Made by a program: the position numbers and the translations under genes
Notes under the pieces: model-generated
What the model was told of the DNA's origin: nothing
Databases searched by the model: none
What the model saw: the letters and a program-made list of their open reading frames with translations, nothing else
Part shown: piece by piece, positions 1-64,000 of the stretch
Layout: each line of letters begins with the position of its first letter
Numbering within the stretch: the first letter of the stretch is position 1
NCBI RefSeq assembly: GCF_014646815.1
Contig: NZ_BMNZ01000004.1
Coordinates: forward strand, 88,437-152,436
Direction of reading: 5' to 3'
DNA: 64,000 bases
From: Terrabacter tumescens
Lineage (GTDB): Bacteria; Actinomycetota; Actinomycetes; Actinomycetales; Dermatophilaceae

Positions 1-138
1 GGCGTCGGAGGACCGGGTCAGCCACGCCGTGCCCACCCCGGCCAGGAGGGCGGCCGCCAACGCGGCGGCCACCCCCCTGGACCGTCTGGAGCCACGGCCG
101 TCGGCGCGGTCACGTCGGGAGTCGACGTCATGGTCCAT
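1..138 (-). CDS. Membrane-anchored protein, 5' part only; candidate class F sortase
   Basis: The 46 visible codons run off the left edge. The N-terminus is Arg/Asp-rich (residues 1-22, several RR pairs), followed by a hydrophobic Ala/Leu/Gly segment at about residues 23-39 that looks like an uncleaved signal anchor. It starts 51 bp downstream of the DUF4397 gene on the same strand, with AGGACCGG upstream of the ATG. In actinobacteria a DUF4397 surface protein is often followed by a class F sortase with exactly this kind of short basic N-terminus and single anchor. No catalytic region is visible, so the sortase call rests on context only. Confidence 0.45.
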   Translation of the reverse strand, partial: MDHDVDSRRDRADGRGSRRSRGVAAALAAALLAGVGTAWLTRSSDA

Positions 139-189
139 GTCGGTCCGGTCCTGGTGCGTGGATGTCCGGCTCGGCCAGCTCGGGCCGGC

Positions 190-1011
190 TCAGCGGGCGT
201 CGGCGGTGCGACGACGGGCGAGCAGGACGAGCCCGCCTGCGGCAGCAGCGGCCCCGCCGATGGCGGCGTAGCGCGCCACGTCGGCCGCCTGCTTCTCGTC
301 GGCGACCTGTCCGCCGGCCCCGGCGGGCACACCGCCCGGCGCGGAGTGCATGCCCGAGATGGTCTGGACTGCGAGCGCGAGGTTCTTGTCGGCGGCGCTG
401 CCCCACGCGTACACGATCGTGTTGGTGCCCTCCTTGAGGTTCACGTCGGCTGGACCGATCGCGACGGTCGAGGTCCCGGCGAGGACGACGTCGGCCTTGA
501 TGGTGCCCGCGTCGACGACGGCCTTGGCCTCGTTGGGGTTGGTCAGGCCCTTGAGGGCGACGGCTCCGTTGGCGCGGACGTCGACGGCCGGGGCGGCCGC
601 CGTGTGGCGGACCGTGAGGCGCGCCTTGCCGGCCGGCACCTTGGACGTGTCGTTGACGAACGGCGTCAGCACCGGCTTGCCCGCCTCGGACAGGTGCGCG
701 ACGACCGTGACGTTGGCGCCGCCGGGCACGGCGACGCCCTTGGCCTCGATGATCGCCTTGCCACCGGCGCCGGCACCGGCTGCCGTCACCTTGAGGTCGT
801 AGCTGCCCTCGGGGAGCATCAGCGGGTCGGTCAGCGTGCCCGGCTTGAAGTTCGTCAGGAGGGACTTGCCGTTGGCGTAGACGTCGACCGTGGCGCCCGG
901 GACGGCGTGCAGGATCGAGACCGTGGCGTCGGCGGCGTGCGCGGGGCCGGCCACGAGGGCGGCCGGAGCGAGGGCGAGCGCGGTGGCGGCGGCGATGCGA
1001 AGGGACTTCAT
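190..1011 (-). CDS. Secreted DUF4397 domain protein with C-terminal anchor
   Basis: 273 residues. A Sec signal peptide covers about residues 1-26 and ends in AHA, a good signal peptidase I site. The mature part has two similar halves (about 28-125 and 126-220) containing the VSILHAVPGATVDVYANG pattern typical of DUF4397 beta-sandwich domains. A Gly/Ala linker, a hydrophobic segment near residues 248-264 and a final RRR cluster make a cell-wall or membrane anchor. There is no LPXTG. The ATG is preceded by GAAAGGAA. The presumed sortase gene follows at once, so this protein may be its substrate; the biological role is unknown. Export and domain type are seen, function is not. Confidence 0.85.
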   Translation of the reverse strand: MKSLRIAAATALALAPAALVAGPAHAADATVSILHAVPGATVDVYANGKSLLTNFKPGTLTDPLMLPEGSYDLKVTAAGAGAGGKAIIEAKGVAVPGGANVTVVAHLSEAGKPVLTPFVNDTSKVPAGKARLTVRHTAAAPAVDVRANGAVALKGLTNPNEAKAVVDAGTIKADVVLAGTSTVAIGPADVNLKEGTNTIVYAWGSAADKNLALAVQTISGMHSAPGGVPAGAGGQVADEKQAADVARYAAIGGAAAAAGGLVLLARRRTADAR

Positions 1012-1280
1012 GACGGTTCCTTTCGAGGGGTTGCTCCCGGGAGCGTCGGCTGCGCTCCGGCGGGGTGTGAGCTGTGCGGGTGTCCCGTCGGGGTCAGGGC
1101 TCGACGGGGCGCGGGGCGAGGGCGAGGCCGTCGACGAGGTTGCGCGTCTTCACGGTCCGTCCTCTCTTTCGGAGCAACGGCTGCGTATGCCGTCTGCCCC
1201 CTCTTCCGAGGACACCCCCTCCGTGGATGCACCGGACGCGAACTTTTTTCTGCGGCTCCGTCAGGGGGCTCGACCGCGGC

Positions 1281-1560
1281 TTCTCCGCCGGGGCGGAGTT
1301 TCGGGGCGCGGGAGGGTCAGCCGGCCGCGCCTTCTCCGCCGGGGCGGAGGTTGTGAGGCGCGGGAGGGTCAGCCGGCACGCGGCTTCTCCGCCGGGGCGG
1401 AGTTTCGGGGCGCGGGAGGGTCAGCCGGCACGCGGCTTCTCCGCCGGGGCGGAGTTTCGGGGCGCGGGAGGGTCCGCCGACCGCGACTTCTCGGCTGGGG
1501 CGGAGGTTTCGGGCCACGCCACGATGGAACGACCGCGACTTCACCGCCGGGGCGGGTCAG
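1281..1560. repeat. Six-copy tandem repeat, period 51-53 bp, with inverted core
   Basis: Copies begin at 1281, 1332, 1385, 1437, 1488 and 1540. Each carries a core reading TTCTCCGCCGGGGCGGAG (CTCCGCC and GGCGGAG are inverted around GG) followed by a GGGGCGCGGGAGGGTCAG-like tail; the last two copies are degenerate. The array fills half of the 545-bp gap between the DUF4397 gene (start 1011) and the amine oxidase gene (stop 1557). I see no gene in 1012-1280, only the ribosome-binding site of the DUF4397 gene at its left edge and one GTATGCCG at 1185. A related two-copy element lies at 18225-18303. Short unit length and lack of unique spacers argue against CRISPR. Confidence 0.9.
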
Positions 1561-2807
1561 AGGTGGACGTTGACCGCCTCGGCCGCGCGCTGGCCGGAGA
1601 CGAGGGCGCCCTGGATCGAGGCGGTGTCGCGGTGGTCGCCGCACACGAAGATGCCGTCGCCGAGCGTGACGGGGGAGCGCACCGTGAGCGGCGGCGTCAT
1701 CGCGGGCAGGGCGGCGTCGACGCGGTGCCGGGTGACGGTGCGCCAGCCGGAGGTGTCGCAGCCGTAGATCTCGCCGACGTGGCGCAGCACGTCGGCCTCG
1801 GGGGCGTCGCCGTCGGGACGGTCGAGCAGGCAGGTCGCCTCGACGAGGTGCTTCGTCGGCGGCGCGTAGCTCGGGGCGGCAGCGGTCATCACGGCGGTGT
1901 TCCAGACCGGACCGGGTGGCGCGGCGTCGTGGCGCCGCCGGCCGTCGACGGCGACGAGCGGCAGCGAGTGGGGCGGCTCCGGGGCCTCGAACCACCACGT
2001 CACGAGGCCCTTGGTCACCGGCTCGGGCAGCGTTGTGAGGGTGGACGCGCCGACGGGGTCGGTCGCCACGACGGCGCTGCGGGCGCTGAGGCGCTGGCCG
2101 TCGACGCGCACCTCGACGCCGCCGTGCACCGGGGTGATGGACTCGACGTGGCTCTGCAGCCGCACCCGGTCACCGAGCGGCGCGGCCACCTGCTTCGGCA
2201 GGGCCTGCATGCCGTTCGCCGGGACGGCCGGACGGCCCAGCGCGAACATCCGCACGAGGAGCTTGGTGAAGTTGGCCGAGGACCCGCCGTGACTGTCGAC
2301 GAGGACGCCGGCGAGGAACGGGTCGAGCACCTCTTGGCGCAGCCGCCCCGTGACGCCGGCCTCGTCGAGCGAGTCCGCCAAGGTCGAGTCCGGTTGTGCG
2401 ATGACGGTCTTCGGGTCGGCGATGACGCGTGCGGTCCACCGGGTGACGCCGGCCAGCTCGCGGGGGTGGAGGTAGCCGCTGCGCATCGTCTGCGCGAGCA
2501 GCCGGGGCTCGCGCACCGGGTCGGCCAGGACCTGAAGCCCGTTGCTGCGGCGCACCAGCACGCCCGAACCGAAGGGCTTGAGGTCGAGCGTCGACACGTC
2601 GACCCACCGCCGGACGGCGGGGTAGGCGGGGTTGAGCACCTGGAAGCCGCGGTCGCAGCGGAAGCCGTCGACGACGTCGGTGCGGATGCGACCGCCGACC
2701 GCGTCGCCGGCCTCGAGGACGATGACCTCGTGGCCGAGCTCGGTCAGGCGCCGAGCGCACCTCAGTCCAGCCAGCCCTGCCCCGACGATGACGACGTCAG
2801 CGTCCAC
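1557..2807 (-). CDS. FAD-dependent amine oxidase / protoporphyrinogen oxidase-like flavoprotein
   Basis: 416 residues from a GTG start. The start was chosen because the dinucleotide-binding fold begins immediately: VVIVGAGLAGL at residues 5-15 gives the GxGxxG of an FAD Rossmann fold, followed by the VLEAGDAVGG acidic loop and GGRIRT, the signature of the flavin-containing amine oxidase superfamily. The C-terminus has IFVCGDHRDTASIQGAL, the second FAD-contacting segment. The frame stays open far upstream, but that part is Pro-rich and overlaps the next gene's region. The substrate cannot be told; relatives include amine oxidases, protoporphyrinogen oxidases and carotenoid desaturases. There is no obvious operon partner; the TspO-like gene starts upstream on the same strand. 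Confidence 0.8.
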   Translation of the reverse strand: MDADVVIVGAGLAGLRCARRLTELGHEVIVLEAGDAVGGRIRTDVVDGFRCDRGFQVLNPAYPAVRRWVDVSTLDLKPFGSGVLVRRSNGLQVLADPVREPRLLAQTMRSGYLHPRELAGVTRWTARVIADPKTVIAQPDSTLADSLDEAGVTGRLRQEVLDPFLAGVLVDSHGGSSANFTKLLVRMFALGRPAVPANGMQALPKQVAAPLGDRVRLQSHVESITPVHGGVEVRVDGQRLSARSAVVATDPVGASTLTTLPEPVTKGLVTWWFEAPEPPHSLPLVAVDGRRRHDAAPPGPVWNTAVMTAAAPSYAPPTKHLVEATCLLDRPDGDAPEADVLRHVGEIYGCDTSGWRTVTRHRVDAALPAMTPPLTVRSPVTLGDGIFVCGDHRDTASIQGALVSGQRAAEAVNVHL

Positions 2808-2895
2808 GAAAGGATCACCCCACTGCTCGAGTCCGGCCCCCGTCGCAGCGTAGACCTCGACGGGGTGCGGCGGTGGGGGTGTGGCCGGGGGATCC

Positions 2896-3771
2896 TCAGA
2901 CGGCGCGGAGGCGGGGCGACGACTCACCGGACGGGGTCCGGCGGTCGCGCAGCCGCTGCGCCGCGAGCAGGACGACGACCGCGGCGACGACCGCGGCGAT
3001 GCCGGTCGCGACGGAACGGGGCTCGTCGCCGAGCCGCCCCACGGCGATCCAGGCCAGGCCCCAGGCCATCGCGGCCGCGACGGACCACCGGCCGCCGAGG
3101 CGTCGGGCGAAGAGCACGCCGAGACCGGCGGCCACGGCGAGGACGACCACGGCCACCAGCTGGTTGGCGGTGGCGCCGAGGTCGACGCGCGAATCGACCA
3201 GTGCCGCAGTGATGTTCGCGCAGGTCGCCACCGCAACCCAGCCGAGGTAGAGGCCGAACGTGACGTCGAGCAGGATGCGCTCCAGCGTCGACGCCGCGGT
3301 CTCGCGGGTCAGGCGCTGCACGAGTGTGCCGAGGGTCAGGGCGAGCGCGACGATGACGACGACGCTGACCCAGATCCAGCCCTGCTGCGTCACGAGCAGC
3401 CAGGCGGCGTTGAGCACCATCGAGGGGGCCGCGAGCCAGCCGGTGCTGCGGACGCGCTCGCGAACGGCGTTGGCGGGCAGGGCCTGCCACACGGCATACC
3501 CCAGCAGTCCGAGGTAGATCGGGGTCCAGATCGAGAAGGCCGGGCCCGCGGGCGCGATGAGCGTCGCGGTCGCGGCGAGGGCGCCGCCCGACGACTCCTC
3601 GACGCGGGTGCCGATGACGCCGACGCCGAAGAGCGTGCCGACGACGCAGAAGATCTCGGCGGCGATGACGGCGATCCGGCGCACCTGGTCGGTGGTCGTC
3701 AGGGTGGTAGACCGTGCGCTCGTCGAAGCGCTCGTCGGGTCGGAGGGCGGGCGGCTGGCGGATGTGGACAT
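2896..3771 (-). CDS. TspO/MBR-like (tryptophan-rich sensory) membrane protein
   Basis: 291 residues with about seven hydrophobic segments. Trp-containing motifs typical of the family are seen in FSIWTPIYLGLLGYAVWQ, NAAWLLVTQQGWIWV and MAWGLAWIAVG. It is longer than the classic ~160-residue TspO but matches the long actinobacterial form. I chose the ATG at 3771 because GAGGT sits six bases ahead; an ATG at 3804 would add 11 residues without a clear ribosome-binding site. The family binds porphyrins or other tetrapyrroles. Its neighbour downstream on the same strand is a protoporphyrinogen-oxidase-like flavoprotein, a suggestive but unproven link. Confidence 0.75.
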   Translation of the reverse strand: MSTSASRPPSDPTSASTSARSTTLTTTDQVRRIAVIAAEIFCVVGTLFGVGVIGTRVEESSGGALAATATLIAPAGPAFSIWTPIYLGLLGYAVWQALPANAVRERVRSTGWLAAPSMVLNAAWLLVTQQGWIWVSVVVIVALALTLGTLVQRLTRETAASTLERILLDVTFGLYLGWVAVATCANITAALVDSRVDLGATANQLVAVVVLAVAAGLGVLFARRLGGRWSVAAAMAWGLAWIAVGRLGDEPRSVATGIAAVVAAVVVLLAAQRLRDRRTPSGESSPRLRAV

Positions 3772-3843
3772 GTCGTGACCTCGGTCGCTCGGGAGATTGC
3801 TCATCCAGTTAGCGACCCTAACAGAGCCGTGGTGGTGACGCCC

Positions 3844-4614
3844 TCAGCCGCGGAGGCGCACCGACAGGCAGGTGACGCATCCCTCGAGCTTCTCGAACTC
3901 GGAGATGTCGACGGTCGTCACGTCGTGCCCGCGGGCCGCGAGGAGCTGGGCTGTCCGCGGCGCCGAGGCCGACATGAGGACCGACATGCCGCCCAGCAGG
4001 ACGACGTGGGCGCCGGACTCCTCTGGGACAGCGAGGAACTCGTCCCACACGGTCGGGTCGTCGACGAGCGGGGGATAGCCGATGACCGTGCCGTCGGGCA
4101 GGGCGGTCACCGCCGACTTCAGGTGCAGCACCTTCGACACGGGGACCGGGACCACCTCGAGCCGGTGCCCCTCCCACGCCCGCCGCAGCTGGTCGACACC
4201 CGCGAGGTTGGTGCGGCCCCCGACGCCGACCCACACGACGTGGCCGTGCTTGAGCACGTCCCCGCCGTCGAGCGTCCCCGGCTCCTGCACCTCGACCGTG
4301 CGGTAGCCCTGCGCCTCCACGGCCTCGCGCACCCCGGCACGCTCACCGCGGCGCTCGGGCGCGCCGGAACGGCACAGCACCGCGACGTCGCCGTGCACGA
4401 CCACCTGGTCCTCGATGAAGACGCCGTCGGAGCAGTCGTCCACCGGAGGCGCCTCGATCACCGACCAGCCCCGCCGCCGCAGCACGTCGACGTACTCCTG
4501 CCACTGACGCAGCGCCAGCTCGCCGTCGACCGAGCCTGACCGCTCGATGTGCGTCACGATCCCGTCCGCGAGTCGGGGGGAGGGTCGGCGGACGAGAGCG
4601 AGGCGACGGTGCAC
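3844..4614 (-). CDS. ddaH: Dimethylargininase (DDAH)
   Basis: 256 residues, full length for the family. It hydrolyses N-omega-methylated arginines to citrulline and methylamines in the cytoplasm. The amidinotransferase-fold motifs are in order: FIEDQVVV (substrate carboxylates), TLDGGDVL, the catalytic histidine in LHLKSAV and the nucleophile in the C-terminal GCVTCLSVRL. The GTG start is six bases from a TAGAGT -10 box, so the transcript is probably leaderless. The upstream LysR gene is on the same strand but about 95 bp away with its own promoter. Arginine deiminase is the main alternative, but its length and motif set differ. Confidence 0.9.
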   Translation of the reverse strand: MHRRLALVRRPSPRLADGIVTHIERSGSVDGELALRQWQEYVDVLRRRGWSVIEAPPVDDCSDGVFIEDQVVVHGDVAVLCRSGAPERRGERAGVREAVEAQGYRTVEVQEPGTLDGGDVLKHGHVVWVGVGGRTNLAGVDQLRRAWEGHRLEVVPVPVSKVLHLKSAVTALPDGTVIGYPPLVDDPTVWDEFLAVPEESGAHVVLLGGMSVLMSASAPRTAQLLAARGHDVTTVDISEFEKLEGCVTCLSVRLRG

Positions 4615-4620
4615 GCGCTC

Positions 4621-4626
4621 ACTCTA
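4621..4626 (-). promoter_or_regulatory. -10 box TAGAGT, probable leaderless promoter of ddaH
   Basis: On the minus strand TAGAGT fits the actinobacterial TANNNT -10 element and ends six bases before the GTG start of ddaH, so transcription would begin at or next to the start codon. Confidence 0.55.
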
Positions 4627-4708
4627 GGGTGCTGTCGGTCCGGGTCGTTCCGCCCTCCGGATCCGCTTGTGCCGCAACGCAGGAGCGTCGCCGCGAACGA
4701 CGAGGGCC

Positions 4709-5683
4709 TCAGTGGGCGAGGGTCGGCTTCTCCTCGGACCGGGCCGTCGGCCACCAGCCCTGCGTCTGGGCCGTGTGCGTCAGCTGCTCCCGGTAGGCCG
4801 AGCCGGCCGCACGGACGCAGCGCTCGACGTCCTCGTCGTCGAGGGCACCGAGGCGCCACCGCAGGATCCGACGCGCCGTGATCGGCTGGTCGCACAGCGG
4901 GCGGAGCACGCCGCCCGGTGGTGCCGACGCGGTGGGCACGGCGAAGGACATGGCGCGTCCCGCCACGACCGCCGGCCACAGCGGCCCCAGGTCGTGCGGA
5001 CCGTAGGACGAGTGGAGCGTGACCCCGAGACGCGCCAGCACGGCGGCCGTGGCCTCCGAGCCCGGGTCGACCTCGGTCGGCGGCAGGATCCAGTCCTCCC
5101 TCGCCAGGTCGCGGATGTCGAGGCACCGCTGGGCGGCCAGCGGGTGCGTGGCGGAGAGCGCGACGAGGAGCGGCTCGCGCTCGACGATGACCCGCTCGCC
5201 GATCGTCGGCCGGACCTGCTCCTCGCGCCGGTCGGCGTCGAGGGCGATGACGACCGCGACATCGACCCGTCCGTCGGCGATCGCGTCGGTCGCGGTGCCT
5301 CCGGCCAGCGGCGGCACCGGCAGGAGCGGTCGCCGGATGTCGGTCGCGTAGGTGTGGCTGACGAAGGAGGTGAAGTAGCGCAGCGAGTCGGAGGTGATGC
5401 GCAGCGGGCTGTCGCCCGACCGCTGCGAGCGCACGTCCTCGCGCAGGAGCGCCAGCTCCTCCAGGACCGTGCGGGCCCGCGCCACGACCCGCTCACCGAC
5501 GGCCGTGCAGGTGACCTCGTCCCCGCGGTGCCGGAACAGGATGCACCCGAGCGCCCGCTCGATGCGGCCCACCTCCGAGCCCAGCGTGGCGGTCGGCACT
5601 CCGAGCGCGGCAGCCGCCACCGGGATCCTGCCGTGCTCGGCCACCGCCGCGACGACGCGCAGGTGTCGTAGCTCCAGCTCCAC
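4709..5683 (-). CDS. LysR family transcriptional regulator
   Basis: 324 residues from GTG. Residues 1-60 form the winged helix-turn-helix (LELRHLRVVAAVAEHG, then AAALGVPTATLGSEVGRIERALG); residues 88-290 form the periplasmic-binding-like effector domain. The GTG start is supported by a TACGCT -10 box seven bases upstream; an upstream ATG would add 16 residues of no domain value. The divergently oriented TipA-type gene shares the 120-bp gap. The target is unknown; candidates are ddaH downstream or the gene itself. The recognition helix is atypical for LysR, with few polar residues, but the overall pattern is clear. Confidence 0.85.
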   Translation of the reverse strand: MELELRHLRVVAAVAEHGRIPVAAAALGVPTATLGSEVGRIERALGCILFRHRGDEVTCTAVGERVVARARTVLEELALLREDVRSQRSGDSPLRITSDSLRYFTSFVSHTYATDIRRPLLPVPPLAGGTATDAIADGRVDVAVVIALDADRREEQVRPTIGERVIVEREPLLVALSATHPLAAQRCLDIRDLAREDWILPPTEVDPGSEATAAVLARLGVTLHSSYGPHDLGPLWPAVVAGRAMSFAVPTASAPPGGVLRPLCDQPITARRILRWRLGALDDEDVERCVRAAGSAYREQLTHTAQTQGWWPTARSEEKPTLAH

Positions 5684-5690
5684 GGCACCG

Positions 5691-5696
5691 AGCGTA
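5691..5696 (-). promoter_or_regulatory. -10 box TACGCT, probable leaderless promoter of the LysR gene
   Basis: On the minus strand TACGCT is followed by exactly seven bases and then the GTG start. The spacing matches leaderless actinobacterial promoters and decides the start codon. Confidence 0.5.
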
Positions 5697-5747
5697 GGGC
5701 GGACCCGGCCACACGGCATACGCAAGCGCACTCGTCTTCAATGGGAC

Positions 5748-5778
5748 TTGACCCTCACGCGACGTGAGGCGCCACGCT
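5748..5778 (+). promoter_or_regulatory. TipA-type promoter: -35, 19-bp spacer with operator, -10
   Basis: TTGACC (5748-5753) and CACGCT (5773-5778) are separated by 19 bp, the over-long spacer typical of MerR-activated promoters. The spacer carries a perfect inverted repeat, CCTCACG-N3-CGTGAGG (5753-5769), nearly identical to the operator of the Streptomyces lividans tipA promoter as I remember it. The regulator gene lies directly downstream, so autoactivation is expected. Confidence 0.8.
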
Positions 5779-5805
5779 CGTTGCATGACCGGAAGGACGC
5801 AGGAG

Positions 5806-6612
5806 ATGACCACCTGGACGGTGGGGCAGGTCGCCGAGCTCTTCGGCGTGACGGTGCGCACGCTGCACCACTACGACGAGATCGGCCTGCTCGTCCCGAG
5901 CGAGCGCTCGCGGGCGGGCTACCGGCTCTACACCGACGGGGACCTCACGCGCCTGCAGCAGGTCGTGGTCTACCGGCGGCTCGAGCTGCCGCTCGACCAG
6001 ATCGCGGCCCTGCTGGACGGCGGCGAGGACGCGGCCGGCCACCTGCGCCGTCAACGCGCGACGGTCATGACCCGGCTGGACGAGCTGCACGATCTCGTCT
6101 CGGCCATCGACCGAGCACTGGAGAGAGAGATGAACGACCAGCCCGCCACGACCGAGGACCTCAAGGAGCTCTTCGGCGACGGCTTCAGCGACGAGTACGA
6201 GCAGGAGGCGGAGCAGCGCTGGGGCGAGAGCGACGCGTGGAAGCAGTCGCGGTCGCGCACCAGCCGCTACACCAAGGCCGACTGGGAGCAGGTCAAGGCC
6301 GAGATGGAGACGGTCCACGCCGCCTTCGTCGCGGCCCTGCGCTCCGGGGAGCCGGCGACCGGTGAGGCGGCCATGGATGCCGCCGAGCAGCACCGCCGCC
6401 ACATCCACGACCGCTTCTACGACCTGACACATGACTTCCACCGCGGACTCGCCGACATGTACGTCGCCGACCCGCGCTTCACGAAGACGTACGAGGACAT
6501 CGCACCCGGGCTCGCGGCCTACGTCCGCGACGCGATCCACGCCAACGCCGACCGAGCCGCCGACCGGGCCGCCGACCAGGCCGCCGACCAGGGCGCGGAC
6601 CGGGCGACGTAG
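5806..6612 (+). CDS. MerR family regulator, TipA type (HTH plus TipAS drug-binding domain)
   Basis: 268 residues. Residues 1-70 are the MerR winged helix (WTVGQVAELFGVTVRTLHHY, then GLLVPSERSRAGYRLY), followed by a coiled dimerisation helix to about residue 108. The rest is a TipAS domain (LFGDGFSDEYEQEAEQRWG, DRFYDLTHDFHRGLADMY), which in TipA binds thiopeptide-type antibiotics. The tail is an ADRAADQ low-complexity repeat. The start at 5806 is preceded by GGAAGG; earlier ATG codons fall at or inside the promoter. An internal ATG (6130, codon 109) with GGAG six bases ahead would make a stand-alone TipAS form, as known for TipA. A strong terminator follows. Confidence 0.9.
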   Translation: MTTWTVGQVAELFGVTVRTLHHYDEIGLLVPSERSRAGYRLYTDGDLTRLQQVVVYRRLELPLDQIAALLDGGEDAAGHLRRQRATVMTRLDELHDLVSAIDRALEREMNDQPATTEDLKELFGDGFSDEYEQEAEQRWGESDAWKQSRSRTSRYTKADWEQVKAEMETVHAAFVAALRSGEPATGEAAMDAAEQHRRHIHDRFYDLTHDFHRGLADMYVADPRFTKTYEDIAPGLAAYVRDAIHANADRAADRAADQAADQGADRAT

Positions 6613-6636
6613 CTCACCTGACCGAAAGATGAACGC

Positions 6637-6661
6637 GGCGGAGGAGGGCACCTCCTCCGCC
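6637..6661 (+). terminator. Hairpin after the TipA-type gene
   Basis: Perfect 11-bp stem GGCGGAGGAGG / CCTCCTCCGCC with a GCA loop, 25 bp after the stop codon and directly before the asd promoter. There is no U-tract, as is usual for actinobacterial terminators. Confidence 0.75.
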
Positions 6662-6662
6662 G

Positions 6663-7709
<1,047 letters not shown>

Positions 7710-7726
7710 CCCCCCTCTTCTCGAAC

Positions 7727-7791
7727 CGAACGCCGCGTTCGGTCTCGAACTCGCTGTCTAGCACTGAGTTCGAGACCGAACGCGGCGTTCG
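7727..7791. repeat. Long perfect hairpin, family B repeat, between asd and tmk
   Basis: Arms at 7727-7752 and 7766-7791 are perfectly complementary over 26 bp, with a 13-base loop. Each arm contains the self-complementary core CCGAACGCSGCGTTCGG followed by TCTCGAACTC. The same unit occurs once at 31090-31119 and as a bare core at 62957-62973. Here it can act as the asd terminator, but its recurrence marks it as a dispersed palindromic element. Confidence 0.85.
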
Positions 7792-7849
7792 CGCAGGTAG
7801 GGCGGTGGGCTCGGGCGCGGGCGAAGAGGGCCGTGTCGGGGTGCTGGCA

Positions 7850-7855
7850 TAGGCT
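7850..7855 (+). promoter_or_regulatory. -10 box TAGGCT upstream of tmk
   Basis: TAGGCT ends six bases before the GTG start of tmk. The intervening CGGAGG could alternatively be read as a ribosome-binding site if transcription starts further upstream. Confidence 0.45.
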
Positions 7856-7861
7856 CGGAGG

Positions 7862-8557
7862 GTGACGGAGAACCTCGCGGCCGCGACCCATCGAGTCGAC
7901 ACCGCCCCCGGGCTCTTCGTGTGCTTCGAGGGTGGCGACGGCGCCGGCAAGTCCACCCAGGTGCGGCTGCTCACCGAGGTGCTCGAGCAGCGTGGACGCG
8001 AGGTCGTCGTGACCCGCCAGCCCGGCGGCACGCCGCTCGGCGCGCAGATCCGTGAGCTCGTGCTCCACGGCGACCACGTGTCGGCCCGGGCCGAGGCGCT
8101 GCTCTTCGCCGCCGACAAGGCCCACCACGTCGACCAGCTCATCCGGCCCGCGCTGGCCGAGGGGCAGGTCGTCATCACCGACCGCTACGTCGACAGCTCG
8201 ATCACCTACCAGGGCGCCGGCCGCGACCTCGGCCGCGACGAGATCACCGCCCTGCAGCACTGGGCCGTCGGTGGCCTGCTGCCCGACCTCACCATCGTCC
8301 TCGACGTCTCGCCCGAGGTGGGGCGCGAGCGCCGCGGCGACGTCCACGACCGCCTCGAGTCCGAGGCCGACGCCTTCCACGCGGCGGTCCGCCGCGGCTA
8401 CCTCGAGCTGGCCGCGGCCGACCCGGGCCGCTACCTCGTCCTCGACGCGACCCAGACCGTCGAGCGGATCCACGCCGCCGTCGTCGACGGCGTCGACCGC
8501 GTCCTGGCAGCTCGAGCAGCGCAGGAAGCACAGACACCACAGGCGGCCCGACCGTGA
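7862..8557 (+). CDS. tmk: Thymidylate kinase
   Basis: 231 residues. It phosphorylates dTMP to dTDP. The P-loop is in FEGGDGAGKSTQVRLL (residues 22-37), TRQPGGTPLG is the substrate-binding segment, TDRYVDSS holds the DRY/H motif, and a short Arg-rich lid follows (ERRGDVHDR). The C-terminal ~15 residues are a low-complexity Ala/Gln tail. The stop overlaps the GTG of holB by four bases, so the two are translationally coupled. Confidence 0.96.
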   Translation: MTENLAAATHRVDTAPGLFVCFEGGDGAGKSTQVRLLTEVLEQRGREVVVTRQPGGTPLGAQIRELVLHGDHVSARAEALLFAADKAHHVDQLIRPALAEGQVVITDRYVDSSITYQGAGRDLGRDEITALQHWAVGGLLPDLTIVLDVSPEVGRERRGDVHDRLESEADAFHAAVRRGYLELAAADPGRYLVLDATQTVERIHAAVVDGVDRVLAARAAQEAQTPQAARP

Positions 8558-9714
8558 CCGTCTGGGACGACCTCGTCGGCCAGGGGCCGACCATCGAGAC
8601 GCTCTCGCGGGCGGTGTCCGACGAGTCGGCGATGACTCACGCGTGGCTCTTCACCGGTCCGCCCGGCTCGGGTCGGTCGACGGCCGCCCGCGCCTTCGCG
8701 GCCGCGCTCCAGTGCCCCGACGGCGGGTGCGGGCAGTGCCGCGAGTGCCGCACCGCCCTCGACGGCAGCCACGCCGACGTCAAGGTCGTCGCGACCGAGG
8801 GCCTGTCGATCAAGGTCGCCGAGGCACGCGCCCTCGTCCAGGAGGCCGCCCTGCGCCCGTCCGTCGGCCGCTGGCGCATCATCATCATCGAGGACGCCGA
8901 CCGCCTGACCGCCTACACCGACGCCCCCGCCGACGCGCTGCTCAAGGCGCTCGAGGAGCCGACGCCGCGCACCGTCTGGATGCTCTGCGCACCGAGCCTC
9001 GAGGACGTCATCGTGACGATCCGCTCGCGCTCGCGCCACGTGCGGCTGCGCACGCCGCCCGTCGAGGCCGTTGCCGACCTGCTCCAGCGCCGCGACGGCG
9101 TCGACCCCGCCATGGCGTTGTATGCCGCCCGCGCCGCCCAGTCGCACATCGGCCTCGCGCGTCGGCTGGCCCGCGACGAGCAGGCCCGCATCCGCCGCCG
9201 CGACGTCATCGCCATGGCCACGAAGATCCTCGGCGTCGGCGACGCCATCGGCGCCGCGGCCGACCTCGCCCAGATCGCCGACGAGGAGTCCACGGCCTCG
9301 AGCGCCGAGCGCGACGCCGCCGAGCGCTCCCGGCTCATGGAGACCCTCGGCGCCGACCCGACCGCACGCACCCAGCCGCCGCACATCCGCGCGCAGGTCG
9401 CGGCCCTCGAGCGCGAGCAGAAGACCCGCGCCACCCGCGCCGCCCGTGACGTCGTCGACCGCGCCCTCGTCGACCTCACCTCGATCTACCGCGACGCGCT
9501 CGTCCTGCGGCTGCGCTCCGACGTCGACCTCGTCAACCCCGACGCCGTCGACAAGGTGCGGGCCCTGGCCGGCGTCTTCACCCCCGAGCAGCTGCTCGAG
9601 GCGATGGACGCCATCAACGAGGCCCGCGACCGCATCAACGCCAACGTGCCGCCCCTCCTCGCGCTCGAGGCCATGGCCCTGCAGCTGCGGGTGCCCCGCG
9701 ACCTCGGCGTCTGA
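8554..9714 (+). CDS. holB: DNA polymerase III subunit delta'
   Basis: 386 residues. This clamp-loader subunit is an AAA+ protein with FTGPPGSGRSTAARAF (Walker A region, about residues 33-48), a zinc-binding cluster CPDGGCGQCRECR (about 56-68), IIIIEDADRLT (Walker B-like, acidic pair altered as usual in delta') and LLKALEEPTPRTVWMLC. The C-terminal ~200 residues form the collar domain. tmk-holB is a conserved actinobacterial pair. GTG start overlapping the tmk stop. Confidence 0.95.
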   Translation: MTVWDDLVGQGPTIETLSRAVSDESAMTHAWLFTGPPGSGRSTAARAFAAALQCPDGGCGQCRECRTALDGSHADVKVVATEGLSIKVAEARALVQEAALRPSVGRWRIIIIEDADRLTAYTDAPADALLKALEEPTPRTVWMLCAPSLEDVIVTIRSRSRHVRLRTPPVEAVADLLQRRDGVDPAMALYAARAAQSHIGLARRLARDEQARIRRRDVIAMATKILGVGDAIGAAADLAQIADEESTASSAERDAAERSRLMETLGADPTARTQPPHIRAQVAALEREQKTRATRAARDVVDRALVDLTSIYRDALVLRLRSDVDLVNPDAVDKVRALAGVFTPEQLLEAMDAINEARDRINANVPPLLALEAMALQLRVPRDLGV

Positions 9715-9821
9715 GACGCTTCCCACACCCACGGCGCCCGGCCCTCGACGGGCCACACGGCATACGGCCTCGATGCGGTCACGACTCCCCGTCGGGGCAG
9801 GCTGCATACAGGTCGACCCGT

Positions 9822-9827
9822 TACGGT
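9822..9827 (+). promoter_or_regulatory. -10 box TACGGT, leaderless promoter of the first S33 hydrolase
   Basis: TACGGT ends seven bases before the ATG at 9835, with no purine-rich ribosome-binding site between. It opens the three-gene hydrolase operon. Confidence 0.55.
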
Positions 9828-9834
9828 TTCGGGC

Positions 9835-11388
9835 ATGACGACACGCCCTGCCGCCATCTCCCGTGCCCTGACCGCCGCTGCGGCGACCCTGGCGCTGGTG
9901 CTGTCGGCGGCGGCCTGCACGACCACCGAGGCGCCCGTGGCGCCCGGTGCCAAGACGGGGATCCCCGCCGCCACGGCGCCGCCCACCCAGGCGCTCGCGC
10001 CGTACTACGCCCAGAAGCTCGACTGGAAGAAGTGCGGCGCCCTCGAGTGCGCCGACCTCCGGGTCCCGCTCGACCACGCCGCCCCCGACCCGGCCAAGGA
10101 CCTGACGATCAAGGTCGCCCGGGTCAAGGCACACGACCAGGCCAAGCGGCTCGGCTCGCTCCTCGTCAACCCCGGCGGTCCGGGGGCGTCCGGCATCGAC
10201 TACGTCCGCGGCGGCGCCGAGACCATCGGCGGGCCCGAGGTCCGCCGCTACTACGACCTCGTCGGCTTCGACCCGCGCGGTGTCGCGAGCTCCGACCCCA
10301 TCGACTGCCTCGACGACAAGGCCCTCGACCGCTTCCTCGCCGCCGACCCGACGCCCGACGACGCGTCCGAGGAGCAGGCGCTGATGACGCAGGCCAAGGC
10401 GATGGCCGACGGCTGCGAGAAGGACAACCCCGACCTCGTCAAGCACCTCTCGACGGCCGATGCGGCGCGCGACATGGACATCCTGCGGGCCGCGGTCGGC
10501 GACACGCAGCTGAACTACCTGGGCAAGTCCTACGGCACGTTCCTGGGCGCCACCTACGCAGACCTCTTCCCGAAGCGGGTCGGCCGCGTCGTCCTCGACG
10601 GCGTCGTGCCGCCCGACCTGACGAGCGCCGAGCTCGGCGAGGGCCAGGCCCGCGGGTTCCAGATCGCGACGCAGGCCTACGTCGAGGACTGCGTCACCGA
10701 GGACTGCCCGCTCGGCAGCACGCCCGAGGCCGCCCTCAAGGGACTCGACGACTTCTTCACCCAGGTCGACCGCAACCCGCTGCCGACCGGCGACCCGAGC
10801 GCGCCGCTGCTCACCGAGGGCTGGGCCCGCCTCGGGGTGGCCGTGGCGCTCTACGACCAGGGCTCCTGGGGCATCCTGACCGACGCGCTCAAGGAGGCCA
10901 AGGCCGGCAACGGCTCGAGCCTCATGCAGCTCGCCGACGCCTACGCCGACCGCCGCCCGGGCGGCGGCTACGACGGCAACCTCATGGAGTCGATCTTCGC
11001 CGTCAACTGCCTCGACCGGCCCGACAGCCCCGACCTGTCCGCCTACGAGACGTACGCCAAGGACTTCTCGGCCAAGGCCCCGACGTGGGGTGCCAACCTC
11101 GCGTGGGGCGCGCTGCCGTGCGGCGTCTGGCCCGTCAAGTCCGCCGTGGGCCCGCACAAGATCCACGCGGCCGGCAGCGAGCCGATCGTCGTCGTCGGCA
11201 CGACCCGCGACCCGGCGACCATCTACGAGTGGTCCAAGCGGCTGCGCGACCAGCTCGACAACGCCGTGCTCGTGTCCTTCGACGGCGACGGGCACACGGC
11301 GTACGGTCGCAGCAACACGTGCGTCGACAGCGCCATCGATGCCTTCTACGTGCAGGGGCGCGTGCCCAAGGACGGACTCAAGTGCTGA
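9835..11388 (+). CDS. S33-type alpha/beta hydrolase, lipoprotein (first of three paralogues)
   Basis: 517 residues, resembling the SlpD/tripeptidyl aminopeptidase group of Streptomyces. A lipobox ends at Cys28 (LSAAAC), so the mature protein should be lipid-anchored outside the membrane. The hydrolase fold has the oxyanion-loop signature LVNPGGPGASG, GFDPRG, nucleophile Ser232 in GKSYGT, acid Asp459 in TRDPA and His487 in GDGHTAYG, followed by the Cys-containing TAP-like C-terminus. Likely a peptidase that trims N-terminal peptides; substrate unknown. The next paralogue starts 7 bases before this stop codon. Confidence 0.88.
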   Translation: MTTRPAAISRALTAAAATLALVLSAAACTTTEAPVAPGAKTGIPAATAPPTQALAPYYAQKLDWKKCGALECADLRVPLDHAAPDPAKDLTIKVARVKAHDQAKRLGSLLVNPGGPGASGIDYVRGGAETIGGPEVRRYYDLVGFDPRGVASSDPIDCLDDKALDRFLAADPTPDDASEEQALMTQAKAMADGCEKDNPDLVKHLSTADAARDMDILRAAVGDTQLNYLGKSYGTFLGATYADLFPKRVGRVVLDGVVPPDLTSAELGEGQARGFQIATQAYVEDCVTEDCPLGSTPEAALKGLDDFFTQVDRNPLPTGDPSAPLLTEGWARLGVAVALYDQGSWGILTDALKEAKAGNGSSLMQLADAYADRRPGGGYDGNLMESIFAVNCLDRPDSPDLSAYETYAKDFSAKAPTWGANLAWGALPCGVWPVKSAVGPHKIHAAGSEPIVVVGTTRDPATIYEWSKRLRDQLDNAVLVSFDGDGHTAYGRSNTCVDSAIDAFYVQGRVPKDGLKC

Positions 11389-13160
11389 ACGAGGACCCGC
11401 GTCCCGACGACCTTCCCGACGCACCGACGGGGTATGCCGCCCTGCCGTCCGCCTACCCGCCGCCCCCGGGTGCCGACGGGGCGACCCCGCCCGCCGGGCC
11501 CGGCTGGTCCACCGGGGCAGCCGCGGCAGGTGGCGCGCGTCCGGGGCGGTCGTGGGTGCGCCCGGTCCTCGCGTCCGTGGCGGTGGTCGCCGTCATCGCC
11601 GTGGTCGCCCTAGCCGTCTGGCGCATCGGCAACCCGCCTCCCGTCGCACAGCCTCAGCCGCGGACCCCGGCGAGCACCTCGGGCCCCGCATCGCCCAGCC
11701 CCACCGCCGGCACCCCGACCACCGGCAACCCTGCGGCGCAGGGCTATCCGGCCGCGCTGGCCGCCTTCTACACGCAGAAGCTCGACTGGGCCCCGTGCTC
11801 CGACAACGCCAAGCACCGGTGCGCCACGATGGAGGTGCCCGTCGACTACGCCAAGCCAAACGGTGAGCGCTTCACCCTGGCCCTGCGCAAGGCCCCGGCC
11901 ACCGACCCCGCCAAGCGCCTCGGCTCCCTCGTCATCAACCCCGGCGGTCCCGGGGGCTCGGGTGTGGAGTACGCCCAGTACGCCTCGTTCGTCTTCTCTC
12001 CCGCGGTGCGGGCGGCCTACGACGTCGTCGGCTTCGACCCGCGGGGGATCGGCGCGTCCAGCCCGGTGCGCTGCCTGACCGACTCCGACATGGACCTGCT
12101 CTTCAGCGCCGACCCGACGCCCGACTCGCCGGCCGAGCGCTCGACCCTGCTCGGCGACGTCGACGGGGTGACCAAGCGCTGCGCGGCTCGGGGCGGCGAG
12201 CGCGCCATGCACATGAGCACCACCGAGGTGGCGCGCGACATGGACGTCATGCGCGTGCTGCTCGGCGACACCAAGCTCAACTTCTTCGGCGGCTCCTACG
12301 GCACGTTCCTCGGCGCGATCTACGCCGACACGTTCCCGGAGAGGGTCGGCCGCATGGTGCTCGACTCGGCGATGTCGCCCAACCAGACCGAGCAGCAGGA
12401 GATGACCTACGACATCCAGGGCTTCGAGTCCTCGATCGACGCGTTCATCGCCTGGTGCGTGGGGCGCAGCGACTGCGCGCTCGGCACCGACAGGGCCGGC
12501 GCCCGCCAGAAGATCGTCGACCTGCTCGACGCCGTCGAGAAGAAGGGGCTGACGACGAGCAAGCCCGGGCTGACGACGATCGGAGAGGGCTGGGTCGGCT
12601 TCTCGATCTTCATGTGCCTCTACTCCGACTCGTCCTGGCCGACCCTCAATAAGGGCCTCGCCCAGGCGTTCACCGGCAAGGGCGACATCCTGCTGGCCAA
12701 GGGCATGTCGGTCGTCGAGCGCGGCATCACGGGCGACTACGCCCCGACGACCTACCTGCAGGCGATGATTCCGGTCCGCTGCGCGGACTGGCCGCGGGCG
12801 AGCAGCGACCCGTCGCTCGTCGCGGAGCAGAAGCGGGCCCAGGCGGCCCACCCGTTGTGGGCCCGGATGACCGGCGAGCTCTACGACAACTGCCGCACGT
12901 GGCCGACGGCCGGGCGCACCCCCAAGGGCACGACGCTCGCCCAAGGGGCCGGACCCATCCTCGTCATCGGCAACGAGCGCGACCCCGCCACGCCCATCGG
13001 CGGCACGAAGCAGCTCGCCAAAGACCTCGCATCGGGCGTTCTTCTCACTTCGGACCACGACGGGCACGGCACCTACTACGCTGGCAACTCGTGCGTGGAC
13101 TCCGCCGTGGACGGGTACCTGCTCAGGGGAACGGCGCCGTCCGACGGCACGACCTGCTGA
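11382..13160 (+). CDS. S33-type alpha/beta hydrolase, membrane-anchored with Pro-rich cytoplasmic tail (second paralogue)
   Basis: 592 residues from a GTG that overlaps the previous stop by seven bases. Residues 1-58 are Pro/Ala/Gly-rich and cytoplasmic, residues about 60-80 form one membrane helix, and a Ser/Thr/Pro linker leads to the hydrolase from about residue 125. LVINPGGPGGSG, GFDPRGIG, nucleophile Ser305 (GGSYGT), Asp534 (NERDPATP) and His562 (DHDGHGTYY) complete the triad. It shares the conserved C-terminal SCVDSAVDGYL pattern with its neighbours. Same family as the first gene but with a different way of reaching the outside. Confidence 0.87.
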   Translation: MLNEDPRPDDLPDAPTGYAALPSAYPPPPGADGATPPAGPGWSTGAAAAGGARPGRSWVRPVLASVAVVAVIAVVALAVWRIGNPPPVAQPQPRTPASTSGPASPSPTAGTPTTGNPAAQGYPAALAAFYTQKLDWAPCSDNAKHRCATMEVPVDYAKPNGERFTLALRKAPATDPAKRLGSLVINPGGPGGSGVEYAQYASFVFSPAVRAAYDVVGFDPRGIGASSPVRCLTDSDMDLLFSADPTPDSPAERSTLLGDVDGVTKRCAARGGERAMHMSTTEVARDMDVMRVLLGDTKLNFFGGSYGTFLGAIYADTFPERVGRMVLDSAMSPNQTEQQEMTYDIQGFESSIDAFIAWCVGRSDCALGTDRAGARQKIVDLLDAVEKKGLTTSKPGLTTIGEGWVGFSIFMCLYSDSSWPTLNKGLAQAFTGKGDILLAKGMSVVERGITGDYAPTTYLQAMIPVRCADWPRASSDPSLVAEQKRAQAAHPLWARMTGELYDNCRTWPTAGRTPKGTTLAQGAGPILVIGNERDPATPIGGTKQLAKDLASGVLLTSDHDGHGTYYAGNSCVDSAVDGYLLRGTAPSDGTTC

Positions 13161-14836
13161 GCCGACTGCTCGCGCCCTTCATCTCCCTCGCGATCCTCGC
13201 GACCCTCCTGCTGCTCGCCATCGGGCCCTCCCACGTGCCCGGCGCCACCGCGTCCGGTGGGCAGGCCGGGCGGTCTGGAACGGCGGGCACGGCCCCAGCC
13301 GCGACCGACACAGCCGATGCGGCCGACTCCCCGGACGGCGAGGGCCACGAGCGTGACCGGGTCGAGCTCGGCACCCCGACCTCCAAGCCGGCCCAGGGGC
13401 TCGACGCCTTCTACGACCAGGCGATCAGCTGGATCCCGTGCAAGGGCGACGGCTCGTCGAGCACCGACCGCTGCGGCACCGTGCGCGTCCCCGTCGACTA
13501 CCTCGATCCCCGCGGCGAGACCGTCGAGATCGCGCTGCGCAAGGTGCCGGCCGAGAAGCCGACGCTGCGCAAGGGCACCCTCTTCATCAACCCGGGCGGC
13601 CCCGGCGCCTCCGGCCTCGACTTCGCCAAGGAGGCCCGGGACTTCTTCGCCGACGACGTGCGCGAGGTCTGGGACGTCGTCGGCTTCGACCCCCGCGGCA
13701 TCGGCGAGTCCGGTGGCTTCGCGTGCCTTCGGGCCAAGGACCTCGACGCGATGTATGCCGCCGACCCCACGCCGGACACCAAGGCCGAGAAGGCCGCGGT
13801 CGTGGCGTCGCGCACCGCGCGGCTCCAGGGGTGCCTCGCCCGCGGCGGCGCACTGGCACGAAACATGGGCTCCGAGCAGGTGGCCCGCGACCTCGACATC
13901 ATGCGCGACGCCGTGGGCGACGCCCACCTCAACTACTACGGCATCAGCTACGGCACGCTCATCGGGGCGCTCTACGGCGCCCAGTTCCCCGACCGGATCG
14001 GTCTCATGGTCATCGACTCGGCGGTCTCGCCCGACTACCTCCCGAGCAGCTCGGCGTCGCAGGACGACGTCGACCGGTGGGCCGGAGACGAGGCCGGGAC
14101 GGTCGAGGAGGGGCTCGACGCCTTCCTGCAGGACTGTGTCGACGGCGACGAGTGCCCGCTCGGCGACGACGTCGACACCGCGCGCACCACGCTGCTCTCC
14201 TTCCTCGACGGGCTCGACCGCAAGCCGCTGCCGAGCGACGCCCAGGGCATCCCGCGACTCACCGAGGGGTGGGCGGTGACGGCGGTCAACGCGGTCCTGC
14301 TCTACCCGGAGTCGTGGGAGGAGGTCGAGGACGCCCTTCGCGTGGCGCTCGAGGACCGCGACGGGACCGACCTCGTCTGGGCCGCGATGGACACCGTCAT
14401 GCGCGACGACGACGGGACCTACGTCGGTGGCTTCGAGGCCAGCCACCTCCCCATCCACTGCGCCGACTGGCCGCTCGACGCGACGGACGAGATGGAGCCC
14501 AGCCGGGCGGTGCTCGACGCGCACCCGGTCTACGCGCACCTCTACGGCGCCTCCACCGACTCGTGCCAGGGCTGGGTCGGCACGCAGCGCACCAACCTCA
14601 TCCTCACGGTCGACGCGGCCTCGCCGGTGCTCGTGCTGGCCAACGAGCGGGACCTGACGACACCGCCGGACGGCACTCGGGAGATGGGGCACGGCATCTT
14701 CGACTCGCGCTACATGCTCGTCGACGCGGACGGCCACGGGGCCTACTCCAACGGCAACGATTGTGCCGACGCGATCGTCGAGGACTACCTCGTGCGTGGC
14801 CTGGCGCCGCCCAACGGCGAGACCTGCGACGCCTGA
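13091..14836 (+). CDS. S33-type alpha/beta hydrolase, signal-anchored (third paralogue)
   Basis: 581 residues if the GTG at 13091 is used, which overlaps the previous gene by 70 bp in another frame. No ATG or GTG closer to the hydrophobic segment exists in this frame; a CTG at 13154 would give a compact signal anchor (LLSRLLAPFISLAILATLLL). The start is therefore uncertain. The catalytic domain is intact: LFINPGGPGASG, GFDPRGIG, Ser286 (GISYGT), Asp521 (NERDLTTPP) and His549 (DADGHGAYS), numbered from 13091. An acidic Ala/Asp linker separates the anchor from the enzyme. A hairpin terminator closes the operon. Confidence 0.83.
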   Translation: MRGLRRGRVPAQGNGAVRRHDLLSRLLAPFISLAILATLLLLAIGPSHVPGATASGGQAGRSGTAGTAPAATDTADAADSPDGEGHERDRVELGTPTSKPAQGLDAFYDQAISWIPCKGDGSSSTDRCGTVRVPVDYLDPRGETVEIALRKVPAEKPTLRKGTLFINPGGPGASGLDFAKEARDFFADDVREVWDVVGFDPRGIGESGGFACLRAKDLDAMYAADPTPDTKAEKAAVVASRTARLQGCLARGGALARNMGSEQVARDLDIMRDAVGDAHLNYYGISYGTLIGALYGAQFPDRIGLMVIDSAVSPDYLPSSSASQDDVDRWAGDEAGTVEEGLDAFLQDCVDGDECPLGDDVDTARTTLLSFLDGLDRKPLPSDAQGIPRLTEGWAVTAVNAVLLYPESWEEVEDALRVALEDRDGTDLVWAAMDTVMRDDDGTYVGGFEASHLPIHCADWPLDATDEMEPSRAVLDAHPVYAHLYGASTDSCQGWVGTQRTNLILTVDAASPVLVLANERDLTTPPDGTREMGHGIFDSRYMLVDADGHGAYSNGNDCADAIVEDYLVRGLAPPNGETCDA

Positions 14837-14856
14837 CCGACCCGTCCCGCGACAGG

Positions 14857-14895
14857 CGAGTGGGCACCGTCCCGTGCGGGGAGGGTGCCCACTCG
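14857..14895. terminator. Bidirectional terminator hairpin (family D)
   Basis: Arms CGAGTGGGCACC (14857-14868) and GGTGCCCACTCG (14884-14895) pair over 12 bp with a G/C-rich loop. It sits between the convergent hydrolase operon and the MDR oxidoreductase gene. The GTGCCCAC core recurs in the hairpin at 27502-27538. Confidence 0.75.
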
Positions 14896-14936
14896 ACGGC
14901 TCGAGGGCGTATGCCGTGTGGTGCGGTGTGGTGCGG

Positions 14937-15896
14937 TCAGTCGGTCGACACGCGCAGCACGATCTTGCCGGCGGTGTGCCCCTCCGCGTTCAGCCGGAAG
15001 GCGTCGGCCAGCTCCTCGAGGGGGAAGGTCTGCGCGACCGGCACGGTCAGCTCGCCGCGCTCGACGAGCGACGTGAGGTGGGCCAGCTCCGCGCCGTCAG
15101 GACGCACCCAGATGTAGTGGCCGCCGGCCTCGGTGACCGAGCCGTCGGCGATCGAGGCGTGCCGTCCGCCCTCGGCGAGGACGGCAGTCGTCACGTCGAG
15201 CACCTCACCGACGAAGTCCGCGACGGCGTCGACGCCCTCGGGGGCCAGGGCACGGATGCGCTCGACGACACCGTCTCCGTAGGCGACGGGCTCGGCGCCG
15301 AGCTCACGGAGCCGGTCGTGGTTGCGCTCCGACGCCGTGCCGATGACCCGAGCCCCGAGCGAGCGGGCGATCTGCACGGCGAGCGAGCCGACGCCACCGG
15401 CTGCGGCGTGCACGAGCATGGTGTCGCCGGCGCCGACCTCGAGGCGCTTCAGCAGCCGCAGCGCCGTCAGGCCCGCGAGCGGCAGACCCGCTGCCTCGTC
15501 CCACGACATCGACGCAGGCTTCCTGGCCAGGGCCCGGACCGGCACGGAGACGAGCTCGGCGAACGTCCCGCCGTGCACGTAGTCCTTGCGGGCGTAGGCG
15601 AGCACCTCGTCGCCGGGGGAGAACTCCGGGGTGTCGAAGCCGACGGCCTCGACGACGCCCGAGACGTCCCAGCCGGGCACGACCGGGAACCGCACGTCCA
15701 GCACGGGGTCAAGGCCGCCCGACATGAGCTTCCAGTCGACCGGGTTCACCGAGGCCGAACGCACCCGCACGAGCACCTCACCGGGGCCGACCTTGGGCCG
15801 CGGCTGCTCGGTGAGCCCGAGGACCTCGGGTCCGCCGTAGGTGTCGTAGGTCATGGCGCGCATCGTCGGGGTGGCTGCCTCGGTCGTGTCGCTCAT
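14937..15896 (-). CDS. NADP-dependent medium-chain (quinone-oxidoreductase-like) dehydrogenase
   Basis: 319 residues. The N-terminal GroES-like domain (PGEVLVRVRSASVNPVDWKL, then PGWDVSGVVEAVG) lacks the structural zinc cysteines. The Rossmann domain carries VHAAAGGVGSLAVQIAR near residue 160. Zinc-free MDR proteins of this kind reduce quinones or enones with NADPH. A good ribosome-binding site (GCAGGAG) precedes the ATG. It is monocistronic, convergent with the hydrolase operon and divergent from the tRNA. The exact substrate is unknown. Confidence 0.85.
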   Translation of the reverse strand: MSDTTEAATPTMRAMTYDTYGGPEVLGLTEQPRPKVGPGEVLVRVRSASVNPVDWKLMSGGLDPVLDVRFPVVPGWDVSGVVEAVGFDTPEFSPGDEVLAYARKDYVHGGTFAELVSVPVRALARKPASMSWDEAAGLPLAGLTALRLLKRLEVGAGDTMLVHAAAGGVGSLAVQIARSLGARVIGTASERNHDRLRELGAEPVAYGDGVVERIRALAPEGVDAVADFVGEVLDVTTAVLAEGGRHASIADGSVTEAGGHYIWVRPDGAELAHLTSLVERGELTVPVAQTFPLEELADAFRLNAEGHTAGKIVLRVSTD

Positions 15897-16157
15897 CCGG
15901 GATCTCCTGCTTCGTCGTGGTGGTTCGGCTCGTGGTTCGCTGGGGTGGCGCGGCGGGGTGGGGCGGCGGTCGTTGCCGCGGTCTCCCCAAGGTCAATGCG
16001 CGGTCCCCGGCGCGGCATTCCCCGCGTGGCGAGAGCCTCGTCGCAAGGGCTTTCGGCCGGCTGACCGGCGTCGACCCGAGGCGATTTTTCTCCGACGGGG
16101 GTCGTGCGTATACTCAACCTCCGTGTCCGGTCGCGCTCGTCGCGGGTGGCACGACCA

Positions 16158-16231
16158 GCCGCTTTAGCTCAGTCGGCCAGAGCGATTCACTCGTAATGAA
16201 TAGGTCGTCGGTTCGATTCCGACAAGCGGCT
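16158..16231 (+). tRNA. tRNA-Thr (anticodon CGT)
   Basis: The 74-nt cloverleaf is complete: acceptor GCCGCTT/AAGCGGC, D stem GCTC/GAGC, anticodon stem ATTCA/TGAAT around loop CTCGTAA (anticodon CGT), variable loop AGGTC, T stem GTCGG/CCGAC with TTCGATT, and discriminator T. The 3' CCA is not encoded. It reads the ACG codon. A hairpin follows eight bases after the end. Confidence 0.96.
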
Positions 16232-16238
16232 CGGCCCG

Positions 16239-16277
16239 AGGCCCCGTCACCTGCGTTCGTCGCAGGAGGCGGGGCCT
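16239..16277 (+). terminator. Terminator hairpin after tRNA-Thr
   Basis: AGGCCCCG (16239-16246) pairs with CGGGGCCT (16270-16277), with an inner CCTGCG/CGCAGG helix, directly behind the tRNA. Confidence 0.75.
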
Positions 16278-16394
16278 TCGCCGTTCCCGGCGGCTCTGCG
16301 CCGTGGGCGCACGCGTTCGCGTCGGTGTGCCGCGCCGCGGGCTGTCGTGCGGGGGGCGCCCGACCGGGCCACGCGGCATACGGCCCCGGAACGG

Positions 16395-16433
16395 CGAAGG
16401 AGCCCGTCTGCGCGCGCAGAACGGGCTCCTTCG
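16395..16433. terminator. Second strong hairpin in the tRNA / phosphotransferase gap
   Basis: CGAAGGAGCCCGT pairs with ACGGGCTCCTTCG around a self-complementary TCTGCGCGCGCAGA centre, leaving at most one bulged base. It lies in the 370-bp gene-free stretch 16232-16601, which otherwise holds the tRNA terminator, one octamer copy at 16374 and the regulatory-looking AT-rich patch below. Confidence 0.65.
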
Positions 16434-16473
16434 AGGCTGGTGCGGATGGGGGGGTGCGTGCCAGCCGTGGGGG

Positions 16474-16503
16474 TGTTACAGGTGTGACAGTAATGAACCT
16501 GTA
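16474..16503 (+). promoter_or_regulatory. Candidate operator in AT-rich patch upstream of the phosphotransferase
   Basis: TGTTACAGGTGTGACA (16474-16489) resembles a CRP/GlxR-type site (TGTGA-N6-TCACA) with mismatches. Overlapping it, TACAGGT and ACCTGTA (16477-16483, 16497-16503) form a perfect 7-bp inverted repeat. The surrounding ~90 bp are markedly A/T-richer than the rest of the window, as expected for a promoter. No regulator can be named. Confidence 0.35.
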
Positions 16504-16561
16504 GGCAGATGTACGGGTTTTCGATGTTTTTGGCACCAGAAGTTTGGATTTGGGGTCAGCT

Positions 16562-16582
16562 CCGGGCGGGACGCCCGCCCGG
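16562..16582. terminator. 9-bp GC hairpin 20 bp before the phosphotransferase start
   Basis: CCGGGCGGG-ACG-CCCGCCCGG is a perfect stem with a 3-base loop. Its place just ahead of the GTG start suits either an upstream terminator or a leader structure that affects expression. Confidence 0.45.
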
Positions 16583-16601
16583 GCTCTGGCACAGTGACCC
16601 G

Positions 16602-17732
16602 GTGACCACGACCTCGACGGACCCGACCCCGGATTTCGTGGCGGAGACCCTCGCGGTGGCCTCGGACCGAATCGGGTCGCAGCTCGCCGTCGTCGGTGAG
16701 CCCTTCCCGGGGAGCCGGCGCACGCTCGTCGTGCGGGCGAGGACCAGCGACGGCAGCACGGTCGTCGTCAAGCGCTACCTCGGGGACGAGGGGGCCGAGG
16801 CGTACGCCCGGGAGGCCTCGGCGCTCGCGGCGCTGGCTGGGTTCGGCCGGACCCCGTCGCTCGTCGCGGAGTGCGGGGACCCACGTCTGGTCGTCATGGA
16901 CGACCTCGGCGAGGGCCAGCACCTCGCGGACGTCCTGCTCGGCGCCGACGAAGACCGCGCTGCGGCGACCCTGGCCGGCTGGGCGACGGCCGTGGCGGGG
17001 CTGCACCGGGCGGGCCGGCAGGTCCGCGACGCCTTCGAGGCCGGGGTGCTGGCGCGTTCTGCCGGGCCGGTCGAGCTCGACGGTCTGCCGGGCCTCCTCG
17101 AGGCGGCCGCGACCGACTGGGGTCGGCTGGCAACAGCCCTGGACGTGCCGGTGGCGGACGGCGCCTTCGACGTGCTGACCACGGTGCCCGGACGGCTGCG
17201 CGTCGACGCGAGCAGCCTGTCGGCCGCCGACATGTGCCCCGACAACAACCTCGTGAGCGACTCGGGCCTCGCGCTGCTGGACTTCGAGTTCGCGCTCTGG
17301 CGGCCCGTCGTCTGGGACGCGGCCTACCTCCGCGTGCCGTGGCCGACGTGCTGGTGCGCGTGGTCCCTCGAGGCGGCCGCCGCGGACGTGGCGCTCGGTC
17401 GCTGGCGCGAGGAGGTCGGGAAGTCCTGGCCGGCCGTGCTCGGTCCGGACTTCGACCACGACCTCGACCTCGCGACCGAGGCCTGGGCGTGGCTGGCGGG
17501 CAGCTGGTGCCTCGCGCCGCTCGTCGACGGCGAGCCCCGGCGCACCAACCCGCTCAAGCCGATGCCGCGCATGCCCGACCGCGTGCTGGGTCTCCTGCGC
17601 ACCGCGGCGGCCGGGCGCGCCCTGCCCGAGCTCGCCGACACCGCCGCGCAGCTGGCCCGGGCCGTCGAGGTGACGTATGCCGCCACCGACGTGCCGCTCG
17701 CGCCCGCCTTCGCCGGGGGAGTCCTCCGATGA
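16602..17732 (+). CDS. Phosphotransferase-like (APH/choline kinase fold) protein
   Basis: 376 residues from GTG. The fold markers are seen: RRTLVVRARTSDGSTVVVKRY (phosphate-binding strand and Lys), LVVMDDLGEGQHL (hinge) and AADMCPDNNLV followed by LALLDFEFA. The last pair corresponds to the Brenner HGDxxxxN and the metal-binding D of aminoglycoside-type kinases; the usual His is replaced by Ala while Asp and Asn remain. The substrate is unknown. The stop overlaps the ATG of a GNAT gene by four bases, so the two are expressed together; kinase plus acetyltransferase resembles small-molecule modification but no drug specificity is visible. Confidence 0.7.
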   Translation: MTTTSTDPTPDFVAETLAVASDRIGSQLAVVGEPFPGSRRTLVVRARTSDGSTVVVKRYLGDEGAEAYAREASALAALAGFGRTPSLVAECGDPRLVVMDDLGEGQHLADVLLGADEDRAAATLAGWATAVAGLHRAGRQVRDAFEAGVLARSAGPVELDGLPGLLEAAATDWGRLATALDVPVADGAFDVLTTVPGRLRVDASSLSAADMCPDNNLVSDSGLALLDFEFALWRPVVWDAAYLRVPWPTCWCAWSLEAAAADVALGRWREEVGKSWPAVLGPDFDHDLDLATEAWAWLAGSWCLAPLVDGEPRRTNPLKPMPRMPDRVLGLLRTAAAGRALPELADTAAQLARAVEVTYAATDVPLAPAFAGGVLR

Positions 17733-18208
17733 CGCCGGCGTGGACGATCCGGCGTGCCACGGCAGTCGACGCCGAGGCCGTGGTCGAGCTGCGGGCGCTG
17801 ATGTTCTCGGCGATGGGCGTGGCCGGCGTCGACGACCCGGGCTGGCGCGAGGCGGCCGTCCGTTGGTTCGAGGCCACGCTCGGCGGGCCGCACGCCTGCG
17901 TCGTCGTCGCCGAGGATCCTGGGGGCCGCGTCGTCGCCGGCGCCATGGGCGGGCTGCGCTTCGAGACGCCGTCGCCGGTCAACCCCAACGGCGTCTGGGG
18001 CCTCGTCAACAACGTCGCGACGCGGCCCGAGACCCGGAGGCAGGGCCTGGCTCGGGCGTGCGTGGTCGGAGTCCTCGACTGGTTCCGCGACGAGACCGAG
18101 GCGACCGTCGTCGAGCTCTTCGCCACGGGCGAGGGGTCCGGGCTCTACGAGGAGCTCGGCTTCACGCCGACCGCCTGGCCCGCGATGCGGCTGCGCCTGC
18201 CACGCTGA
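17729..18208 (+). CDS. GNAT family N-acetyltransferase
   Basis: 159 residues, a single GNAT domain. WTIRRATAVDAEAVVELRALM forms strand 1 and helix 1, GGRVVAGAMGG strand 3, and VWGLVNNVATRPETRRQGLARACV is motif A with the acetyl-CoA pyrophosphate loop (here ETRRQGLA). LYEELGF is motif B. The ATG overlaps the stop of the phosphotransferase gene (ATGA). The acceptor substrate is unknown. Confidence 0.85.
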   Translation: MTPAWTIRRATAVDAEAVVELRALMFSAMGVAGVDDPGWREAAVRWFEATLGGPHACVVVAEDPGGRVVAGAMGGLRFETPSPVNPNGVWGLVNNVATRPETRRQGLARACVVGVLDWFRDETEATVVELFATGEGSGLYEELGFTPTAWPAMRLRLPR

Positions 18209-18224
18209 CCGGCTCCGCCCCCGC

Positions 18225-18303
18225 GGTTGGTCCGCCGGGGCGGAGTTGTCGGGGTGGTTCGGGCTGCGTCGGGCCCGGTTGGTCCGCCGCGGCGGAGTTG
18301 TCG
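18225..18303. repeat. Two-copy relative of the 52-bp repeat (family A)
   Basis: Units begin at 18225 and 18277, 52 bp apart, each reading GGTTGGTCCGCC-SS-GGCGGAGTTGTC, where S marks the GG or GC centre. Core, inverted symmetry and period match the array at 1281-1560. It lies between the convergent GNAT and MFS genes and may also terminate both. Confidence 0.75.
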
Positions 18304-18326
18304 AGGCGGGTGAGGGCGGGGGTTCC

Positions 18327-19574
18327 CTATGCGCTCTGTGCGGGCTCGGCCGGGTTGGCGCCGGCTTCGGCCTGGGCCCGGTCGAGCACGCCCCTGAAAG
18401 CCCACGACACGAGGACCGCGGCGGCCCCGGCGCCGACGGTGACGGCATACGCCGGCGTGTGTCCGCCCCAGTCGGCGAGGCGACCGGCGAGTGCGGCCCC
18501 GACCGCGTAGCCGAGCCCGGTGGCGGCGGCGAGGACGGTCATGGCGGCGCCCGTGCGCGACGGCGGCGTCACCCGCTCACCGAGGGTGAACGTCGTGATC
18601 ATGTACGGCGCGACGGTGCAGCCGAGCACGAGCAGCACGGGCACGAGCGCCGGCAGCGACCCCACGAGCAGCAGCGGGGCCGACAGCACGAGCAGTCCGG
18701 CGGCGAACCAGCGCAGCCGGGTCGAGAGCGCGAAGCGGGCCGGTAGGCCTGCGACGGCGAGCCCCGCGAGGACGCTGCCCACGCCGAGGAGGGCGTGGAA
18801 GTAGCCGGTCAGCCCGGGGGAGCCGGCTGCCGTGGCGAGCACCGACGTGCCCGTCTGGACCGACCCGAAGACCGTGCCGACGAGCAGCTGCGCCACGCCG
18901 AGGACGACGAGGGCCGGCGTCAGCAGGCGGCCGACCTCACCGGTGCTGCGCGACGTCGCGGCGTGCGTCACGTCCGCCGTCTCGTGCAGCGCGAACCACG
19001 TGCCGAAGACCGCGAGGCCGGCGGCTGCGAGGGCCAGGGCCGCGGTCGGGCTGGCGACGGACACGCCGAGACCGACGAGCGCCGGACCGAGCACGAAGGA
19101 GGCCTCGTCGGCCGCGCCCTCGTAGGAGAAGGCCGCGTCGACGAGACGGTGCTGGCGCGAGCCGGTGGACGCGGTGATGGGCCGCCACCGCACCCGGGCG
19201 AGCGGACCGATCTGCGGCAGCAGCAGGCCCGCGACCGCGCTCGCGACCGCCGCCACGCCCCAGGGCAGCCCGGCGGCCACCACCAGGAGGATGCCGACGA
19301 TCCCGAGCCCGCCCCCGATGGACTGGAACGCCACGACCCGGCGCTGCCCGAGCCGGTCGGCCCGGGCACCCCAGAAAGGCGCCCCGACGGCGTTGGCCAC
19401 CGCGAGCGCGCCGGCGCAGAAGCCGCCGGCGCCGTAGCTGCCGGTGGCGGACGACACGAGCAGGAGGGTGCCGAGCTGGCTCATGGCGAGCGGCATGCGG
19501 GCGAGGAACGCGACGACGATGTACGTGCGGCCGGTGAGGCCGAAGAGGTGACGGTACGAGTCGATGGGTGACAC
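18327..19574 (-). CDS. MFS transporter
   Basis: 415 residues with twelve hydrophobic segments. The loop 2-3 signature appears as GAPFWGARADRLGQRRVVAF (GxxxDRxGxRR). There is no regulator next to it and the GTG start lacks a clear -10 box. It looks like a single-gene exporter of the drug:H+ type; the substrate is unknown. The 3' end faces the GNAT gene across the family A repeat. One GTATGCCG (minus strand) lies in frame as the Tyr-Ala-Val of PAYAVTV. Confidence 0.82.
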   Translation of the reverse strand: MSPIDSYRHLFGLTGRTYIVVAFLARMPLAMSQLGTLLLVSSATGSYGAGGFCAGALAVANAVGAPFWGARADRLGQRRVVAFQSIGGGLGIVGILLVVAAGLPWGVAAVASAVAGLLLPQIGPLARVRWRPITASTGSRQHRLVDAAFSYEGAADEASFVLGPALVGLGVSVASPTAALALAAAGLAVFGTWFALHETADVTHAATSRSTGEVGRLLTPALVVLGVAQLLVGTVFGSVQTGTSVLATAAGSPGLTGYFHALLGVGSVLAGLAVAGLPARFALSTRLRWFAAGLLVLSAPLLLVGSLPALVPVLLVLGCTVAPYMITTFTLGERVTPPSRTGAAMTVLAAATGLGYAVGAALAGRLADWGGHTPAYAVTVGAGAAAVLVSWAFRGVLDRAQAEAGANPAEPAQSA

Positions 19575-19713
19575 GAGGGCGGCTCCGGATCTGGTCGCGG
19601 GGTGCGCGACGCGGGTGCGTGCCTACCCGCCCATCAGGTCACGCCGGATCCCTGTGCACCTCGATTCTACGGGGTCGGCAGAGGTGCGTCCTGCCGCCCT
19701 CCGCTCGCGGCGA

Positions 19714-22182
19714 TCAGTCCCGGATGTGGTGCGCGGTGCGGACGGAGGGGGAGAGCCGGTAGATCACCTCGACGAGACCGGCGCCGACGGCACCGACGGC
19801 GAGCGACTGCCACATGAGCGGCAGCGGGGCGTCGAGGTTGAAGAAACGGGCCGCGAAGGGCCAGAGGAAGGCCGTGACCGCGAGCGCGACCATGGCCGCG
19901 ACGAGCGCCGCCTTCCAGGGCCGGAAGGGCCGGGACAGCACGACGAGGATCCAGAAGAAGACGGTGAGCAGCGTGATGGTCGCGCCGCTGCCGGGCTGCC
20001 AGCACTCGACGTCCGCGACCGCCTTGGCTCCGGCCTCGACGGTGCACCGCTCGGCGAACTGGTCGCGCGGCACCCCGTAGCTGCTGCCGGCCAGCAGGTA
20101 GGACGCGATGACCGCGAGCCCCGCGACCGCCCCGGACGGCACGGCGAAGCGCAGGATGCGACCGAGGAAGCCGGAGAGGTAGCGGCGCCGGTTGGGCCCG
20201 AGCGCGAGGAAGAACGCCGGGATGCCGATCGTGACGGCCGAGACCAGCGTCAGGTGGCGCGGCAGGAACGGGAAGGGCACGGCGATCACGGCCGCGGCGA
20301 GGATCGCGACGAGGCTCATGGCGTTCTTCGCGACGAAGAGGTTGGCGACGCGTTCGACGTTGCCGATGACCCGGCGTCCCTCGGCGAGCACGTCGGGCAG
20401 GTGCGAGAAGCGCCCGTCGAGCAGGACGAGCTCGGCGACGGCCTTGGTGGCCTGCGCGCCGTTGCCCATGGCGACCCCGATGTCGGCGTCCTTGAGGGCG
20501 AGCGCGTCGTTGACGCCGTCGCCGGTCATCGCGACGACGTGGCCGTCGGCCTGCAGGGCGTGCACGAAGGCCCGCTTCTGCTCCGGGGTGACCCGCCCGA
20601 AGACGGAGTGCGTCGCCAGCACCTCGCGCAGGGCCTCGGGCTCGTCGGGCAGCGTGCGTGCGTCGACCGGCTCGCCGACGTCGAGCCCGACCGAGCGCGC
20701 CACGGCGGCCACCGTGACGGGGTTGTCGCCCGAGATCACCTTGATGGCGACGTCCTGCTCGGCGAAGTAGGCGAGCGTCTCCGCCGCGTCGTGTCGCACC
20801 TGCTCGGTCAGCGTCACGAGCGCGGCGGGGGTCAGGTCGGGCGGCAGGGTGGGCTCGGCGAGGTGCTGCTCGCTGCGGGCGAGGAGCACGACGCGGCGGC
20901 CCGAGTCGGCGAGCCCGGCGACCTGCGCCCGGATCTGCTCCAGCACCTCGGGGGGTGACGGCTGCGGGTCGGCGGCGAGCAGCACCTCCGGCGCGCCGAG
21001 CACCCACGTCGAGCGCTCGGCGAAGCAGGCCGCGCTCCACTTGCGCGAGGAGTTGAAGGGGATCGTCTGCGTGCGCTCCCAGCCGGGGGAGTCGACGGCC
21101 GCCGCGACCGCGGTCAGCGTGCCGTTGGCGTTGGGGTCGTCGGCGAGCGCGCCCAGGGCGCAACGGATCTCGTCCCCGTCCTGCCCGTCGAGGGTGTGGA
21201 CGTCCTCGAAGGCGATCTCGCCGGCGGTCAGCGTGCCCGTCTTGTCGAGGCACACGACGTCGACGCGGGCCAGGCCCTCGACCGCGGGGAGCTGCTGCAC
21301 GAGCACGTTGCGTCGCGTCAGCTGCACGGCCGACAGGAGGAACGCCACCGAGGTCAGGAGCACGAGGCCCTCGGGCACGAGGCCGACGACCCCGGCCGCC
21401 GAGCGGATGACGACCTCGCGCCAGCCCTGGTCGCCCACGGTGCGCCACTGCGACCAGATCGCGATCGGCAGGGCGGCGACGATGACCCACGTGATGTAGG
21501 TCAGCAGCGTGTTGATCGACTCCTGGATCTCGGAGCGGGTGCGCGTGAACTTCCTCGCGTCGGCAGCGATCCGGTTGACGTAGGCGTCGGCGCCGACCTT
21601 GCTCGCGCGGTAGCGGCCCGACCCCGCGACGACGCTCGTGCCCGACATGATGGCCTCACCCTCGTCGTGGGAGACGGGGTCCGACTCGCCGGTGAGGTTG
21701 GCCTCGTTGAGCTCGAGCCCGGCGCTCGCGATGAGCGTGCCGTCGGCGGGGACCTCGTCGCCGGTGCGCAGCTCGATGAGGTCGTCCTGCACGACGTCCG
21801 TCGTCGCCACGACGCGCACCTCGCCGTCTCGCACGACACGGGTGGTCGGGGCGTTGAGCAGGGCGAGCCGGTCGAGCTTCCGCTTCGCGAGGTACTCCTG
21901 CACGATGCCGATGGCCGAGTTGACGACGAGGACGATCCCGAAGAGCCCGTCGGCGAACGACCCCGTGACCATGACGAGGACGAACAGCGCCCCGAGGATC
22001 GCGTTGAAGCGCGTCAGCACGTTGGCGCGCACGATCTCGCCGATGGAGCGCGACGTGCGCTCGGTCAGCCGGTTGACGGCGCCGCGCCCGACCCGCTCGG
22101 CCACCTCCTCGCTCGTCAGCCCGTCGGGCCCGGTCAGGGTGGATGCGCCGGCAGTCACGGGCGGCGTCCCGGGTGTCGTCAC
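19714..22182 (-). CDS. Cation-transporting P-type ATPase
   Basis: 822 residues from GTG. The actuator loop has LTGESDPVS, the phosphorylation site is Asp313 in CLDKTGTL, and the P domain has MTGDGVNDALALKDADIGVAMG. Four C-terminal helices beyond the hinge give a P2/MgtA-like layout of about ten helices rather than the P1B heavy-metal layout; there is no N-terminal CxxC. The group moves Ca2+ or Mg2+ or is of unknown specificity. The start was chosen for GACAAT (-10-like) six bases upstream and because the N-terminal motif GLTSEEVAERV follows shortly. No metal regulator is adjacent. Confidence 0.88.
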   Translation of the reverse strand: MTTPGTPPVTAGASTLTGPDGLTSEEVAERVGRGAVNRLTERTSRSIGEIVRANVLTRFNAILGALFVLVMVTGSFADGLFGIVLVVNSAIGIVQEYLAKRKLDRLALLNAPTTRVVRDGEVRVVATTDVVQDDLIELRTGDEVPADGTLIASAGLELNEANLTGESDPVSHDEGEAIMSGTSVVAGSGRYRASKVGADAYVNRIAADARKFTRTRSEIQESINTLLTYITWVIVAALPIAIWSQWRTVGDQGWREVVIRSAAGVVGLVPEGLVLLTSVAFLLSAVQLTRRNVLVQQLPAVEGLARVDVVCLDKTGTLTAGEIAFEDVHTLDGQDGDEIRCALGALADDPNANGTLTAVAAAVDSPGWERTQTIPFNSSRKWSAACFAERSTWVLGAPEVLLAADPQPSPPEVLEQIRAQVAGLADSGRRVVLLARSEQHLAEPTLPPDLTPAALVTLTEQVRHDAAETLAYFAEQDVAIKVISGDNPVTVAAVARSVGLDVGEPVDARTLPDEPEALREVLATHSVFGRVTPEQKRAFVHALQADGHVVAMTGDGVNDALALKDADIGVAMGNGAQATKAVAELVLLDGRFSHLPDVLAEGRRVIGNVERVANLFVAKNAMSLVAILAAAVIAVPFPFLPRHLTLVSAVTIGIPAFFLALGPNRRRYLSGFLGRILRFAVPSGAVAGLAVIASYLLAGSSYGVPRDQFAERCTVEAGAKAVADVECWQPGSGATITLLTVFFWILVVLSRPFRPWKAALVAAMVALAVTAFLWPFAARFFNLDAPLPLMWQSLAVGAVGAGLVEVIYRLSPSVRTAHHIRD

Positions 22183-22380
22183 CGACCCATTGTCGTATGC
22201 CGGGTCGTCGGCTCCGGGGTGGAACGCGCACGAGCGCTCGGGTGGGGTCGCACGCAACCGGGCGACACGGCATACGCCATCGGTCGGTTGAGGGCGCGAG
22301 GCGGCCGCCGGACCCGGGCGGACAAAGGTTACTGATCGGTCTTCGGACGACCGAGGGGGCGTTTCTCGGATCGTGGGACG

Positions 22381-23829
<1,449 letters not shown>

Positions 23830-23846
23830 GGAGCACGACCGACCGG

Positions 23847-25187
23847 ATGACGAGCACGACCCAGCCGGCCCAGCCGGGGCAGCGCTATCCCCTCGACGGC
23901 CGCCGCGCCTGGGCGGTCTGGGCGGCGGCCATCGCCGTCTACGTCCTGGCCGTCTTCCACCGCACGTCCCTCGGCGTCGCCGGGCTCGAGGCCGCCGACC
24001 GCTTCGGCATCAGCAGCGCGCAGCTGTCGACCTTCACCATCGTGCAGGTCTTCGTCTACGCCGCGATGCAGCTGCCGGTCGGGGCGCTGCTCGACCGCTA
24101 CGGCAGCAAGAAGCTGCTCGGCCTCGGGCTCGGGCTGCTCACCGTCGCGCAGCTCGGCTTCGCCTTCGTCGACTCCTTCGCGGCGGCGCTGGCCTGCCGC
24201 GTGCTGCTCGGGATCGGCGACGCGATGGTCTTCATCTCGGTGCTGCGCCTCGTGGCGCTGTGGTTCTCGCCTCGGCGCACGCCGATGGTGACCCAGCTGA
24301 CGGGCGTGCTCGGGCAGCTCGGCGCGCTGGCCGCAGCAGGCCCGCTGGCCGCCGCGCTCGACCACTTCGGATGGACCCCGTCGTATGCCGTGGCCGCGTC
24401 GGTCGGCGTGCTCTCCGGGGTCGCGCTCGTGCTCGTCGTCAAGGACAGCCCCTACACCGACCACCACCGGGACGAGCTGCGCCTGCGCGCGATCGCCCGC
24501 ACCCTCAAGGCCGCGTGGCTCGTGCCCGGGACGCGCCTCGGCCTGTGGTCGCACTTCACGTCGCAGTTCGCGGCCAACATGTTCACGATGTTGTGGGGCT
24601 TCCCGTTCCTCGTTGCAGGACAAGGACTCTCGCCCTCGACGGCGAGCGTGCTGCTCATGGTCATGGTCGTCACGACCGTCGTCTCCAGCCCGGTCATCGG
24701 CACGCTGACGATGCGCTACCCGTTCTCGCGCAGCACGCTCGTGCTGTGGATCGTCGCTGCCGCGATCCTCGCGTGGACCGTCGTGCTGCTGTGGCCCGGA
24801 CGCGCGCCGTTGTGGATGCTCGTCGTACTGGTCGTGCTCATCGCCATCGGCGGCCCCGGCTCGATGATCGGCTTCGACCTGGCCCGCACCTTCAACCCGC
24901 CGACCCGCATCGGCAGCGCGTCGGGCATCGTCAACACCGGCGGCTTCATCGCGACGCTGACGGCGGTGGCCCTCGTCGGCGTCGTCCTCGACCGGGTGGC
25001 GCCGGGCGGACCGTCGACGTGGGACGTCGACGCCTTCCGGCTCGCGATGACGGTGCAGTACCCCGTGTGGGCGCTCGGCATCGTGCAGGTGCTGCGCTAC
25101 CGTCACAAGGCCAGGCGCGCGGCGCTCGAGGCCGACCCCGACGCCTACGCCGCCATGCAGGCCGGCCGCAGCGTCACCTTCCACTGA
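23847..25187 (+). CDS. MFS transporter
   Basis: 446 residues, about twelve membrane segments. The first loop reads GALLDRYGSKKLLGLG (GxxxDRxGxKK). GAGGAG lies 13 bases before the ATG. It begins 17 bp after the malic enzyme gene on the same strand, so cotranscription is likely; a carboxylate or related substrate is possible but there is no direct evidence. It resembles the nitrate/sugar-phosphate-like branch more than drug exporters. Confidence 0.83.
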   Translation: MTSTTQPAQPGQRYPLDGRRAWAVWAAAIAVYVLAVFHRTSLGVAGLEAADRFGISSAQLSTFTIVQVFVYAAMQLPVGALLDRYGSKKLLGLGLGLLTVAQLGFAFVDSFAAALACRVLLGIGDAMVFISVLRLVALWFSPRRTPMVTQLTGVLGQLGALAAAGPLAAALDHFGWTPSYAVAASVGVLSGVALVLVVKDSPYTDHHRDELRLRAIARTLKAAWLVPGTRLGLWSHFTSQFAANMFTMLWGFPFLVAGQGLSPSTASVLLMVMVVTTVVSSPVIGTLTMRYPFSRSTLVLWIVAAAILAWTVVLLWPGRAPLWMLVVLVVLIAIGGPGSMIGFDLARTFNPPTRIGSASGIVNTGGFIATLTAVALVGVVLDRVAPGGPSTWDVDAFRLAMTVQYPVWALGIVQVLRYRHKARRAALEADPDAYAAMQAGRSVTFH

Positions 25188-25204
25188 CGGACCCCCCGGC
25201 TCCA

Positions 25205-25218
25205 CCGTCGAGAGGCCA
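25205..25218 (+). repeat. Single family C element
   Basis: CCGTCGAGAGGCCA, downstream of the MFS gene. The same unit is seen as an inverted pair at 25651-25714 and three times in tandem at 54015-54093. Confidence 0.6.
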
Positions 25219-25285
25219 GAGTTTGCGGGTCTTGGACGGGCGAGTGGTCGGTGTTCCCGGTCTAGCCTGCGCAGCAGGAGGAGCG

Positions 25286-25648
25286 ATGGCGACATGGACC
25301 GACGTGGAGGAGCTGGCCGCCCGCCTGCCCGGGGCCGAGGCGACGGTCGCCCACGAGGGCTCGCCCGCCTGGCGGGCCGGACGGCATACGTTCGCTCGTC
25401 TGCGGCGGGACGACGACGGGCGTGACCTCGTCCAGGTGTGGACGGGCGAGATGGACACCGAGCAGGCGCTCGCGGGTCGGCGCGACACGTTCGTGCGGAT
25501 CGACACGTTCCGCTTCCGCGTCACGATGTGGGCGCGACTCGACCGGCTGGACCGGCGCGAGCTCGCCGAGCTGCTGCTCGAGTCCTACGACATCCGCGGC
25601 GGTCGCCGCCGACGTGGGGACACCGACCTCGCCGACCTCCTGCGCTGA
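25286..25648 (+). CDS. MmcQ/YjbR family protein
   Basis: 120 residues, typical length. It carries WTDVEELAARLPGAEATVAHEG at the N-terminus and FARLRRDDDGRDLVQVW plus the C-terminal Arg/Asp-rich ARLDRLDRRELAELLLESYDI, the pattern of this small CyaY-like fold. The biochemical role of the family is not established; members are often annotated as DNA-binding. AGGAGGAG gives a strong ribosome-binding site, and a TAGCCT -10 box lies at 25263-25268, so a short leader is expected. Monocistronic, ending in a strong hairpin. Confidence 0.8.
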   Translation: MATWTDVEELAARLPGAEATVAHEGSPAWRAGRHTFARLRRDDDGRDLVQVWTGEMDTEQALAGRRDTFVRIDTFRFRVTMWARLDRLDRRELAELLLESYDIRGGRRRRGDTDLADLLR

Positions 25649-25650
25649 AC

Positions 25651-25714
25651 CGTCGAAAGGCCACAAACCGGGTGGTCGCCCTGCGCGGGCGCCGCGGTGT
25701 GTGGCCTTTCGACG
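25651..25714. terminator. Bidirectional terminator built from inverted family C elements
   Basis: CGTCGAAAGGCCACA (25651-25665) pairs perfectly with TGTGGCCTTTCGACG (25700-25714). The GC-rich loop can also fold. It separates the convergent MmcQ-like and MFS genes. Confidence 0.8.
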
Positions 25715-25730
25715 GGTGGAGCGGGTGCGG

Positions 25731-26957
25731 TCAGGCGTCGCCGACGGTGAGGGCCTCGGCCTCGGTGCGCGAGGTGACGGCCTCGGCGCCGTGGTCGGGA
25801 GCCTCGTCGAGCGCACTGATGATCCGGCGCGCCGTGAGGAGCACGAGCACCGCGAGCACGACCGCGCCCGAGCCCACCCAGAACGGCAGGTGGATCGACT
25901 TCTCGCCGAGGTTGCCGGCGAGCCACGGGGCCACCGCGCCGCCGCTGAAGCGGACGAAGGAGTAGGCCGCGGACGCGACGCCACGTTCGACCGGGGCGAC
26001 CTTCATGACCGTCTCGGTGATGAGGGTGTTGTTCACGCCGAGGAAGGCGCCGGCGAGGATGACGCCGATGACGAGGACCGTCTTGTTCTCCGTCGCGACC
26101 GCCATGACCGCGAGGATGACGGCGAAGCCGAGGAGCGCCCCGACGATGCCGGCCATCGTGCCGAAGCGGCGCTGGACCATCGGGGCCACGAAGACCGACG
26201 TGATCGCGAGCAGCAGGCCCCAGCCGAAGAAGATGAAGCCGATCTCGTGGGCGCCCATGGCGAGCGGGAAGGGCGTGAAGGCAAGGAGGGTGAAGAAGCC
26301 GAAGTTGTAGAGCAGTGCCGTGATGCCGACGGTGAGCAGGCCGCGGTGGCCGAGGGCGCGCAGCGGCGCCGTGATCGACGTCGGGTTCTCGGCCGGCGGC
26401 GTCTTGGGCAGCGTGGCGACGGTGGCGATGAAGGCGACGGCCATGAGGACGGCGACGCCGAAGAACGGCCAGCGCCACGAGATGCCACCGAGCCAGCCGC
26501 CGAGCAGCGGGCCGGTCGCGATGCCGACACCGAGCGCGGCCTCGTAGAGGATGATCGCCTGCTTGACCGACCCCGAGGCGGCATTGACGATCGTCGCCAG
26601 GGCGGTCGCGATGAACAGGGCGTTGCCGAGACCCCACAGGGCGCGGAAGGCGACGATGCCGCCGACGGTGTCCTGGCTGCCGGCGAAGGCCGCCCCGACG
26701 ATGATGAGCGCGAGGCCGAGCAGCAGGCTGCGCTTGGCGCCGACGCGGCTGCTGACCCAGCCGGTGCCGAGCATCGCGATGCCCATGACGGCGAGGTAGC
26801 TCGTGAAGAGCAGCGAGACCTGCGAGGGGCCCGCGCCGAGCTCGTCGGCGATCGGCTTGAGGATGGGGTCGACGAGGCCGATGCCCATGAAGGAGATCAC
26901 GCAGGCGAAGGCGATCGACCAGACGGTCTTGGGTTGGCGCCACATGGTGGTGGTCAT
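25731..26957 (-). CDS. MFS drug-exporter-type transporter, operon partner of MarR
   Basis: 408 residues, twelve membrane helices, with GTGWVSSRVGAKRSLLLG in loop 2-3 and LGVGIATGPLLGGWLG as the motif C antiporter signature, typical of DHA1 drug:H+ antiporters. Its ATG overlaps the stop of the upstream MarR gene (ATGA), so both come from one transcript controlled at the MarR operator. A toxic small molecule sensed by the MarR protein is the expected substrate; its identity is unknown. Confidence 0.88.
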   Translation of the reverse strand: MTTTMWRQPKTVWSIAFACVISFMGIGLVDPILKPIADELGAGPSQVSLLFTSYLAVMGIAMLGTGWVSSRVGAKRSLLLGLALIIVGAAFAGSQDTVGGIVAFRALWGLGNALFIATALATIVNAASGSVKQAIILYEAALGVGIATGPLLGGWLGGISWRWPFFGVAVLMAVAFIATVATLPKTPPAENPTSITAPLRALGHRGLLTVGITALLYNFGFFTLLAFTPFPLAMGAHEIGFIFFGWGLLLAITSVFVAPMVQRRFGTMAGIVGALLGFAVILAVMAVATENKTVLVIGVILAGAFLGVNNTLITETVMKVAPVERGVASAAYSFVRFSGGAVAPWLAGNLGEKSIHLPFWVGSGAVVLAVLVLLTARRIISALDEAPDHGAEAVTSRTEAEALTVGDA

Positions 26958-27415
26958 CCGTCCTTTCGGGTGGGGTGGGGGACAGGGGCGTCCGCCGCGG
27001 CGGCGAGCAGCTCGTTCATGACGTCGATGGCGACGCGGACTCGGTCGAGCGCCGGTCCGTCGAGCTGGTCGAGGGCGGGGGACAGGACGGCCAGTCGGGC
27101 CCGGCGCACGCTCTCGAGCGCGGCGTGGCCCTCTTCGCTGAGGGAGATCACGGTGGCGCGCGCGTCGTCGGGGTCGGACGCGCGGTGCACCCAGCCCGAC
27201 GCCTCGAGGCGCTGGAGCTGGGTCGTGATCGTCGGCTGGCTGCTGTGATCGGCGGCCGCGAGGGCGCTGACGCGCGAGGGTCCGAGCTCGTCGAGGAGGG
27301 CGAGCAGACGGGCCTGCGCGAAGGGCACGTCGAAGGACGCGTGCCGGCTGGCCCAGCGCGAGAGTCGCGCGGCGGAGCGCAGCAGCTCGTTGCCCAGAGT
27401 GGTCGGTTCGGTCAC
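26954..27415 (-). CDS. MarR family transcriptional regulator
   Basis: 153 residues from GTG. The winged helix is in FAQARLLALLDELGPSRVSALAAADHSSQPTITTQLQRL, and the wing is the classic ASDPDDARATVISLSEEGHAAL (DxRxxxxxLTxxG). GGAGCG precedes the start. The frame is open further upstream, but the operator lies there, so the GTG at 27415 is preferred. It probably represses itself and the overlapping MFS gene until it binds the exported compound. Confidence 0.88.
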   Translation of the reverse strand: MTEPTTLGNELLRSAARLSRWASRHASFDVPFAQARLLALLDELGPSRVSALAAADHSSQPTITTQLQRLEASGWVHRASDPDDARATVISLSEEGHAALESVRRARLAVLSPALDQLDGPALDRVRVAIDVMNELLAAAADAPVPHPTRKDG

Positions 27416-27428
27416 CCGCTCCAATTTA

Positions 27429-27443
27429 CATAGACAACCTATG
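27429..27443 (-). promoter_or_regulatory. MarR operator upstream of marR-MFS
   Basis: CATAG-ACAAC-CTATG is a perfect inverted repeat in the only AT-rich stretch of this gap, 13 bp before the GTG. Flanking A/T bases resemble common MarR sites. Position between the likely -10 region and the start implies repression. Confidence 0.65.
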
Positions 27444-27501
27444 CATATCAAGTCGACGGGGCCGTGGTGCTGGGGCGAGGCGCTCACTCGACGGCGCCAC
27501 A

Positions 27502-27538
27502 GTGCCCACCCGACGGGATCTCCCCGTCGGGTGGGCAC
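27502..27538. terminator. Perfect 16-bp hairpin (family D)
   Basis: GTGCCCACCCGACGGG and CCCGTCGGGTGGGCAC pair perfectly around a 5-base loop. It lies after the LLM gene stop (27563, minus strand) and is a good terminator for it, insulating the marR promoter. Confidence 0.8.
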
Positions 27539-27562
27539 GTCGGTGCGCTCTCCGACAGCGCC

Positions 27563-28498
27563 TCAGGCGAGCTGGCGCAGGACCGCGTCGGAGATGTCGG
27601 CCAGGTGGTCGAGGTCGGAGAGGTCGAGGACCTGAAGGTAGAGGCGCTCCGCGCCCGCCGCCTCGAACGTCGCGAGCTTCTCGACGACCGCATCGGGCGA
27701 GCCGGCGAGGCCGTTGGTGCGCAGCTCCTCGAGGTCCCGACCGATGGCGTCGGCCCGCAGTCGCAGCGTCGCGTCGTCGCGGGCGACGCACACCACCTGC
27801 GCGGCCGACATCGTCATCGACGAGGGCTCCCGTCCCGCCTCGCGAGCCACGGCACGCACTCGTTCGAACAGCCGGCCCGCGTCGTCGGCCGACACGAAAG
27901 GCGCGTTGAACTCCGCGGCATACCGCACCGCGAGAGCGGGCGTTCGGCGTTTGCCGCCGCCACCGATGATGACCGGGACGCCGCCGGGCTGCACGGGCTT
28001 GGCGAGCGCGGGGGAGTCGGTGATCGGGTAGTGGGTCCCCTTGTGGCTGAACGTCTTTCCCGGCTCGGTGTCCCACAGCCCCGTGATGACGGCGAGCTGC
28101 TCCTCCAAGCGGTCGAAGCGCTCGCCGAGCGGTGGGAAGGGGATGCCGTATGCCGTGTGCTCGGCCTCGAACCAGCCCGCGCCGAGTCCCAGCTCGACGC
28201 GTCCACCGCTCATCTGGTCGACGCCCGCGACCTGGATCGCGAGCGGGCCGGGCAGGCGGAAGGTCGCAGAGGTGACGAGGGTGCCGAGCCGGATGGTCGA
28301 GGTCTCGCGCGCGAGGCCGGCCAGGGTGGTCCAGGCGTCGGTCGGTCCGGCTCCGCCGTCACCGCCCATCGACAGGTAGTGGTCCGAGCGGAAGAAGCCG
28401 TTGAAGCCGGTGTCCTCGGCCGCCCGGGCGACGGCGAGCACGTCGTCGTAGGTGGCGCCCTGCTGGGGCTCGGTGAAGATGCGTAGGTCGAGGGTCAT
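27563..28498 (-). CDS. LLM-class (F420-dependent-type) oxidoreductase
   Basis: 311 residues, TIM-barrel luciferase-like family. Typical segments are DTGFNGFFRSDHYL near residue 35, IRLGTLVTSATFRLPGPLAIQVAGVDQMSGGRVELGLGAGW (the most conserved stretch; here positions about 70-110) and PVIIGGGGKR. It matches the actinobacterial F420-dependent subgroup, which uses the deazaflavin F420 for hydride transfer. The substrate is unknown. Starts 17 bp downstream of the TetR gene on the same strand, so it may share its transcript and be under TetR control. Confidence 0.85.
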   Translation of the reverse strand: MTLDLRIFTEPQQGATYDDVLAVARAAEDTGFNGFFRSDHYLSMGGDGGAGPTDAWTTLAGLARETSTIRLGTLVTSATFRLPGPLAIQVAGVDQMSGGRVELGLGAGWFEAEHTAYGIPFPPLGERFDRLEEQLAVITGLWDTEPGKTFSHKGTHYPITDSPALAKPVQPGGVPVIIGGGGKRRTPALAVRYAAEFNAPFVSADDAGRLFERVRAVAREAGREPSSMTMSAAQVVCVARDDATLRLRADAIGRDLEELRTNGLAGSPDAVVEKLATFEAAGAERLYLQVLDLSDLDHLADISDAVLRQLA

Positions 28499-28515
28499 GA
28501 CCCTGCAACCACGGT

Positions 28516-29181
28516 TCAGTCGCGAACAATCCCGTCGACGACGACCTCGAGCATGGGGCGCACGTCGAGCTCCGTGCGGCTCGTGTCGGCGACGCTGGCG
28601 ACACCGCTGACGAGGCGCATGATGTTGGCGGCGTCGACGCCGGGACGCAGCTCGCCGTCGGCGCCGAGGTGGTCGATGACGCGGCGGTTGGCGTCGCTCA
28701 TGACGCGGCACTTGCGGTACATCGGCGAGGCCGGGTCGTCCATGGCGGCGCAGATCTTGCTCGCGGCCCCGCGGTGCAGGGTGATGTGGTCGATGAAGTG
28801 CTCGAACCAGTCGAGCAGCATCTGCCGGGCGGGCAGTCCCGTGGCGATCGCTGCGTCGGCGTCGGCTGCGACGCGGTCGGTCCAGTCCTGCATGAGCGCG
28901 TCGACGAGGGCCTCGCGGGTGGGGAAGTGGCGGTAGAGGGTGCCCGGACCTACTCCGGCGCGCTTGGCGATCTCGTCGAGCGAGGAGTCGGTGCCGCGCT
29001 CGGTGAAGACGATGCGGGCCGTCGCGAGGATCTTGTCGTAGTTGCGCCGGGCGTCGGCGCGCATCGGGCGAGGAGATTTCCCGGTCGATTCCTGGGCTGG
29101 TCCGTCGGCCGAATCCCCTTGGGCGGCAACGGATCCCGGCGACGGGTCGAGCGTCGCCTTGCCGGCTTCGGCAGGCGTCAC
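28516..29181 (-). CDS. TetR family transcriptional regulator
   Basis: 221 residues. After a ~40-residue Ser/Pro/Gly-rich N-terminal extension, the HTH is at about residues 50-95 (ARRNYDKILATARIVFTERG, LDEIAKRAGVGPGTLYRHFPTREALVDALM). The C-terminal domain is ligand-binding. Divergent from an MFS exporter gene with two palindromes between them; the usual arrangement of a repressor and its exporter target. A shorter start near the HTH (MRADARRNY) is possible. Confidence 0.9.
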   Translation of the reverse strand: MTPAEAGKATLDPSPGSVAAQGDSADGPAQESTGKSPRPMRADARRNYDKILATARIVFTERGTDSSLDEIAKRAGVGPGTLYRHFPTREALVDALMQDWTDRVAADADAAIATGLPARQMLLDWFEHFIDHITLHRGAASKICAAMDDPASPMYRKCRVMSDANRRVIDHLGADGELRPGVDAANIMRLVSGVASVADTSRTELDVRPMLEVVVDGIVRD

Positions 29182-29201
29182 GAGGAAACTCCCTTGCTAA
29201 A

Positions 29202-29252
29202 ACGGAGAGTGTCTCCGTATTGTTGGTCGAGCAGAACCGGAGTGGTTCTCCG
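29202..29252. promoter_or_regulatory. Two TetR-type operators between TetR and the MFS exporter
   Basis: Site 1 is ACGGAGA-GTG-TCTCCGT (29202-29218), a perfect 7-bp inverted repeat. Site 2 is CGGAG-N5-CTCCG (29238-29252), 36 bp away. Both share the CGGAG half-site and sit in the divergent promoter region. Confidence 0.7.
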
Positions 29253-29295
29253 CTAATCGTAGCGCCGACCGTCGTCACAGAGGAGTCCGGCACCC

Positions 29296-29532
29296 ATGAC
29301 CACCATGATCCAGCCCACCCGACAGGCCCGCCGCGTCCACCTGTCGCACCTCGCCACCACCCACCGCGCGCCGCTCGTGGCCCGCCCGGAGACCGGCGCC
29401 GCCGCCACGTCGGCCCGCGCCGCGACCGGTGGCCGTGCGACCCGGACCCGCGCCGCCGCCTTCACCCCGATGACCCGCGACCCGCTCACCGTCGAGACGC
29501 CGCGCCCCCAGTTCCAGCACCACGAAGCCTGA
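29296..29532 (+). CDS. Small basic Ala/Arg/Thr-rich protein, hypothetical
   Basis: 78 residues, rich in Arg, Thr and Ala with no hydrophobic segment and no recognised domain. GAGGAG stands ten bases before the ATG, and it ends eight bases before the MFS exporter ATG, so it is the first gene of the TetR-controlled transcript if real. Codon use is as GC-rich at third positions as neighbouring genes. It may be a true small protein, or a leader reading frame that couples translation to the exporter. Function unknown. Confidence 0.5.
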   Translation: MTTMIQPTRQARRVHLSHLATTHRAPLVARPETGAAATSARAATGGRATRTRAAAFTPMTRDPLTVETPRPQFQHHEA

Positions 29533-29540
29533 GGCAGAAC

Positions 29541-31055
29541 ATGTCGACCACCACCACCCCGCCCGCCACCCGACCGCCCGTGCCAGCCACGCCGTCCACG
29601 CCGTCTACGCCTGACCGTGTCGCCCGCCGCAGCTCCATCGGCCTCGGCGTCGTCCTCGTCGCCCAGCTCATGCTCGTGCTCGATGCGACCGTCGTGAACG
29701 TCGCCCTCCCGCACATCCAGACCGACCTCGGCTTCACGCCGGCCGGCCTGTCCTGGGTCCTCAACGCCTACACCCTCGCCTTCGGCGGCCTGCTGCTCTT
29801 CGGTGGGCGGCTCGGTGACGTCCTCGGACGCCTGCGCAGCTTCGAGATCGGCCTGGCGATCTTCACCGTCGCGAGCCTCCTCGGTGGCCTCGCCACCTCG
29901 CCGGCGTGGCTCATCGCCTCGCGCACCCTCCAGGGCGTCGGCGCCGCCCTCGCCGCCCCGAGCGTCCTCGCGCTCGTGACGACGAGCGCCCCGAACGAGG
30001 CCGCGCGCAACCGCGGCCTGGCCCTCTTCACCGCGGTCTCGTCCGCGGGCGCCTCGATCGGCCTGCTCCTCGGCGGCGCGCTGACCGACTTCGTCAGCTG
30101 GCACTGGACCCTCTTCGTCAACGTGCCGATCGGCGCCGTCGTGCTCGTGCTGGCCCGTCGCTTCGTCACCGAGACGCCGCGCGTGCGTGGCCGCTTCGAC
30201 GTCGTCGGCGCCGTCACGGCCACACTCGGCTCGGTCGCCGTCGTCCACGGCTTCATCAGCGCCGCCGACCGCGGCTGGACGGCGCCGCTGACGCTCGCGT
30301 CGTTCGTCCTGGGCCTCGGCCTGCTCGCCCTGTTCGTCCGCACCGAGAGCCGCGTCCCGGCGCCGCTCCTGCCGCTCGCGCTCGTCCGTGACCGCACTCG
30401 CGGTGGGGCGCTCGTGCTCATGGCGCTCGTCGTCGGCGCCCAGTTCTCGACGTTCTTCCTCGTGACGCAGTACCTCCAGCTCGTCCTCGGCTTCAGCCCG
30501 GTCGCGACCGGCGCCGCGTTCCTGCCGCTCAGCCTCGCGATCTTCGCGACGTCGCGGGTCAGCGCCCGCCTCGTCGCCAAGGTCGGTCCGCGCCCGATGC
30601 TCCTCGTGGGCACGCTCGGGCTGACGGCGAGCTTCGTGTGGCTGAGCAGCATCACGACGACGAGCACGTATGCCGGCCACCTCCTCGGCGCCCTCGTGCT
30701 CAACGGCGTCTCCGCGGCCCTCGTCTTCATGCCCGTCACCGTCGTCGTCCTCGGCGGCGTCGACCGGGCGCAGGCGGGCACCGTCTCGGGCCTGCTGCAG
30801 ACCGCGCAGCAGCTCGGTGGCGCCGTGGGCCTCGCAGCCATCGTGAGCGTCTACGCCTCCAAGGCGGTCCCGGGCCAGTTCGTCCCCGGTGTCGAGCCGG
30901 CGTTCCTCACCTCGGCCACCTTCACCCTCGTCGCCCTGCTCGTCGCGGCCCTCGTGCTGCGCCCCCGCCCGGCGCGAGCTGGTGGGCAGCCGCAGCCGCA
31001 GCCGACGCGCGAGAGCGTCGCCGTCGCGGCCGCGGACGGCGCCGAGGCGAGCTGA
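29541..31055 (+). CDS. MFS transporter, DHA2 (14-helix) drug-exporter type
   Basis: 504 residues. A Thr/Pro-rich N-terminus (1-30) precedes about fourteen membrane helices. The DHA2 hallmark LVLDATVVNVALPHIQTDLG is in helix 1, FGGRLGDVLGRLRSFEIG in loop 2-3, and IGLLLGGALTDFVSWHWTLFVNVPIG in helix 5. It should export toxic compounds by proton antiport under control of the divergent TetR protein. The start at 29541 follows GAGGCAGAAC. Confidence 0.92.
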   Translation: MSTTTTPPATRPPVPATPSTPSTPDRVARRSSIGLGVVLVAQLMLVLDATVVNVALPHIQTDLGFTPAGLSWVLNAYTLAFGGLLLFGGRLGDVLGRLRSFEIGLAIFTVASLLGGLATSPAWLIASRTLQGVGAALAAPSVLALVTTSAPNEAARNRGLALFTAVSSAGASIGLLLGGALTDFVSWHWTLFVNVPIGAVVLVLARRFVTETPRVRGRFDVVGAVTATLGSVAVVHGFISAADRGWTAPLTLASFVLGLGLLALFVRTESRVPAPLLPLALVRDRTRGGALVLMALVVGAQFSTFFLVTQYLQLVLGFSPVATGAAFLPLSLAIFATSRVSARLVAKVGPRPMLLVGTLGLTASFVWLSSITTTSTYAGHLLGALVLNGVSAALVFMPVTVVVLGGVDRAQAGTVSGLLQTAQQLGGAVGLAAIVSVYASKAVPGQFVPGVEPAFLTSATFTLVALLVAALVLRPRPARAGGQPQPQPTRESVAVAAADGAEAS

Positions 31056-31089
31056 CCCACCCCCGTCCACCCCACCGCTCCCAGCACCT

Positions 31090-31119
31090 GAACCGAACGC
31101 GGCGTTCGGTCTCGAACTC
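31090..31119. repeat. Single family B element
   Basis: One arm-like unit, GAACCGAACGCGGCGTTCGG followed by TCTCGAACTC, matches the arms of the hairpin at 7727-7791. It lies between the convergent DHA2 exporter and PknH-like genes. Confidence 0.75.
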
Positions 31120-31218
31120 ACCGGCAGATGGGGTAGGTGAGTGGGCCGCAACAAGTCCGCCGATTCGGGGTGGGCGTGGGTCAGGCCGCGCAGCGCCGGG
31201 TCAGCCGGGTCAGCCGTG

Positions 31219-32052
31219 TCAGCCGAGGCGGGCCGCGGACCGCTCGGCCAGCGTCTCCGCATCGACGACCTTGGCGGCCTCGGGCGACGTCGACACGACG
31301 CTCACCGAGACCCGCGTCCCGGTGCGCACGACCGAGACGAGCTGGCGCAGCAGGTGGTTGTCCTGGTCGAAGTCCATGGTCCAGCGCTGCCCCTCCGAGC
31401 CGTCCGGGAGGATGACCTGCACCGGTGCCGACGCCCGGAAGCCGACGCCCTTCATCCCCTCGTTCGACGGGTCGGTGCACTGGGTGCGCCAGTCGAGGAC
31501 CTCGGACACCATCTGCTGCGCGTCGGCCGTCTCCCGGAAGTCGAGCACGTACTGGTCGGCGTAGAGGTCGCCGCTGTCGGCCTGGGCGGAGTACATCTTC
31601 CGGAGGCCGTACTGCGCCTCCGGGCTCTTCGTCTGGCACGCCGTGATCGTCGCCTGTCCCGCGCCCGGGGCCGTGTGCAGCTGGGCCGTGGGCCAGCCGG
31701 CGGCCACGTAGTCGTTGGCGACCATGAGGCTCTTCTCGGAGAAGGCCGCCCGTGGCGACGACGCGGACGAGGGCGTACGCGTGGGGCTCGGTGCCGTCGT
31801 CGTGGCGCGCGTCGTGGCGGGCGCCGCTGCGGAGGTGGGCGGCACCGTCCGGGTGGTCACGGCGGTGGAGGTCTGGCTCGTCCGCGGAGGCGCCGTCGTG
31901 CCCGACGAGCCGCCGACGCCGGTGCTCGGGCCGGTGCCGGCGCTCGGGGTGGCCCCGGCTCCGGTCATCCCGTGGATGAGGACGCCGGCCGCGACGCCCG
32001 CGACGGCAGCCGTTGCGAGCACGGCGGCGACGGTGGTGTTCCTGCTCTTCAT
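31219..32052 (-). CDS. Secreted/anchored protein with PknH-like sensor domain
   Basis: 277 residues. A signal anchor covers about residues 8-30, then a 70-residue Thr/Ser/Pro linker, then a globular domain of about 165 residues with two cysteines (TACQTKS, TQCTDPS) and the YVLDFRETADAQQMVSEVLDW pattern. This resembles the extracellular sensor domain found in PknH and in stand-alone actinobacterial sensor proteins; the match is by eye. The ATG at 32052 follows AGGGAGAGACC. The upstream ECF sigma gene on the same strand and the divergent kinase make a signalling cluster. Confidence 0.65.
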   Translation of the reverse strand: MKSRNTTVAAVLATAAVAGVAAGVLIHGMTGAGATPSAGTGPSTGVGGSSGTTAPPRTSQTSTAVTTRTVPPTSAAAPATTRATTTAPSPTRTPSSASSPRAAFSEKSLMVANDYVAAGWPTAQLHTAPGAGQATITACQTKSPEAQYGLRKMYSAQADSGDLYADQYVLDFRETADAQQMVSEVLDWRTQCTDPSNEGMKGVGFRASAPVQVILPDGSEGQRWTMDFDQDNHLLRQLVSVVRTGTRVSVSVVSTSPEAAKVVDAETLAERSAARLG

Positions 32053-32215
32053 GGTCTCTCCCTGTGGTCGGCCCGCGTGGGCCGGTCGGCCCGGTGCCCG
32101 TGCCCGGTGGTCCGGTGGTCCCGCGTCCGGTGGTCCCGCGTCGTCCGGCGTGGGCGTGTTCACGGATGGAGATGCGCCGGCGCTCCCATTTGTTGCCGGC
32201 GACCGTCCACGGGTG

Positions 32216-32782
32216 TCAGGCCAGGCGCTCGACGAGGTGCCCGCGCATGAAGGCCCGCGCGTCGTGGATGCGCGCCTTGGCCGTGCCGAGCGGCACCCCG
32301 GTGATCTCCGCGACCTCGTCGTAGGGCAGCTGCCCCAGGTCGCGCAGCACGAAGGACTCCACGAGGTGCGGCTTCGCGGCCTCCATCGCCTCGAGCGCCT
32401 CCATGAGGTCGACCCGTGACCCGGCCATGACGCTCGTCGTGCGCGGGTCGAGGGCCTCGGGCAGCACGGCCACGGCCTGCTCCGACCCGCGCCGCTTGAG
32501 CGAGCGGTAGGTCGAGCGGGCGCTGTTGGACGCGATGACGGTCACCCAGCCGACGAACGAGCCCGCGCCGGAGAAGGACCGGAGCTTGGTCGCGACCGCC
32601 ACGAGCGCGTCCTGGCAGGCCTCTTCGGCGTCGGCCCGGTGGGGGAGGAACTTGGCGCAGCGCCGCATCACGAGCGGCTCGAGCGCGCGGACGAGGTCGT
32701 CGACAGCGTGCGGGTCCCCGTCGAGCGCGGCGAGCCTCAGCCGCTCCAGCGTGTCGGCCTCGGACGCCTCGTCGTGCAGCAC
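32216..32782 (-). CDS. RNA polymerase sigma factor, ECF type
   Basis: 188 residues, two sigma domains only. Region 2 is at about residues 20-90 (ALEPLVMRRCAKFLPHRADAEEACQDALVAV, then FVGWVTVIASNSARSTYRSLKRRG). Region 4 is at about 130-180 (VESFVLRDLGQLPYDEVAEITGVPLGTAKARIHDAR). GGAG precedes the GTG. No anti-sigma factor with a zinc or membrane domain is next to it; the downstream gene is the PknH-like anchored protein, and the divergent neighbour is a kinase, so control by phosphorylation is an option. Confidence 0.9.
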   Translation of the reverse strand: MLHDEASEADTLERLRLAALDGDPHAVDDLVRALEPLVMRRCAKFLPHRADAEEACQDALVAVATKLRSFSGAGSFVGWVTVIASNSARSTYRSLKRRGSEQAVAVLPEALDPRTTSVMAGSRVDLMEALEAMEAAKPHLVESFVLRDLGQLPYDEVAEITGVPLGTAKARIHDARAFMRGHLVERLA

Positions 32783-32844
32783 CGTCTGCTCCGTTCCCCT
32801 GACCGGTCGGCCGCCCGCGCGAGCGGATGGGCCATGATGACGCG

Positions 32845-33801
32845 ATGGAGGCTATCGGTCGATACCAGCTCCGGCACCGTCTGGGCGCCGGTGCGTTCGC
32901 GACGGTCTGGCTCGCGCACGACCCCGACCTCGCCGTCCCGGTGGCGGTCAAGGTGCTCGCCGACAACTGGAGCGCCGACCTCGACATCCGCCAGCGCTTC
33001 CTCGCCGAGGCCAGGCTCCTGCGCCGCCTGTCGGACGACCGGGTCGTGCGCGTCCACGACCTCGGCGAGCTCCCGGACGGTCGCCCCTACTTCGTCATGG
33101 ACTACGTCGACGGCGGCACCGTCGCCGACGTGCTCAAGGCGGTCGTCGCCTCCGACGAGGCGCGGGATCCGTTGCGGGCCCTGGCGATCGGGGCCGACGC
33201 GGCACGCGGGCTGCACGTGCTGCACGAGCACGGCGTCGTCCACCGCGACGTCAAGCCGGGCAACCTGCTGCTGACCCAGCGCGACGGCCGCGACCACGTC
33301 GTCATCGCCGACCTCGGCATGGCCAAGGCCCTCGCCGAGTCCTCGGGGCTCACCGTCACGGCCGGCACGCCGGCCTACATGGCGCCCGAGCAGGCCCACG
33401 GCGCCAAGGGATTCGACGAGCGCGCCGATGTCTACGCCGCCGCGGCCGTCACCTACGCGCTGCTCACCGGGACGGCGCCGTATGCCGTCGACGGCGGCCT
33501 GCTGAGCATCGCCACCCGTGACCCCAAGCTCTCACCCGCCGCGGTCGGTCCGGTCGCCGGCACCCCGCGCGAGCTCGACGAGCTGCTCCGCTCGGCGCTG
33601 GCCCACGACCCGGCCCGCCGGCCACGGACCGCGCTCGAGCTCGCGGACCGGCTGGACGGCATACGCCATCGGCTCGAGAGCGAGGGGCCGGGCGCGGCGC
33701 CCGCCACGACGTGGGGCGGGGGAGCGCTCGCGGGCCTCGCCGCGGCGACCTTCACGGTCTTCACGCTCGCGACATGGCTGACCCTCCGCCTCCTCGGGTG
33801 A
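32845..33801 (+). CDS. Serine/threonine protein kinase, C-terminally membrane-anchored
   Basis: 318 residues from the ATG at 32845; the kinase fold starts at once (IGRYQLRHRLGAGAFATVWLA). VAVKVL has the ATP Lys, HRDVKPGN the catalytic loop, ADLG replaces DFG, and GTPAYMAPEQ closes the activation segment. The last ~25 residues form one membrane helix with nothing outside, so it cannot sense extracellular ligands by itself. CATGAT six bases before this ATG may be its -10 box; an ATG at 32827 would add six residues. The PknH-like protein nearby could supply the missing sensor function. Confidence 0.93.
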   Translation: MEAIGRYQLRHRLGAGAFATVWLAHDPDLAVPVAVKVLADNWSADLDIRQRFLAEARLLRRLSDDRVVRVHDLGELPDGRPYFVMDYVDGGTVADVLKAVVASDEARDPLRALAIGADAARGLHVLHEHGVVHRDVKPGNLLLTQRDGRDHVVIADLGMAKALAESSGLTVTAGTPAYMAPEQAHGAKGFDERADVYAAAAVTYALLTGTAPYAVDGGLLSIATRDPKLSPAAVGPVAGTPRELDELLRSALAHDPARRPRTALELADRLDGIRHRLESEGPGAAPATTWGGGALAGLAAATFTVFTLATWLTLRLLG

Positions 33802-33834
33802 GGTGACGGAGGGTCGGCAGGCGGTCGTGCGGGC

Positions 33835-34353
33835 TCAGTGCCCCTGCGGCATGGCCCAGCGGGCCGTCGAGGTGCCCTGCTCCTTGGCGCGGTCGAAGGC
33901 CTCGCCGATGATCTTCTCGGCAGCCTCGCGGTTGCCCCAGTCGGAGCCCTCGACGTGCTTGCCGGGCTCGAGGTCCTTGTAGCGCTCGAAGAAGTGCTGG
34001 ATCTCGTCGAGCGTGAACGTGCTGACGTCGGAGATGTCCTGGACGTCGGCGGTGCGCGGGTCGACCGGCACGCAGAGCACCTTGTCGTCGCCGCCGGCCT
34101 CGTCGGTCATGTGGAAGACGCCGATCGGGCGGGCCTCGACGACGACGCCGGGGAAGACCGGCTCGGGCAGCAGCACGAGGGCGTCCAGGGGGTCGCCGTC
34201 CTCGCCGAGCGAGTCCTCGATGTAGCCGTAGTCGGCGGGGTAGGCCATCGGCGTGAAGAGGTAGCGGTCGAGGCGGATGCGGCCCGTCTCGTGGTCGACC
34301 TCGTACTTGTTGCGCTGTCCGCGCGGGATCTCGATGGTGACGTCGAACTCCAC
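33835..34353 (-). CDS. ppa: Inorganic pyrophosphatase (family I)
   Basis: 172 residues, usual length. It hydrolyses pyrophosphate with Mg2+. [19 protein letters not shown] opens the fold; [12 protein letters not shown] holds the metal-binding aspartates; [10 protein letters not shown] is the later conserved stretch. The GTG at 34353 follows GAAGGGGAAGAC; extending to the next in-frame start would add 70 residues with no family support. Divergent from dacB, as is common in actinobacteria. Confidence 0.96.
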
Positions 34354-34519
34354 GTCTTCCCCTTCTTCACGGTCTTCGGGTGCTGTCTCGGGTGCTGTCT
34401 CTGATGCGGCGCGCGTGCCGGAGCACTCGCCTGCGGCTGACAGAATCGTCCGCGACAGTGTGTCAGCAAGGACCGGCCTTGCGCGAAACAGCACGGACGA
34501 CGGACGGGGGTGGGCAGGC

Positions 34520-36130
34520 ATGGCACGAGAGTCGAGGCCCGGGCGCCGCGCCCCCCGCCACACCTACGGCGCGGCCGTCGTGGGCTCGCTCGTGACGATC
34601 TTGCTGGGGTATGCCGTGCTCGACGTCGCCGACGCCGCGCCCGGTCCGCTGACGCTGCGTCCACTGCCGCCGCCCGCCCCGACCGAGTACGTCGCGAAGC
34701 GCACGCTGCCGCTCGTGGAGCAGCCGACGCTGCCGACCTCGGTCGAGGCGCCGCTGCCGGCGCTGGCCGGCGAGACCGCCGCCCCCTCGGCCGACGGCAT
34801 CGACCGGGCCCTCGCCGCGGTCCGGGCCATGCCGGCCCTGCGCGACTCGGCCCTCGTCGTGCGCGACGGCCAGAGCGGGGAGGTGCTGCTCGACCAGCGC
34901 GGTGACGAGCTGCGCATCCCGGCCTCGACCACCAAGCTGCTGTCGGCCGCCGCCATCGGCCGGACGTTCGCGCCCGACGCGACGTTGCGGACCGTGGTGC
35001 GCGAGGGCGACACGCCCGACCAGATCGTCCTCGTCGCGGGCGGCGACTCGCTGCTCGCCCCGGGCAAGGGCGACCTGCAGGCCGTCGCCGGCCACGCCGG
35101 TCTGGGCGACCTCGCCGACCAGGTCGCCTCGGCGCTGGAGGCCCGCGGCACGCGCGCCGTCACGCTCTACGTCGACGAGACGTATGCCGACGGCCCGACG
35201 ACCGCCCCGACGTGGGGCTCGACGTTCCGCAGCTCGGGCATCACCGGCGCGGTCGCCATGCTCGGCCTGTCGAGCCAGCGGGCACGGGGCGGCGCGCCCG
35301 GCCCTGCCGACCCCGTGCTCGCGGTCCGGACGACCTTCGCCGGCCTGCTCGAGTCCCGTGGCGTCGACGTGACGGTGGCGGCGCGTGGCCGGGCGCCCGG
35401 TGTCGCCGGCTCGCCGATGCCGACACCGACGACCGGACCGACGCCGACCACCTCGGGATCGGACACGGCGACACCCGACGACGGCGCGACCTCGGGCGAC
35501 GGCTCGGGCGACGGCTCCGGCACGGCCACGCCCTCGGCCACGGCGGGCGCCCGCACCCAGGGCCCGGGTGCCGTCCTCGGCAGCGTCACGTCGGCGCCCG
35601 TGCGCGAGCAGCTGGCCCTGGCCCTGACCGACAGCGACAACGCGTTGACCGAGATCCTCGCCCGTCAGGCGGCCTACCGCTCCGGCTCGGCCACCGACTT
35701 CGCGGCCGTCGGCTCGTGGGTCGTGTCGCAGGTGGCCGCGCTCGGGCTCGACACGACGGGCGTCACCCTCTCCGACGCGAGCGGGCTCTCGCGCGAGAAC
35801 CGCGTGCGTGCCTCGCTGCTGTCCGACGTGCTCGTGCTCGGCTACGACGGCAAGCACCCGGTGCTGCGCCGCGCCCTCGACGGACTGCCCATCGGTGGCC
35901 TGACCGGCACCCTGGCGGGCCGGTTCACCGGCCCGGACCACGACGCGGCGGGCCGCGCGCGCGCCAAGACCGGCACCCTGACGGGCGCCAACGCGCTCGC
36001 CGGAAGCGTCGTCGACGACGACGGTCGGCTCCTCGTCTTCGTGGGTATGGTCGCCGGAGTGGGAACCAACGACGCTCGGGCGGCGTTGGACCGTCTGGTG
36101 GCGACGCTCGCCTCGTGCGGGTGTCGCTGA
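34520..36130 (+). CDS. dacB: D-alanyl-D-alanine carboxypeptidase/endopeptidase (PBP4 type)
   Basis: 536 residues. A signal anchor lies at about residues 17-38. The three penicillin-binding motifs are Ser136-TTK (SxxK), Ser372-DN (SxN) and Lys483-TGT (KTG). It trims or cleaves peptidoglycan cross-links outside the membrane. Between the second and third parts sits an insertion of about 45 Thr/Ser/Gly/Asp/Pro residues (near 300-345), an unusual linker within domain II/III. The ATG has GGGCAGG ahead. tilS and hpt follow one gene later, the normal actinobacterial order. Confidence 0.93.
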
Positions 36131-36253
36131 CGGGCCGAGAGGCCGTTCGGGGACCGGGTCAGCGACGACGTTCGTGACCTTTCCGTGAGCGGGTCCTGGC
36201 CCTCCAGACACCTCGCGCGACGTCGACATCGTCACGGCACGGAAAGGGCTGGC

Positions 36254-37360
36254 ATGACCGACACGACCCACCCGACCCCCGCGGACGCCCGCCGTCCTGA
36301 GCGCTCGGGTGGTGGTGCTCCGGCCGCGTCCGTCGACTACGAGTTCGCCAAGCGGACCGGGCGCGCCATCGTCAACCCCGGGCCCCAGGTCTCGAGCGAC
36401 GAGGCCGCCGCCATCGTGGCCGACCTGCGGGCGGCCGCAGCGTCGGCCGTCGGCCCCGTCGCCGAGACCAGCGCGCTCACGGCCCCCGCCGGTGCACCCG
36501 ACCCGCTCGTCGTCGACCGTGCGGGCTGGATCAGCGCCAACGTCGACTCGTTCCGGTCGATGCTCGACCCCGTCGTCGACAAGCTCAATGCGACGAAGAA
36601 GTCCCCGACGAGCGCCACGGCGGCCGCGATCGGCGGCAAGGTGACCGGCGCCGAGATGGGTGGCCTGCTCGCCTTCCTCTCGAGCAAGGTGCTGGGGCAG
36701 TACGACCTCGCGCCAGGCGGCACGCCGCGCCTGCTGCTCGTGGCCCCCAACATCGTCGCGGCCGAGCGGCGCATGGGCGTCGACCCGACCGACTTCCGCC
36801 GCTGGGTCGCCATGCACGAGGAGACGCACCGGGTGCAGTTCACCGCGGTGCCCTGGCTGCGCGACCACATGGTCTCCCGCACCCAGGCCCTCGCCGTCGA
36901 CCTCGCCCCCACCCCCGAGGACCTCTCGAAGCGCTTCGAGCAGCTGACGAAGAACCTGCCCCAGGTGCTCAGCTCCGGCGAGGGTGTCGGCCAGCTCTTC
37001 GCGACGCCCGAGCAGAAGGCGCAGATCGCCGAGCTGACCGCCGTCATGTCGCTGCTCGAGGGCCACGCCGACGTCGTCATGGACGCCGTCGGGCCCCGGG
37101 TCATCCCGAGCGTCGACGAGATCCGCCGCAAGTTCGACCAGCGCCGCAACAGCTCGGTCGGGGTCGACCGGCTGCTGCGCAAGCTGCTCGGCCTCGAGGC
37201 CAAGATGCGGCAGTACCGCGACGGCGCCGTCTTCGTCCGCGCCGTCACCGACCAGGTGGGCCGCGACGGCTTCAACGCCGTCTGGTCCTCGCCCGACACG
37301 TTGCCCCGAGCCGCCGAGATCCTCGAGCCCGACGCCTGGGTGCGCCGGGTCCACGGCTGA
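36254..37360 (+). CDS. Zinc-dependent metalloprotease-like protein (DUF2342)
   Basis: 368 residues. Conserved in actinobacteria between dacB and tilS and sometimes labelled F420-biosynthesis associated from phylogenetic profile only. The zinc motif HEETH is at residues 188-192 in RRWVAMHEETHRVQF, with a downstream conserved EGHADVVMDAVGP (likely third ligand Glu). GGAAAGG precedes the ATG. The tilS gene starts four bases after the stop. No signal peptide, so cytoplasmic. The natural substrate is unknown. Confidence 0.88.
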   Translation: MTDTTHPTPADARRPERSGGGAPAASVDYEFAKRTGRAIVNPGPQVSSDEAAAIVADLRAAAASAVGPVAETSALTAPAGAPDPLVVDRAGWISANVDSFRSMLDPVVDKLNATKKSPTSATAAAIGGKVTGAEMGGLLAFLSSKVLGQYDLAPGGTPRLLLVAPNIVAAERRMGVDPTDFRRWVAMHEETHRVQFTAVPWLRDHMVSRTQALAVDLAPTPEDLSKRFEQLTKNLPQVLSSGEGVGQLFATPEQKAQIAELTAVMSLLEGHADVVMDAVGPRVIPSVDEIRRKFDQRRNSSVGVDRLLRKLLGLEAKMRQYRDGAVFVRAVTDQVGRDGFNAVWSSPDTLPRAAEILEPDAWVRRVHG

Positions 37361-37363
37361 GCG

Positions 37364-38380
37364 ATGCGAGGTCCCGCAGACATGCCCGGTCCCGACCCCG
37401 CCGTCGCCGCCACCCGCCTCGCCGTGCGCGAGCACCTCGCCGACGTGCCCGAGGGTGGCGTCGTCCTCGTCGCCTGCTCGGGTGGCCCAGACTCGGTGGC
37501 GCTCGCCGCCGCGCTCGCCTTCGAGGCGCCGCGGGCCGGCGTCCGCGGTGGTGCCGTCGTCGTCGACCACGGCCTGCAGGAGCGCTCCGCCGTGGTCGCG
37601 GAGGAGGCGGCCGCCCTGTGCCGCGAGATGGGGCTCGACCCCGTCGAGGTCGTCCGCGCCGAGGTCCGCACGAGCGGCGCCGGCCTCGAGGCCGATGCCC
37701 GCTCGGCGCGCTACGCCGCCATCGAGGCGGCTGCCGACCGCGTGGGCGCGTCCATGGTCCTCATCGGCCACACGCGTGACGACCAGGCCGAGCAGGTGCT
37801 CCTCGGCCTGTCCCGTGGCTCGGGCGCCCGGTCGCTCAGCGGCATGCCGGTGCGCCGCGACCGCTTCGTCCGTCCCCTCCTCGGCCTGCCGCGCGCCACG
37901 ACGCTCGCCGCCTGCGCGGCCTACGGCATCGACCCGTGGGACGACCCGCACAACAGCGACGACTCGTTCCGCCGGGTCCGCGCCCGCCGCCTGCTCGCGA
38001 CCCTCGAGTCCGACCTCGGTCCGGGCTTCGGTGCTGCCCTGGCGCGCAGTGCCGACCTGCTGCGCGAGGACGCCGACTACCTCGAGACGTTGGCGATCCG
38101 GGCGCGGGCCGACCTGCCCACCGGACCCCAGGGCGAGGGTGTCGACCTCGACGCCCTCGCGTCCCTGCCGCGGGCGATCCGCACCCGCGTCTGGCGGCTG
38201 CTCGCCGCCGAGGCCGGCGCGCCGCTCGCCGACGTCAGCGCCGCGCACGTCGAGTCGCTCGACGCCCTGCTGACCTCGTGGCACGGACAGGGCCCGCTGC
38301 ACGTGCCCGGCGGCATCGCCGTGGCGCGCACCGGCGGGGCCATCGTCTTCAGCCCGCTCCGCGAGACCGCCAACGCCTGA
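37364..38380 (+). CDS. tilS: tRNA(Ile)-lysidine synthase
   Basis: 338 residues, the short actinobacterial form. It converts C34 of the CAT-anticodon tRNA-Ile to lysidine so that it reads AUA. The PP-loop SGGPDS is at residues 39-44, followed by VVDHGLQERS, GHTRDDQAEQVLLGLSRGSG and RPLLGLPR. The C-terminal domain is reduced, as in relatives. The start overlaps closely with the preceding gene (3-bp gap), so expression is coupled; an ATG seven codons in is an alternative. Confidence 0.95.
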   Translation: MRGPADMPGPDPAVAATRLAVREHLADVPEGGVVLVACSGGPDSVALAAALAFEAPRAGVRGGAVVVDHGLQERSAVVAEEAAALCREMGLDPVEVVRAEVRTSGAGLEADARSARYAAIEAAADRVGASMVLIGHTRDDQAEQVLLGLSRGSGARSLSGMPVRRDRFVRPLLGLPRATTLAACAAYGIDPWDDPHNSDDSFRRVRARRLLATLESDLGPGFGAALARSADLLREDADYLETLAIRARADLPTGPQGEGVDLDALASLPRAIRTRVWRLLAAEAGAPLADVSAAHVESLDALLTSWHGQGPLHVPGGIAVARTGGAIVFSPLRETANA

Positions 38381-38499
38381 GTGCCGACGCCTCGCCGCCG
38401 ACGCCCGACTGCGTGGTGTGAGGCCCGCCGCCGGGTGCGGTTGAATGGGTCCCGCACCGCATGCCCCCGCACCACCCCGCACCACATGGAGGAGCCTTC

Positions 38500-39051
38500 G
38501 TGGACCACGAGCACATGGGAGACGACCTGGCCAAGGTCCTCTACACCGAGGAGCAGATCCAGGCCCGGCTCGCCGAGCTCGCCGCCGACATCTGGAAGGA
38601 CTACGAGGGCAAGGACTTCCTGCTCGTCGGTGTCCTCAAGGGTGCCGTCGTCGTCATGGCCGACCTCATGCGCGCGCTGCCCGGCACGGCCCCGATGGAC
38701 TGGATGGCGGTCTCGTCCTACGGCTCCGGCACCAAGAGCTCCGGCGTCGTGCGCATCCTCAAGGACCTCGACACCGACATCAGCGGGCGCCACGTGCTCA
38801 TCGTCGAGGACATCATCGACTCCGGCCTGACGCTCTCGTGGATCAAGTCCAACCTCGAGTCGCGCAACCCGGCCTCGGTCGAGATCTGCACGCTCCTGCG
38901 CAAGCCCGACGTCGTCAAGGTCGACATCCCCGTCAAGTACGTCGGCTTCGACATCCCCAACGAGTTCGTCGTCGGCTACGGCCTCGACTACGCCGAGAAG
39001 TACCGCAACCTGCGCTGCGTCGGCACCCTCGCCCCGCACGTCTACGCCTGA
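38500..39051 (+). CDS. hpt: Hypoxanthine phosphoribosyltransferase
   Basis: 183 residues. It salvages hypoxanthine/guanine using PRPP. The PRPP loop is in [17 protein letters not shown], with [16 protein letters not shown] (catalytic LKG) and [11 protein letters not shown] as flexible loop. GGAGGAG lies seven bases before the GTG at 38500, which decides the start against the in-frame ATG at 38515. tilS-hpt-ftsH is a conserved order in actinobacteria; here one DUF1028 gene is inserted before ftsH. Confidence 0.96.
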
Positions 39052-39065
39052 CAGGACGGGTCACC

Positions 39066-39890
39066 GTGACCTTCTCGATCGTCGCCCGCCAGGGTGAGGC
39101 GCACGGCATCGCCGTCGCGAGCAAGTTCCTCGCCGTCGGTGCCGTCGTGCCCGGCGCACGCCTCGGCGTCGGCGCCGTCGCGACCCAGTCCTTCGCGCGC
39201 GTCGCCTACCTCGAGGAGCTGCTCGGCCGCCTCGCCGCCGGGGAGCCGGCCGACGAGGCGCTCGCCGCCGCGACGGCGCTCGACGAGGGCCGCGAGACCC
39301 GTCAGGTCGGCGTCGTCGGCCTCGGCTCGGCCGCGACGTTCACGGGTTCGGAGTGCAACGCGTGGGCCGGCGGCGTGGCACGCGACGACGGCGACACGGC
39401 ATACGCCATCCAGGGCAACATCCTGACCGGGCCCGAGGTCGTCGAGGCCATGGAGCGCGCGTGGCACGACACGGCGGGGGAGCCGCTCGCGCGTCGCCTG
39501 CTCGCCGCTCTCGTGGCCGGCGACGCGGCCGGCGGCGACTCGCGTGGCCGCCAGAGCGCAGCCATGTATGCCGTCGAGCCGGGTTCGGGCTACGACGCGT
39601 GCGGGGTGCTCGCCGACCTGCGCGTCGACGACCACGCCGACCCCGTGACCGAGCTCGGTCGCCTGCTCTCGGACTGGGAGATGTACTTCGGCAAGCCCGA
39701 GGACGTGCAGGCGCTCGAGGGCGAGCTCGCGGACGAGGTGCGCGACCGGCTGACCCGCCTGGGCTTCACCGACCCCGACGTCGCGACGGCGCTCGCCGAC
39801 TGGGCCGGAAACGCCAACTACGAGGCGCGCCTGAGCCCCGACGGGATCGACCGGCGCGTCCTCGAGGCCCTCCGCGCCGCCACCGCCTGA
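39066..39890 (+). CDS. DUF1028 protein (Ntn-hydrolase-like)
   Basis: 274 residues from GTG. The N-terminus TFSIVARQGEAHGIAVASKFLAVGAVVPGA is the DUF1028 signature; the Thr after the initiator would be exposed if Met is removed, as in Ntn hydrolases, but autoprocessing is not shown. RQSAAMYAVEPGSGYDA is the second conserved block; a C-terminal ~75-residue region with a peptidoglycan-binding-like look follows (GRLLSDWEMYFG). It starts 14 bp after hpt and probably shares its transcript. Substrate unknown. Confidence 0.82.
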   Translation: MTFSIVARQGEAHGIAVASKFLAVGAVVPGARLGVGAVATQSFARVAYLEELLGRLAAGEPADEALAAATALDEGRETRQVGVVGLGSAATFTGSECNAWAGGVARDDGDTAYAIQGNILTGPEVVEAMERAWHDTAGEPLARRLLAALVAGDAAGGDSRGRQSAAMYAVEPGSGYDACGVLADLRVDDHADPVTELGRLLSDWEMYFGKPEDVQALEGELADEVRDRLTRLGFTDPDVATALADWAGNANYEARLSPDGIDRRVLEALRAATA

Positions 39891-39979
39891 CCCGCGACGC
39901 CACGCCGACCGGGCACCCCGGCGCCGACCCTCGACGGACGGGTTGGTCACCGGCGTGCCGCATGCGGAACACTGGTAGA

Positions 39980-40014
39980 CCACCGGACGTTGTGCCGGTG
40001 GACAAACTCACCGG
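39980..40014 (+). promoter_or_regulatory. ftsH leader with two mutually exclusive hairpins
   Basis: CCACCGG (39980-39986) can pair with CCGGTGG (39995-40001). The same CCGGTG can instead pair with CACCGG at 40009-40014. Both loops are eight bases. A TAGACC -10-like box at 39976-39981 would place this at the very start of the ftsH message. The switch idea is inference; the competing complementarities are visible. Confidence 0.4.
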
Positions 40015-40055
40015 ACGAGCAGGAGGACCGGGGCCCCGACAGGTCCCGCACGTAC

Positions 40056-42167
40056 ATGGACGCTAAGCGGATTCTGCGCACACCACTGCTGTGGATCTTG
40101 GTCCTCATCAGCGCGCTCGTCTTCGGCATGATGTTCTCCGAGTCCGGCCCGCCCCGGATCGACACGTCGGCTGCCATGACGCAGATCAACGACGGCAACG
40201 TCGAGTCGGCCAAGCTGCTCAACAACGAGCGCATGGAGCTGACCCTCAAGAAGCCCTACACCTCGCCCGACGGCACGGTGAAGGACGCGAAGACGGTCTA
40301 CGCCTTCTACGTCGACGCGCGCGGCGGCCAGGTCGTCGCGGCGCTCAACGCCAAGCCGCCGGCCCAGGGCGTCGACGACCAGATCGACCAGCCGAGCTGG
40401 TTCGGCTCGCTCCTCTTCTCGATCCTGCCGATCATCGTGATCCTCGCGCTCTTCTGGTTCCTCATGGGCCAGATGCAGGGCGGCGGCAACCGCGTCATGC
40501 AGTTCGGCAAGTCCCGCGCCAAGCTCGCGACCAAGGACACCCCGAAGGTCACCTTCGCCGACGTCGCCGGCTGCGACGAGGCCATCGAGGAGCTCCAGGA
40601 GATCAAGGAGTTCCTCCAGGAGCCCGCGAAGTTCCTCGCCGTCGGCGCCAAGATCCCCAAGGGCGTGCTGCTCTACGGCCAGCCCGGCACCGGCAAGACG
40701 CTGCTCGCCCGCGCGGTCGCGGGTGAGGCCGGCGTGCCGTTCTACTCGATCTCCGGATCGGACTTCGTCGAGATGTTCGTCGGTGTCGGCGCGAGCCGTG
40801 TCCGTGACCTCTTCGAGCAGGCCAAGGCCAACGCCCCGGCCATCGTCTTCGTCGACGAGATCGACGCCGTCGGCCGCCACCGTGGCGCCGGCATGGGCGG
40901 CGGCCACGACGAGCGCGAGCAGACCCTCAACCAGCTGCTCGTCGAGATGGACGGCTTCGACGTCAAGACCAACGTCATCCTCATCGCCGCCACCAACCGC
41001 CCCGACATCCTCGACCCCGCGCTGCTGCGTCCGGGCCGCTTCGACCGCCAGATCGCCGTCGACGCGCCCGACATGATCGGCCGCCACCGCATCCTCGAGG
41101 TGCACGCCCAGGGCAAGCCCGTCACAGCCGACGTCGACCTGCTCGCCGTCGCCCGCCGCACGCCCGGCTTCACCGGTGCCGACCTCGCCAACGTCCTCAA
41201 CGAGGCCGCCCTGCTGACGGCCCGCAGCGACAAGAAGGTCATCGACAACGAGGCCCTCGACGAGGCCATCGACCGCGTCATCGCCGGTCCGCAGAAGCGC
41301 ACCCGCATCATGTCGGCCAAGGAGCGCAAGATCACGGCCTACCACGAGGGTGGTCACGCCCTCGTCGCCGCGGCGCTCAACCACACCGACCCGGTGACCA
41401 AGGTGACGATCCTTCCGCGTGGCCGGGCCCTCGGCTACACGATGGTCATGCCGATCGACGACAAGTACTCCACGACGCGCAACGAGATCCTCGACCAGCT
41501 CGCGTACGCCCTCGGTGGCCGCGTCGCCGAGGAGATCGTCTTCCACGAGCCGACCACCGGTGCCAGTAACGACATCGAGAAGGCCACGGGCATGGCCCGC
41601 AAGATGGTCACCGAGTTCGGCATGTCCGAGCGCATCGGCGCCATCAAGCTCGGCCAGAGCACCGGCGAGGTCTTCCTCGGCCGCGACATGGGCCACCAGC
41701 GCGACTACTCCGAGGAGATCGCCCGGATCGTCGACGAGGAGGTCCGTGCCCTCATCGACGCGGCCCACGACGAGGCGTACTCCGCCCTCAACGCCAACCG
41801 CGACCTGCTCGACCACCTCGTCCTCGAGCTGCTCGAGAAGGAGACGCTCAACGTCCACGAGCTCGCCGAGCTGTTCAAGCCGGTCGTCAAGCAGCCCGAG
41901 CGCCCCACCTGGCTCTCGTCGCAGACGCGCCAGCTGAGCGACCGTCCGCCGGTGCTGACGCCGGCCGAGATCGCCGCGCAGAACGGCCAGAACGGCTTTG
42001 GCCAGAACGGCCACCTGCCGCCCCCGGTGCCGGCCGACAAGCACATCGAGAGCCAGATCGACGAGGCTGCCTCCGTCGGTGCGCACCCGCTCGCCGACGA
42101 GCACCCCGCCGAGAAGATCGTCGAGGTGCCGGACGACCGCCCCGTCAACCCCGACGAGAAGAGCTGA
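40056..42167 (+). CDS. ftsH: ATP-dependent zinc metalloprotease FtsH
   Basis: 703 residues. Two membrane helices (about 11-28 and 121-140) flank a ~90-residue outside domain. The AAA+ domain has [19 protein letters not shown] and the second region of homology [19 protein letters not shown]. The protease domain has the zinc motif HEGGH at residues 430-434 and a later conserved Asp. The last ~70 residues are a Gln/Asn/Pro-rich and acidic tail. It degrades misfolded membrane proteins. folE begins three bases after the stop. Confidence 0.97.
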
Positions 42168-42170
42168 CGC

Positions 42171-42743
42171 GTGACGATCGACCAGCCGCGCGCCGAGGCG
42201 GCCGTGCGGGAGCTGCTCCTCGCCATCGGTGAGGACCCCGACCGCGAGGGCCTGCTCGACACCCCGGGCCGGGTGGCCCGCTCCTTCAGCGAGATCTACG
42301 CCGGACTCGACATGACGGCGGCGGACGTGCTCGGCACGACGTTCGAGATCGACCACCAGGAGCTCGTCATCGTGCGGGACATCGAGCTCTACAGCACGTG
42401 CGAGCACCACCTCGTGCCCTTCCACGGGGTGGCGCACGTCGGCTACATCCCGAGCAAGGACGGCCGGGTCACCGGCCTGTCCAAGCTCGCCCGGCTCGTC
42501 GAGGTCTTCGCCCGGCGCCCCCAGGTGCAGGAGCGCCTCACGACCCAGATCGCCGACGCGCTCGTCGAGCACCTCGACGTGCAAGGCGTCATCGTCGTGG
42601 TCCAGGCCGAGCACCTGTGCATGTCGATGCGCGGCATCCGCAAGCCCGGCGCCAGCACGATCACCTCGGCGGTGCGCGGCCAGCTGCGCGACCCGGCCAC
42701 TCGAGCAGAGGCCATGGCGCTGATGCTCGAGGGCAACAAGTGA
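42171..42743 (+). CDS. folE: GTP cyclohydrolase I
   Basis: 190 residues, homodecamer-type. It makes 7,8-dihydroneopterin triphosphate from GTP. Zinc ligands are the Cys and His of TCEHHLVPF and the Cys in [30 protein letters not shown] contains the GTP-binding and active-site residues. GTG start, 3-bp gap to ftsH. It opens the folate set folE-folP-folBK. Confidence 0.97.
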
Positions 42744-42834
42744 GCGGCGAACCCTCCACCCACCTCGGCGCCCACCTGACGTCCCTGACGCGCCCGGCTC
42801 CCTGCGCGACGTCGGCCGCGACACAATGGCGCCC

Positions 42835-43728
42835 ATGACTGCGCCAGCTCCCCGCAAGCGGAACATGCCTGATGCCACCGAGCTGCTGTCGGTGCGCGAC
42901 CGCACGCTCGTCATGGGCGTCGTCAACGTCACTCCCGACTCGTTCTCCGACGGCGGGCAGTGGTTCGAGCAGGACGCCGCGATCGCACACGGCCGTGAGG
43001 TCGTCGCGGCCGGCGCCGACATCGTCGACGTCGGCGGCGAGTCGACGCGGCCGGGCGCCGAGCGTCCGTCGGTCGAGGAGGAGCTGCGCCGGGTCGTCCC
43101 TGTCGTGACGGCCCTCGCGGCCGATGGGGCCGTCGTCTCCGTCGACACGATGCGCGCCTCGGTCGCCCGGGCGGCGGTCGACGCGGGCGCGAGCATCGTC
43201 AACGACGTCTCGGGCGGCCTGGCCGACCCCGAGATGGTGCCGTGGGTGGCCTCCGACCGGCTGCCGTTCATCGCCATGCACTGGCGGGGGCACAGCACCG
43301 AGATGCAGTCGCGGGCCGTCTACGACGACGTCGTCGAGGACGTGATCCGAGAGCTGGCGCAGCGGCGTGACGCGCTGCTCGAGGGCGGCATCGACGAGGA
43401 GCGCCTCGTGCTCGACCCCGGCCTCGGCTTCGCCAAGAACGCCGACCACAACTGGGCCCTCATGGCCGACCTCCCGGCCCTGCACGAGCTGGACCAGCCG
43501 ATCCTGCTCGGCGCCTCCCGCAAGACCTTCCTCGGTCGGCTCGGCCGGGACGAGGGCGGCGCCCCGCGTCCCGCCCCGGACCGCGACGTCGAGACGACCG
43601 CGACGTCGGTCATGGCCGCCATGGCAGGCCTGTGGTGCGTGCGCGTCCACGACGTCGCCTCGACCGTGCGCGCGCTCAGCGTCGTGCAGGCGGCCCTCGA
43701 GCACGCTCCCGAGGACCTCGTCGACTGA
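42835..43728 (+). CDS. folP: Dihydropteroate synthase
   Basis: 297 residues. It condenses hydroxymethyldihydropterin diphosphate with p-aminobenzoate and is the sulfonamide target. GVVNVTPDSFSDGG, VDVGGESTRPGA, DTMRASVARAA and NDVSGG line the TIM-barrel pockets; LLGASRKTFLG is the last conserved block. There are two possible ATGs (42826 and 42835). The second is preferred because CACAAT, a plausible -10 box, ends seven bases before it and no ribosome-binding site is seen for either. Confidence 0.95.
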   Translation: MTAPAPRKRNMPDATELLSVRDRTLVMGVVNVTPDSFSDGGQWFEQDAAIAHGREVVAAGADIVDVGGESTRPGAERPSVEEELRRVVPVVTALAADGAVVSVDTMRASVARAAVDAGASIVNDVSGGLADPEMVPWVASDRLPFIAMHWRGHSTEMQSRAVYDDVVEDVIRELAQRRDALLEGGIDEERLVLDPGLGFAKNADHNWALMADLPALHELDQPILLGASRKTFLGRLGRDEGGAPRPAPDRDVETTATSVMAAMAGLWCVRVHDVASTVRALSVVQAALEHAPEDLVD

Positions 43729-43767
43729 CCGAGCCCGGCTATCTGCCACCCACCACCCGACCACCAT

Positions 43768-43797
43768 CGACGACCACCGACGACCACCGACGACCTC
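43768..43797. repeat. 10-bp triple direct repeat between folP and folBK
   Basis: CGACGACCAC is repeated twice exactly and once with one change, head to tail. Two more triples of the same length but different sequence are at 46857 and 60216. Confidence 0.7.
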
Positions 43798-43814
43798 GTG
43801 AAGGATCCCCACTG

Positions 43815-44702
43815 ATGCCCGACCGCATCGTGCTGCAGGGCGTGACCGCCCGCGGCCACCACGGAGTGCTCGAGAGCGAGAAGCGCGACGGCCAGACGTT
43901 CCTCGTCGACGTCACGATGAGGCTGGACCTCGAGCCGGCCGGCCGCACCGACGCCCTCGCCGCCACCGTCAACTACGCGGAGGTGGCCGCCGACGTCGTC
44001 GCCCGCATCACCGGGCCCTCGTTCGACCTCATCGAGCGTCTGGCGGAGGTCATCGCCGACGACGTGCTGCGCCACGACCTCGTCCACACCGTCGAGGTGG
44101 TCGTGCACAAGCCGGAGGCACCCGTGGGTCATCCGTTCACCGACGTCCAGGTGCACCTCACCCGCACCAACGCGGCCCACGTCGTCATCGCGCTCGGCAC
44201 CAACCTCGGCGACCGGGGCCAGACCCTGACCGACGCGGTCGCGGCGCTCACGGCGCTGCCGGGGCTGACGGTGACCGCGGTGTCCGACATCGTCGCGACC
44301 GACCCGGTGGGCGGTCCCGACCAGCCGGAGTACCTCAACGCGGTCCTCACCGCGCGCTCGCTGCTGCACCCCGCCGATCTGCTGGCCGAGCTGCACCGCA
44401 TCGAGGCCGACCACGGCCGCACCCGCGAGGTCCGCTGGGGCGCCAGGACGCTCGACCTCGACCTCATCCAGTACGGCACGCCCGGTGGCCACCGCGAGGT
44501 GACCGCCGAGGTCCCGGAGCTGATGCTGCCGCACCCGCGCGCGCACGAGCGGGCCTTCGTCCTCGTGCCGTGGCTCGACGCCGACCCCCGCGCGACGCTG
44601 CGGCTGGGCGAGGGCACGGCCGGCATCCGACGGGTCGACGAGCTGCTCGCGGGCCTCGACCGGTCCGGCGTGCGCCCCGGTCCCCGATGGGAGCACCAGT
44701 GA
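43815..44702 (+). CDS. folBK: Bifunctional dihydroneopterin aldolase / hydroxymethyldihydropterin pyrophosphokinase
   Basis: 295 residues, a fusion of two folate enzymes. FolB covers about residues 1-118 (LQGVTARGHHGVLESEKRDGQ with the substrate Glu, VNYAEVAA, IERLAEVIA, VHKPEAPVG). FolK covers about 120-295 (VIALGTNLGDR, YLNAVL, WGARTLDLDLIQYG, LPHPRAHERAFVLVP). The two catalyse consecutive steps just before FolP. Start at 43815 behind AAGGATCCCC is weak but the FolB fold begins at once. The stop overlaps the GTG of the DUF3180 gene. Confidence 0.95.
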   Translation: MPDRIVLQGVTARGHHGVLESEKRDGQTFLVDVTMRLDLEPAGRTDALAATVNYAEVAADVVARITGPSFDLIERLAEVIADDVLRHDLVHTVEVVVHKPEAPVGHPFTDVQVHLTRTNAAHVVIALGTNLGDRGQTLTDAVAALTALPGLTVTAVSDIVATDPVGGPDQPEYLNAVLTARSLLHPADLLAELHRIEADHGRTREVRWGARTLDLDLIQYGTPGGHREVTAEVPELMLPHPRAHERAFVLVPWLDADPRATLRLGEGTAGIRRVDELLAGLDRSGVRPGPRWEHQ

Positions 44703-45187
44703 GACCCCACTCCGGCATCCGCGTCACGACGCTCGTGCTCGCGGGGCTGGCCATGACGGTGGTGGCGTGGCTCGTGCTGCGCTGGCTCTCCTCGGGCGGC
44801 AGTCCCGTGCCCGAGCCGGGCTGGATCGGGGCAGCGGCCATGGTCTTCCTGGGTGGCGGGCTGCTCCTCGCCGGCTGGCAGGTGCGCAAGGTCCGTGACG
44901 GCCGACCCGACCCTGCGATCACGCCGCTGCGCGCGGCCCGCACGCTCGTGCTGGGCCAGGCGGGCGCCCTCACCGGGGCGGTGCTCGTCGGGTGGTATGC
45001 CGCGAACGCGCTCGTCCTGCTGCCCGACGGGGACGTCGACTCGCAGCGCAGCCGCATCTGGCTCTTCGTGCTGCACGCGGTCGTCGCGCTGCTGCTCGCG
45101 ACCGCCGGCATGGTCGTGCAGGCCTGGTGCCGGCTGCGACCGCGCGACGACGAGGACGACGAGGACGCCGGCGCCGCTCCACGCTGA
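44699..45187 (+). CDS. DUF3180 integral membrane protein
   Basis: 162 residues with four hydrophobic segments (about 10-28, 36-56, 84-104, 118-140) and an acidic C-terminus (DDEDDEDAG). It overlaps folBK by four bases. This family is nearly always downstream of folK in actinobacteria, but its role is unknown; a folate link is only implied by position. Confidence 0.88.
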   Translation: MRPHSGIRVTTLVLAGLAMTVVAWLVLRWLSSGGSPVPEPGWIGAAAMVFLGGGLLLAGWQVRKVRDGRPDPAITPLRAARTLVLGQAGALTGAVLVGWYAANALVLLPDGDVDSQRSRIWLFVLHAVVALLLATAGMVVQAWCRLRPRDDEDDEDAGAAPR

Positions 45188-45206
45188 CCGGTGACGTGCG
45201 TGATGG

Positions 45207-45246
45207 TCCTGCGCCCGGTGGGGTGATCACCCCACCGGGCGCAGGA
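45207..45246. terminator. 40-bp perfect palindrome, bidirectional terminator
   Basis: Positions 45207-45246 equal their own reverse complement, centred on TGATCA, with arms beginning TCCTGCGCCCGGTGGGG. It lies between the convergent folate operon and the lipoprotein/NuoD operon. Confidence 0.8.
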
Positions 45247-45332
45247 TCATCTGTCGACTCATCCGCAGCACCAACCACCGCGGACGGGGGCGTGCAACCC
45301 GGCCCGGGCCGGGCCGGGGGCCGAGAGTCGGC

Positions 45333-45563
45333 TCAGGTGGTGCCGGCGACGCTCACCGTCGACCTCGACGTCGGGGTCGTCGTCGAGCTCGTCGGCGGCT
45401 GCGGCGGACCGTCCGGCTTCGTCGTGCGCGTGGGCCACGGCGGCGGGATCGTGTCGACGGTGTCCTCGTCGGAGCAGGCCGCCGCGAGCGTGACCACGCC
45501 GGTGATGAGGGCGACGGCCACGCCGCGCACGAGGTTCTCCCGGGAGGCCCGGGCAGACGGCAT
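45333..45563 (-). CDS. Small putative lipoprotein
   Basis: 76 residues. Residues 11-29 are hydrophobic and end in LAAAC with Cys30 as lipidation site; the rest is a Thr/Pro/Ser-rich, probably unstructured tail. GAGGGGGCGC precedes the ATG. It begins eight bases after the stop of the NuoD-like gene on the same strand, so both are probably cotranscribed. No domain recognised. The -3 lipobox residue is Ala, slightly off consensus. Confidence 0.7.
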   Translation of the reverse strand: MPSARASRENLVRGVAVALITGVVTLAAACSDEDTVDTIPPPWPTRTTKPDGPPQPPTSSTTTPTSRSTVSVAGTT

Positions 45564-45571
45564 GCGCCCCC

Positions 45572-46777
45572 TCACTTGTCGACGTCCCCGACGACGAAGA
45601 ACATCGACCCCAGGATCGCGACCATGTCGGCGATGAGCTGGCCCGGGAGCATCTCGCTCAGCACCGACACGTTGTTGAACGACGCCGAGCGCAGCTTGAG
45701 CCGCCACGGCGTCTTCTCCCCGCGCGAGACGAGGTAGTAGCCGTTGAAGCCGAGGGGGTTCTCGGTGGCGCAGTAGATCTCGCCCTCGGGGACCTTGAGG
45801 ACCTTGGGCAGCTTGACGTTGATCGGCCCCTGCGGCAGTTGCACGAGCCGGTCGAGGCAGGCCTGCGCGAGGTCGAGCGAGACGTGGACCTGCTCGAGCA
45901 GCACCTCGAGGCGGGCGAGGCAGTCGCCCGCCGTGCGCGTCACGACGCGGCCGGGACCCTTGTCGCCGAAGAGCTCGCCGTAGGCGAGGTAGGGCGCGTC
46001 GCGCCGTAGGTCGACGTCGAGGCCGCTGGCCCGCGCGACGGGACCGGAGACGCCGTACGACTCGACCGTCGAGAGCGGCAGCACCCCGACGCCGCGGGTG
46101 CGTGCCTCGAGGATCTCGTTGCCGACGATCAGCCGCTCGAGGTCGGGAAGTCGCTTGCGCACGTTGGCGATCGCCTTGTCGACGCGCCCCATCCACCCGG
46201 CCGGCAGGTCCTCCTTGAGGCCGCCCACGCGGTTGAACATGTAGTGCATGCGCCCGCCCGAGACCTCCTCCATGACCGCCTGGAGCTCCTCGCGCTCGCG
46301 GAACGCGTGGAAGACCGGCGTGATCGCGCCGAGCTCGAGGGGGTAGCTGCCGAGGAACATCAGGTGGTTGAGCACGCGGTTGAGCTCGGCCAGCGCGGTG
46401 CGCGCCCAGACGGCCCGCTCGGGCACCTCCATGCCGAGCATCTGCTCGACGCCGAGCACGACCCCGAGCTCGTTGGAGAAGGCGCTGAGCCAGTCGTGGC
46501 GGTTGGCGAGCACGATGATCTGGCGGTAGTCGCGCACCTCGAAGAGCTTCTCGGCGCCGCGGTGCATGTAGCCGACGATCGGCTCGGCGCTGACGATGCG
46601 CTCGCCGTCGACGACGATGCGCAGGCGCAGCACGCCGTGCGTGGCCGGGTGCTGCGGGCCGATGTTGAGCACCATGTCTGCGGTCGCGAGCCCGCCCGCG
46701 CCGATGCCGACGGTCAGGGCGCGCCCCTGGTCGGGGGTGGACGGTCGTGTGCCGTCGACTGCGCTCGTGCCGCTCAC
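45572..46777 (-). CDS. NuoD-like protein (complex I 49-kDa subunit family), stand-alone paralogue
   Basis: 401 residues, full length for NuoD, but no other nuo gene lies near. Family motifs are clear: [15 protein letters not shown] (His47, quinone ligand), [12 protein letters not shown] (Arg73) and C-terminal [28 protein letters not shown] plus GDVDK. Where complex I has DY(L/V) with the quinone-binding Tyr, this protein reads RHDWLSAF (Trp96). The N-terminal ~30 residues are variable. A TAGGGT -10 box seven bases before the GTG implies a leaderless transcript. It may be a divergent second NuoD or serve another complex; the canonical nuo operon should be elsewhere in the genome. Confidence 0.85.
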
Positions 46778-46784
46778 AGGCTCG

Positions 46785-46790
46785 ACCCTA
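46785..46790 (-). promoter_or_regulatory. -10 box TAGGGT, leaderless promoter of the NuoD-like gene
   Basis: On the minus strand TAGGGT is followed by seven bases and the GTG start of the NuoD-like gene. Confidence 0.55.
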
Positions 46791-46856
46791 CGTCGGTCAT
46801 GCGATCGAGTATGCCGTGAGCGCCCTCGCGCCCGTCACGCGGCGTAGCGTCGTGCG

Positions 46857-46886
46857 GACCACTGCAGACCACTGCAGACCAGTGCC
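46857..46886. repeat. 10-bp triple direct repeat upstream of the VOC gene
   Basis: GACCACTGCA occurs twice exactly and a third time as GACCAGTGCC. A TAGCGT box at 46845-46850 on the plus strand lies just before it, so the repeats would be at the start of the VOC gene's message. Confidence 0.7.
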
Positions 46887-46931
46887 GGCAGCAGAGGACC
46901 GCAGTCAAGCGGCGAGACGAGTGGAGGCGTC

Positions 46932-47324
46932 ATGAGCGAGCTGACCCCGTACATCTGTGTGGCCGACTCGAGGGCCGCGATCGAGTGGTACGGCGAGCAC
47001 CTCGGCGCCGTGGTCACCGCCCCGCCCATGGTCATGGACGACGGCCGCGTCGGGCACTGCGAGCTGGCCGTCGACGGCGCCCGCTGGATGATGTCCGACG
47101 AGTTCGAGAGCGCCGGCGTCGCGCCGCCCCTCCCGGGCCGCGGCAACGCCGTGACGCTGCACCTCACGGTGCCCGACGTCGACGAGCTCTGCCGCCGGGT
47201 GCAGGAGGGCGGCGCGACGATCGACCGTGCTCCGGAGGACAACGCGCCGATCGGCCGTCTCGCGGTCTTTCACGACCCGTTCGGCCACCGGTGGTTCCTC
47301 AATCAGCCGCTGGGGGCGGACTGA
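46932..47324 (+). CDS. VOC family (glyoxalase/bleomycin-resistance fold) protein
   Basis: 130 residues, two beta-alpha-beta-beta-beta modules. TPYICVADSRAAIEWYGEHLGA is module 1; VTLHLTVPDVDELCRRVQEGGATI and the end FHDPFGHRWFLNQP are module 2, the pattern of PhnB-like VOC proteins. Metal ligand positions are only partly present. GTGGAGGCG precedes the ATG. Single gene between divergent/convergent neighbours; substrate unknown. Confidence 0.85.
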   Translation: MSELTPYICVADSRAAIEWYGEHLGAVVTAPPMVMDDGRVGHCELAVDGARWMMSDEFESAGVAPPLPGRGNAVTLHLTVPDVDELCRRVQEGGATIDRAPEDNAPIGRLAVFHDPFGHRWFLNQPLGAD

Positions 47325-47335
47325 CCGGGAGGGCC

Positions 47336-47869
47336 TCAGGAGCGGTCGGCCTCGCGGCTGCGCAGCACGAGGTAGCCGCCGATCCCCAGGAGCACGAGCG
47401 TCCCGACGACGGTGAGCAGGATGGGCACGAACAGCGAGCCCTGGCCGTCGTCGGCGGCCGAGACGGGCTTGACGTGCACCGTCGCGCCGGCAGTGGCGGT
47501 CGAACCGTCGAGGCCGACCGTCGCGTGGAAGGAGAAGGTGCCGGTGACGGGGTGTCCGTCGTCCGAGGTGATCCGGTAGGACACCGTGTAGTCGCCTCCG
47601 GGTGCCGTCGGGGCGAGGGCCTGCTTGACGTCGCGGCCCGAGATCGTCGGCGTGCCGGACGACACCGGGCCGGACGGGCCGTTGACGACGACCTGGGCGC
47701 CGAGGGCGAGCGGGGTCTCGGAGAAGGTGAGCACCACCTGGTCGGGCAGCTTCGTGACGGTGGTGCCGTCCGCGGGGTTGGTCCGCTCGAGCACGTCGTG
47801 GGCGAAGGCCGCCGTGGGGATGGCCACGAGCAGTCCGAGGGCGAGCAGCGCGGAGGCGAGACGACGCAT
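47336..47869 (-). CDS. copC: CopC-domain copper-binding/resistance protein, membrane-anchored
   Basis: 177 residues. The signal peptide ends at Ala23, leaving His24 as first mature residue (FAHDVLERTNPADG), the N-terminal Cu(II) ligand of CopC; the later SDDGHPVTG supplies the Asp and His ligands. After the beta-sandwich, a linker and one C-terminal membrane helix (about 147-168) anchor it. Many actinobacterial relatives carry a fused CopD; here it is absent. It starts five bases after the MidA-type gene on the same strand, so they form an operon. Confidence 0.88.
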   Translation of the reverse strand: MRRLASALLALGLLVAIPTAAFAHDVLERTNPADGTTVTKLPDQVVLTFSETPLALGAQVVVNGPSGPVSSGTPTISGRDVKQALAPTAPGGDYTVSYRITSDDGHPVTGTFSFHATVGLDGSTATAGATVHVKPVSAADDGQGSLFVPILLTVVGTLVLLGIGGYLVLRSREADRS

Positions 47870-47874
47870 GCCGT

Positions 47875-48867
47875 TCAGGTTACGTCGTGCCCGCGGACGC
47901 GTTTCACCGCCCACCAGAAGCCCCCGAAGCCGTCGCGGTGGAGCAGCTGCGCCTCGGTGCTCGCGTGCTCGAGCCCCGCGAGGTAGGCGAGCGGGTCGGC
48001 CCCCGCGAGCGCGTGCGGCGGGGTGGCGCCGGTCAGCCCGAGGGCCTGCAGCGCCTCGCGCTGAGGACGCACGACGTCGGCATCGAGGGTGTCCACGGCG
48101 ACGTGCGCGGTGAGGTCGCACGAGCCGTCGGGCACGGGCGTGGTCAGCTGCCCGTTCGCGTATGCCGTGAGCGTCCCCCCGGCAGGACGCCCGGTCGCCG
48201 TGTGGCCGTAGTCCACGGCGACGAGCGTGCCCGAGTCGACGCGCGAGACCAGGTCGGTCCAGGCCTCGTCGCGGGCGCGGCCGACCTCGATGCGGTCGCC
48301 GGGGCTGGTCGTGGGCCAGTGCGCGTCGGCCCACTGCCGGTCCTGCCCGGACAGCGGGGCGCCGAGCGACTCCGCACCGGTGTCCGGGTCGACGAGGACC
48401 TCGCGTGCCGTGCCGTCGGCGTCGACCTCCGCCACGGTGCAGGGCACGACGTCGAGCCACTCGTGGGCGATGACGAGGGCGTCGCTCAGGCCGGTCAGCT
48501 CGGGCGGCAGGCCTGCGCCACCGGGGGAGCGGAGCCACTCGACGCGGCGGTCGAGGCCGGCCGGCCGGTCCACGACGTCGACGGCGACGACGCGGGTCGT
48601 CTGCGGGGTGCGCGTGCCGCCAGGGCTGGTCGGGTCCATGGCGTCCACGAGGTGGGTCGCGAGCTCGCCCCGGCCGGCACCGACGTCGACGACGACCCGT
48701 ACCGGGTGGTCGGGGAGCGCGAGCAGCGCCCGCGCGAGCCTCGCCCCCGTGGCTCCGTGGGCGGCCGTCGTGAAGTGCGCCGCCGGGCCGCCGCGCGTGA
48801 CGTAGAAACCCCGGCTCACGGCATACAACGCCTCGTGCCACGCCTCGCGCCAGGGAACGGGATCCAC
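47875..48867 (-). CDS. MidA/NDUFAF7-type SAM-dependent methyltransferase
   Basis: 330 residues. The N-terminal helix region FYVTRGGPAAHFTTAAHGATG and VRVVVDVGAGRGELATHL (SAM motif I, about residue 57-74) match the COG1565/MidA family, followed by VIAHEWLDVVPC (the family NEWLD-like motif) and VAVDYGHT. In mitochondria the family member NDUFAF7 methylates an Arg of the complex I subunit NDUFS2, the NuoD counterpart. A NuoD-like gene lies about 1.1 kb away. The GTG start has TACAGT eight bases upstream. copC follows directly. Confidence 0.85.
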   Translation of the reverse strand: MDPVPWREAWHEALYAVSRGFYVTRGGPAAHFTTAAHGATGARLARALLALPDHPVRVVVDVGAGRGELATHLVDAMDPTSPGGTRTPQTTRVVAVDVVDRPAGLDRRVEWLRSPGGAGLPPELTGLSDALVIAHEWLDVVPCTVAEVDADGTAREVLVDPDTGAESLGAPLSGQDRQWADAHWPTTSPGDRIEVGRARDEAWTDLVSRVDSGTLVAVDYGHTATGRPAGGTLTAYANGQLTTPVPDGSCDLTAHVAVDTLDADVVRPQREALQALGLTGATPPHALAGADPLAYLAGLEHASTEAQLLHRDGFGGFWWAVKRVRGHDVT

Positions 48868-48875
48868 GCCTGCCG

Positions 48876-48892
48876 ACTGTAGGCGATAGCGT
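48876..48892. promoter_or_regulatory. Back-to-back -10 boxes in a 32-bp divergent promoter
   Basis: Minus strand: TACAGT at 48876-48881, eight bases before the methyltransferase GTG. Plus strand: TAGCGT at 48887-48892, seven bases before the GTG at 48900. Only five bases separate the two boxes, so the -35 region of each lies in the other gene. Confidence 0.5.
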
Positions 48893-48899
48893 GCCGTGG

Positions 48900-49799
48900 G
48901 TGAGCACCCCGCACGAGCGTCCTGCGCGCTTCGACGTCGGCGTCGTGGGCGCCGGGCGCGTCGGAGCCGTCCTCGGAGCTGCCCTGGCCCGCGCCGGCCA
49001 CGTCGTCACCGGCGTCTCCGCGGTCAGCGAGGAGAGCCTCGAGCGGGCCGCGACGCTGCTGCCGGGGGTGCCGGTCAAGCCGATCCCGGAGGTCGTCGCC
49101 GGTGCGCACCTCGTCGTCCTGGCCGTGCCGGACGACGCCCTCGCCGACCTCGTCCGCGGGCTCAGCGCCACGGGCACCTTCACCCCCGGTCAGCTCGTCA
49201 TGCACACGTCCGGAGCCCACGGGATCTCGGTCTTCGAGGCGGCTGCCGACAGCGACATCGTTCCGCTCGCGATCCACCCGGCCATGACGTTCACGGGCAC
49301 CGAGCTCGACCTCGAGCGCCTCCACGACTGCTGCTTCGGCGTGACGACCCTCGACCTCGCCCGCCCCCTCGGCGAGGCGCTCGTCATCGAGATGGGGGGC
49401 GACCCGGTGTGGATCGCCGAGGAGGACCGCGTCACCTACCACGCAGCCCTCGCCCACGGGTCGAACCACCTCGTCACCCTCGTCGCCCAGTCGATGCAGC
49501 TGCTCGGCGAGGCCGGGGTCGACGACCCGGCGCGCGTCCTCGAGCCGCTGCTCTCCGCGGCGCTCGCCAACACGCTGCAGCGGGGTGACGCAGCCCTCAC
49601 CGGTCCGGTGGCCCGCGGCGATGCCGGTACCGTTGCCGGGCACGTCGCGATGCTGCGCAAGGTCGCCCCGGACATCCGGCCGACCTATCTCGCCCTGGCC
49701 CGCGCGACGGCGCAGCGGGCCCTGCTCAGCGGTCGCCTCCGCGCGTCCGACGCCGACCCGCTGCTCGAGCTGCTCGCGCACGAGGAGGACCAACCGTGA
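48900..49799 (+). CDS. Rossmann-like and DUF2520 domain protein
   Basis: 299 residues. Residues 10-130 are an NADP-type Rossmann fold (FDVGVVGAGRVGAVLGAALARAG); the C-terminal half is the helical DUF2520 domain (HPAMTFTG, FGVTT, HAALAHGSNHLVTLVAQ). Overall it resembles ketopantoate or pyrroline reductases. It precedes panC with a GTGA overlap, so a role in pantothenate synthesis, such as supplying ketopantoate reductase activity, is plausible but not shown. The start at 48900 was chosen by the -10 box spacing; a GTG at 48891 is the alternative. Confidence 0.88.
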   Translation: MSTPHERPARFDVGVVGAGRVGAVLGAALARAGHVVTGVSAVSEESLERAATLLPGVPVKPIPEVVAGAHLVVLAVPDDALADLVRGLSATGTFTPGQLVMHTSGAHGISVFEAAADSDIVPLAIHPAMTFTGTELDLERLHDCCFGVTTLDLARPLGEALVIEMGGDPVWIAEEDRVTYHAALAHGSNHLVTLVAQSMQLLGEAGVDDPARVLEPLLSAALANTLQRGDAALTGPVARGDAGTVAGHVAMLRKVAPDIRPTYLALARATAQRALLSGRLRASDADPLLELLAHEEDQP

Positions 49800-50749
49800 C
49801 CGACACGACCGCACCGACCGTCACCCATCCCGTCACCGGGCCCGGCACCCCGCCCGGCAGCCCGCCTGTCACGCCGGTGGTGGCGCGCACCCGTGAGGAG
49901 CTGCGCGAGGCCCGCTCGGCGCTCGACGACGGCGACGTCGCCGTCGTCATGACGATGGGGGCCCTGCACGAGGGCCACGCGACCCTCATCCACCAGGCCC
50001 GCAAGGCCCACCGCCACGTCGTCGTGACGATCTTCCTCAACCCGCTCCAGTTCGGGCCCAAGGAGGACCTCTCGCGCTACCCGCGCACGTTCGACGCCGA
50101 CCTCGAGATCTGCACCGCGGCGGGGGTCGACCTCGTCTTCGCGCCGACGCCCGACGTCGTCTACCCCGAGGGCGACCCCGGGGTGCGCGTGTCGGCCGGG
50201 CCCCTCGGTGACGTGCTCGAGGGCCAGTCCCGGCCGGGGCACTTCGACGGGATGCTCACCGTCGTCGGCAAACTCATGCACCTGACCCGCTGCAGCGCGG
50301 CGTACTTCGGGCAGAAGGACGCCCAGCAGCTGCTGCTCATCCGGCGGATGTGTCGCGACCTCGACTTCCCGGTGCAGGTCGTGGCCGTCCCCACCGTGCG
50401 CGAGGCCGACGGCCTGGCGATGTCGAGCCGCAACACCTACCTCACGGCGTCCGACCGGGAGACGGCCCTGTGCCTCTCGGCGGCGCTGCAGGCCGGCGCG
50501 GCAGCGGCTGCAGAGGGCCCGTCCGCGGTCCGTCGCGCGGCCCGGGCCGTGCTCGTCCGTGAGCCGCTCGCCCTCGTCGACTACCTCGTGCTCGTGCACC
50601 CGGACACCCTCGAGGACGTTCCGGAGTGGTACCGCGGCGAGGCGCTGCTCGCCGTCGCCGGTCGAGTGGGTACGACCCGTCTCATCGACAACCTGCCCGT
50701 CCTCGTCGGTCCCGGCGGCGGCGCGCTCGAGACGTTCACGCAGTCCTGA
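49796..50749 (+). CDS. panC: Pantothenate synthetase
   Basis: 317 residues with an N-terminal Pro/Thr-rich extension of about 28. It joins pantoate and beta-alanine with ATP. VVMTMGALHEGHATLIHQAR has the HxGH motif; IFLNPLQFGPKEDLSRYPRT, YFGQKDAQQLLLIRRM and LAMSSRN(T/)Y (KMSKS-like) are the other ATP and pantoate contacts. GTG start overlapping the DUF2520 gene. panD follows, but panB is not in this window. Confidence 0.96.
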   Translation: MTDTTAPTVTHPVTGPGTPPGSPPVTPVVARTREELREARSALDDGDVAVVMTMGALHEGHATLIHQARKAHRHVVVTIFLNPLQFGPKEDLSRYPRTFDADLEICTAAGVDLVFAPTPDVVYPEGDPGVRVSAGPLGDVLEGQSRPGHFDGMLTVVGKLMHLTRCSAAYFGQKDAQQLLLIRRMCRDLDFPVQVVAVPTVREADGLAMSSRNTYLTASDRETALCLSAALQAGAAAAAEGPSAVRRAARAVLVREPLALVDYLVLVHPDTLEDVPEWYRGEALLAVAGRVGTTRLIDNLPVLVGPGGGALETFTQS

Positions 50750-50812
50750 GGGACCGGTTCCCTTCTCCCGCAGGGCGGTCCACGCCCCCACATCCATCGA
50801 GGAAGACGCACC

Positions 50813-51271
50813 GTGCAGCGTTTCATGCTCCACTCGAAGATCCACCGTGCGACGGTCACGCAGGCCGACCTGCACTACGTCGGGTCGCTGACGATCGACC
50901 GCGACCTGCTCGACGCGGCCGACCTGTGGCCCGGCCAGCAGGTCGACGTCGTCGACGTCGACAACGGCAACCGCCTGACGACCTACGCCATCGAGGGGGA
51001 GCGGGGCACCGGCATCGTCTGCATCAACGGCGCGGCCGCCCGGCTCATCTCGCCCGGTGACACGGTCATCATCATCGCGTACGCCGCCATGGACGATGCC
51101 GAGGCGCGCACCTTCGAGCCGAGGGTCGTCTTCGTCGACGAGCACAACCGGACGGTCGAGGTGGGGCACGATGCAGGGGACGTGCCCGACGGCTTCGGCC
51201 TGATGACCTCGGCCGTCACCGAGCGCCACCACGAGTACCAGCACGAGCACCAGCACCAGACCCAGGACTGA
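50813..51271 (+). CDS. panD: Aspartate 1-decarboxylase proenzyme
   Basis: 152 residues. It makes beta-alanine from aspartate. Self-cleavage between Gly24 and Ser25 (HYVGSLTID) yields the pyruvoyl group; Lys9 and His11 (SKIHRATVT), Tyr-containing [12 protein letters not shown] and [12 protein letters not shown] complete the active site. The last ~15 residues are a His/Gln/Glu-rich tail not needed for the fold. GAGGAAGACGCACC precedes the GTG. Lies between panC and nadB. Confidence 0.97.
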
Positions 51272-51283
51272 GAGGCCAGTCGT

Positions 51284-53131
51284 ATGCCGCAGAGCGGGCT
51301 CCCCGAGGTGACCGTCCCCCGGCGGCTGCGTGCGCCCGCGCCCGGCTGGACGGCCACGGCCGACGTCATCGTCGTCGGCTCCGGCATCGCCGGGCTCACG
51401 ACCGCGCTCCGGCTGCGCCGACGGGTCGACCGCGTGCTGCTCGTGACGAAGACGGTGCTCGACGAGGGCTCGACCGCCTGGGCGCAGGGTGGCATCGCCG
51501 CCGTCATGTCGCCGGAGGACAGCCCGGCGGAGCACATCCACGACACGCTCGTCGCCGGCGTCGGGCTCTGCGACGTCGACGCCGTCGAGGCGCTCGTGCG
51601 CGAGGGCACCGACGCCGTCTGGGACCTCATCGCGCTCGGGGCCGAGTTCGACCGCGGCGACACGGGCGGGCTCTCCCTGACCCGCGAGGGCGGCCACCAC
51701 CGCGACCGCATCCTGCACGCCGGCGGCGATGCGACCGGGCGCGAGATCAGCCGCGCCCTCATCGCCGCGCTCGACCGGGTGCGCGACGACCCCGGCATCG
51801 AGGTCATCGAGCACGCCCTCGTCGTCGACCTGCTCACCGACGCCGACGAGCGCGTCTGCGGGGTGACGCTGCACGTCATCGGCGAGGGCCAGGTCGACGG
51901 TGTCGGCGCGGCGCACGCCCGTGCCGTCGTGCTCGCGACCGGTGGCCTCGGCCAGATCTACGCCTCGACGACCAACCCGTCCGTCGCCACCGGTGACGGC
52001 ATGGCCGCCGCGCTCAGGGCAGGCGCCGTGCTCGCCGACCTCGAGTTCGTCCAGTTCCACCCCACCGTCCTCTGGCTCGGTGAGGGCTCGCGCGGACAGC
52101 AGCCGCTCATCTCCGAGGCGGTGCGCGGCGAGGGTGCATTCCTCGTCGACGAGGCCGGCGAGCGCTTCATGCAGGGCCAGCACCCGCTCGCCGACCTCGC
52201 GCCGCGCGACGTCGTGGCCCGCGCCATCATCGCCCGGATGCGCGAGACCGGCACCGACCATGTCTACCTCGACTGCCGCCACCTCGGCGCGGAGTTCCTC
52301 GAGCAGCGCTTCCCCTCGATCGTCCAGCGCTGTCGCGAGCTCGGCTTCGACCCGGCGACCCAGCTGCTCCCGGTCGCGCCCGCCCAGCACTACGCGAGCG
52401 GCGGTGTGCGCACCGACCTGCGCGGGCGCTCCTCGCTCGAGGGCCTCTACGCCTGCGGCGAGACGTCGTGCACGGGCGTCCACGGTGCCAACCGCCTCGC
52501 CTCGAACTCCCTCCTCGAGGGTCTCGTCTTCGCCCGCCGCATCGCCGACGACCTCACGACGCGCCTCGCCGCCGGTGAGCTCCCCGAGGCGACGCCCGTC
52601 GCGCCGGACGGTCAGCCCGAGCTGATCCGCGGCAAGCGGCGGCTCGACGTGCAGCGCGCCATGACCGCCGGGTCGGGCACGGTGCGCTCGGCGGCCTCAC
52701 TCGCCGCGACCGAGCAGACCCTGGCCGGGCTCGCGGCCCGGGCCGTCGACGACGACGCCGACAAGCAGGGCGGTCCCAAGAGCTGGGAGACGACCAACCT
52801 GCTCCACCTCGGACGCGCGCTGACGTATGCCGCCGCGCTGCGAGACGAGACCCGCGGCGGTCACGTGCGCGAGGACTTCCCGGCCCGCGACGACGCGCAC
52901 TTCCTCCACCACGTGCACCTCCGACGCTCCGGGTCCGGCGTGCTCGAGGCGACGGTCGTACCGGTGCCTCCGTCCAACCTCGACGGTCTCGACCTCGACG
53001 GCGCCGGAGCGTCGACCCAGAGGGACGTCCTCGACGAGGACCGCGCGGAGGGCACGGCGACCGCGAAACCCCTTGCACGGCATACGCGATCGGTGGACCA
53101 GACGGTGGACGACACGAAGGAGACGCAGTGA
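51284..53131 (+). CDS. nadB: L-aspartate oxidase
   Basis: 615 residues, somewhat longer than the ~540 of E. coli because of a C-terminal extension. It oxidises aspartate to iminoaspartate for NAD synthesis. VIVVGSGIAGLTTALRLRR is the FAD fold; STAWAQGGIAAVMSPEDS, TREGGHHRDRILHAGGDATG, and GGVRTDLRGRSSLEGLYACGETSCTGVHGANRLASNS (several conserved blocks here abbreviated by position 375-410) are the catalytic and FAD segments. GAGAGGCC before the ATG. Overlaps nadC by four bases. nadA is not adjacent. Confidence 0.95.
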   Translation: MPQSGLPEVTVPRRLRAPAPGWTATADVIVVGSGIAGLTTALRLRRRVDRVLLVTKTVLDEGSTAWAQGGIAAVMSPEDSPAEHIHDTLVAGVGLCDVDAVEALVREGTDAVWDLIALGAEFDRGDTGGLSLTREGGHHRDRILHAGGDATGREISRALIAALDRVRDDPGIEVIEHALVVDLLTDADERVCGVTLHVIGEGQVDGVGAAHARAVVLATGGLGQIYASTTNPSVATGDGMAAALRAGAVLADLEFVQFHPTVLWLGEGSRGQQPLISEAVRGEGAFLVDEAGERFMQGQHPLADLAPRDVVARAIIARMRETGTDHVYLDCRHLGAEFLEQRFPSIVQRCRELGFDPATQLLPVAPAQHYASGGVRTDLRGRSSLEGLYACGETSCTGVHGANRLASNSLLEGLVFARRIADDLTTRLAAGELPEATPVAPDGQPELIRGKRRLDVQRAMTAGSGTVRSAASLAATEQTLAGLAARAVDDDADKQGGPKSWETTNLLHLGRALTYAAALRDETRGGHVREDFPARDDAHFLHHVHLRRSGSGVLEATVVPVPPSNLDGLDLDGAGASTQRDVLDEDRAEGTATAKPLARHTRSVDQTVDDTKETQ

Positions 53132-54012
53132 GTGGCGACGGGCTGAGCGGCTTCCCGTACGAGTGGGCGCGTGAGCTCGTCACGGTGGCGCTGCGCGAGG
53201 ACCTCGGTCCCGACGGCGTCGACGTCACGACGCTGGCGACGATCCCCGGCGACCAGACGCGCACCGCCGAGATCGTCGCGCGGGCACCGGGCGTCGTGGC
53301 CGGCGTGCCGGTCGTCGAGCTCGTCCTGGCGGCCGTCGCGGAGCGCATCGGCGGCGTGGTGCCGACGGTGGAGGTCGTCAACGACGACGGGACCCGGCTC
53401 GAGCGCGGCGACGTCATCGCCCGGCTCACGGGTCCGACGCAGGTGATCCTCGTCGCCGAGCGCACCATCCTCAACATCCTCAGCCGGCTGTCGGGAGTCG
53501 CGACGCACACCCGGCGCTGGGCCGACGCACTCGAGGGCACGTCGACGATGGTCCTCGACACGCGCAAGACGACGCCCGGCCTGCGCTGGCTCGAGAAGTA
53601 CGCCGTCCGGTGCGGCGGCGGAACCAACAAGCGCATGGGTCTCTACGACGTCGCGATGATCAAGGACAACCACAAGCTCGCTGCCGGTTCGGTGGCGGCG
53701 GCGTACGCCCTGGTGCGCGAGCGCTTCCCCGACGTCGACGTGCAGGTCGAGGTGACGACGCCGGCCGAGGCGCAGGAGGCCTACGACGCCGGGGCGCGCT
53801 TCATCATGTGCGACAACATGTCGGTCGACGTGCTCGGCGAGACGGTCGGGCTGCTCCGCGCCGCAGGCGAACCCGTCGAGATCGAGGCCACGGGCGGGCT
53901 CACGCTCGAGGTGGTCCGGGACTACGCCGGCACCGGCGTCGACTTCGTCTCCGTCGGCGGCCTGACCCACAGCTCGCCCATCGTCGACATCGCCCTCGAC
54001 CTCATCGACTGA
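53128..54012 (+). CDS. nadC: Nicotinate-nucleotide pyrophosphorylase (quinolinate phosphoribosyltransferase)
   Basis: 294 residues. It turns quinolinate and PRPP into nicotinate mononucleotide. ALREDLGPDGVDVTT, RTILNILSRLSGVAT, LDTRKTTPGLRWLEKYAV, GGGTNKRMGLYDVAMIKDNH and the end TGVDFVSVGGLTHS are family signatures, including the RKT and KDNH active-site residues. GTG overlapping nadB stop. Last gene of the pan-nad run. Confidence 0.97.
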   Translation: MSGDGLSGFPYEWARELVTVALREDLGPDGVDVTTLATIPGDQTRTAEIVARAPGVVAGVPVVELVLAAVAERIGGVVPTVEVVNDDGTRLERGDVIARLTGPTQVILVAERTILNILSRLSGVATHTRRWADALEGTSTMVLDTRKTTPGLRWLEKYAVRCGGGTNKRMGLYDVAMIKDNHKLAAGSVAAAYALVRERFPDVDVQVEVTTPAEAQEAYDAGARFIMCDNMSVDVLGETVGLLRAAGEPVEIEATGGLTLEVVRDYAGTGVDFVSVGGLTHSSPIVDIALDLID

Positions 54013-54014
54013 CT

Positions 54015-54093
54015 CGTCGAGAGGCCACGTCCGGCCCTCTCGCAACCGTCGAGAGGCCACGTGTAGGCCCTGGGCACCGTCGAGAGGCCACGT
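54015..54093 (+). repeat. Three tandem family C elements
   Basis: CGTCGAGAGGCCACGT begins at 54015, 54047 and 54078, a period of 31-32 bp, between nadC and the LuxR-type gene. The same unit is inverted in the hairpin at 25651-25714 and single at 25205. Confidence 0.85.
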
Positions 54094-54125
54094 GTAACCC
54101 TTCGATCGTCGGTGGCCGGGCCGCC

Positions 54126-54142
54126 GGCAGGCGTAGCCTGCC
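54126..54142 (+). promoter_or_regulatory. Inverted repeat over a -10 box upstream of the LuxR-type gene
   Basis: GGCAGGC-GTA-GCCTGCC is a perfect 7-bp inverted repeat that contains a TAGCCT -10 box at 54134-54139. A bound protein here would cover the promoter; self-control by the downstream regulator is possible. Confidence 0.5.
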
Positions 54143-54157
54143 AGCGAGGAGGGTGCC

Positions 54158-55786
54158 GTGGGCGTCGTCGACGAGCTGGTCCGCGCGAGAGCCGAGTTCG
54201 AGCGCGGCGAGTGGGCCGCGGCTCTCGAGCGGTGGTCCCTCCTCGACCCGGACGGCCTGACGGCCGCCGACCTCGAGTCCGCCGGGTCCGCGGCACAGCT
54301 GCTCGGCCGCCCCGACGACGCGGTCGACCGCTACGAGCGCGCCTTCGAGGCCAACCTCGCCGCGGGTGACGTCGCCAGGGCGGTCCGGTGCGCGTTCCAC
54401 CTGTCGATGGTGCTGCGGATGAGGAGCGACCACGCGGCGGCCTCCGGCTGGCTCGCGCGAGGCGAACGGCTCGCAGCGGACCTGCCCGACGGCAGCCTCG
54501 ACGCGGGCTACCTCACCTTCTCGCGGATGTTCGAGCACCTCGGACGGGGCGACTTCGTCGCGGCCCGGGACTGCGCCGAGCGGGCCACCGAGGCGGCGCG
54601 CCGGCACGGTGACCCTGGGCTGCTCGCGGTCGGGCTCTGCGCGCAGGGCCGCATGGCGATCTACGGCGGCCAGATCCCCACCGGCGTCTCGCTGCTCGAC
54701 GAGTCGATGCTCGAGGCGACGAGCCGCACACTCGAGCCGGTCCTGCTCGGCAACGTCTACTGCACCGCCGTCGAGGGCTGCCAGGAGGTGTCCGACCTGC
54801 GCCGGGTCGAGGAGTGGACGCAGGTGCTGCAGCGCTGGTGCGAGGAGCAGCCGGGCCTCGTCACGTTCACCGGACAGTGCGCCCTGCACCGCGGCCAGGT
54901 GATGGTGGCCCGGGGTGCGTGGGACGAGGCCGTGGAGGAGCTGACGGCGGCCATCGACCGCTACCGGCTGGCCGGGGCCCTGCCGGCGGTCGGGCTGGCG
55001 GCGTGCGAGCTCGGCGACCTCCACCGTCTGCGGGGCGACAGGGACCGCGCCGACGCCGCCTACGAGACGAGCGCCGAGCACGGCTTCGACCCGCAGCCGG
55101 GGTCGGCGCTGCTGTGGCTGGCCCGCGGCTCGCAGGCCGCCGCGCTCGGCGCGGTCCGGCGGCTGCTCGTCGAGACGCGCACGGCGGTGGCCCGCACCCG
55201 GGTGCTGCCGGGCGCTGTCGTGGTGCTCCTCGCGGCCGGCGACGTGGAGGCCGCACGCACCTGCGCGGGCGAGCTGGACGAGCACGCCCGGTCGTTCGGC
55301 TCCGAGGTGCTCGCGGCGCGGGCGGCGTATGCGTGGGGCCTCGTCGAGCTCGCGGCTGACGACCCAGCCGGCGCGCTGCCCTACCTGCGGCGGGCGCAGC
55401 AGGGCTGGATGCGACTCGACGTGCCCTACGACGCCGCGCTCGCCCAGGCCGCGACCGGGCGCGCGCTCCTCGCCCTCGGTGACGCCGAGTCCGGTCGGCG
55501 CGCGCTGGCGTCGGCACGCCAGGTCTTCGTGACCGTCGGAGCGCGGCCCGACGTCGAGGCGGTCGACCGGGCGGTCGGACCGCCGTCGCGCCCGGCAGGT
55601 CTGAGCGAGAGGGAGATCGAGGTGCTCCGGCTCGTGGCCGCCGGCCAGAGCAACGCGCAGATCGCGTCCGGGCTCGTGCTGAGCGACCGCACCGTGGCCC
55701 GGCACCTCAGCAACATCTTCGGCAAGCTCGGTGTCGGCAGCCGCACGGCCGCGGCTGCCTTCGCCTTCGAGCACGACCTGCTGTGA
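54158..55786 (+). CDS. LuxR-type regulator with TPR-like repeats
   Basis: 542 residues. The first ~470 form helical TPR-like repeats (for example DLESAGSAAQLLGRPDDAVDRYERAFEAN) without a P-loop; the last ~65 are a LuxR/FixJ HTH (LSEREIEVLRLVAAGQSNAQIASGLVLSDRTVARHLSNIFGKLGV, the conserved core). It looks like a LAL/MalT-type regulator that has lost its ATPase part. GAGGAGG precedes the GTG. The convergent flavin monooxygenase gene is a possible target, as this pairing recurs in actinobacteria, but no direct evidence is visible. Confidence 0.85.
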   Translation: MGVVDELVRARAEFERGEWAAALERWSLLDPDGLTAADLESAGSAAQLLGRPDDAVDRYERAFEANLAAGDVARAVRCAFHLSMVLRMRSDHAAASGWLARGERLAADLPDGSLDAGYLTFSRMFEHLGRGDFVAARDCAERATEAARRHGDPGLLAVGLCAQGRMAIYGGQIPTGVSLLDESMLEATSRTLEPVLLGNVYCTAVEGCQEVSDLRRVEEWTQVLQRWCEEQPGLVTFTGQCALHRGQVMVARGAWDEAVEELTAAIDRYRLAGALPAVGLAACELGDLHRLRGDRDRADAAYETSAEHGFDPQPGSALLWLARGSQAAALGAVRRLLVETRTAVARTRVLPGAVVVLLAAGDVEAARTCAGELDEHARSFGSEVLAARAAYAWGLVELAADDPAGALPYLRRAQQGWMRLDVPYDAALAQAATGRALLALGDAESGRRALASARQVFVTVGARPDVEAVDRAVGPPSRPAGLSEREIEVLRLVAAGQSNAQIASGLVLSDRTVARHLSNIFGKLGVGSRTAAAAFAFEHDLL

Positions 55787-55819
55787 CGTCCTGGTGTCGC
55801 GACCGGCTGTGACCGCGCG

Positions 55820-56923
55820 TCAGGCCGGGGCCGGGTGCGCTGTCCTGGCGGCGCTGCGCTTGAGGACGTGCTGCGCGACGTGGGCGGCGTCGCGCCCGAC
55901 GCCCGGAAGCACCATCGAGGCGAACGCGTACTGGAAGGCGAGGCCGCAGAAGTAGAGGCCCGGCACGTCGCTGGAGACGCCCCGGAACTCCCGGGGCCAG
56001 CCGTCCTCGCCGATGACCGGGAGGTCGACCCAGTCGAAGCGCTGCGCGAAGCCGGTTGCCCAGACGACGTTGGCGACGTCGACGACTGTGCCGTCGTCGA
56101 GGGTGGGGCGACCGTCGGTGACGCCGACGACGCGTTGCGTCCGGCGCTCGACGCCGCGCGCCGCGAGGTCCTCCCGCTTGACGCGCAGCATCGGTCCACC
56201 GTGGTGACGGATCTCGCCCATCATCTTGCGCCCCATGGGAGTTCGCCGCGTCAGCACGTGCCGCCATGCGAAGAGCAAGACGGGGAAGACGACGTGGACG
56301 GCCTTGGTGTCCCACCGCACCGGGGGCTGCCCGCAGTCGCGGCCGGCCAGCACCGTCGGACGGGACTGCCCCAGCTCGTAGGCGATGTCGCACCCGGAGT
56401 GCGAGGCGCCGACGACGAGGACCGGCCCCTCCCGCAGCTGGCTCGGCCGGCGGTACTCGCTCGAGTGCAGCTGCAGGATCGACGGGTCGAGGTCCGCCGC
56501 GAACGCCGGCACGTGGGGTGACCGCCCGAAGGTGCCCGTCGCGACGACCACGTTGTGGCACGCGATGTCGCCCGTGTCCGTCGTGACGACGAAGCCGTCC
56601 CCGTCGGCGGTCGCTGCGAGACGCTCCACGCGCACGCCGAGGCGGACGGGGAGGTCGAAGCGGACGGCATACGACTGCAGGTATGCCGCGACGTCGTCCT
56701 TGCCGGGGAACGACCTCGGGTCGCCCGGGAAGTCGAGGCCCGGCAGCCCGTCGTGGCGGGCGGGGGAGTAGAGGCGGAGCGAGTCGTACTGCTGGCGCCA
56801 GCCATCGCCGACGGCCTGGTTGCGCTCGAGCACCACGCACTCGTGGCCGCGGCTGACGAGCTCGCGCGCCGTGGCGAGGCCCGCCTGGCCTGCGCCGATG
56901 ATGACGGTCTCGATGGTCTCCAT
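55820..56923 (-). CDS. Flavin-containing monooxygenase-like NAD(P)/FAD oxidoreductase
   Basis: 367 residues. IETVIIGAGQAGLATAREL (about 3-21) is the FAD fold; VLVVGASHSGCDIAYEL near residue 170 is the NAD(P) fold with the GxSxxG form of flavin monooxygenases; WATGF near residue 310 is the ATG motif. The protein lacks the long insertions of Baeyer-Villiger enzymes. Excellent ribosome-binding site GGGAGGACACC. Convergent to the LuxR-type gene with a 33-bp gap. Substrate unknown. Confidence 0.85.
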   Translation of the reverse strand: METIETVIIGAGQAGLATARELVSRGHECVVLERNQAVGDGWRQQYDSLRLYSPARHDGLPGLDFPGDPRSFPGKDDVAAYLQSYAVRFDLPVRLGVRVERLAATADGDGFVVTTDTGDIACHNVVVATGTFGRSPHVPAFAADLDPSILQLHSSEYRRPSQLREGPVLVVGASHSGCDIAYELGQSRPTVLAGRDCGQPPVRWDTKAVHVVFPVLLFAWRHVLTRRTPMGRKMMGEIRHHGGPMLRVKREDLAARGVERRTQRVVGVTDGRPTLDDGTVVDVANVVWATGFAQRFDWVDLPVIGEDGWPREFRGVSSDVPGLYFCGLAFQYAFASMVLPGVGRDAAHVAQHVLKRSAARTAHPAPA

Positions 56924-57133
56924 GGTGTCCTCCCGTGGTCCGCTGCCGATGTCGTGCTGCAACGGTAGGGAGCCGGGAGGGCGCGCCGCCTCGGTCGGGA
57001 TGCCCATCTGGGTCGACCCGCGGGTGGGTCGAAATGACCACGACAGGCCACTCCGCGGGTTGCGGGTCGATCCGCGCGGCGCACCGGCCGGTCGGTGCAG
57101 CAACCCACGGAGGGGCCACGCACCCGCGGAGCG

Positions 57134-57823
57134 TCAGTAGCGGCGGTGCCAGAGGTTGACGGCGTAGTCGACGCCGGTGGCGTCCGGGTGCTCGGCGAGG
57201 ATGAGGTCGGCGTGCTCAGGCGCGAACTCGATGGCGACGACGGCCTCGAAGTCCTCGCGCGAGTCGAAGTCCCAGCGGATGTCGAGCCGCTCGCGCTCCC
57301 ACCCCTGCCGCTGCCAGAAGCGCTCGACGGCACGAGGGTCGTAGGAGGGCAGCGCCCGCCGGAACCACTGGCCGAACGTCGACCGCGTCGCGTCGTTGTC
57401 GATGACGAACGCCGCACCGCCCGGACGCATGACGCGCTCGAGCTCTACCAGCCCCGGCTCGCAGCCCGGCCCGAAGAAGTACGCCCACCGCGCATGCGCC
57501 ACGTCGAAGGACTCGTCGGGCACCCCGATCGCGGCCGCGCCCTCCTCACGGACCGAGACGGACGGCATACGCGAGATGCGTTGTGCCGCAATGGCGGCCA
57601 GCGGCGGGTGCGGCTCGACACCGACGACCGACCGCGCGTCGGCAGCGAAGTACGGCAGGTGGTAGCCGGTGCCGCACCCGACGTCGAGGACGTCGCGGCC
57701 CGACCAGTCCAGCACCGCGCGCATCGCGTCCTCGATGACGTGGGCGCGGTCGACGCCGCGGTTCTCGACCTCGTAGACGTCGGGCGTCTCCCAGATGTTG
57801 GGGGACGGGATGATCTCGCTCAT
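57134..57823 (-). CDS. Class I SAM-dependent methyltransferase
   Basis: 229 residues. VLDVGCGTGYHLPYF (about 45-59) is SAM motif I; VVGVEPHP is the acidic-loop strand, FDVAHARWAYFFGPG motif II and RVMRPGGAAFVIDND motif III. A methyltransferase-11-type protein with unknown acceptor. It starts seven bases after the Cys-rich gene on the same strand (GTGAGGCGACG as ribosome-binding site), so the two form an operon. The 210-bp gap downstream of the monooxygenase start holds nothing clear. Confidence 0.85.
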   Translation of the reverse strand: MSEIIPSPNIWETPDVYEVENRGVDRAHVIEDAMRAVLDWSGRDVLDVGCGTGYHLPYFAADARSVVGVEPHPPLAAIAAQRISRMPSVSVREEGAAAIGVPDESFDVAHARWAYFFGPGCEPGLVELERVMRPGGAAFVIDNDATRSTFGQWFRRALPSYDPRAVERFWQRQGWERERLDIRWDFDSREDFEAVVAIEFAPEHADLILAEHPDATGVDYAVNLWHRRY

Positions 57824-57830
57824 CGTCGCC

Positions 57831-58631
57831 TCACCGGCCCCGCTGGGCCTCGATGGTGGCGGGGTGCACGAGCAGCGGCAGGAGCTTGCGCACGCCGCGC
57901 GCGCGGACCGCCTTGACCTGGGCCAGGTGCGCCTCGGCGCGGATCGCCAGCTCCGCGTAGGCGAGCGGCCCCATGAGCTCGGTGAGCTCCGGGGCGTTGG
58001 AGCGGTAGACGGGCTCGCGCCCGACGTGCGCCTCGGAGTTGCCCGAGCAGTACCAGTCGAGGTCGTGGCCGCCGGGACCCCAGCCGCGCCGGTCGTACTC
58101 GGTGATCGTCACCTCGAGGTAGCTGGTGTCGTCGGGCAGCTCGACGGTGCGGAACGTGCGGCGGATCGGCAGCTGCCAGCAGACGTCGGGCTTGAGGGTG
58201 TGCGGCTCGACCCCGGTGAGGACGGCATGCTGGTGGAGGGCGCAGCCGGCGCCGGCGGGGAAGCCGGGGCGGTTGAGGAAGATGCAGGCGCCGTCGACGA
58301 CCTTCGTCTTGCGCGCGCCGTCCTCCTTCTCGGTCCAGTCGTCCTTGCTGCCGGTGGCGCGGCCGACGGAGTGGTACTCCCACTCGTCCTCGCCGAGCTC
58401 CTCGACGGCCTTCTCGACGCGCTTCCAGTCGTCCTTCTCGGTGAAGTGCGCGCCGAGCGTGCAGCAGCCGTCGTCGGGTCGGCCGGCGTAGATGCCCTTG
58501 CAGCCGCTGCCGAAGATGCACGTCCAGCTGCTCGTCAGCCACGTGAGGTCGCACCGGTAGCGCTGGTTCGCGTCGGCGGGGTCGGTGAACTCGACCCAGA
58601 CGCGGGGGAGGTCCAGAGGTGCTTCAGCCAC
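57831..58631 (-). CDS. Cysteine-rich conserved protein, possible metal cluster protein
   Basis: 266 residues; not recognised with certainty. The N-terminal part has Cys27, Cys38, Cys44 and the pair Cys56-Cys57 ([18 protein letters not shown], then DDGCC), and more occur later ([33 protein letters not shown]). This spacing with a CC pair is reminiscent of YkgJ/DUF3109-type putative zinc or iron-sulfur proteins. No signal peptide. A TAGGGT box six bases before the GTG suggests leaderless transcription. Cotranscribed with the methyltransferase. Confidence 0.7.
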
Positions 58632-58637
58632 CGGCTC

Positions 58638-58643
58638 ACCCTA
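58638..58643 (-). promoter_or_regulatory. -10 box TAGGGT, leaderless promoter of the Cys-rich gene
   Basis: On the minus strand TAGGGT ends six bases before the GTG at 58631. The rest of the 261-bp gap to the ankyrin gene shows repeated CACGTCGT words, an octamer copy at 58725 and a good ribosome-binding site for the ankyrin gene. Confidence 0.5.
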
Positions 58644-58892
58644 TGCCGCCGACGTTTCCACCGCGCTCGCGACGCCCACGTCGTGGGCACGTCGTCCACG
58701 TCGTGGTCCGGGAGGACTGCCTGCGTATGCCGGGTGCTTCCGTCGGCGCCCACGCCGGCGTAGCGTGGCGGTGGCGTCCAGGTCGCCTCCGGTGCGCGGG
58801 AAGGGGCTCAGCCCTCCTGGGAGAGAACGGCATGCGGTCCGACCTCCTTTCGGCCCGACCAGCGCACGCGGGCACGACGAGAGGAGGCCGCC

Positions 58893-60197
58893 ATGGCCCT
58901 GTCCCTGCCCGCCGACCCCGACCTCAAGCACCTGCGCCGCGCTGCGCGACGCCTCCAGCGCGCGGTCCGCTCCGGCGACCCCGGAGCGCTCGAGCAGGTG
59001 TCGCTGCACCATCCCGAGGGCCCTCCCGGGGACCGGAGGCTCTTCGCGCTCTCGGACGCCCAGCTCGTCGTCGCCCGGACGTACGGCTTCCCGAGCTGGC
59101 CGAGGCTGCTCGCCCACCTCCGCGCATCGCAGGACCTGTCGCGCGACATGGCTGCCCTCGACCCGGTCGGGGATGTCGAATTCCCTGCAGCACAGGCTGA
59201 TCGGGCTTCGCTGGTGGCTGCCCTGGCCTGCCTGACGTACACGGGGCGTGACGAGCCCGCCCGCTGGGCGCGGGCCGAGCAGCTGCTCGACGAGGAGCCC
59301 GGCCTCGTCGACCGTGACGTCGCCGTCGCGGCCGCCGTGGGTGACGTCGGCGCCCTGCGGGGGCACCTCGCGGCCGATCCCGCGACGGCGACGCGCGAGG
59401 CGGGCCCGTTCCGCTGGTCGCCGCTGCTCTACGTCGTCTACTCCCGCGTCCCGCAACGGGACCCGCTCGGTGCGGCGCGGACGTTGCTCGACGCCGGTGC
59501 CGACCCCGACAGCGGCTACCTGTGGCACGGCCTCGCGACGCCCTTCACCGCCCTCACCGGCGTCTTCGGCGAGGGCGAGGGCGGGCGTGGTCGTCAGCCG
59601 AGGCACCCGGACTGGCAGGGGCTCGCGGAGCTGCTTCTCGACCGCGGGGCCGACCCCAACGACCGCCAGACGCTCTACAACCGGATGTTCAACCGCGACG
59701 ACAGCCACCTCGAGCTGCTCCTCGAGCACGGCCTCGGCCGGCCGGCCTCCGAGGTCTGGACCCGCCGGACCGGAACGGCGGGTGAGACCGTCGACGAGAT
59801 GATCGACCGTCAGCTGCGCTGGGCCGTGTCGCACGGGTTCGACGCCCGGCTCGACCTGTTCGCCCGCTACGGCCTCGACGGGCGGGAGCGCGATCCCGGC
59901 GCCTGGGCCGGGTCGCCCACCGAGCTCCCGCCGATCCACCGGGCCTCCACCCCCGACGCCGTCCGCTCGGCCGTGGCCGCAGGGGCGGACGTCGAGGCCC
60001 GCCACGACGGGCGCACGGCCCTGCACCAGGCGGCGTTCCTCGGGGACGTCGAGCTCGTCGAGGCGCTGCTGGGGGCCGGCGCGGACCCGGAGGCGCGCGA
60101 CGACACGCACCGGACCCGACCCCTCGAGTGGGCCCGATGGGCACGTGCCCGGGAGGTCGAGCAGGTGCTCGCTCAGTTCACCACCACGGACGGCTGA
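58893..60197 (+). CDS. Ankyrin repeat protein
   Basis: 434 residues. The first ~95 are a helical region common in actinobacterial ankyrin proteins (LKHLRRAARRLQRAVRSGDPG, ARTYGFPSWPRLLAHL). Ankyrin units follow, for example AARTLLDAGADPDSG, LAELLLDRGADPNDRQT, LELLLEHGLG and the best pair RTALHQAAFLGDVELVEALLGAGADPEARD near the C-terminus. GAGAGGAGG before the ATG. A protein-interaction scaffold of unknown partner; no secretion signal. Confidence 0.85.
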   Translation: MALSLPADPDLKHLRRAARRLQRAVRSGDPGALEQVSLHHPEGPPGDRRLFALSDAQLVVARTYGFPSWPRLLAHLRASQDLSRDMAALDPVGDVEFPAAQADRASLVAALACLTYTGRDEPARWARAEQLLDEEPGLVDRDVAVAAAVGDVGALRGHLAADPATATREAGPFRWSPLLYVVYSRVPQRDPLGAARTLLDAGADPDSGYLWHGLATPFTALTGVFGEGEGGRGRQPRHPDWQGLAELLLDRGADPNDRQTLYNRMFNRDDSHLELLLEHGLGRPASEVWTRRTGTAGETVDEMIDRQLRWAVSHGFDARLDLFARYGLDGRERDPGAWAGSPTELPPIHRASTPDAVRSAVAAGADVEARHDGRTALHQAAFLGDVELVEALLGAGADPEARDDTHRTRPLEWARWARAREVEQVLAQFTTTDG

Positions 60198-60215
60198 CCG
60201 GCGGCCGCCGTCGTC

Positions 60216-60245
60216 CAAGGCAGATCAAGGCAGGTCAAAGCACAT
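60216..60245. repeat. 10-bp triple direct repeat after the ankyrin gene
   Basis: CAAGGCAGAT, CAAGGCAGGT and CAAAGCACAT follow head to tail, just before the hairpin at 60256. Confidence 0.7.
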
Positions 60246-60255
60246 CAGGGGAGGT

Positions 60256-60282
60256 CCGGGCCGGCCGTGGCGGCCGGCCCGG
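60256..60282. terminator. Bidirectional terminator hairpin
   Basis: CCGGGCCGGCC and GGCCGGCCCGG pair over 11 bp around GTGGC, between the convergent ankyrin and SPW genes. Confidence 0.75.
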
Positions 60283-60295
60283 GTTCCGCACCCCG

Positions 60296-60655
60296 TCAGT
60301 GCGACGTGGCGGTGCCGTCGCGGTGGTGCATGCGGGTGACCTGGAGGTCAGCGGCGCCGACGAGGAACGTGACGGCACCGACGATCCAGGCCGTCCACGC
60401 CATCGGTCGGGTGCTGCTGAACCCCATGACCCACGGCGCGACGATGAACGCCACGCCGATGAGGGCCGTGAAGCCCTCGAGGGGGATGAGGTCGGGCCGG
60501 ACGAGCTCCGCGATCGCCGCCAGCGCCGCGATGGCGCCGAGGACGATCATCGTCGTCGTGGCCCGGGTGGTGGTTGTCGTCCAGATCGGCGACAACGCCG
60601 CATAGATGCCGGCGATCAGAGGCAGTGCATCTTGCGGATGCGTCCATCGGTTCAT
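60296..60655 (-). CDS. SPW repeat membrane protein
   Basis: 119 residues, four hydrophobic segments. The family name motif appears in modified form as LSPIW in the first repeat and VAPWVMGFSS in the second. WTHPQDALPLIAGIYAALSPIW at the N-terminus and WTAWIVGAVTFLVGAADL at the C-terminus complete two copies of the unit. Role unknown. GAGGGT precedes the ATG. Confidence 0.85.
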   Translation of the reverse strand: MNRWTHPQDALPLIAGIYAALSPIWTTTTTRATTTMIVLGAIAALAAIAELVRPDLIPLEGFTALIGVAFIVAPWVMGFSSTRPMAWTAWIVGAVTFLVGAADLQVTRMHHRDGTATSH

Positions 60656-60805
60656 GGTCGCGTCGACCCTCTTTCACACGGGTCCGTCGATCCTTCTGGC
60701 GGACCGGACATCTCGATTGTCGGACGCCGCTCGGCCACGGTCAACGGTCAGCCGTCGCCCTGCGCGCGTGCGCGCAGCCCGCGGCGGGCGGCATACGGTG
60801 TCCCC

Positions 60806-61420
60806 ATGACTGCGCACGACGTCGTGAGGGCGCGAGGCCGTCGACCGGGCGGGGTGGACACGCGCGCCGCGATCGTCGACGCGGCACGAAAGTCCTTTGC
60901 TGCCAAGGGATACGACAAGACGAGCATGCGTGGCATCGCCCGTGAGGCGGGTGTCGACCCGGCTCTGGTGCACCACTACTTCGACGGCAAGGCCGCGCTC
61001 TTCGCCGAGACGATGGCCGTGCCCGTCAACCCCGCCGAGCTCATCGAACGCGTCCTCGAAGGTGGTCGGGAGCGGCTCGGCTGGCGGCTCGTCGAGACCT
61101 TCCTGACCGTCTGGGAGCCGCCCGAGCGGCGCGAGGCCCTCGTCGCCCTCGTGCGCTCGGCGATGACGAGCGAGGAGGCGGCGCGGATGCTGCGCGAGTT
61201 CCTCGGGCGCGAGGTCTTCGGGCGCCTCGCAGCCTCGGCCGGCGCCGAGGACGCGCAGCTGCGCGGTGCGCTCGCGGCCTCGCAGATGATCGGCGTCGTC
61301 ATCGCGCGCTACGTCGTGCGGGTGCCCGGTTTGGCGGAGGCGACGCGCGCTGATCTCGTCGAGCGACTGGGTCCGGTCCTTCAGGGCTATCTGGTGGACG
61401 GACCGGTCACACCGGAGTAG
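60806..61420 (+). CDS. TetR family transcriptional regulator of the downstream ABC genes
   Basis: 204 residues. The HTH is at residues 17-65 (RAAIVDAARKSFAAKGYDKTSMRGIAREAGVDPALVHHYFDGKAALFAETM, key residues listed by position). The C-terminal domain resembles the TetR_C_17-like ligand domains (VNPAELIERVLEG). A TACGGT -10 box ends six bases before the ATG. The stop lies inside the promoter of the ABC ATPase gene, where a perfect palindrome probably is its operator. Confidence 0.9.
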   Translation: MTAHDVVRARGRRPGGVDTRAAIVDAARKSFAAKGYDKTSMRGIAREAGVDPALVHHYFDGKAALFAETMAVPVNPAELIERVLEGGRERLGWRLVETFLTVWEPPERREALVALVRSAMTSEEAARMLREFLGREVFGRLAASAGAEDAQLRGALAASQMIGVVIARYVVRVPGLAEATRADLVERLGPVLQGYLVDGPVTPE

Positions 61421-61438
61421 ATTTCATCACATGATGAA
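61418..61438 (+). promoter_or_regulatory. -10 box and TetR operator overlapping the ABC start codon
   Basis: TAGATT (61418-61423) ends seven bases before the ATG at 61431. TTCATCA-CA-TGATGAA (61423-61438) is a perfect inverted repeat spanning the predicted transcription start and the start codon. Confidence 0.65.
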
Positions 61439-62192
61439 TAACAGTGGGCCAGCGGTCGTCGTGAGCGGCCTGCAGGTCGTGCGGGGCAAGCACCGGGTCA
61501 TCCCGGGGATCGACCTCGAGATCCCCGGCGGCCAGGTCGTGGGACTGCTCGGTCCCTCGGGCTCGGGGAAGTCCACGCTCATGCGCTGCATCGTCGGGGT
61601 GCAGATCATCGAGTCCGGCACCGTCACCGTGCTCGGCCACCCTGCGGGCTCTCCGGTGCTGCGCGACCGCGTCGGCTACGTCACCCAGAGCCCCAGCGTC
61701 TACGCCGACCTCAGCGTCCGGGACAACGTGGCCTACTTCGGGCGCGCCATCGGGCTGCGCGGCGCCGAGCTGCGCGAGGCCGTCGACCGCACCCTCGCCG
61801 AGGTCGACCTCGTGACCTATGCGGAGCAGCTCGTGCAGGACCTCTCCGGTGGCCAGGAGTCCCGGGTCTCGCTCGCCGCCGCGCTCGTCGGCCGTCCCAG
61901 CCTGCTCGTCCTGGACGAGCCCACGGTCGGGCTCGACCCGGTGCTGCGGCGCGACCTTTGGGACCTGTTCCGCCACCTCGCCGACCGCGGCCACTCGCTC
62001 GTCGTCTCGAGCCACGTCATGGACGAGGCCACCCGCTGCGACCGGCTCGTGCTCCTGCGCGAGGGACGCGTCCTCGCCGACCTCACCCCGGCCGAGCTGC
62101 TCCAGCGCACCGGCGCGGTGGACGCCGACGCCGCCTTCCTCGCCCTCATCGACGCCGAGACCGCCAGGTCCGGGGGAAGGAGCACCTCGTGA
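61431..62192 (+). CDS. ABC transporter ATP-binding protein
   Basis: 253 residues. Walker A GPSGSGKST (about 41-49), Q-loop VTQSPSVYADLS, signature LSGGQESRVSLA, Walker B LLVLDEPTVGLDP and H-loop SSHVMDEA. The short signature and position before an ABC-2 permease match exporters of the DrrA/NatA type. The first codons overlap the TetR operator. The stop overlaps the permease GTG by four bases. The alternative second ATG (61434) is equally possible. Confidence 0.95.
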   Translation: MMNNSGPAVVVSGLQVVRGKHRVIPGIDLEIPGGQVVGLLGPSGSGKSTLMRCIVGVQIIESGTVTVLGHPAGSPVLRDRVGYVTQSPSVYADLSVRDNVAYFGRAIGLRGAELREAVDRTLAEVDLVTYAEQLVQDLSGGQESRVSLAAALVGRPSLLVLDEPTVGLDPVLRRDLWDLFRHLADRGHSLVVSSHVMDEATRCDRLVLLREGRVLADLTPAELLQRTGAVDADAAFLALIDAETARSGGRSTS

Positions 62193-62923
62193 ACGGCGCA
62201 CTGACCGTCGCCACCTCGGGCCGCGTGCTGCGCCAGGTCCGCACCGACCGCCGCACCATCGCCCTGATCATCGTCGTGCCCTGCGTGCTGCTCGGGCTGC
62301 TCGCCTGGATCTACGACGGCACGCCCGTCTTCGACGCCATCGGGCCGGCCCTGCTCGGCGTCTTCCCGATGGTCGTCATGTTCATCGTGACCTCCGTCTC
62401 GACCTTGCGCGAACGCCAGTCCGGCACCCTCGAGCGTCTCCTGACAACGCCGATGGGCAAGGGCGACTTCATGATGGGGTATGCCGCGGCGTTCGGTGCG
62501 CTCTCCACCGTGCAGGCCCTGATCGCAACGGGATTCGCAGTCTGGGTCTGTGGTCTCGACGTCGCCGGACCGCTGTGGCTGCTCGTCGTCGTCGCCGTCT
62601 TCGACGCCGTGCTCGGCACGGCTCTCGGGCTGCTCGCGAGCGGCTTCGCGCGCACCGAGTTCCAGGCGGTGCAGTTCATGCCGGCGTTCCTGCTGCCGCA
62701 GTTCCTGCTGTGCGGGCTGCTCGTCCCTCGCGACCAGATGCCCACCGTGCTCGAGTGGGTGAGCAACGTGCTGCCCCTGTCCTACGCCGTCGACGCGATG
62801 AAGGAGATCGCCGGCAATCCCGACCCCGTCACCGCGGTCCTGGGCGACCTCGGGATCGTCGCGGCCTTCATCGCCGGTGCCCTCGCCCTCGCCTCGCTCA
62901 CGTTGAGCCGCCGCTCCGCCTGA
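62189..62923 (+). CDS. ABC-2 type transporter permease
   Basis: 244 residues, six membrane helices. VTSVSTLRERQSGTLERLLTTPM (about 68-90) is the coupling-helix region of ABC-2 exporters; LLPQFLLCGLLVPRDQMP and LPLSYAVDAMKEI are the other conserved stretches. GTG overlaps the ATPase stop. Together with the ATPase it should form an efflux pump for a drug or lipid-like compound, induced when the TetR protein binds its ligand. Confidence 0.93.
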   Translation: MNGALTVATSGRVLRQVRTDRRTIALIIVVPCVLLGLLAWIYDGTPVFDAIGPALLGVFPMVVMFIVTSVSTLRERQSGTLERLLTTPMGKGDFMMGYAAAFGALSTVQALIATGFAVWVCGLDVAGPLWLLVVVAVFDAVLGTALGLLASGFARTEFQAVQFMPAFLLPQFLLCGLLVPRDQMPTVLEWVSNVLPLSYAVDAMKEIAGNPDPVTAVLGDLGIVAAFIAGALALASLTLSRRSA

Positions 62924-62956
62924 CGGCATACGGCCCCTCGGCCCCGCTCCACCCGA

Positions 62957-62973
62957 CCGAACGCCGCGTTCGG
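62957..62973. repeat. Family B core palindrome
   Basis: CCGAACGCCGCGTTCGG, the self-complementary core of the repeats at 7727-7791 and 31090-31119, between the ABC permease and the Ppx/GppA promoter. Confidence 0.65.
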
Positions 62974-62988
62974 GGAGGGAGCCGTGAC

Positions 62989-62994
62989 TAGGGT
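62989..62994 (+). promoter_or_regulatory. -10 box TAGGGT, leaderless promoter of the Ppx/GppA gene
   Basis: TAGGGT is followed by exactly seven bases and the ATG at 63002. Confidence 0.55.
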
Positions 62995-63001
62995 TGGGGG
63001 C

Positions 63002-63931
63002 ATGCGCCTGGGCGTCATCGACATCGGGTCCAACACGGTCCACCTCCTCGTCGTCGACGCACACCCCGGCGCGCAGCCGTTGCCTGCCTTCTCGCACAAG
63101 ACCGAGCTGCGCCTGTCCGAGAGCCTCGAGGTGGACGGCCGGGTCAGCGACGAGACGGCCGACCGGCTCGTCGCCTTCATCCGCGAGTGCCTCGAGGTGG
63201 CCGAGGACCACGGCGTCGGCGACCTCTTCGCCTTCGCGACGTCGGCGCTGCGCGAGTCGCCCAACGGGGACGCCGTCATCGAGCGGGTGCGCGCCGAGAC
63301 GGGCGTCGAGCTCGAGGCGCTGAGCGGCCCTGACGAGGCCAGGATGACCTTCCTCGCGGTGCGCCGCTGGTTCGGCTGGTCGAGCGGACGGCTGCTCGTC
63401 GTCGACATCGGCGGCGGCTCGCTCGAGCTCGCGACCGGCCTCGACGAGGAGCCCGACGTCGCCCTCAGCCTCCCGCTCGGCGCGGGGCGGCTGACCCGCG
63501 AGCACCTGCATGACGACCCGCCGACCGAGGCCGCCGCGCGCGAGCTGCGCTCGCTGGTGCGCTCGACCCTGGCCAGGCACGTGCGACCGCTGCTGACCTC
63601 CGGGCCGCCCGACCGCGCCGTCGGCACCTCCAAGACGATGCGCTCGCTCGCCCGGATCGCCGGAGCGGCGCCCCGCGCCGACGGGCCGTTCGTGCCGCGC
63701 ACCCTGACCCGCGACGACCTCCGCGAGATCGTCGCGCGCGTCGGACCCCTCGACAGCGCTGCCCGCTCCGAGCTGCCCGGCGTCTCCGAGGGCCGGGCCC
63801 GCCAGCTGTATGCCGGCGCGCTCGTGGCCGAGGCCGCCCTCGACCTGCTGCAGGTCGAGCAGCTCGACATCTGCCCCTGGGCGCTGCGCGAGGGCCTCAT
63901 TCTCCGGCGCCTCGACCACCTCACCTCATGA
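63002..63931 (+). CDS. Exopolyphosphatase / guanosine pentaphosphatase family protein
   Basis: 309 residues, the short actinobacterial Ppx1/2 type. [17 protein letters not shown] is the phosphate-1 motif, [14 protein letters not shown] is conserved, [14 protein letters not shown] is phosphate-2 and [16 protein letters not shown] the third block. The family hydrolyses polyphosphate or (p)ppGpp; which one cannot be told. The N-terminal Met starts the fold directly. A further gene appears to begin at 63928 with a four-base overlap. Confidence 0.92.
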
Positions 63932-64000
63932 CCCGAGAGACATCGGACCACGGCGTGGCCCGGCCCGCGGCAGGCGCCTGGCGGTGGCGCACAATGGCCG
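63928..64000 (+). CDS. Start of an unidentified gene, cut by the window edge
   Basis: An ATG overlapping the previous stop (ATGA) opens 24 codons, polar and Arg/Trp-containing, to the right edge. A later in-frame ATG at 63994 is preceded by CACA and could be the real start. Nothing can be said about function; in related genomes a sugar-phosphate isomerase-like gene often follows here, which I cannot test. Confidence 0.35.

Follow-up and report, generated by a model that had tools for sequence, protein, structure and literature searches.

We found that a non-palindromic, asymmetric 8-bp word, GTATGCCG, is maintained on both strands, at sites numbering from hundreds to thousands, by a DNA-level force that overrides codon preference. 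We propose that it is probably the local dialect of a putative DNA-uptake-sequence-like system in Actinomycetota and that it would be read in the course of Tad-pilus transformation. The window (the whole stretch of DNA analysed, 64,000 nt) comes from Terrabacter tumescens, of the family Dermatophilaceae (GCF_014646815.1, contig NZ_BMNZ01000004.1, positions 88,437-152,436, forward strand). It contains 41 exact copies, 25 on the plus and 16 on the minus strand, where dinucleotide shuffling led us to expect 0.79 (maximum 3 among 100 shuffles), in line with the strong over-representation claimed in the initial annotation. The coordinates given there were correct for all but three copies, which were 1-2 bases off (27914, 56666 and 56682, now 27916, 56665 and 56681). 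The copies of GTATGCCG are:

1185..1192, plus, intergenic
3492..3499, minus, gene 2896-3804, frame nnG-TAT-GCC-G
5714..5721, minus, intergenic
7196..7203, plus, gene 6675-7709, frame nnG-TAT-GCC-G
7265..7272, plus, gene 6675-7709, frame nnG-TAT-GCC-G
9120..9127, plus, gene 8554-9714, frame nnG-TAT-GCC-G
9758..9765, minus, intergenic
11432..11439, plus, intergenic
13753..13760, plus, gene 13091-14836, frame nnG-TAT-GCC-G
14909..14916, plus, intergenic
16374..16381, minus, intergenic
17675..17682, plus, gene 16602-17732, frame nnG-TAT-GCC-G
18443..18450, minus, gene 18327-19574, frame nnG-TAT-GCC-G
22195..22202, plus, intergenic
22268..22275, minus, intergenic
24383..24390, plus, gene 23847-25187, frame nnG-TAT-GCC-G
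25382..25389, minus, antisense, gene 25286-25648
27916..27923, minus, gene 27563-28498, frame nnG-TAT-GCC-G
28148..28155, plus, antisense, gene 27563-28498
30668..30675, plus, gene 29541-31055, frame nnG-TAT-GCC-G
33480..33487, plus, gene 32845-33801, frame nnG-TAT-GCC-G
33657..33664, minus, antisense, gene 32845-33801
34609..34616, plus, gene 34520-36130, frame nnG-TAT-GCC-G
35182..35189, plus, gene 34520-36130, frame nnG-TAT-GCC-G
39397..39404, minus, antisense, gene 39066-39890
39566..39573, plus, gene 39066-39890, frame nnG-TAT-GCC-G
44995..45002, plus, gene 44699-45187, frame nnG-TAT-GCC-G
46809..46816, plus, intergenic
48160..48167, plus, antisense, gene 47875-48867
48819..48826, minus, gene 47875-48867, frame nnG-TAT-GCC-G
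51282..51289, plus, start of gene 51284-53131 (scored as intergenic or edge)
52825..52832, plus, gene 51284-53131, frame nnG-TAT-GCC-G
53078..53085, minus, antisense, gene 51284-53131
56665..56672, minus, gene 55820-57007, frame nnG-TAT-GCC-G, inverted pair with 56681
56681..56688, plus, antisense, gene 55820-57007, inverted pair with 56665
57563..57570, minus, gene 57134-57823, another sense frame
58725..58732, plus, intergenic
60789..60796, minus, intergenic
62479..62486, plus, gene 62189-62923, frame nnG-TAT-GCC-G
62924..62931, minus, intergenic, directly behind gene 62189-62923
63808..63815, plus, gene 63002-63931, frame nnG-TAT-GCC-G

Under an order-2 Markov model, GTATGCCG was the top-ranking 8-mer both in the window (41 copies versus 1.0 expected) and across 464 kb of genome sequence (242 copies, 7.0 expected). 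A maximal-order Markov test, which the initial annotation had proposed, gave an expectation of 40.05 in the window and was uninformative because the 7-mers within GTATGCCG occur almost solely as its parts. The whole genome (4,707,860 bases) holds 2,358 copies (1,158 forward, 1,200 reverse) versus 199 (111 and 88) of the reversed word in the same bases, so that the enrichment, whose absence outside the window had been named as a potential refutation, is present genome-wide. Single-letter deviations were rare in the 464 kb (GGATGCCG, 1.8-fold; GTAGGCCG, 1.6-fold; CTATGCCG, 11 versus 4.5), and the flanks showed weak, G+C-rich preferences, the commonest next letters being T (49%) and C (50%).

Codon choice indicates that the DNA word itself is maintained, since the rare codon TAT is favoured inside the motif: in the window's genome the TAT:TAC ratio was 108:17 within G-TAY-GCC-G and 76:2256 elsewhere (p 2e-118). 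The corresponding counts in motif context versus elsewhere were GAT:GAC 51:15 versus 283:1113 in G106, GAT:GAC 15:11 versus 24:1530 in G034, AAT:AAC 11:0 versus 56:365 in G020 and TAT:TAC 36:6 versus 43:371 in G015. Among the 242 copies in 464 kb, 173 were genic, 108 of them in one frame (Tyr-Ala) and 65 in other frames or antisense; the other 69 lay between genes or at a gene edge, within 10.8% of the sequence, making the word about three times denser intergenically. An excess outside genes was seen in the window's genome (G000), G034, G020, G015 and G048, and none in G106 (18 of 141 copies outside genes versus 10.6% non-coding). The genome count, together with the frame and codon tests, lends good support to the earlier view of a genome-wide recognition site that protein sequence does not explain.

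The copies were also spaced more regularly than by chance (variance/mean of 0.54 with 5 kb bins), and of the neighbours less than 1 kb apart in the window's genome, 67 of 82 were in opposite orientation versus 15 in the same. Such neighbours were oppositely oriented in 87 of 122 cases at 17 loci of relatives. The alternation was weak or missing in three of six genomes. Orthologous copies were identical in 8 of 10 cases in each of three close relatives (versus 36-38% of all 8-mers) and in 6 of 9 in Humibacillus (versus 24%), and in the motif-free Intrasporangium flavum none of three was kept. Acquired DNA appeared depleted, with 3 copies versus ∼18.5 expected in three inserted mobile elements, a small sample to which G015 contributed most.

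One-letter dialects of GTATGCCG occur in some of the family's lineages. Eight of 31 tabulated GTATGCCG-poor relatives carry such a dialect in its place (GGATGCCG or GTACGCCG), GAATGCCG was found alongside GTATGCCG in two further relatives, and 23 of 60 tabulated family genomes fell under all four thresholds for word carriage, which were set after the counts were seen. GGATGCCG reaches up to 4,491 copies in one genome and is also strong in a second family. Dialect copies were strand-balanced (1977+1972, 1966+1850, 1942+1961, 1309+1309, 1561+1574 and 2229+2262) and keep the common inner core G[T/G/A]A[T/C]GCCG. In five further genomes, sampled at 73-80 kb each, the dialect was the top 8-mer without prior choice of a word. 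The case is weakest for GTACGCCG, which outside the family has a background as high as 308 per Mb (in G108).

Word carriage accompanies one type of Tad/Flp pilus locus, although the link is imperfect. C6-type tadA was present in 31 of 32 word-positive versus 12 of 22 negative genomes of the family; for the second family the figures were 11 of 12 and 5 of 14. The association held at p = 0.001 after collapsing to genera, with classes set by eye, uncollapsed p-values being too small because the genomes are related. Two positives lacked C6-type tadA, namely G055 (1,624 copies) and G603 (2,873 GGATGCCG copies). T2SSF gave at least three matches in all 34 positive family genomes scored and at most two in 8 of 23 negatives. 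In the window's genome C6-type tadA is split by an inserted element, and the same tad locus is broken in G001, G008, G015 and G034, which suggests that several word carriers may not be competent now. We saw no dialect-linked divergence of the Tad minor pilins in the single comparable close GG genome (G024). ComEC, which 56 of 57 genomes possess, has no discriminating power. PilM of type IVa pili was missing in 49 of 51 genomes and present in 2, and type IVa pili did not correlate with word carriage. A literature search found no paper combining 'Intrasporangiaceae' with 'natural transformation'.

In the mechanism that we propose, a component displayed at the surface of the Tad competence pilus, either a minor pilin or a partner protein, would bind the word in extracellular DNA, and word-bearing DNA would be taken up preferentially, cross ComEC single-stranded and recombine with the homologous locus. 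Copies would accumulate over time because word-carrying alleles would be re-imported more often than word-free ones; a genome would move to another dialect when receptor specificity changes, and the word would decay once the pilus is lost. A broader reading, to which we give somewhat less than even credence, is that this is a third, independent tagged transformation system in Actinomycetota, read by Tad/Flp instead of type IVa pili in at least two families, with four or more related dialects and, in G046, an altogether different word, CGAAGGGGG. Tags less than 1 kb apart would then be kept oppositely oriented because uptake from a tag is directional, and mobile elements would counter by repeated insertion into tadA and tadC.

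Among the candidate functions DNA uptake fits best, and it was missing from the list in the initial annotation; the recognition site proposed there stands, but its Chi-like and segregation options are disfavoured because strand polarity over 400 kb and a positive link to RecC are both lacking. A genome-wide site for a nucleoid-associated, looping or segregation protein is improbable. A looping protein could suit the even spacing and the opposed neighbours, but a dialect switch would demand a joint change of the protein and of thousands of sites without drive, many genomes of the family stay under all of the four thresholds, alternation is inconsistent among genomes, and neither the tad association nor the depletion in inserted elements is explained. 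We consider quite improbable a Chi-like recombination hotspot, read by RecBCD, AddAB or actinobacterial AdnAB in double-strand break repair. One copy per 2 kb of a frequent genome-wide octamer lies within the range of Chi-like sites; however, copies over 400 kb were balanced (102+/99-) while GC skew switched sign, RecC turned up in 14 of 42 genomes but not in the other 28, the window's genome included (within the family, 7 of 31 positive versus 7 of 9 negative genomes have it), and dialects and the tad link are left unexplained.

Maintenance of the word by a DNA methyltransferase or through mismatch repair is very improbable. The cyanobacterial HIP1, GCGATCGC, whose function is debated, is likewise an octamer abundant within genes, but it is palindromic and GTATGCCG is asymmetric; a fully specified asymmetric 8-bp site is unusual for a methyltransferase, and dialects, tad link and depletion in inserted elements again go unexplained. 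The chance that the word simply results from codon or dipeptide usage, or is a small spreading mobile repeat, is close to nil. The predominance of the Tyr-Ala frame would speak for usage, but codon choice in the motif runs counter to usage and many copies lie in other frames, antisense or outside genes, while the weak flank preferences argue against a mobile repeat; frame distribution and codon tests in several genomes refute both.

A 2025 paper (PMC12616744) gives Neisseriaceae and Pasteurellaceae as the only families known to have such uptake tags, confining self-tagged uptake to two families of Proteobacteria. If true, the DNA-uptake reading would add a third case, in Gram-positives and with dialects, implying repeated evolution; it would make it possible to study dialect switches among closely related genomes (GT and GG in Terrabacter-like bacteria) and point to a simple way of doing genetics in bacteria from soil and wastewater, by adding the right eight letters to DNA. 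The Neisseriaceae DUS is likewise a short asymmetric word with hundreds to thousands of genic and intergenic copies, lineage dialects and rare single deviations (PMC3630211, PMC5031613, PMC12616744). ATGCCG is common to GTATGCCG, which here is most often followed by T and C, and the DUS ATGCCGTCTGAA; the letters may be shared by coincidence. The essential CTG core of the DUS is not part of GTATGCCG. The putative system further differs from the DUS and its receptor ComP in phylum, in its 8-bp core and in the near-absence of type IVa PilM. The Pasteurellaceae USS resembles it as an abundant word with two dialect types and frequent inverted arrangement; the sequences are unrelated, and the USS has AT-rich downstream regions, unlike the weak, G+C-rich flanks of GTATGCCG (PMC12616744). 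Transformation of Micrococcus luteus requires Tad/Flp pili (PMC4322843), in a paper whose main text does not contain the term 'DNA uptake sequence'. The likeness to that system lies in the phylum Actinomycetota, in tad loci with the ATPase, TadB/C (T2SSF) and TadE/TadG-like pilins, and in comEC.

The asymmetric octamer GTATGCCG was the most over-represented 8-mer both in the window (41 copies versus 1.0 expected under an order-2 model) and in 464 kb of G000, the genome that holds it (242 versus 7.0). The over-representation reported in the initial annotation was reproduced, with 25 copies on the plus and 16 on the minus strand versus 0.79 expected; its coordinates were right except for three, which were shifted by one or two bases. 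Enrichment also extended beyond the window, as the whole assembly contained 1,158 + 1,200 copies of GTATGCCG versus 111 + 88 of the reversed word. A maximal-order Markov test was uninformative, because the sub-words of GTATGCCG occur almost only inside it. Words differing by one mismatch and expected at least 5 times were at most 1.8-fold enriched, and the rarer one-mismatch word CTATGCCG was found 11 times versus 4.5 expected. Flanking preferences were weak (C at −1 in 64%, T at +8 in 49%, C or G at +9), with A/T almost absent at +12, +15 and +21, and are probably in part a reading-frame effect. A literature search with the letters of GTATGCCG gave no relevant title among the matches listed.

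The only Rfam match at gathering score in the window was a tRNA gene:
16158-16231, plus strand, tRNA-Thr (CGT)
A housekeeping run at 34520-42164 encodes an S13 D-Ala-D-Ala carboxypeptidase, a zincin-like peptidase, a phosphoribosyltransferase and FtsH, and the remaining window proteins scanned (20 in all) likewise match common families.

Using genes called with our own codon-based finder, we placed 173 of 242 copies within G000 genes, consistent with the mix of genic and intergenic sites claimed initially. Non-coding DNA made up 10.8% of the sequence scored, yet 69 of the 242 copies were intergenic or lay across a gene edge. Of the genic copies, 108 were read in the frame nnG-TAT-GCC-Gnn (Tyr-Ala), although TAT is a rare codon in G000: in the context G-TAY-GCC-G we counted 108 TAT and 17 TAC, compared with 76 and 2256 in all other contexts, and where only the last G was missing the TAT:TAC ratio was 0:33. 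The DNA word itself is thus maintained, with TAT kept against codon usage within GTATGCCG, and this bears out the earlier claim that protein sequence does not explain the copies. As controls in the same context, AAT gave 0:23 and GAT a small excess (9:77 versus 256:8621 elsewhere).

Among named records, those most similar to the G000 ComEC come from Terrabacter and Terracoccus (76-79% identity over the best segment), in line with placement in the Dermatophilaceae (Intrasporangiaceae). We counted GTATGCCG in 117 genomes, 71 from this family, G000 included, and 46 from other families of the order. High counts occurred only in the Dermatophilaceae, where carriage was patchy and the maximum was 4,724 copies in 4.2 Mb (G015). 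In a phylum survey of 346 genomes (4 Dermatophilaceae), no genome outside the family exceeded 386 copies (G165, 7.5 Mb), and the highest density noted there was 161 copies in 1.8 Mb (G386). When sequence pieces of motif-poor relatives were ranked by k-mer, three one-letter dialects emerged, which whole-genome counts confirmed: GGATGCCG (G034 3,949; G024 3,816; G052 2,195; G009 1,336), GTACGCCG (G048 3,903; G056 2,618; G031 2,216; G032 1,359; G062 1,125) and GAATGCCG (G020 3,135; G059 730). In five further genomes (73-80 kb each) and in G000 (400 kb), the dialect came out as the most over-represented 8-mer with no word chosen beforehand; 20 kb pieces can miss a word, as in one G048 piece (L167), where the dialect lay outside the top three. 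With minimum densities per Mb of 200 for GTATGCCG, 350 for GGATGCCG, 300 for GTACGCCG and 200 for GAATGCCG, fixed after the counts were seen, 37 of 60 tabulated Dermatophilaceae genomes carried at least one word: 29 carried GTATGCCG (3 of these together with another word), while the sole word was GTACGCCG in 5 genomes and GGATGCCG in 3. The 11 family members outside the table (incomplete assemblies or extra members of listed genera) were all GTATGCCG-rich. Made of common codons, GGATGCCG and GTACGCCG have a high background, up to ∼240 per Mb in unremarkable genomes for the former and, for the latter, 199-308 per Mb in three members of another family (f5), which makes the assignment of G062 (312 per Mb) unsure. 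Three genomes (G020, G052 and G059) contained two dialects at high count, for example 3,135 GAATGCCG and 1,025 GTATGCCG in G020, and look as if caught in the middle of a dialect switch. Two congeners, G009 and G061, had 1,336 versus a background-level 614 copies of GGATGCCG, with the pilus ATPase gene present in both.

Beyond the Dermatophilaceae, GGATGCCG was extreme in a second family of the order (f19, perhaps the Microbacteriaceae, judging by its size and the small genomes of some members), with 4,491 copies in 3.4 Mb of G106. Counts in 199 genomes of f19 ranged from background up to this value, and the reversed-word controls for G378 (4,128) and G555 (3,949) were 300 and 262. Elsewhere in the order, 15 families were sampled with 17 pieces, each 13-20 kb long (two shorter pieces being left out), and none contained a clear dispersed word. 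The top word of G071, GGACGCCG (30 versus 5.9), conforms to the pattern, but in that piece other words of codon type come close to its score. A repeat containing TATGCGGG ∼53 times in 20 kb of G088, from another family of the order (L218), is perhaps a CRISPR array. Within the Dermatophilaceae, G046, which has the pilus locus and none of the four words, contained an unrelated dispersed 9-mer, CGAAGGGGG (46 copies in 80 kb versus 2.2 expected, 22 and 24 on the two strands; L152, L240-L242), which may represent another type of uptake-like word. No word like CGAAGGGGG was found in 16 other motif-poor members of the family (16-80 kb each, pieces small enough to miss words); the sole exception among them was a poly-G run in G016.

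Within the genomes that carry them, the informative dialects also prevail over synonymous codon preference, as seen in four genomes: GAT 51:15 in word context versus 283:1113 elsewhere in G106, GAT 15:11 versus 24:1530 in G034, AAT 11:0 versus 56:365 in G020, and TAT 36:6 versus 43:371 in G015. For GTACGCCG, which is built on a common codon, the test (P = 0.24) carries no information. Copies outside genes were in excess in G034 (26/70), G020 (17/55), G015 (20/100) and G048 (13/56), and not in G106 (18/141 versus 10.6% non-coding DNA). GTATGCCG copies were also compared in alignments: in each of three close relatives (∼20 kb aligned), 8 of 10 alignable copies were identical, whereas the figure for 8-mers overall was 36-38% (for one relative, P = 0.009), as were 6 of 9 in Humibacillus (24% of all 8-mers) and 2 of 3 in Intrasporangium oryzae. 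In the motif-free Intrasporangium flavum, 0 of 3 were identical.

GTATGCCG showed no clear strand bias (102 plus, 99 minus in 400 kb of G000, across a sign change in GC skew); strand counts were 25:16 in the window, ranged from 60:81 to 34:22 in pieces of other genomes, and were balanced in whole genomes. Copies were spaced more evenly than expected by chance (variance/mean of 0.54 in 5 kb bins), and neighbouring copies in G000 tended to alternate in orientation (161 alternating versus 79 not), most clearly at gaps under 1 kb (67 versus 15) and fading past 2 kb. Control words in G000 gave 148:179, 3:7, 64:78 and 219:184. Gene context does not account for this, since alternation was present within one gene (20:11), from gene to intergenic DNA (22:2) and between co-directional genes (10:0). 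Hairpin pairs of transcription terminators account for few copies, since of the 240 gaps between neighbours in 464 kb of G000, 13 were <100 bp. Alternation recurred in named relatives (17 motif-rich loci, 163 versus 77), in G034 (46 versus 23) and in G015 (60 versus 38). It was missing in G106 (70:70) and G048 (27:28), was weak in G020 (29:23), and is therefore not a general feature. We found nothing in the literature on alternating orientation of uptake sequences.

G000 has two Tad/Flp loci: one on contig C6, encoding a two-part T2SSE ATPase, a pair of T2SSF proteins, TadE and a TadG-like protein, and another on contig C12, with Flp pilins. The ATPase gene of the former (C6-type tadA, best E below 1e-80) was present in 31 of 32 motif-positive versus 12 of 22 motif-negative Dermatophilaceae (P = 2e-4) and, among f19 genomes picked from the two ends of the 199-genome GGATGCCG count, in 11 of 12 rich versus 5 of 14 poor ones (P = 0.005); for both families together P was about 1e-6, all these values being too small owing to the relatedness of the genomes. 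Collapsed to genera, P was 0.001, the classes here being assigned by eye and G027 taken as positive; the Dermatophilaceae tests with written thresholds supersede the versions classed by eye. Motif-positive genomes without the gene were G055 and G603. G047 combines 3,225 copies with an intact tadA. In the Dermatophilaceae, at least three T2SSF matches were found in 34 of 34 positives scored, and two or fewer in 8 of 23 negatives. ComEC was present in 56 of 57 genomes and does not discriminate, PilM, as a marker of a type IVa pilus, was found in 2 of 51, and RecC showed the opposite trend (7/31 positive versus 7/9 negative Dermatophilaceae). No dialect-linked divergence was visible in the tad minor pilins, those of G008 and G034 lying outside the compared stretch.

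Several genomes carry disrupted pilus genes:
L179:12212-17689 (contig C6), C6-type tadA of G000, split by a 5.5 kb element that encodes a serine recombinase
L235:5848-16885, tadA of G015, hit at about the same place as in G000 by an 11 kb element whose recombinase differs (33% identity)
L181, about 215-8690, element elsewhere in tadA of G001
L225:5416-6141, tadC match of G008 ending early, at residue 239-241, with unrelated genes next
L222:5667-6566, tadC match of G034 ending early, at residue 239-241, with unrelated genes next
The break in the G000 gene lies near codon 208, at an apparent P-loop, and the serine recombinases of the tadA elements in other genomes are 33-37% identical to that of G000. 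The three elements, whose limits are approximate, together contained 3 copies of the word versus about 18.5 expected. The early ends of the tadC matches suggest that tadC is likely a second insertion place in the operon. In G025, the tadA match was only partial (34-212). With tadA split, the Terrabacter tumescens strain may not be transformable while the element stays, that is, unless it leaves. Such elements can disable competence genes. The title of one paper (PMC11472951) refers to an intragenomic conflict that sets mobile elements against transformation. The insertions agree with a role of the pilus in competence, without proving it.

The examinable marks of an uptake-sequence system are largely present; we counted abundance, presence on both strands, location inside as well as between genes, dialects, rare deviants, scarcity in inserted DNA and the link to a pilus. 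Pili of the linked type serve DNA uptake elsewhere in Actinomycetota: Micrococcus luteus needs its Tad/Flp pili for transformation. We infer uptake specificity, a receptor and competence for GTATGCCG. Among the open-licence titles and abstract openings listed, none described an uptake word for Actinobacteria, Gram-positives or Intrasporangiaceae, and no paper was found that deals with both Intrasporangiaceae and natural transformation. PMC12616744 states that Neisseriaceae and Pasteurellaceae are the sole families known for such DNA discrimination. The Neisseria DUS ATGCCGTCTGAA, as given in PMC2346458, has ATGCCG in common with GTATGCCG, a likeness that is probably coincidental.
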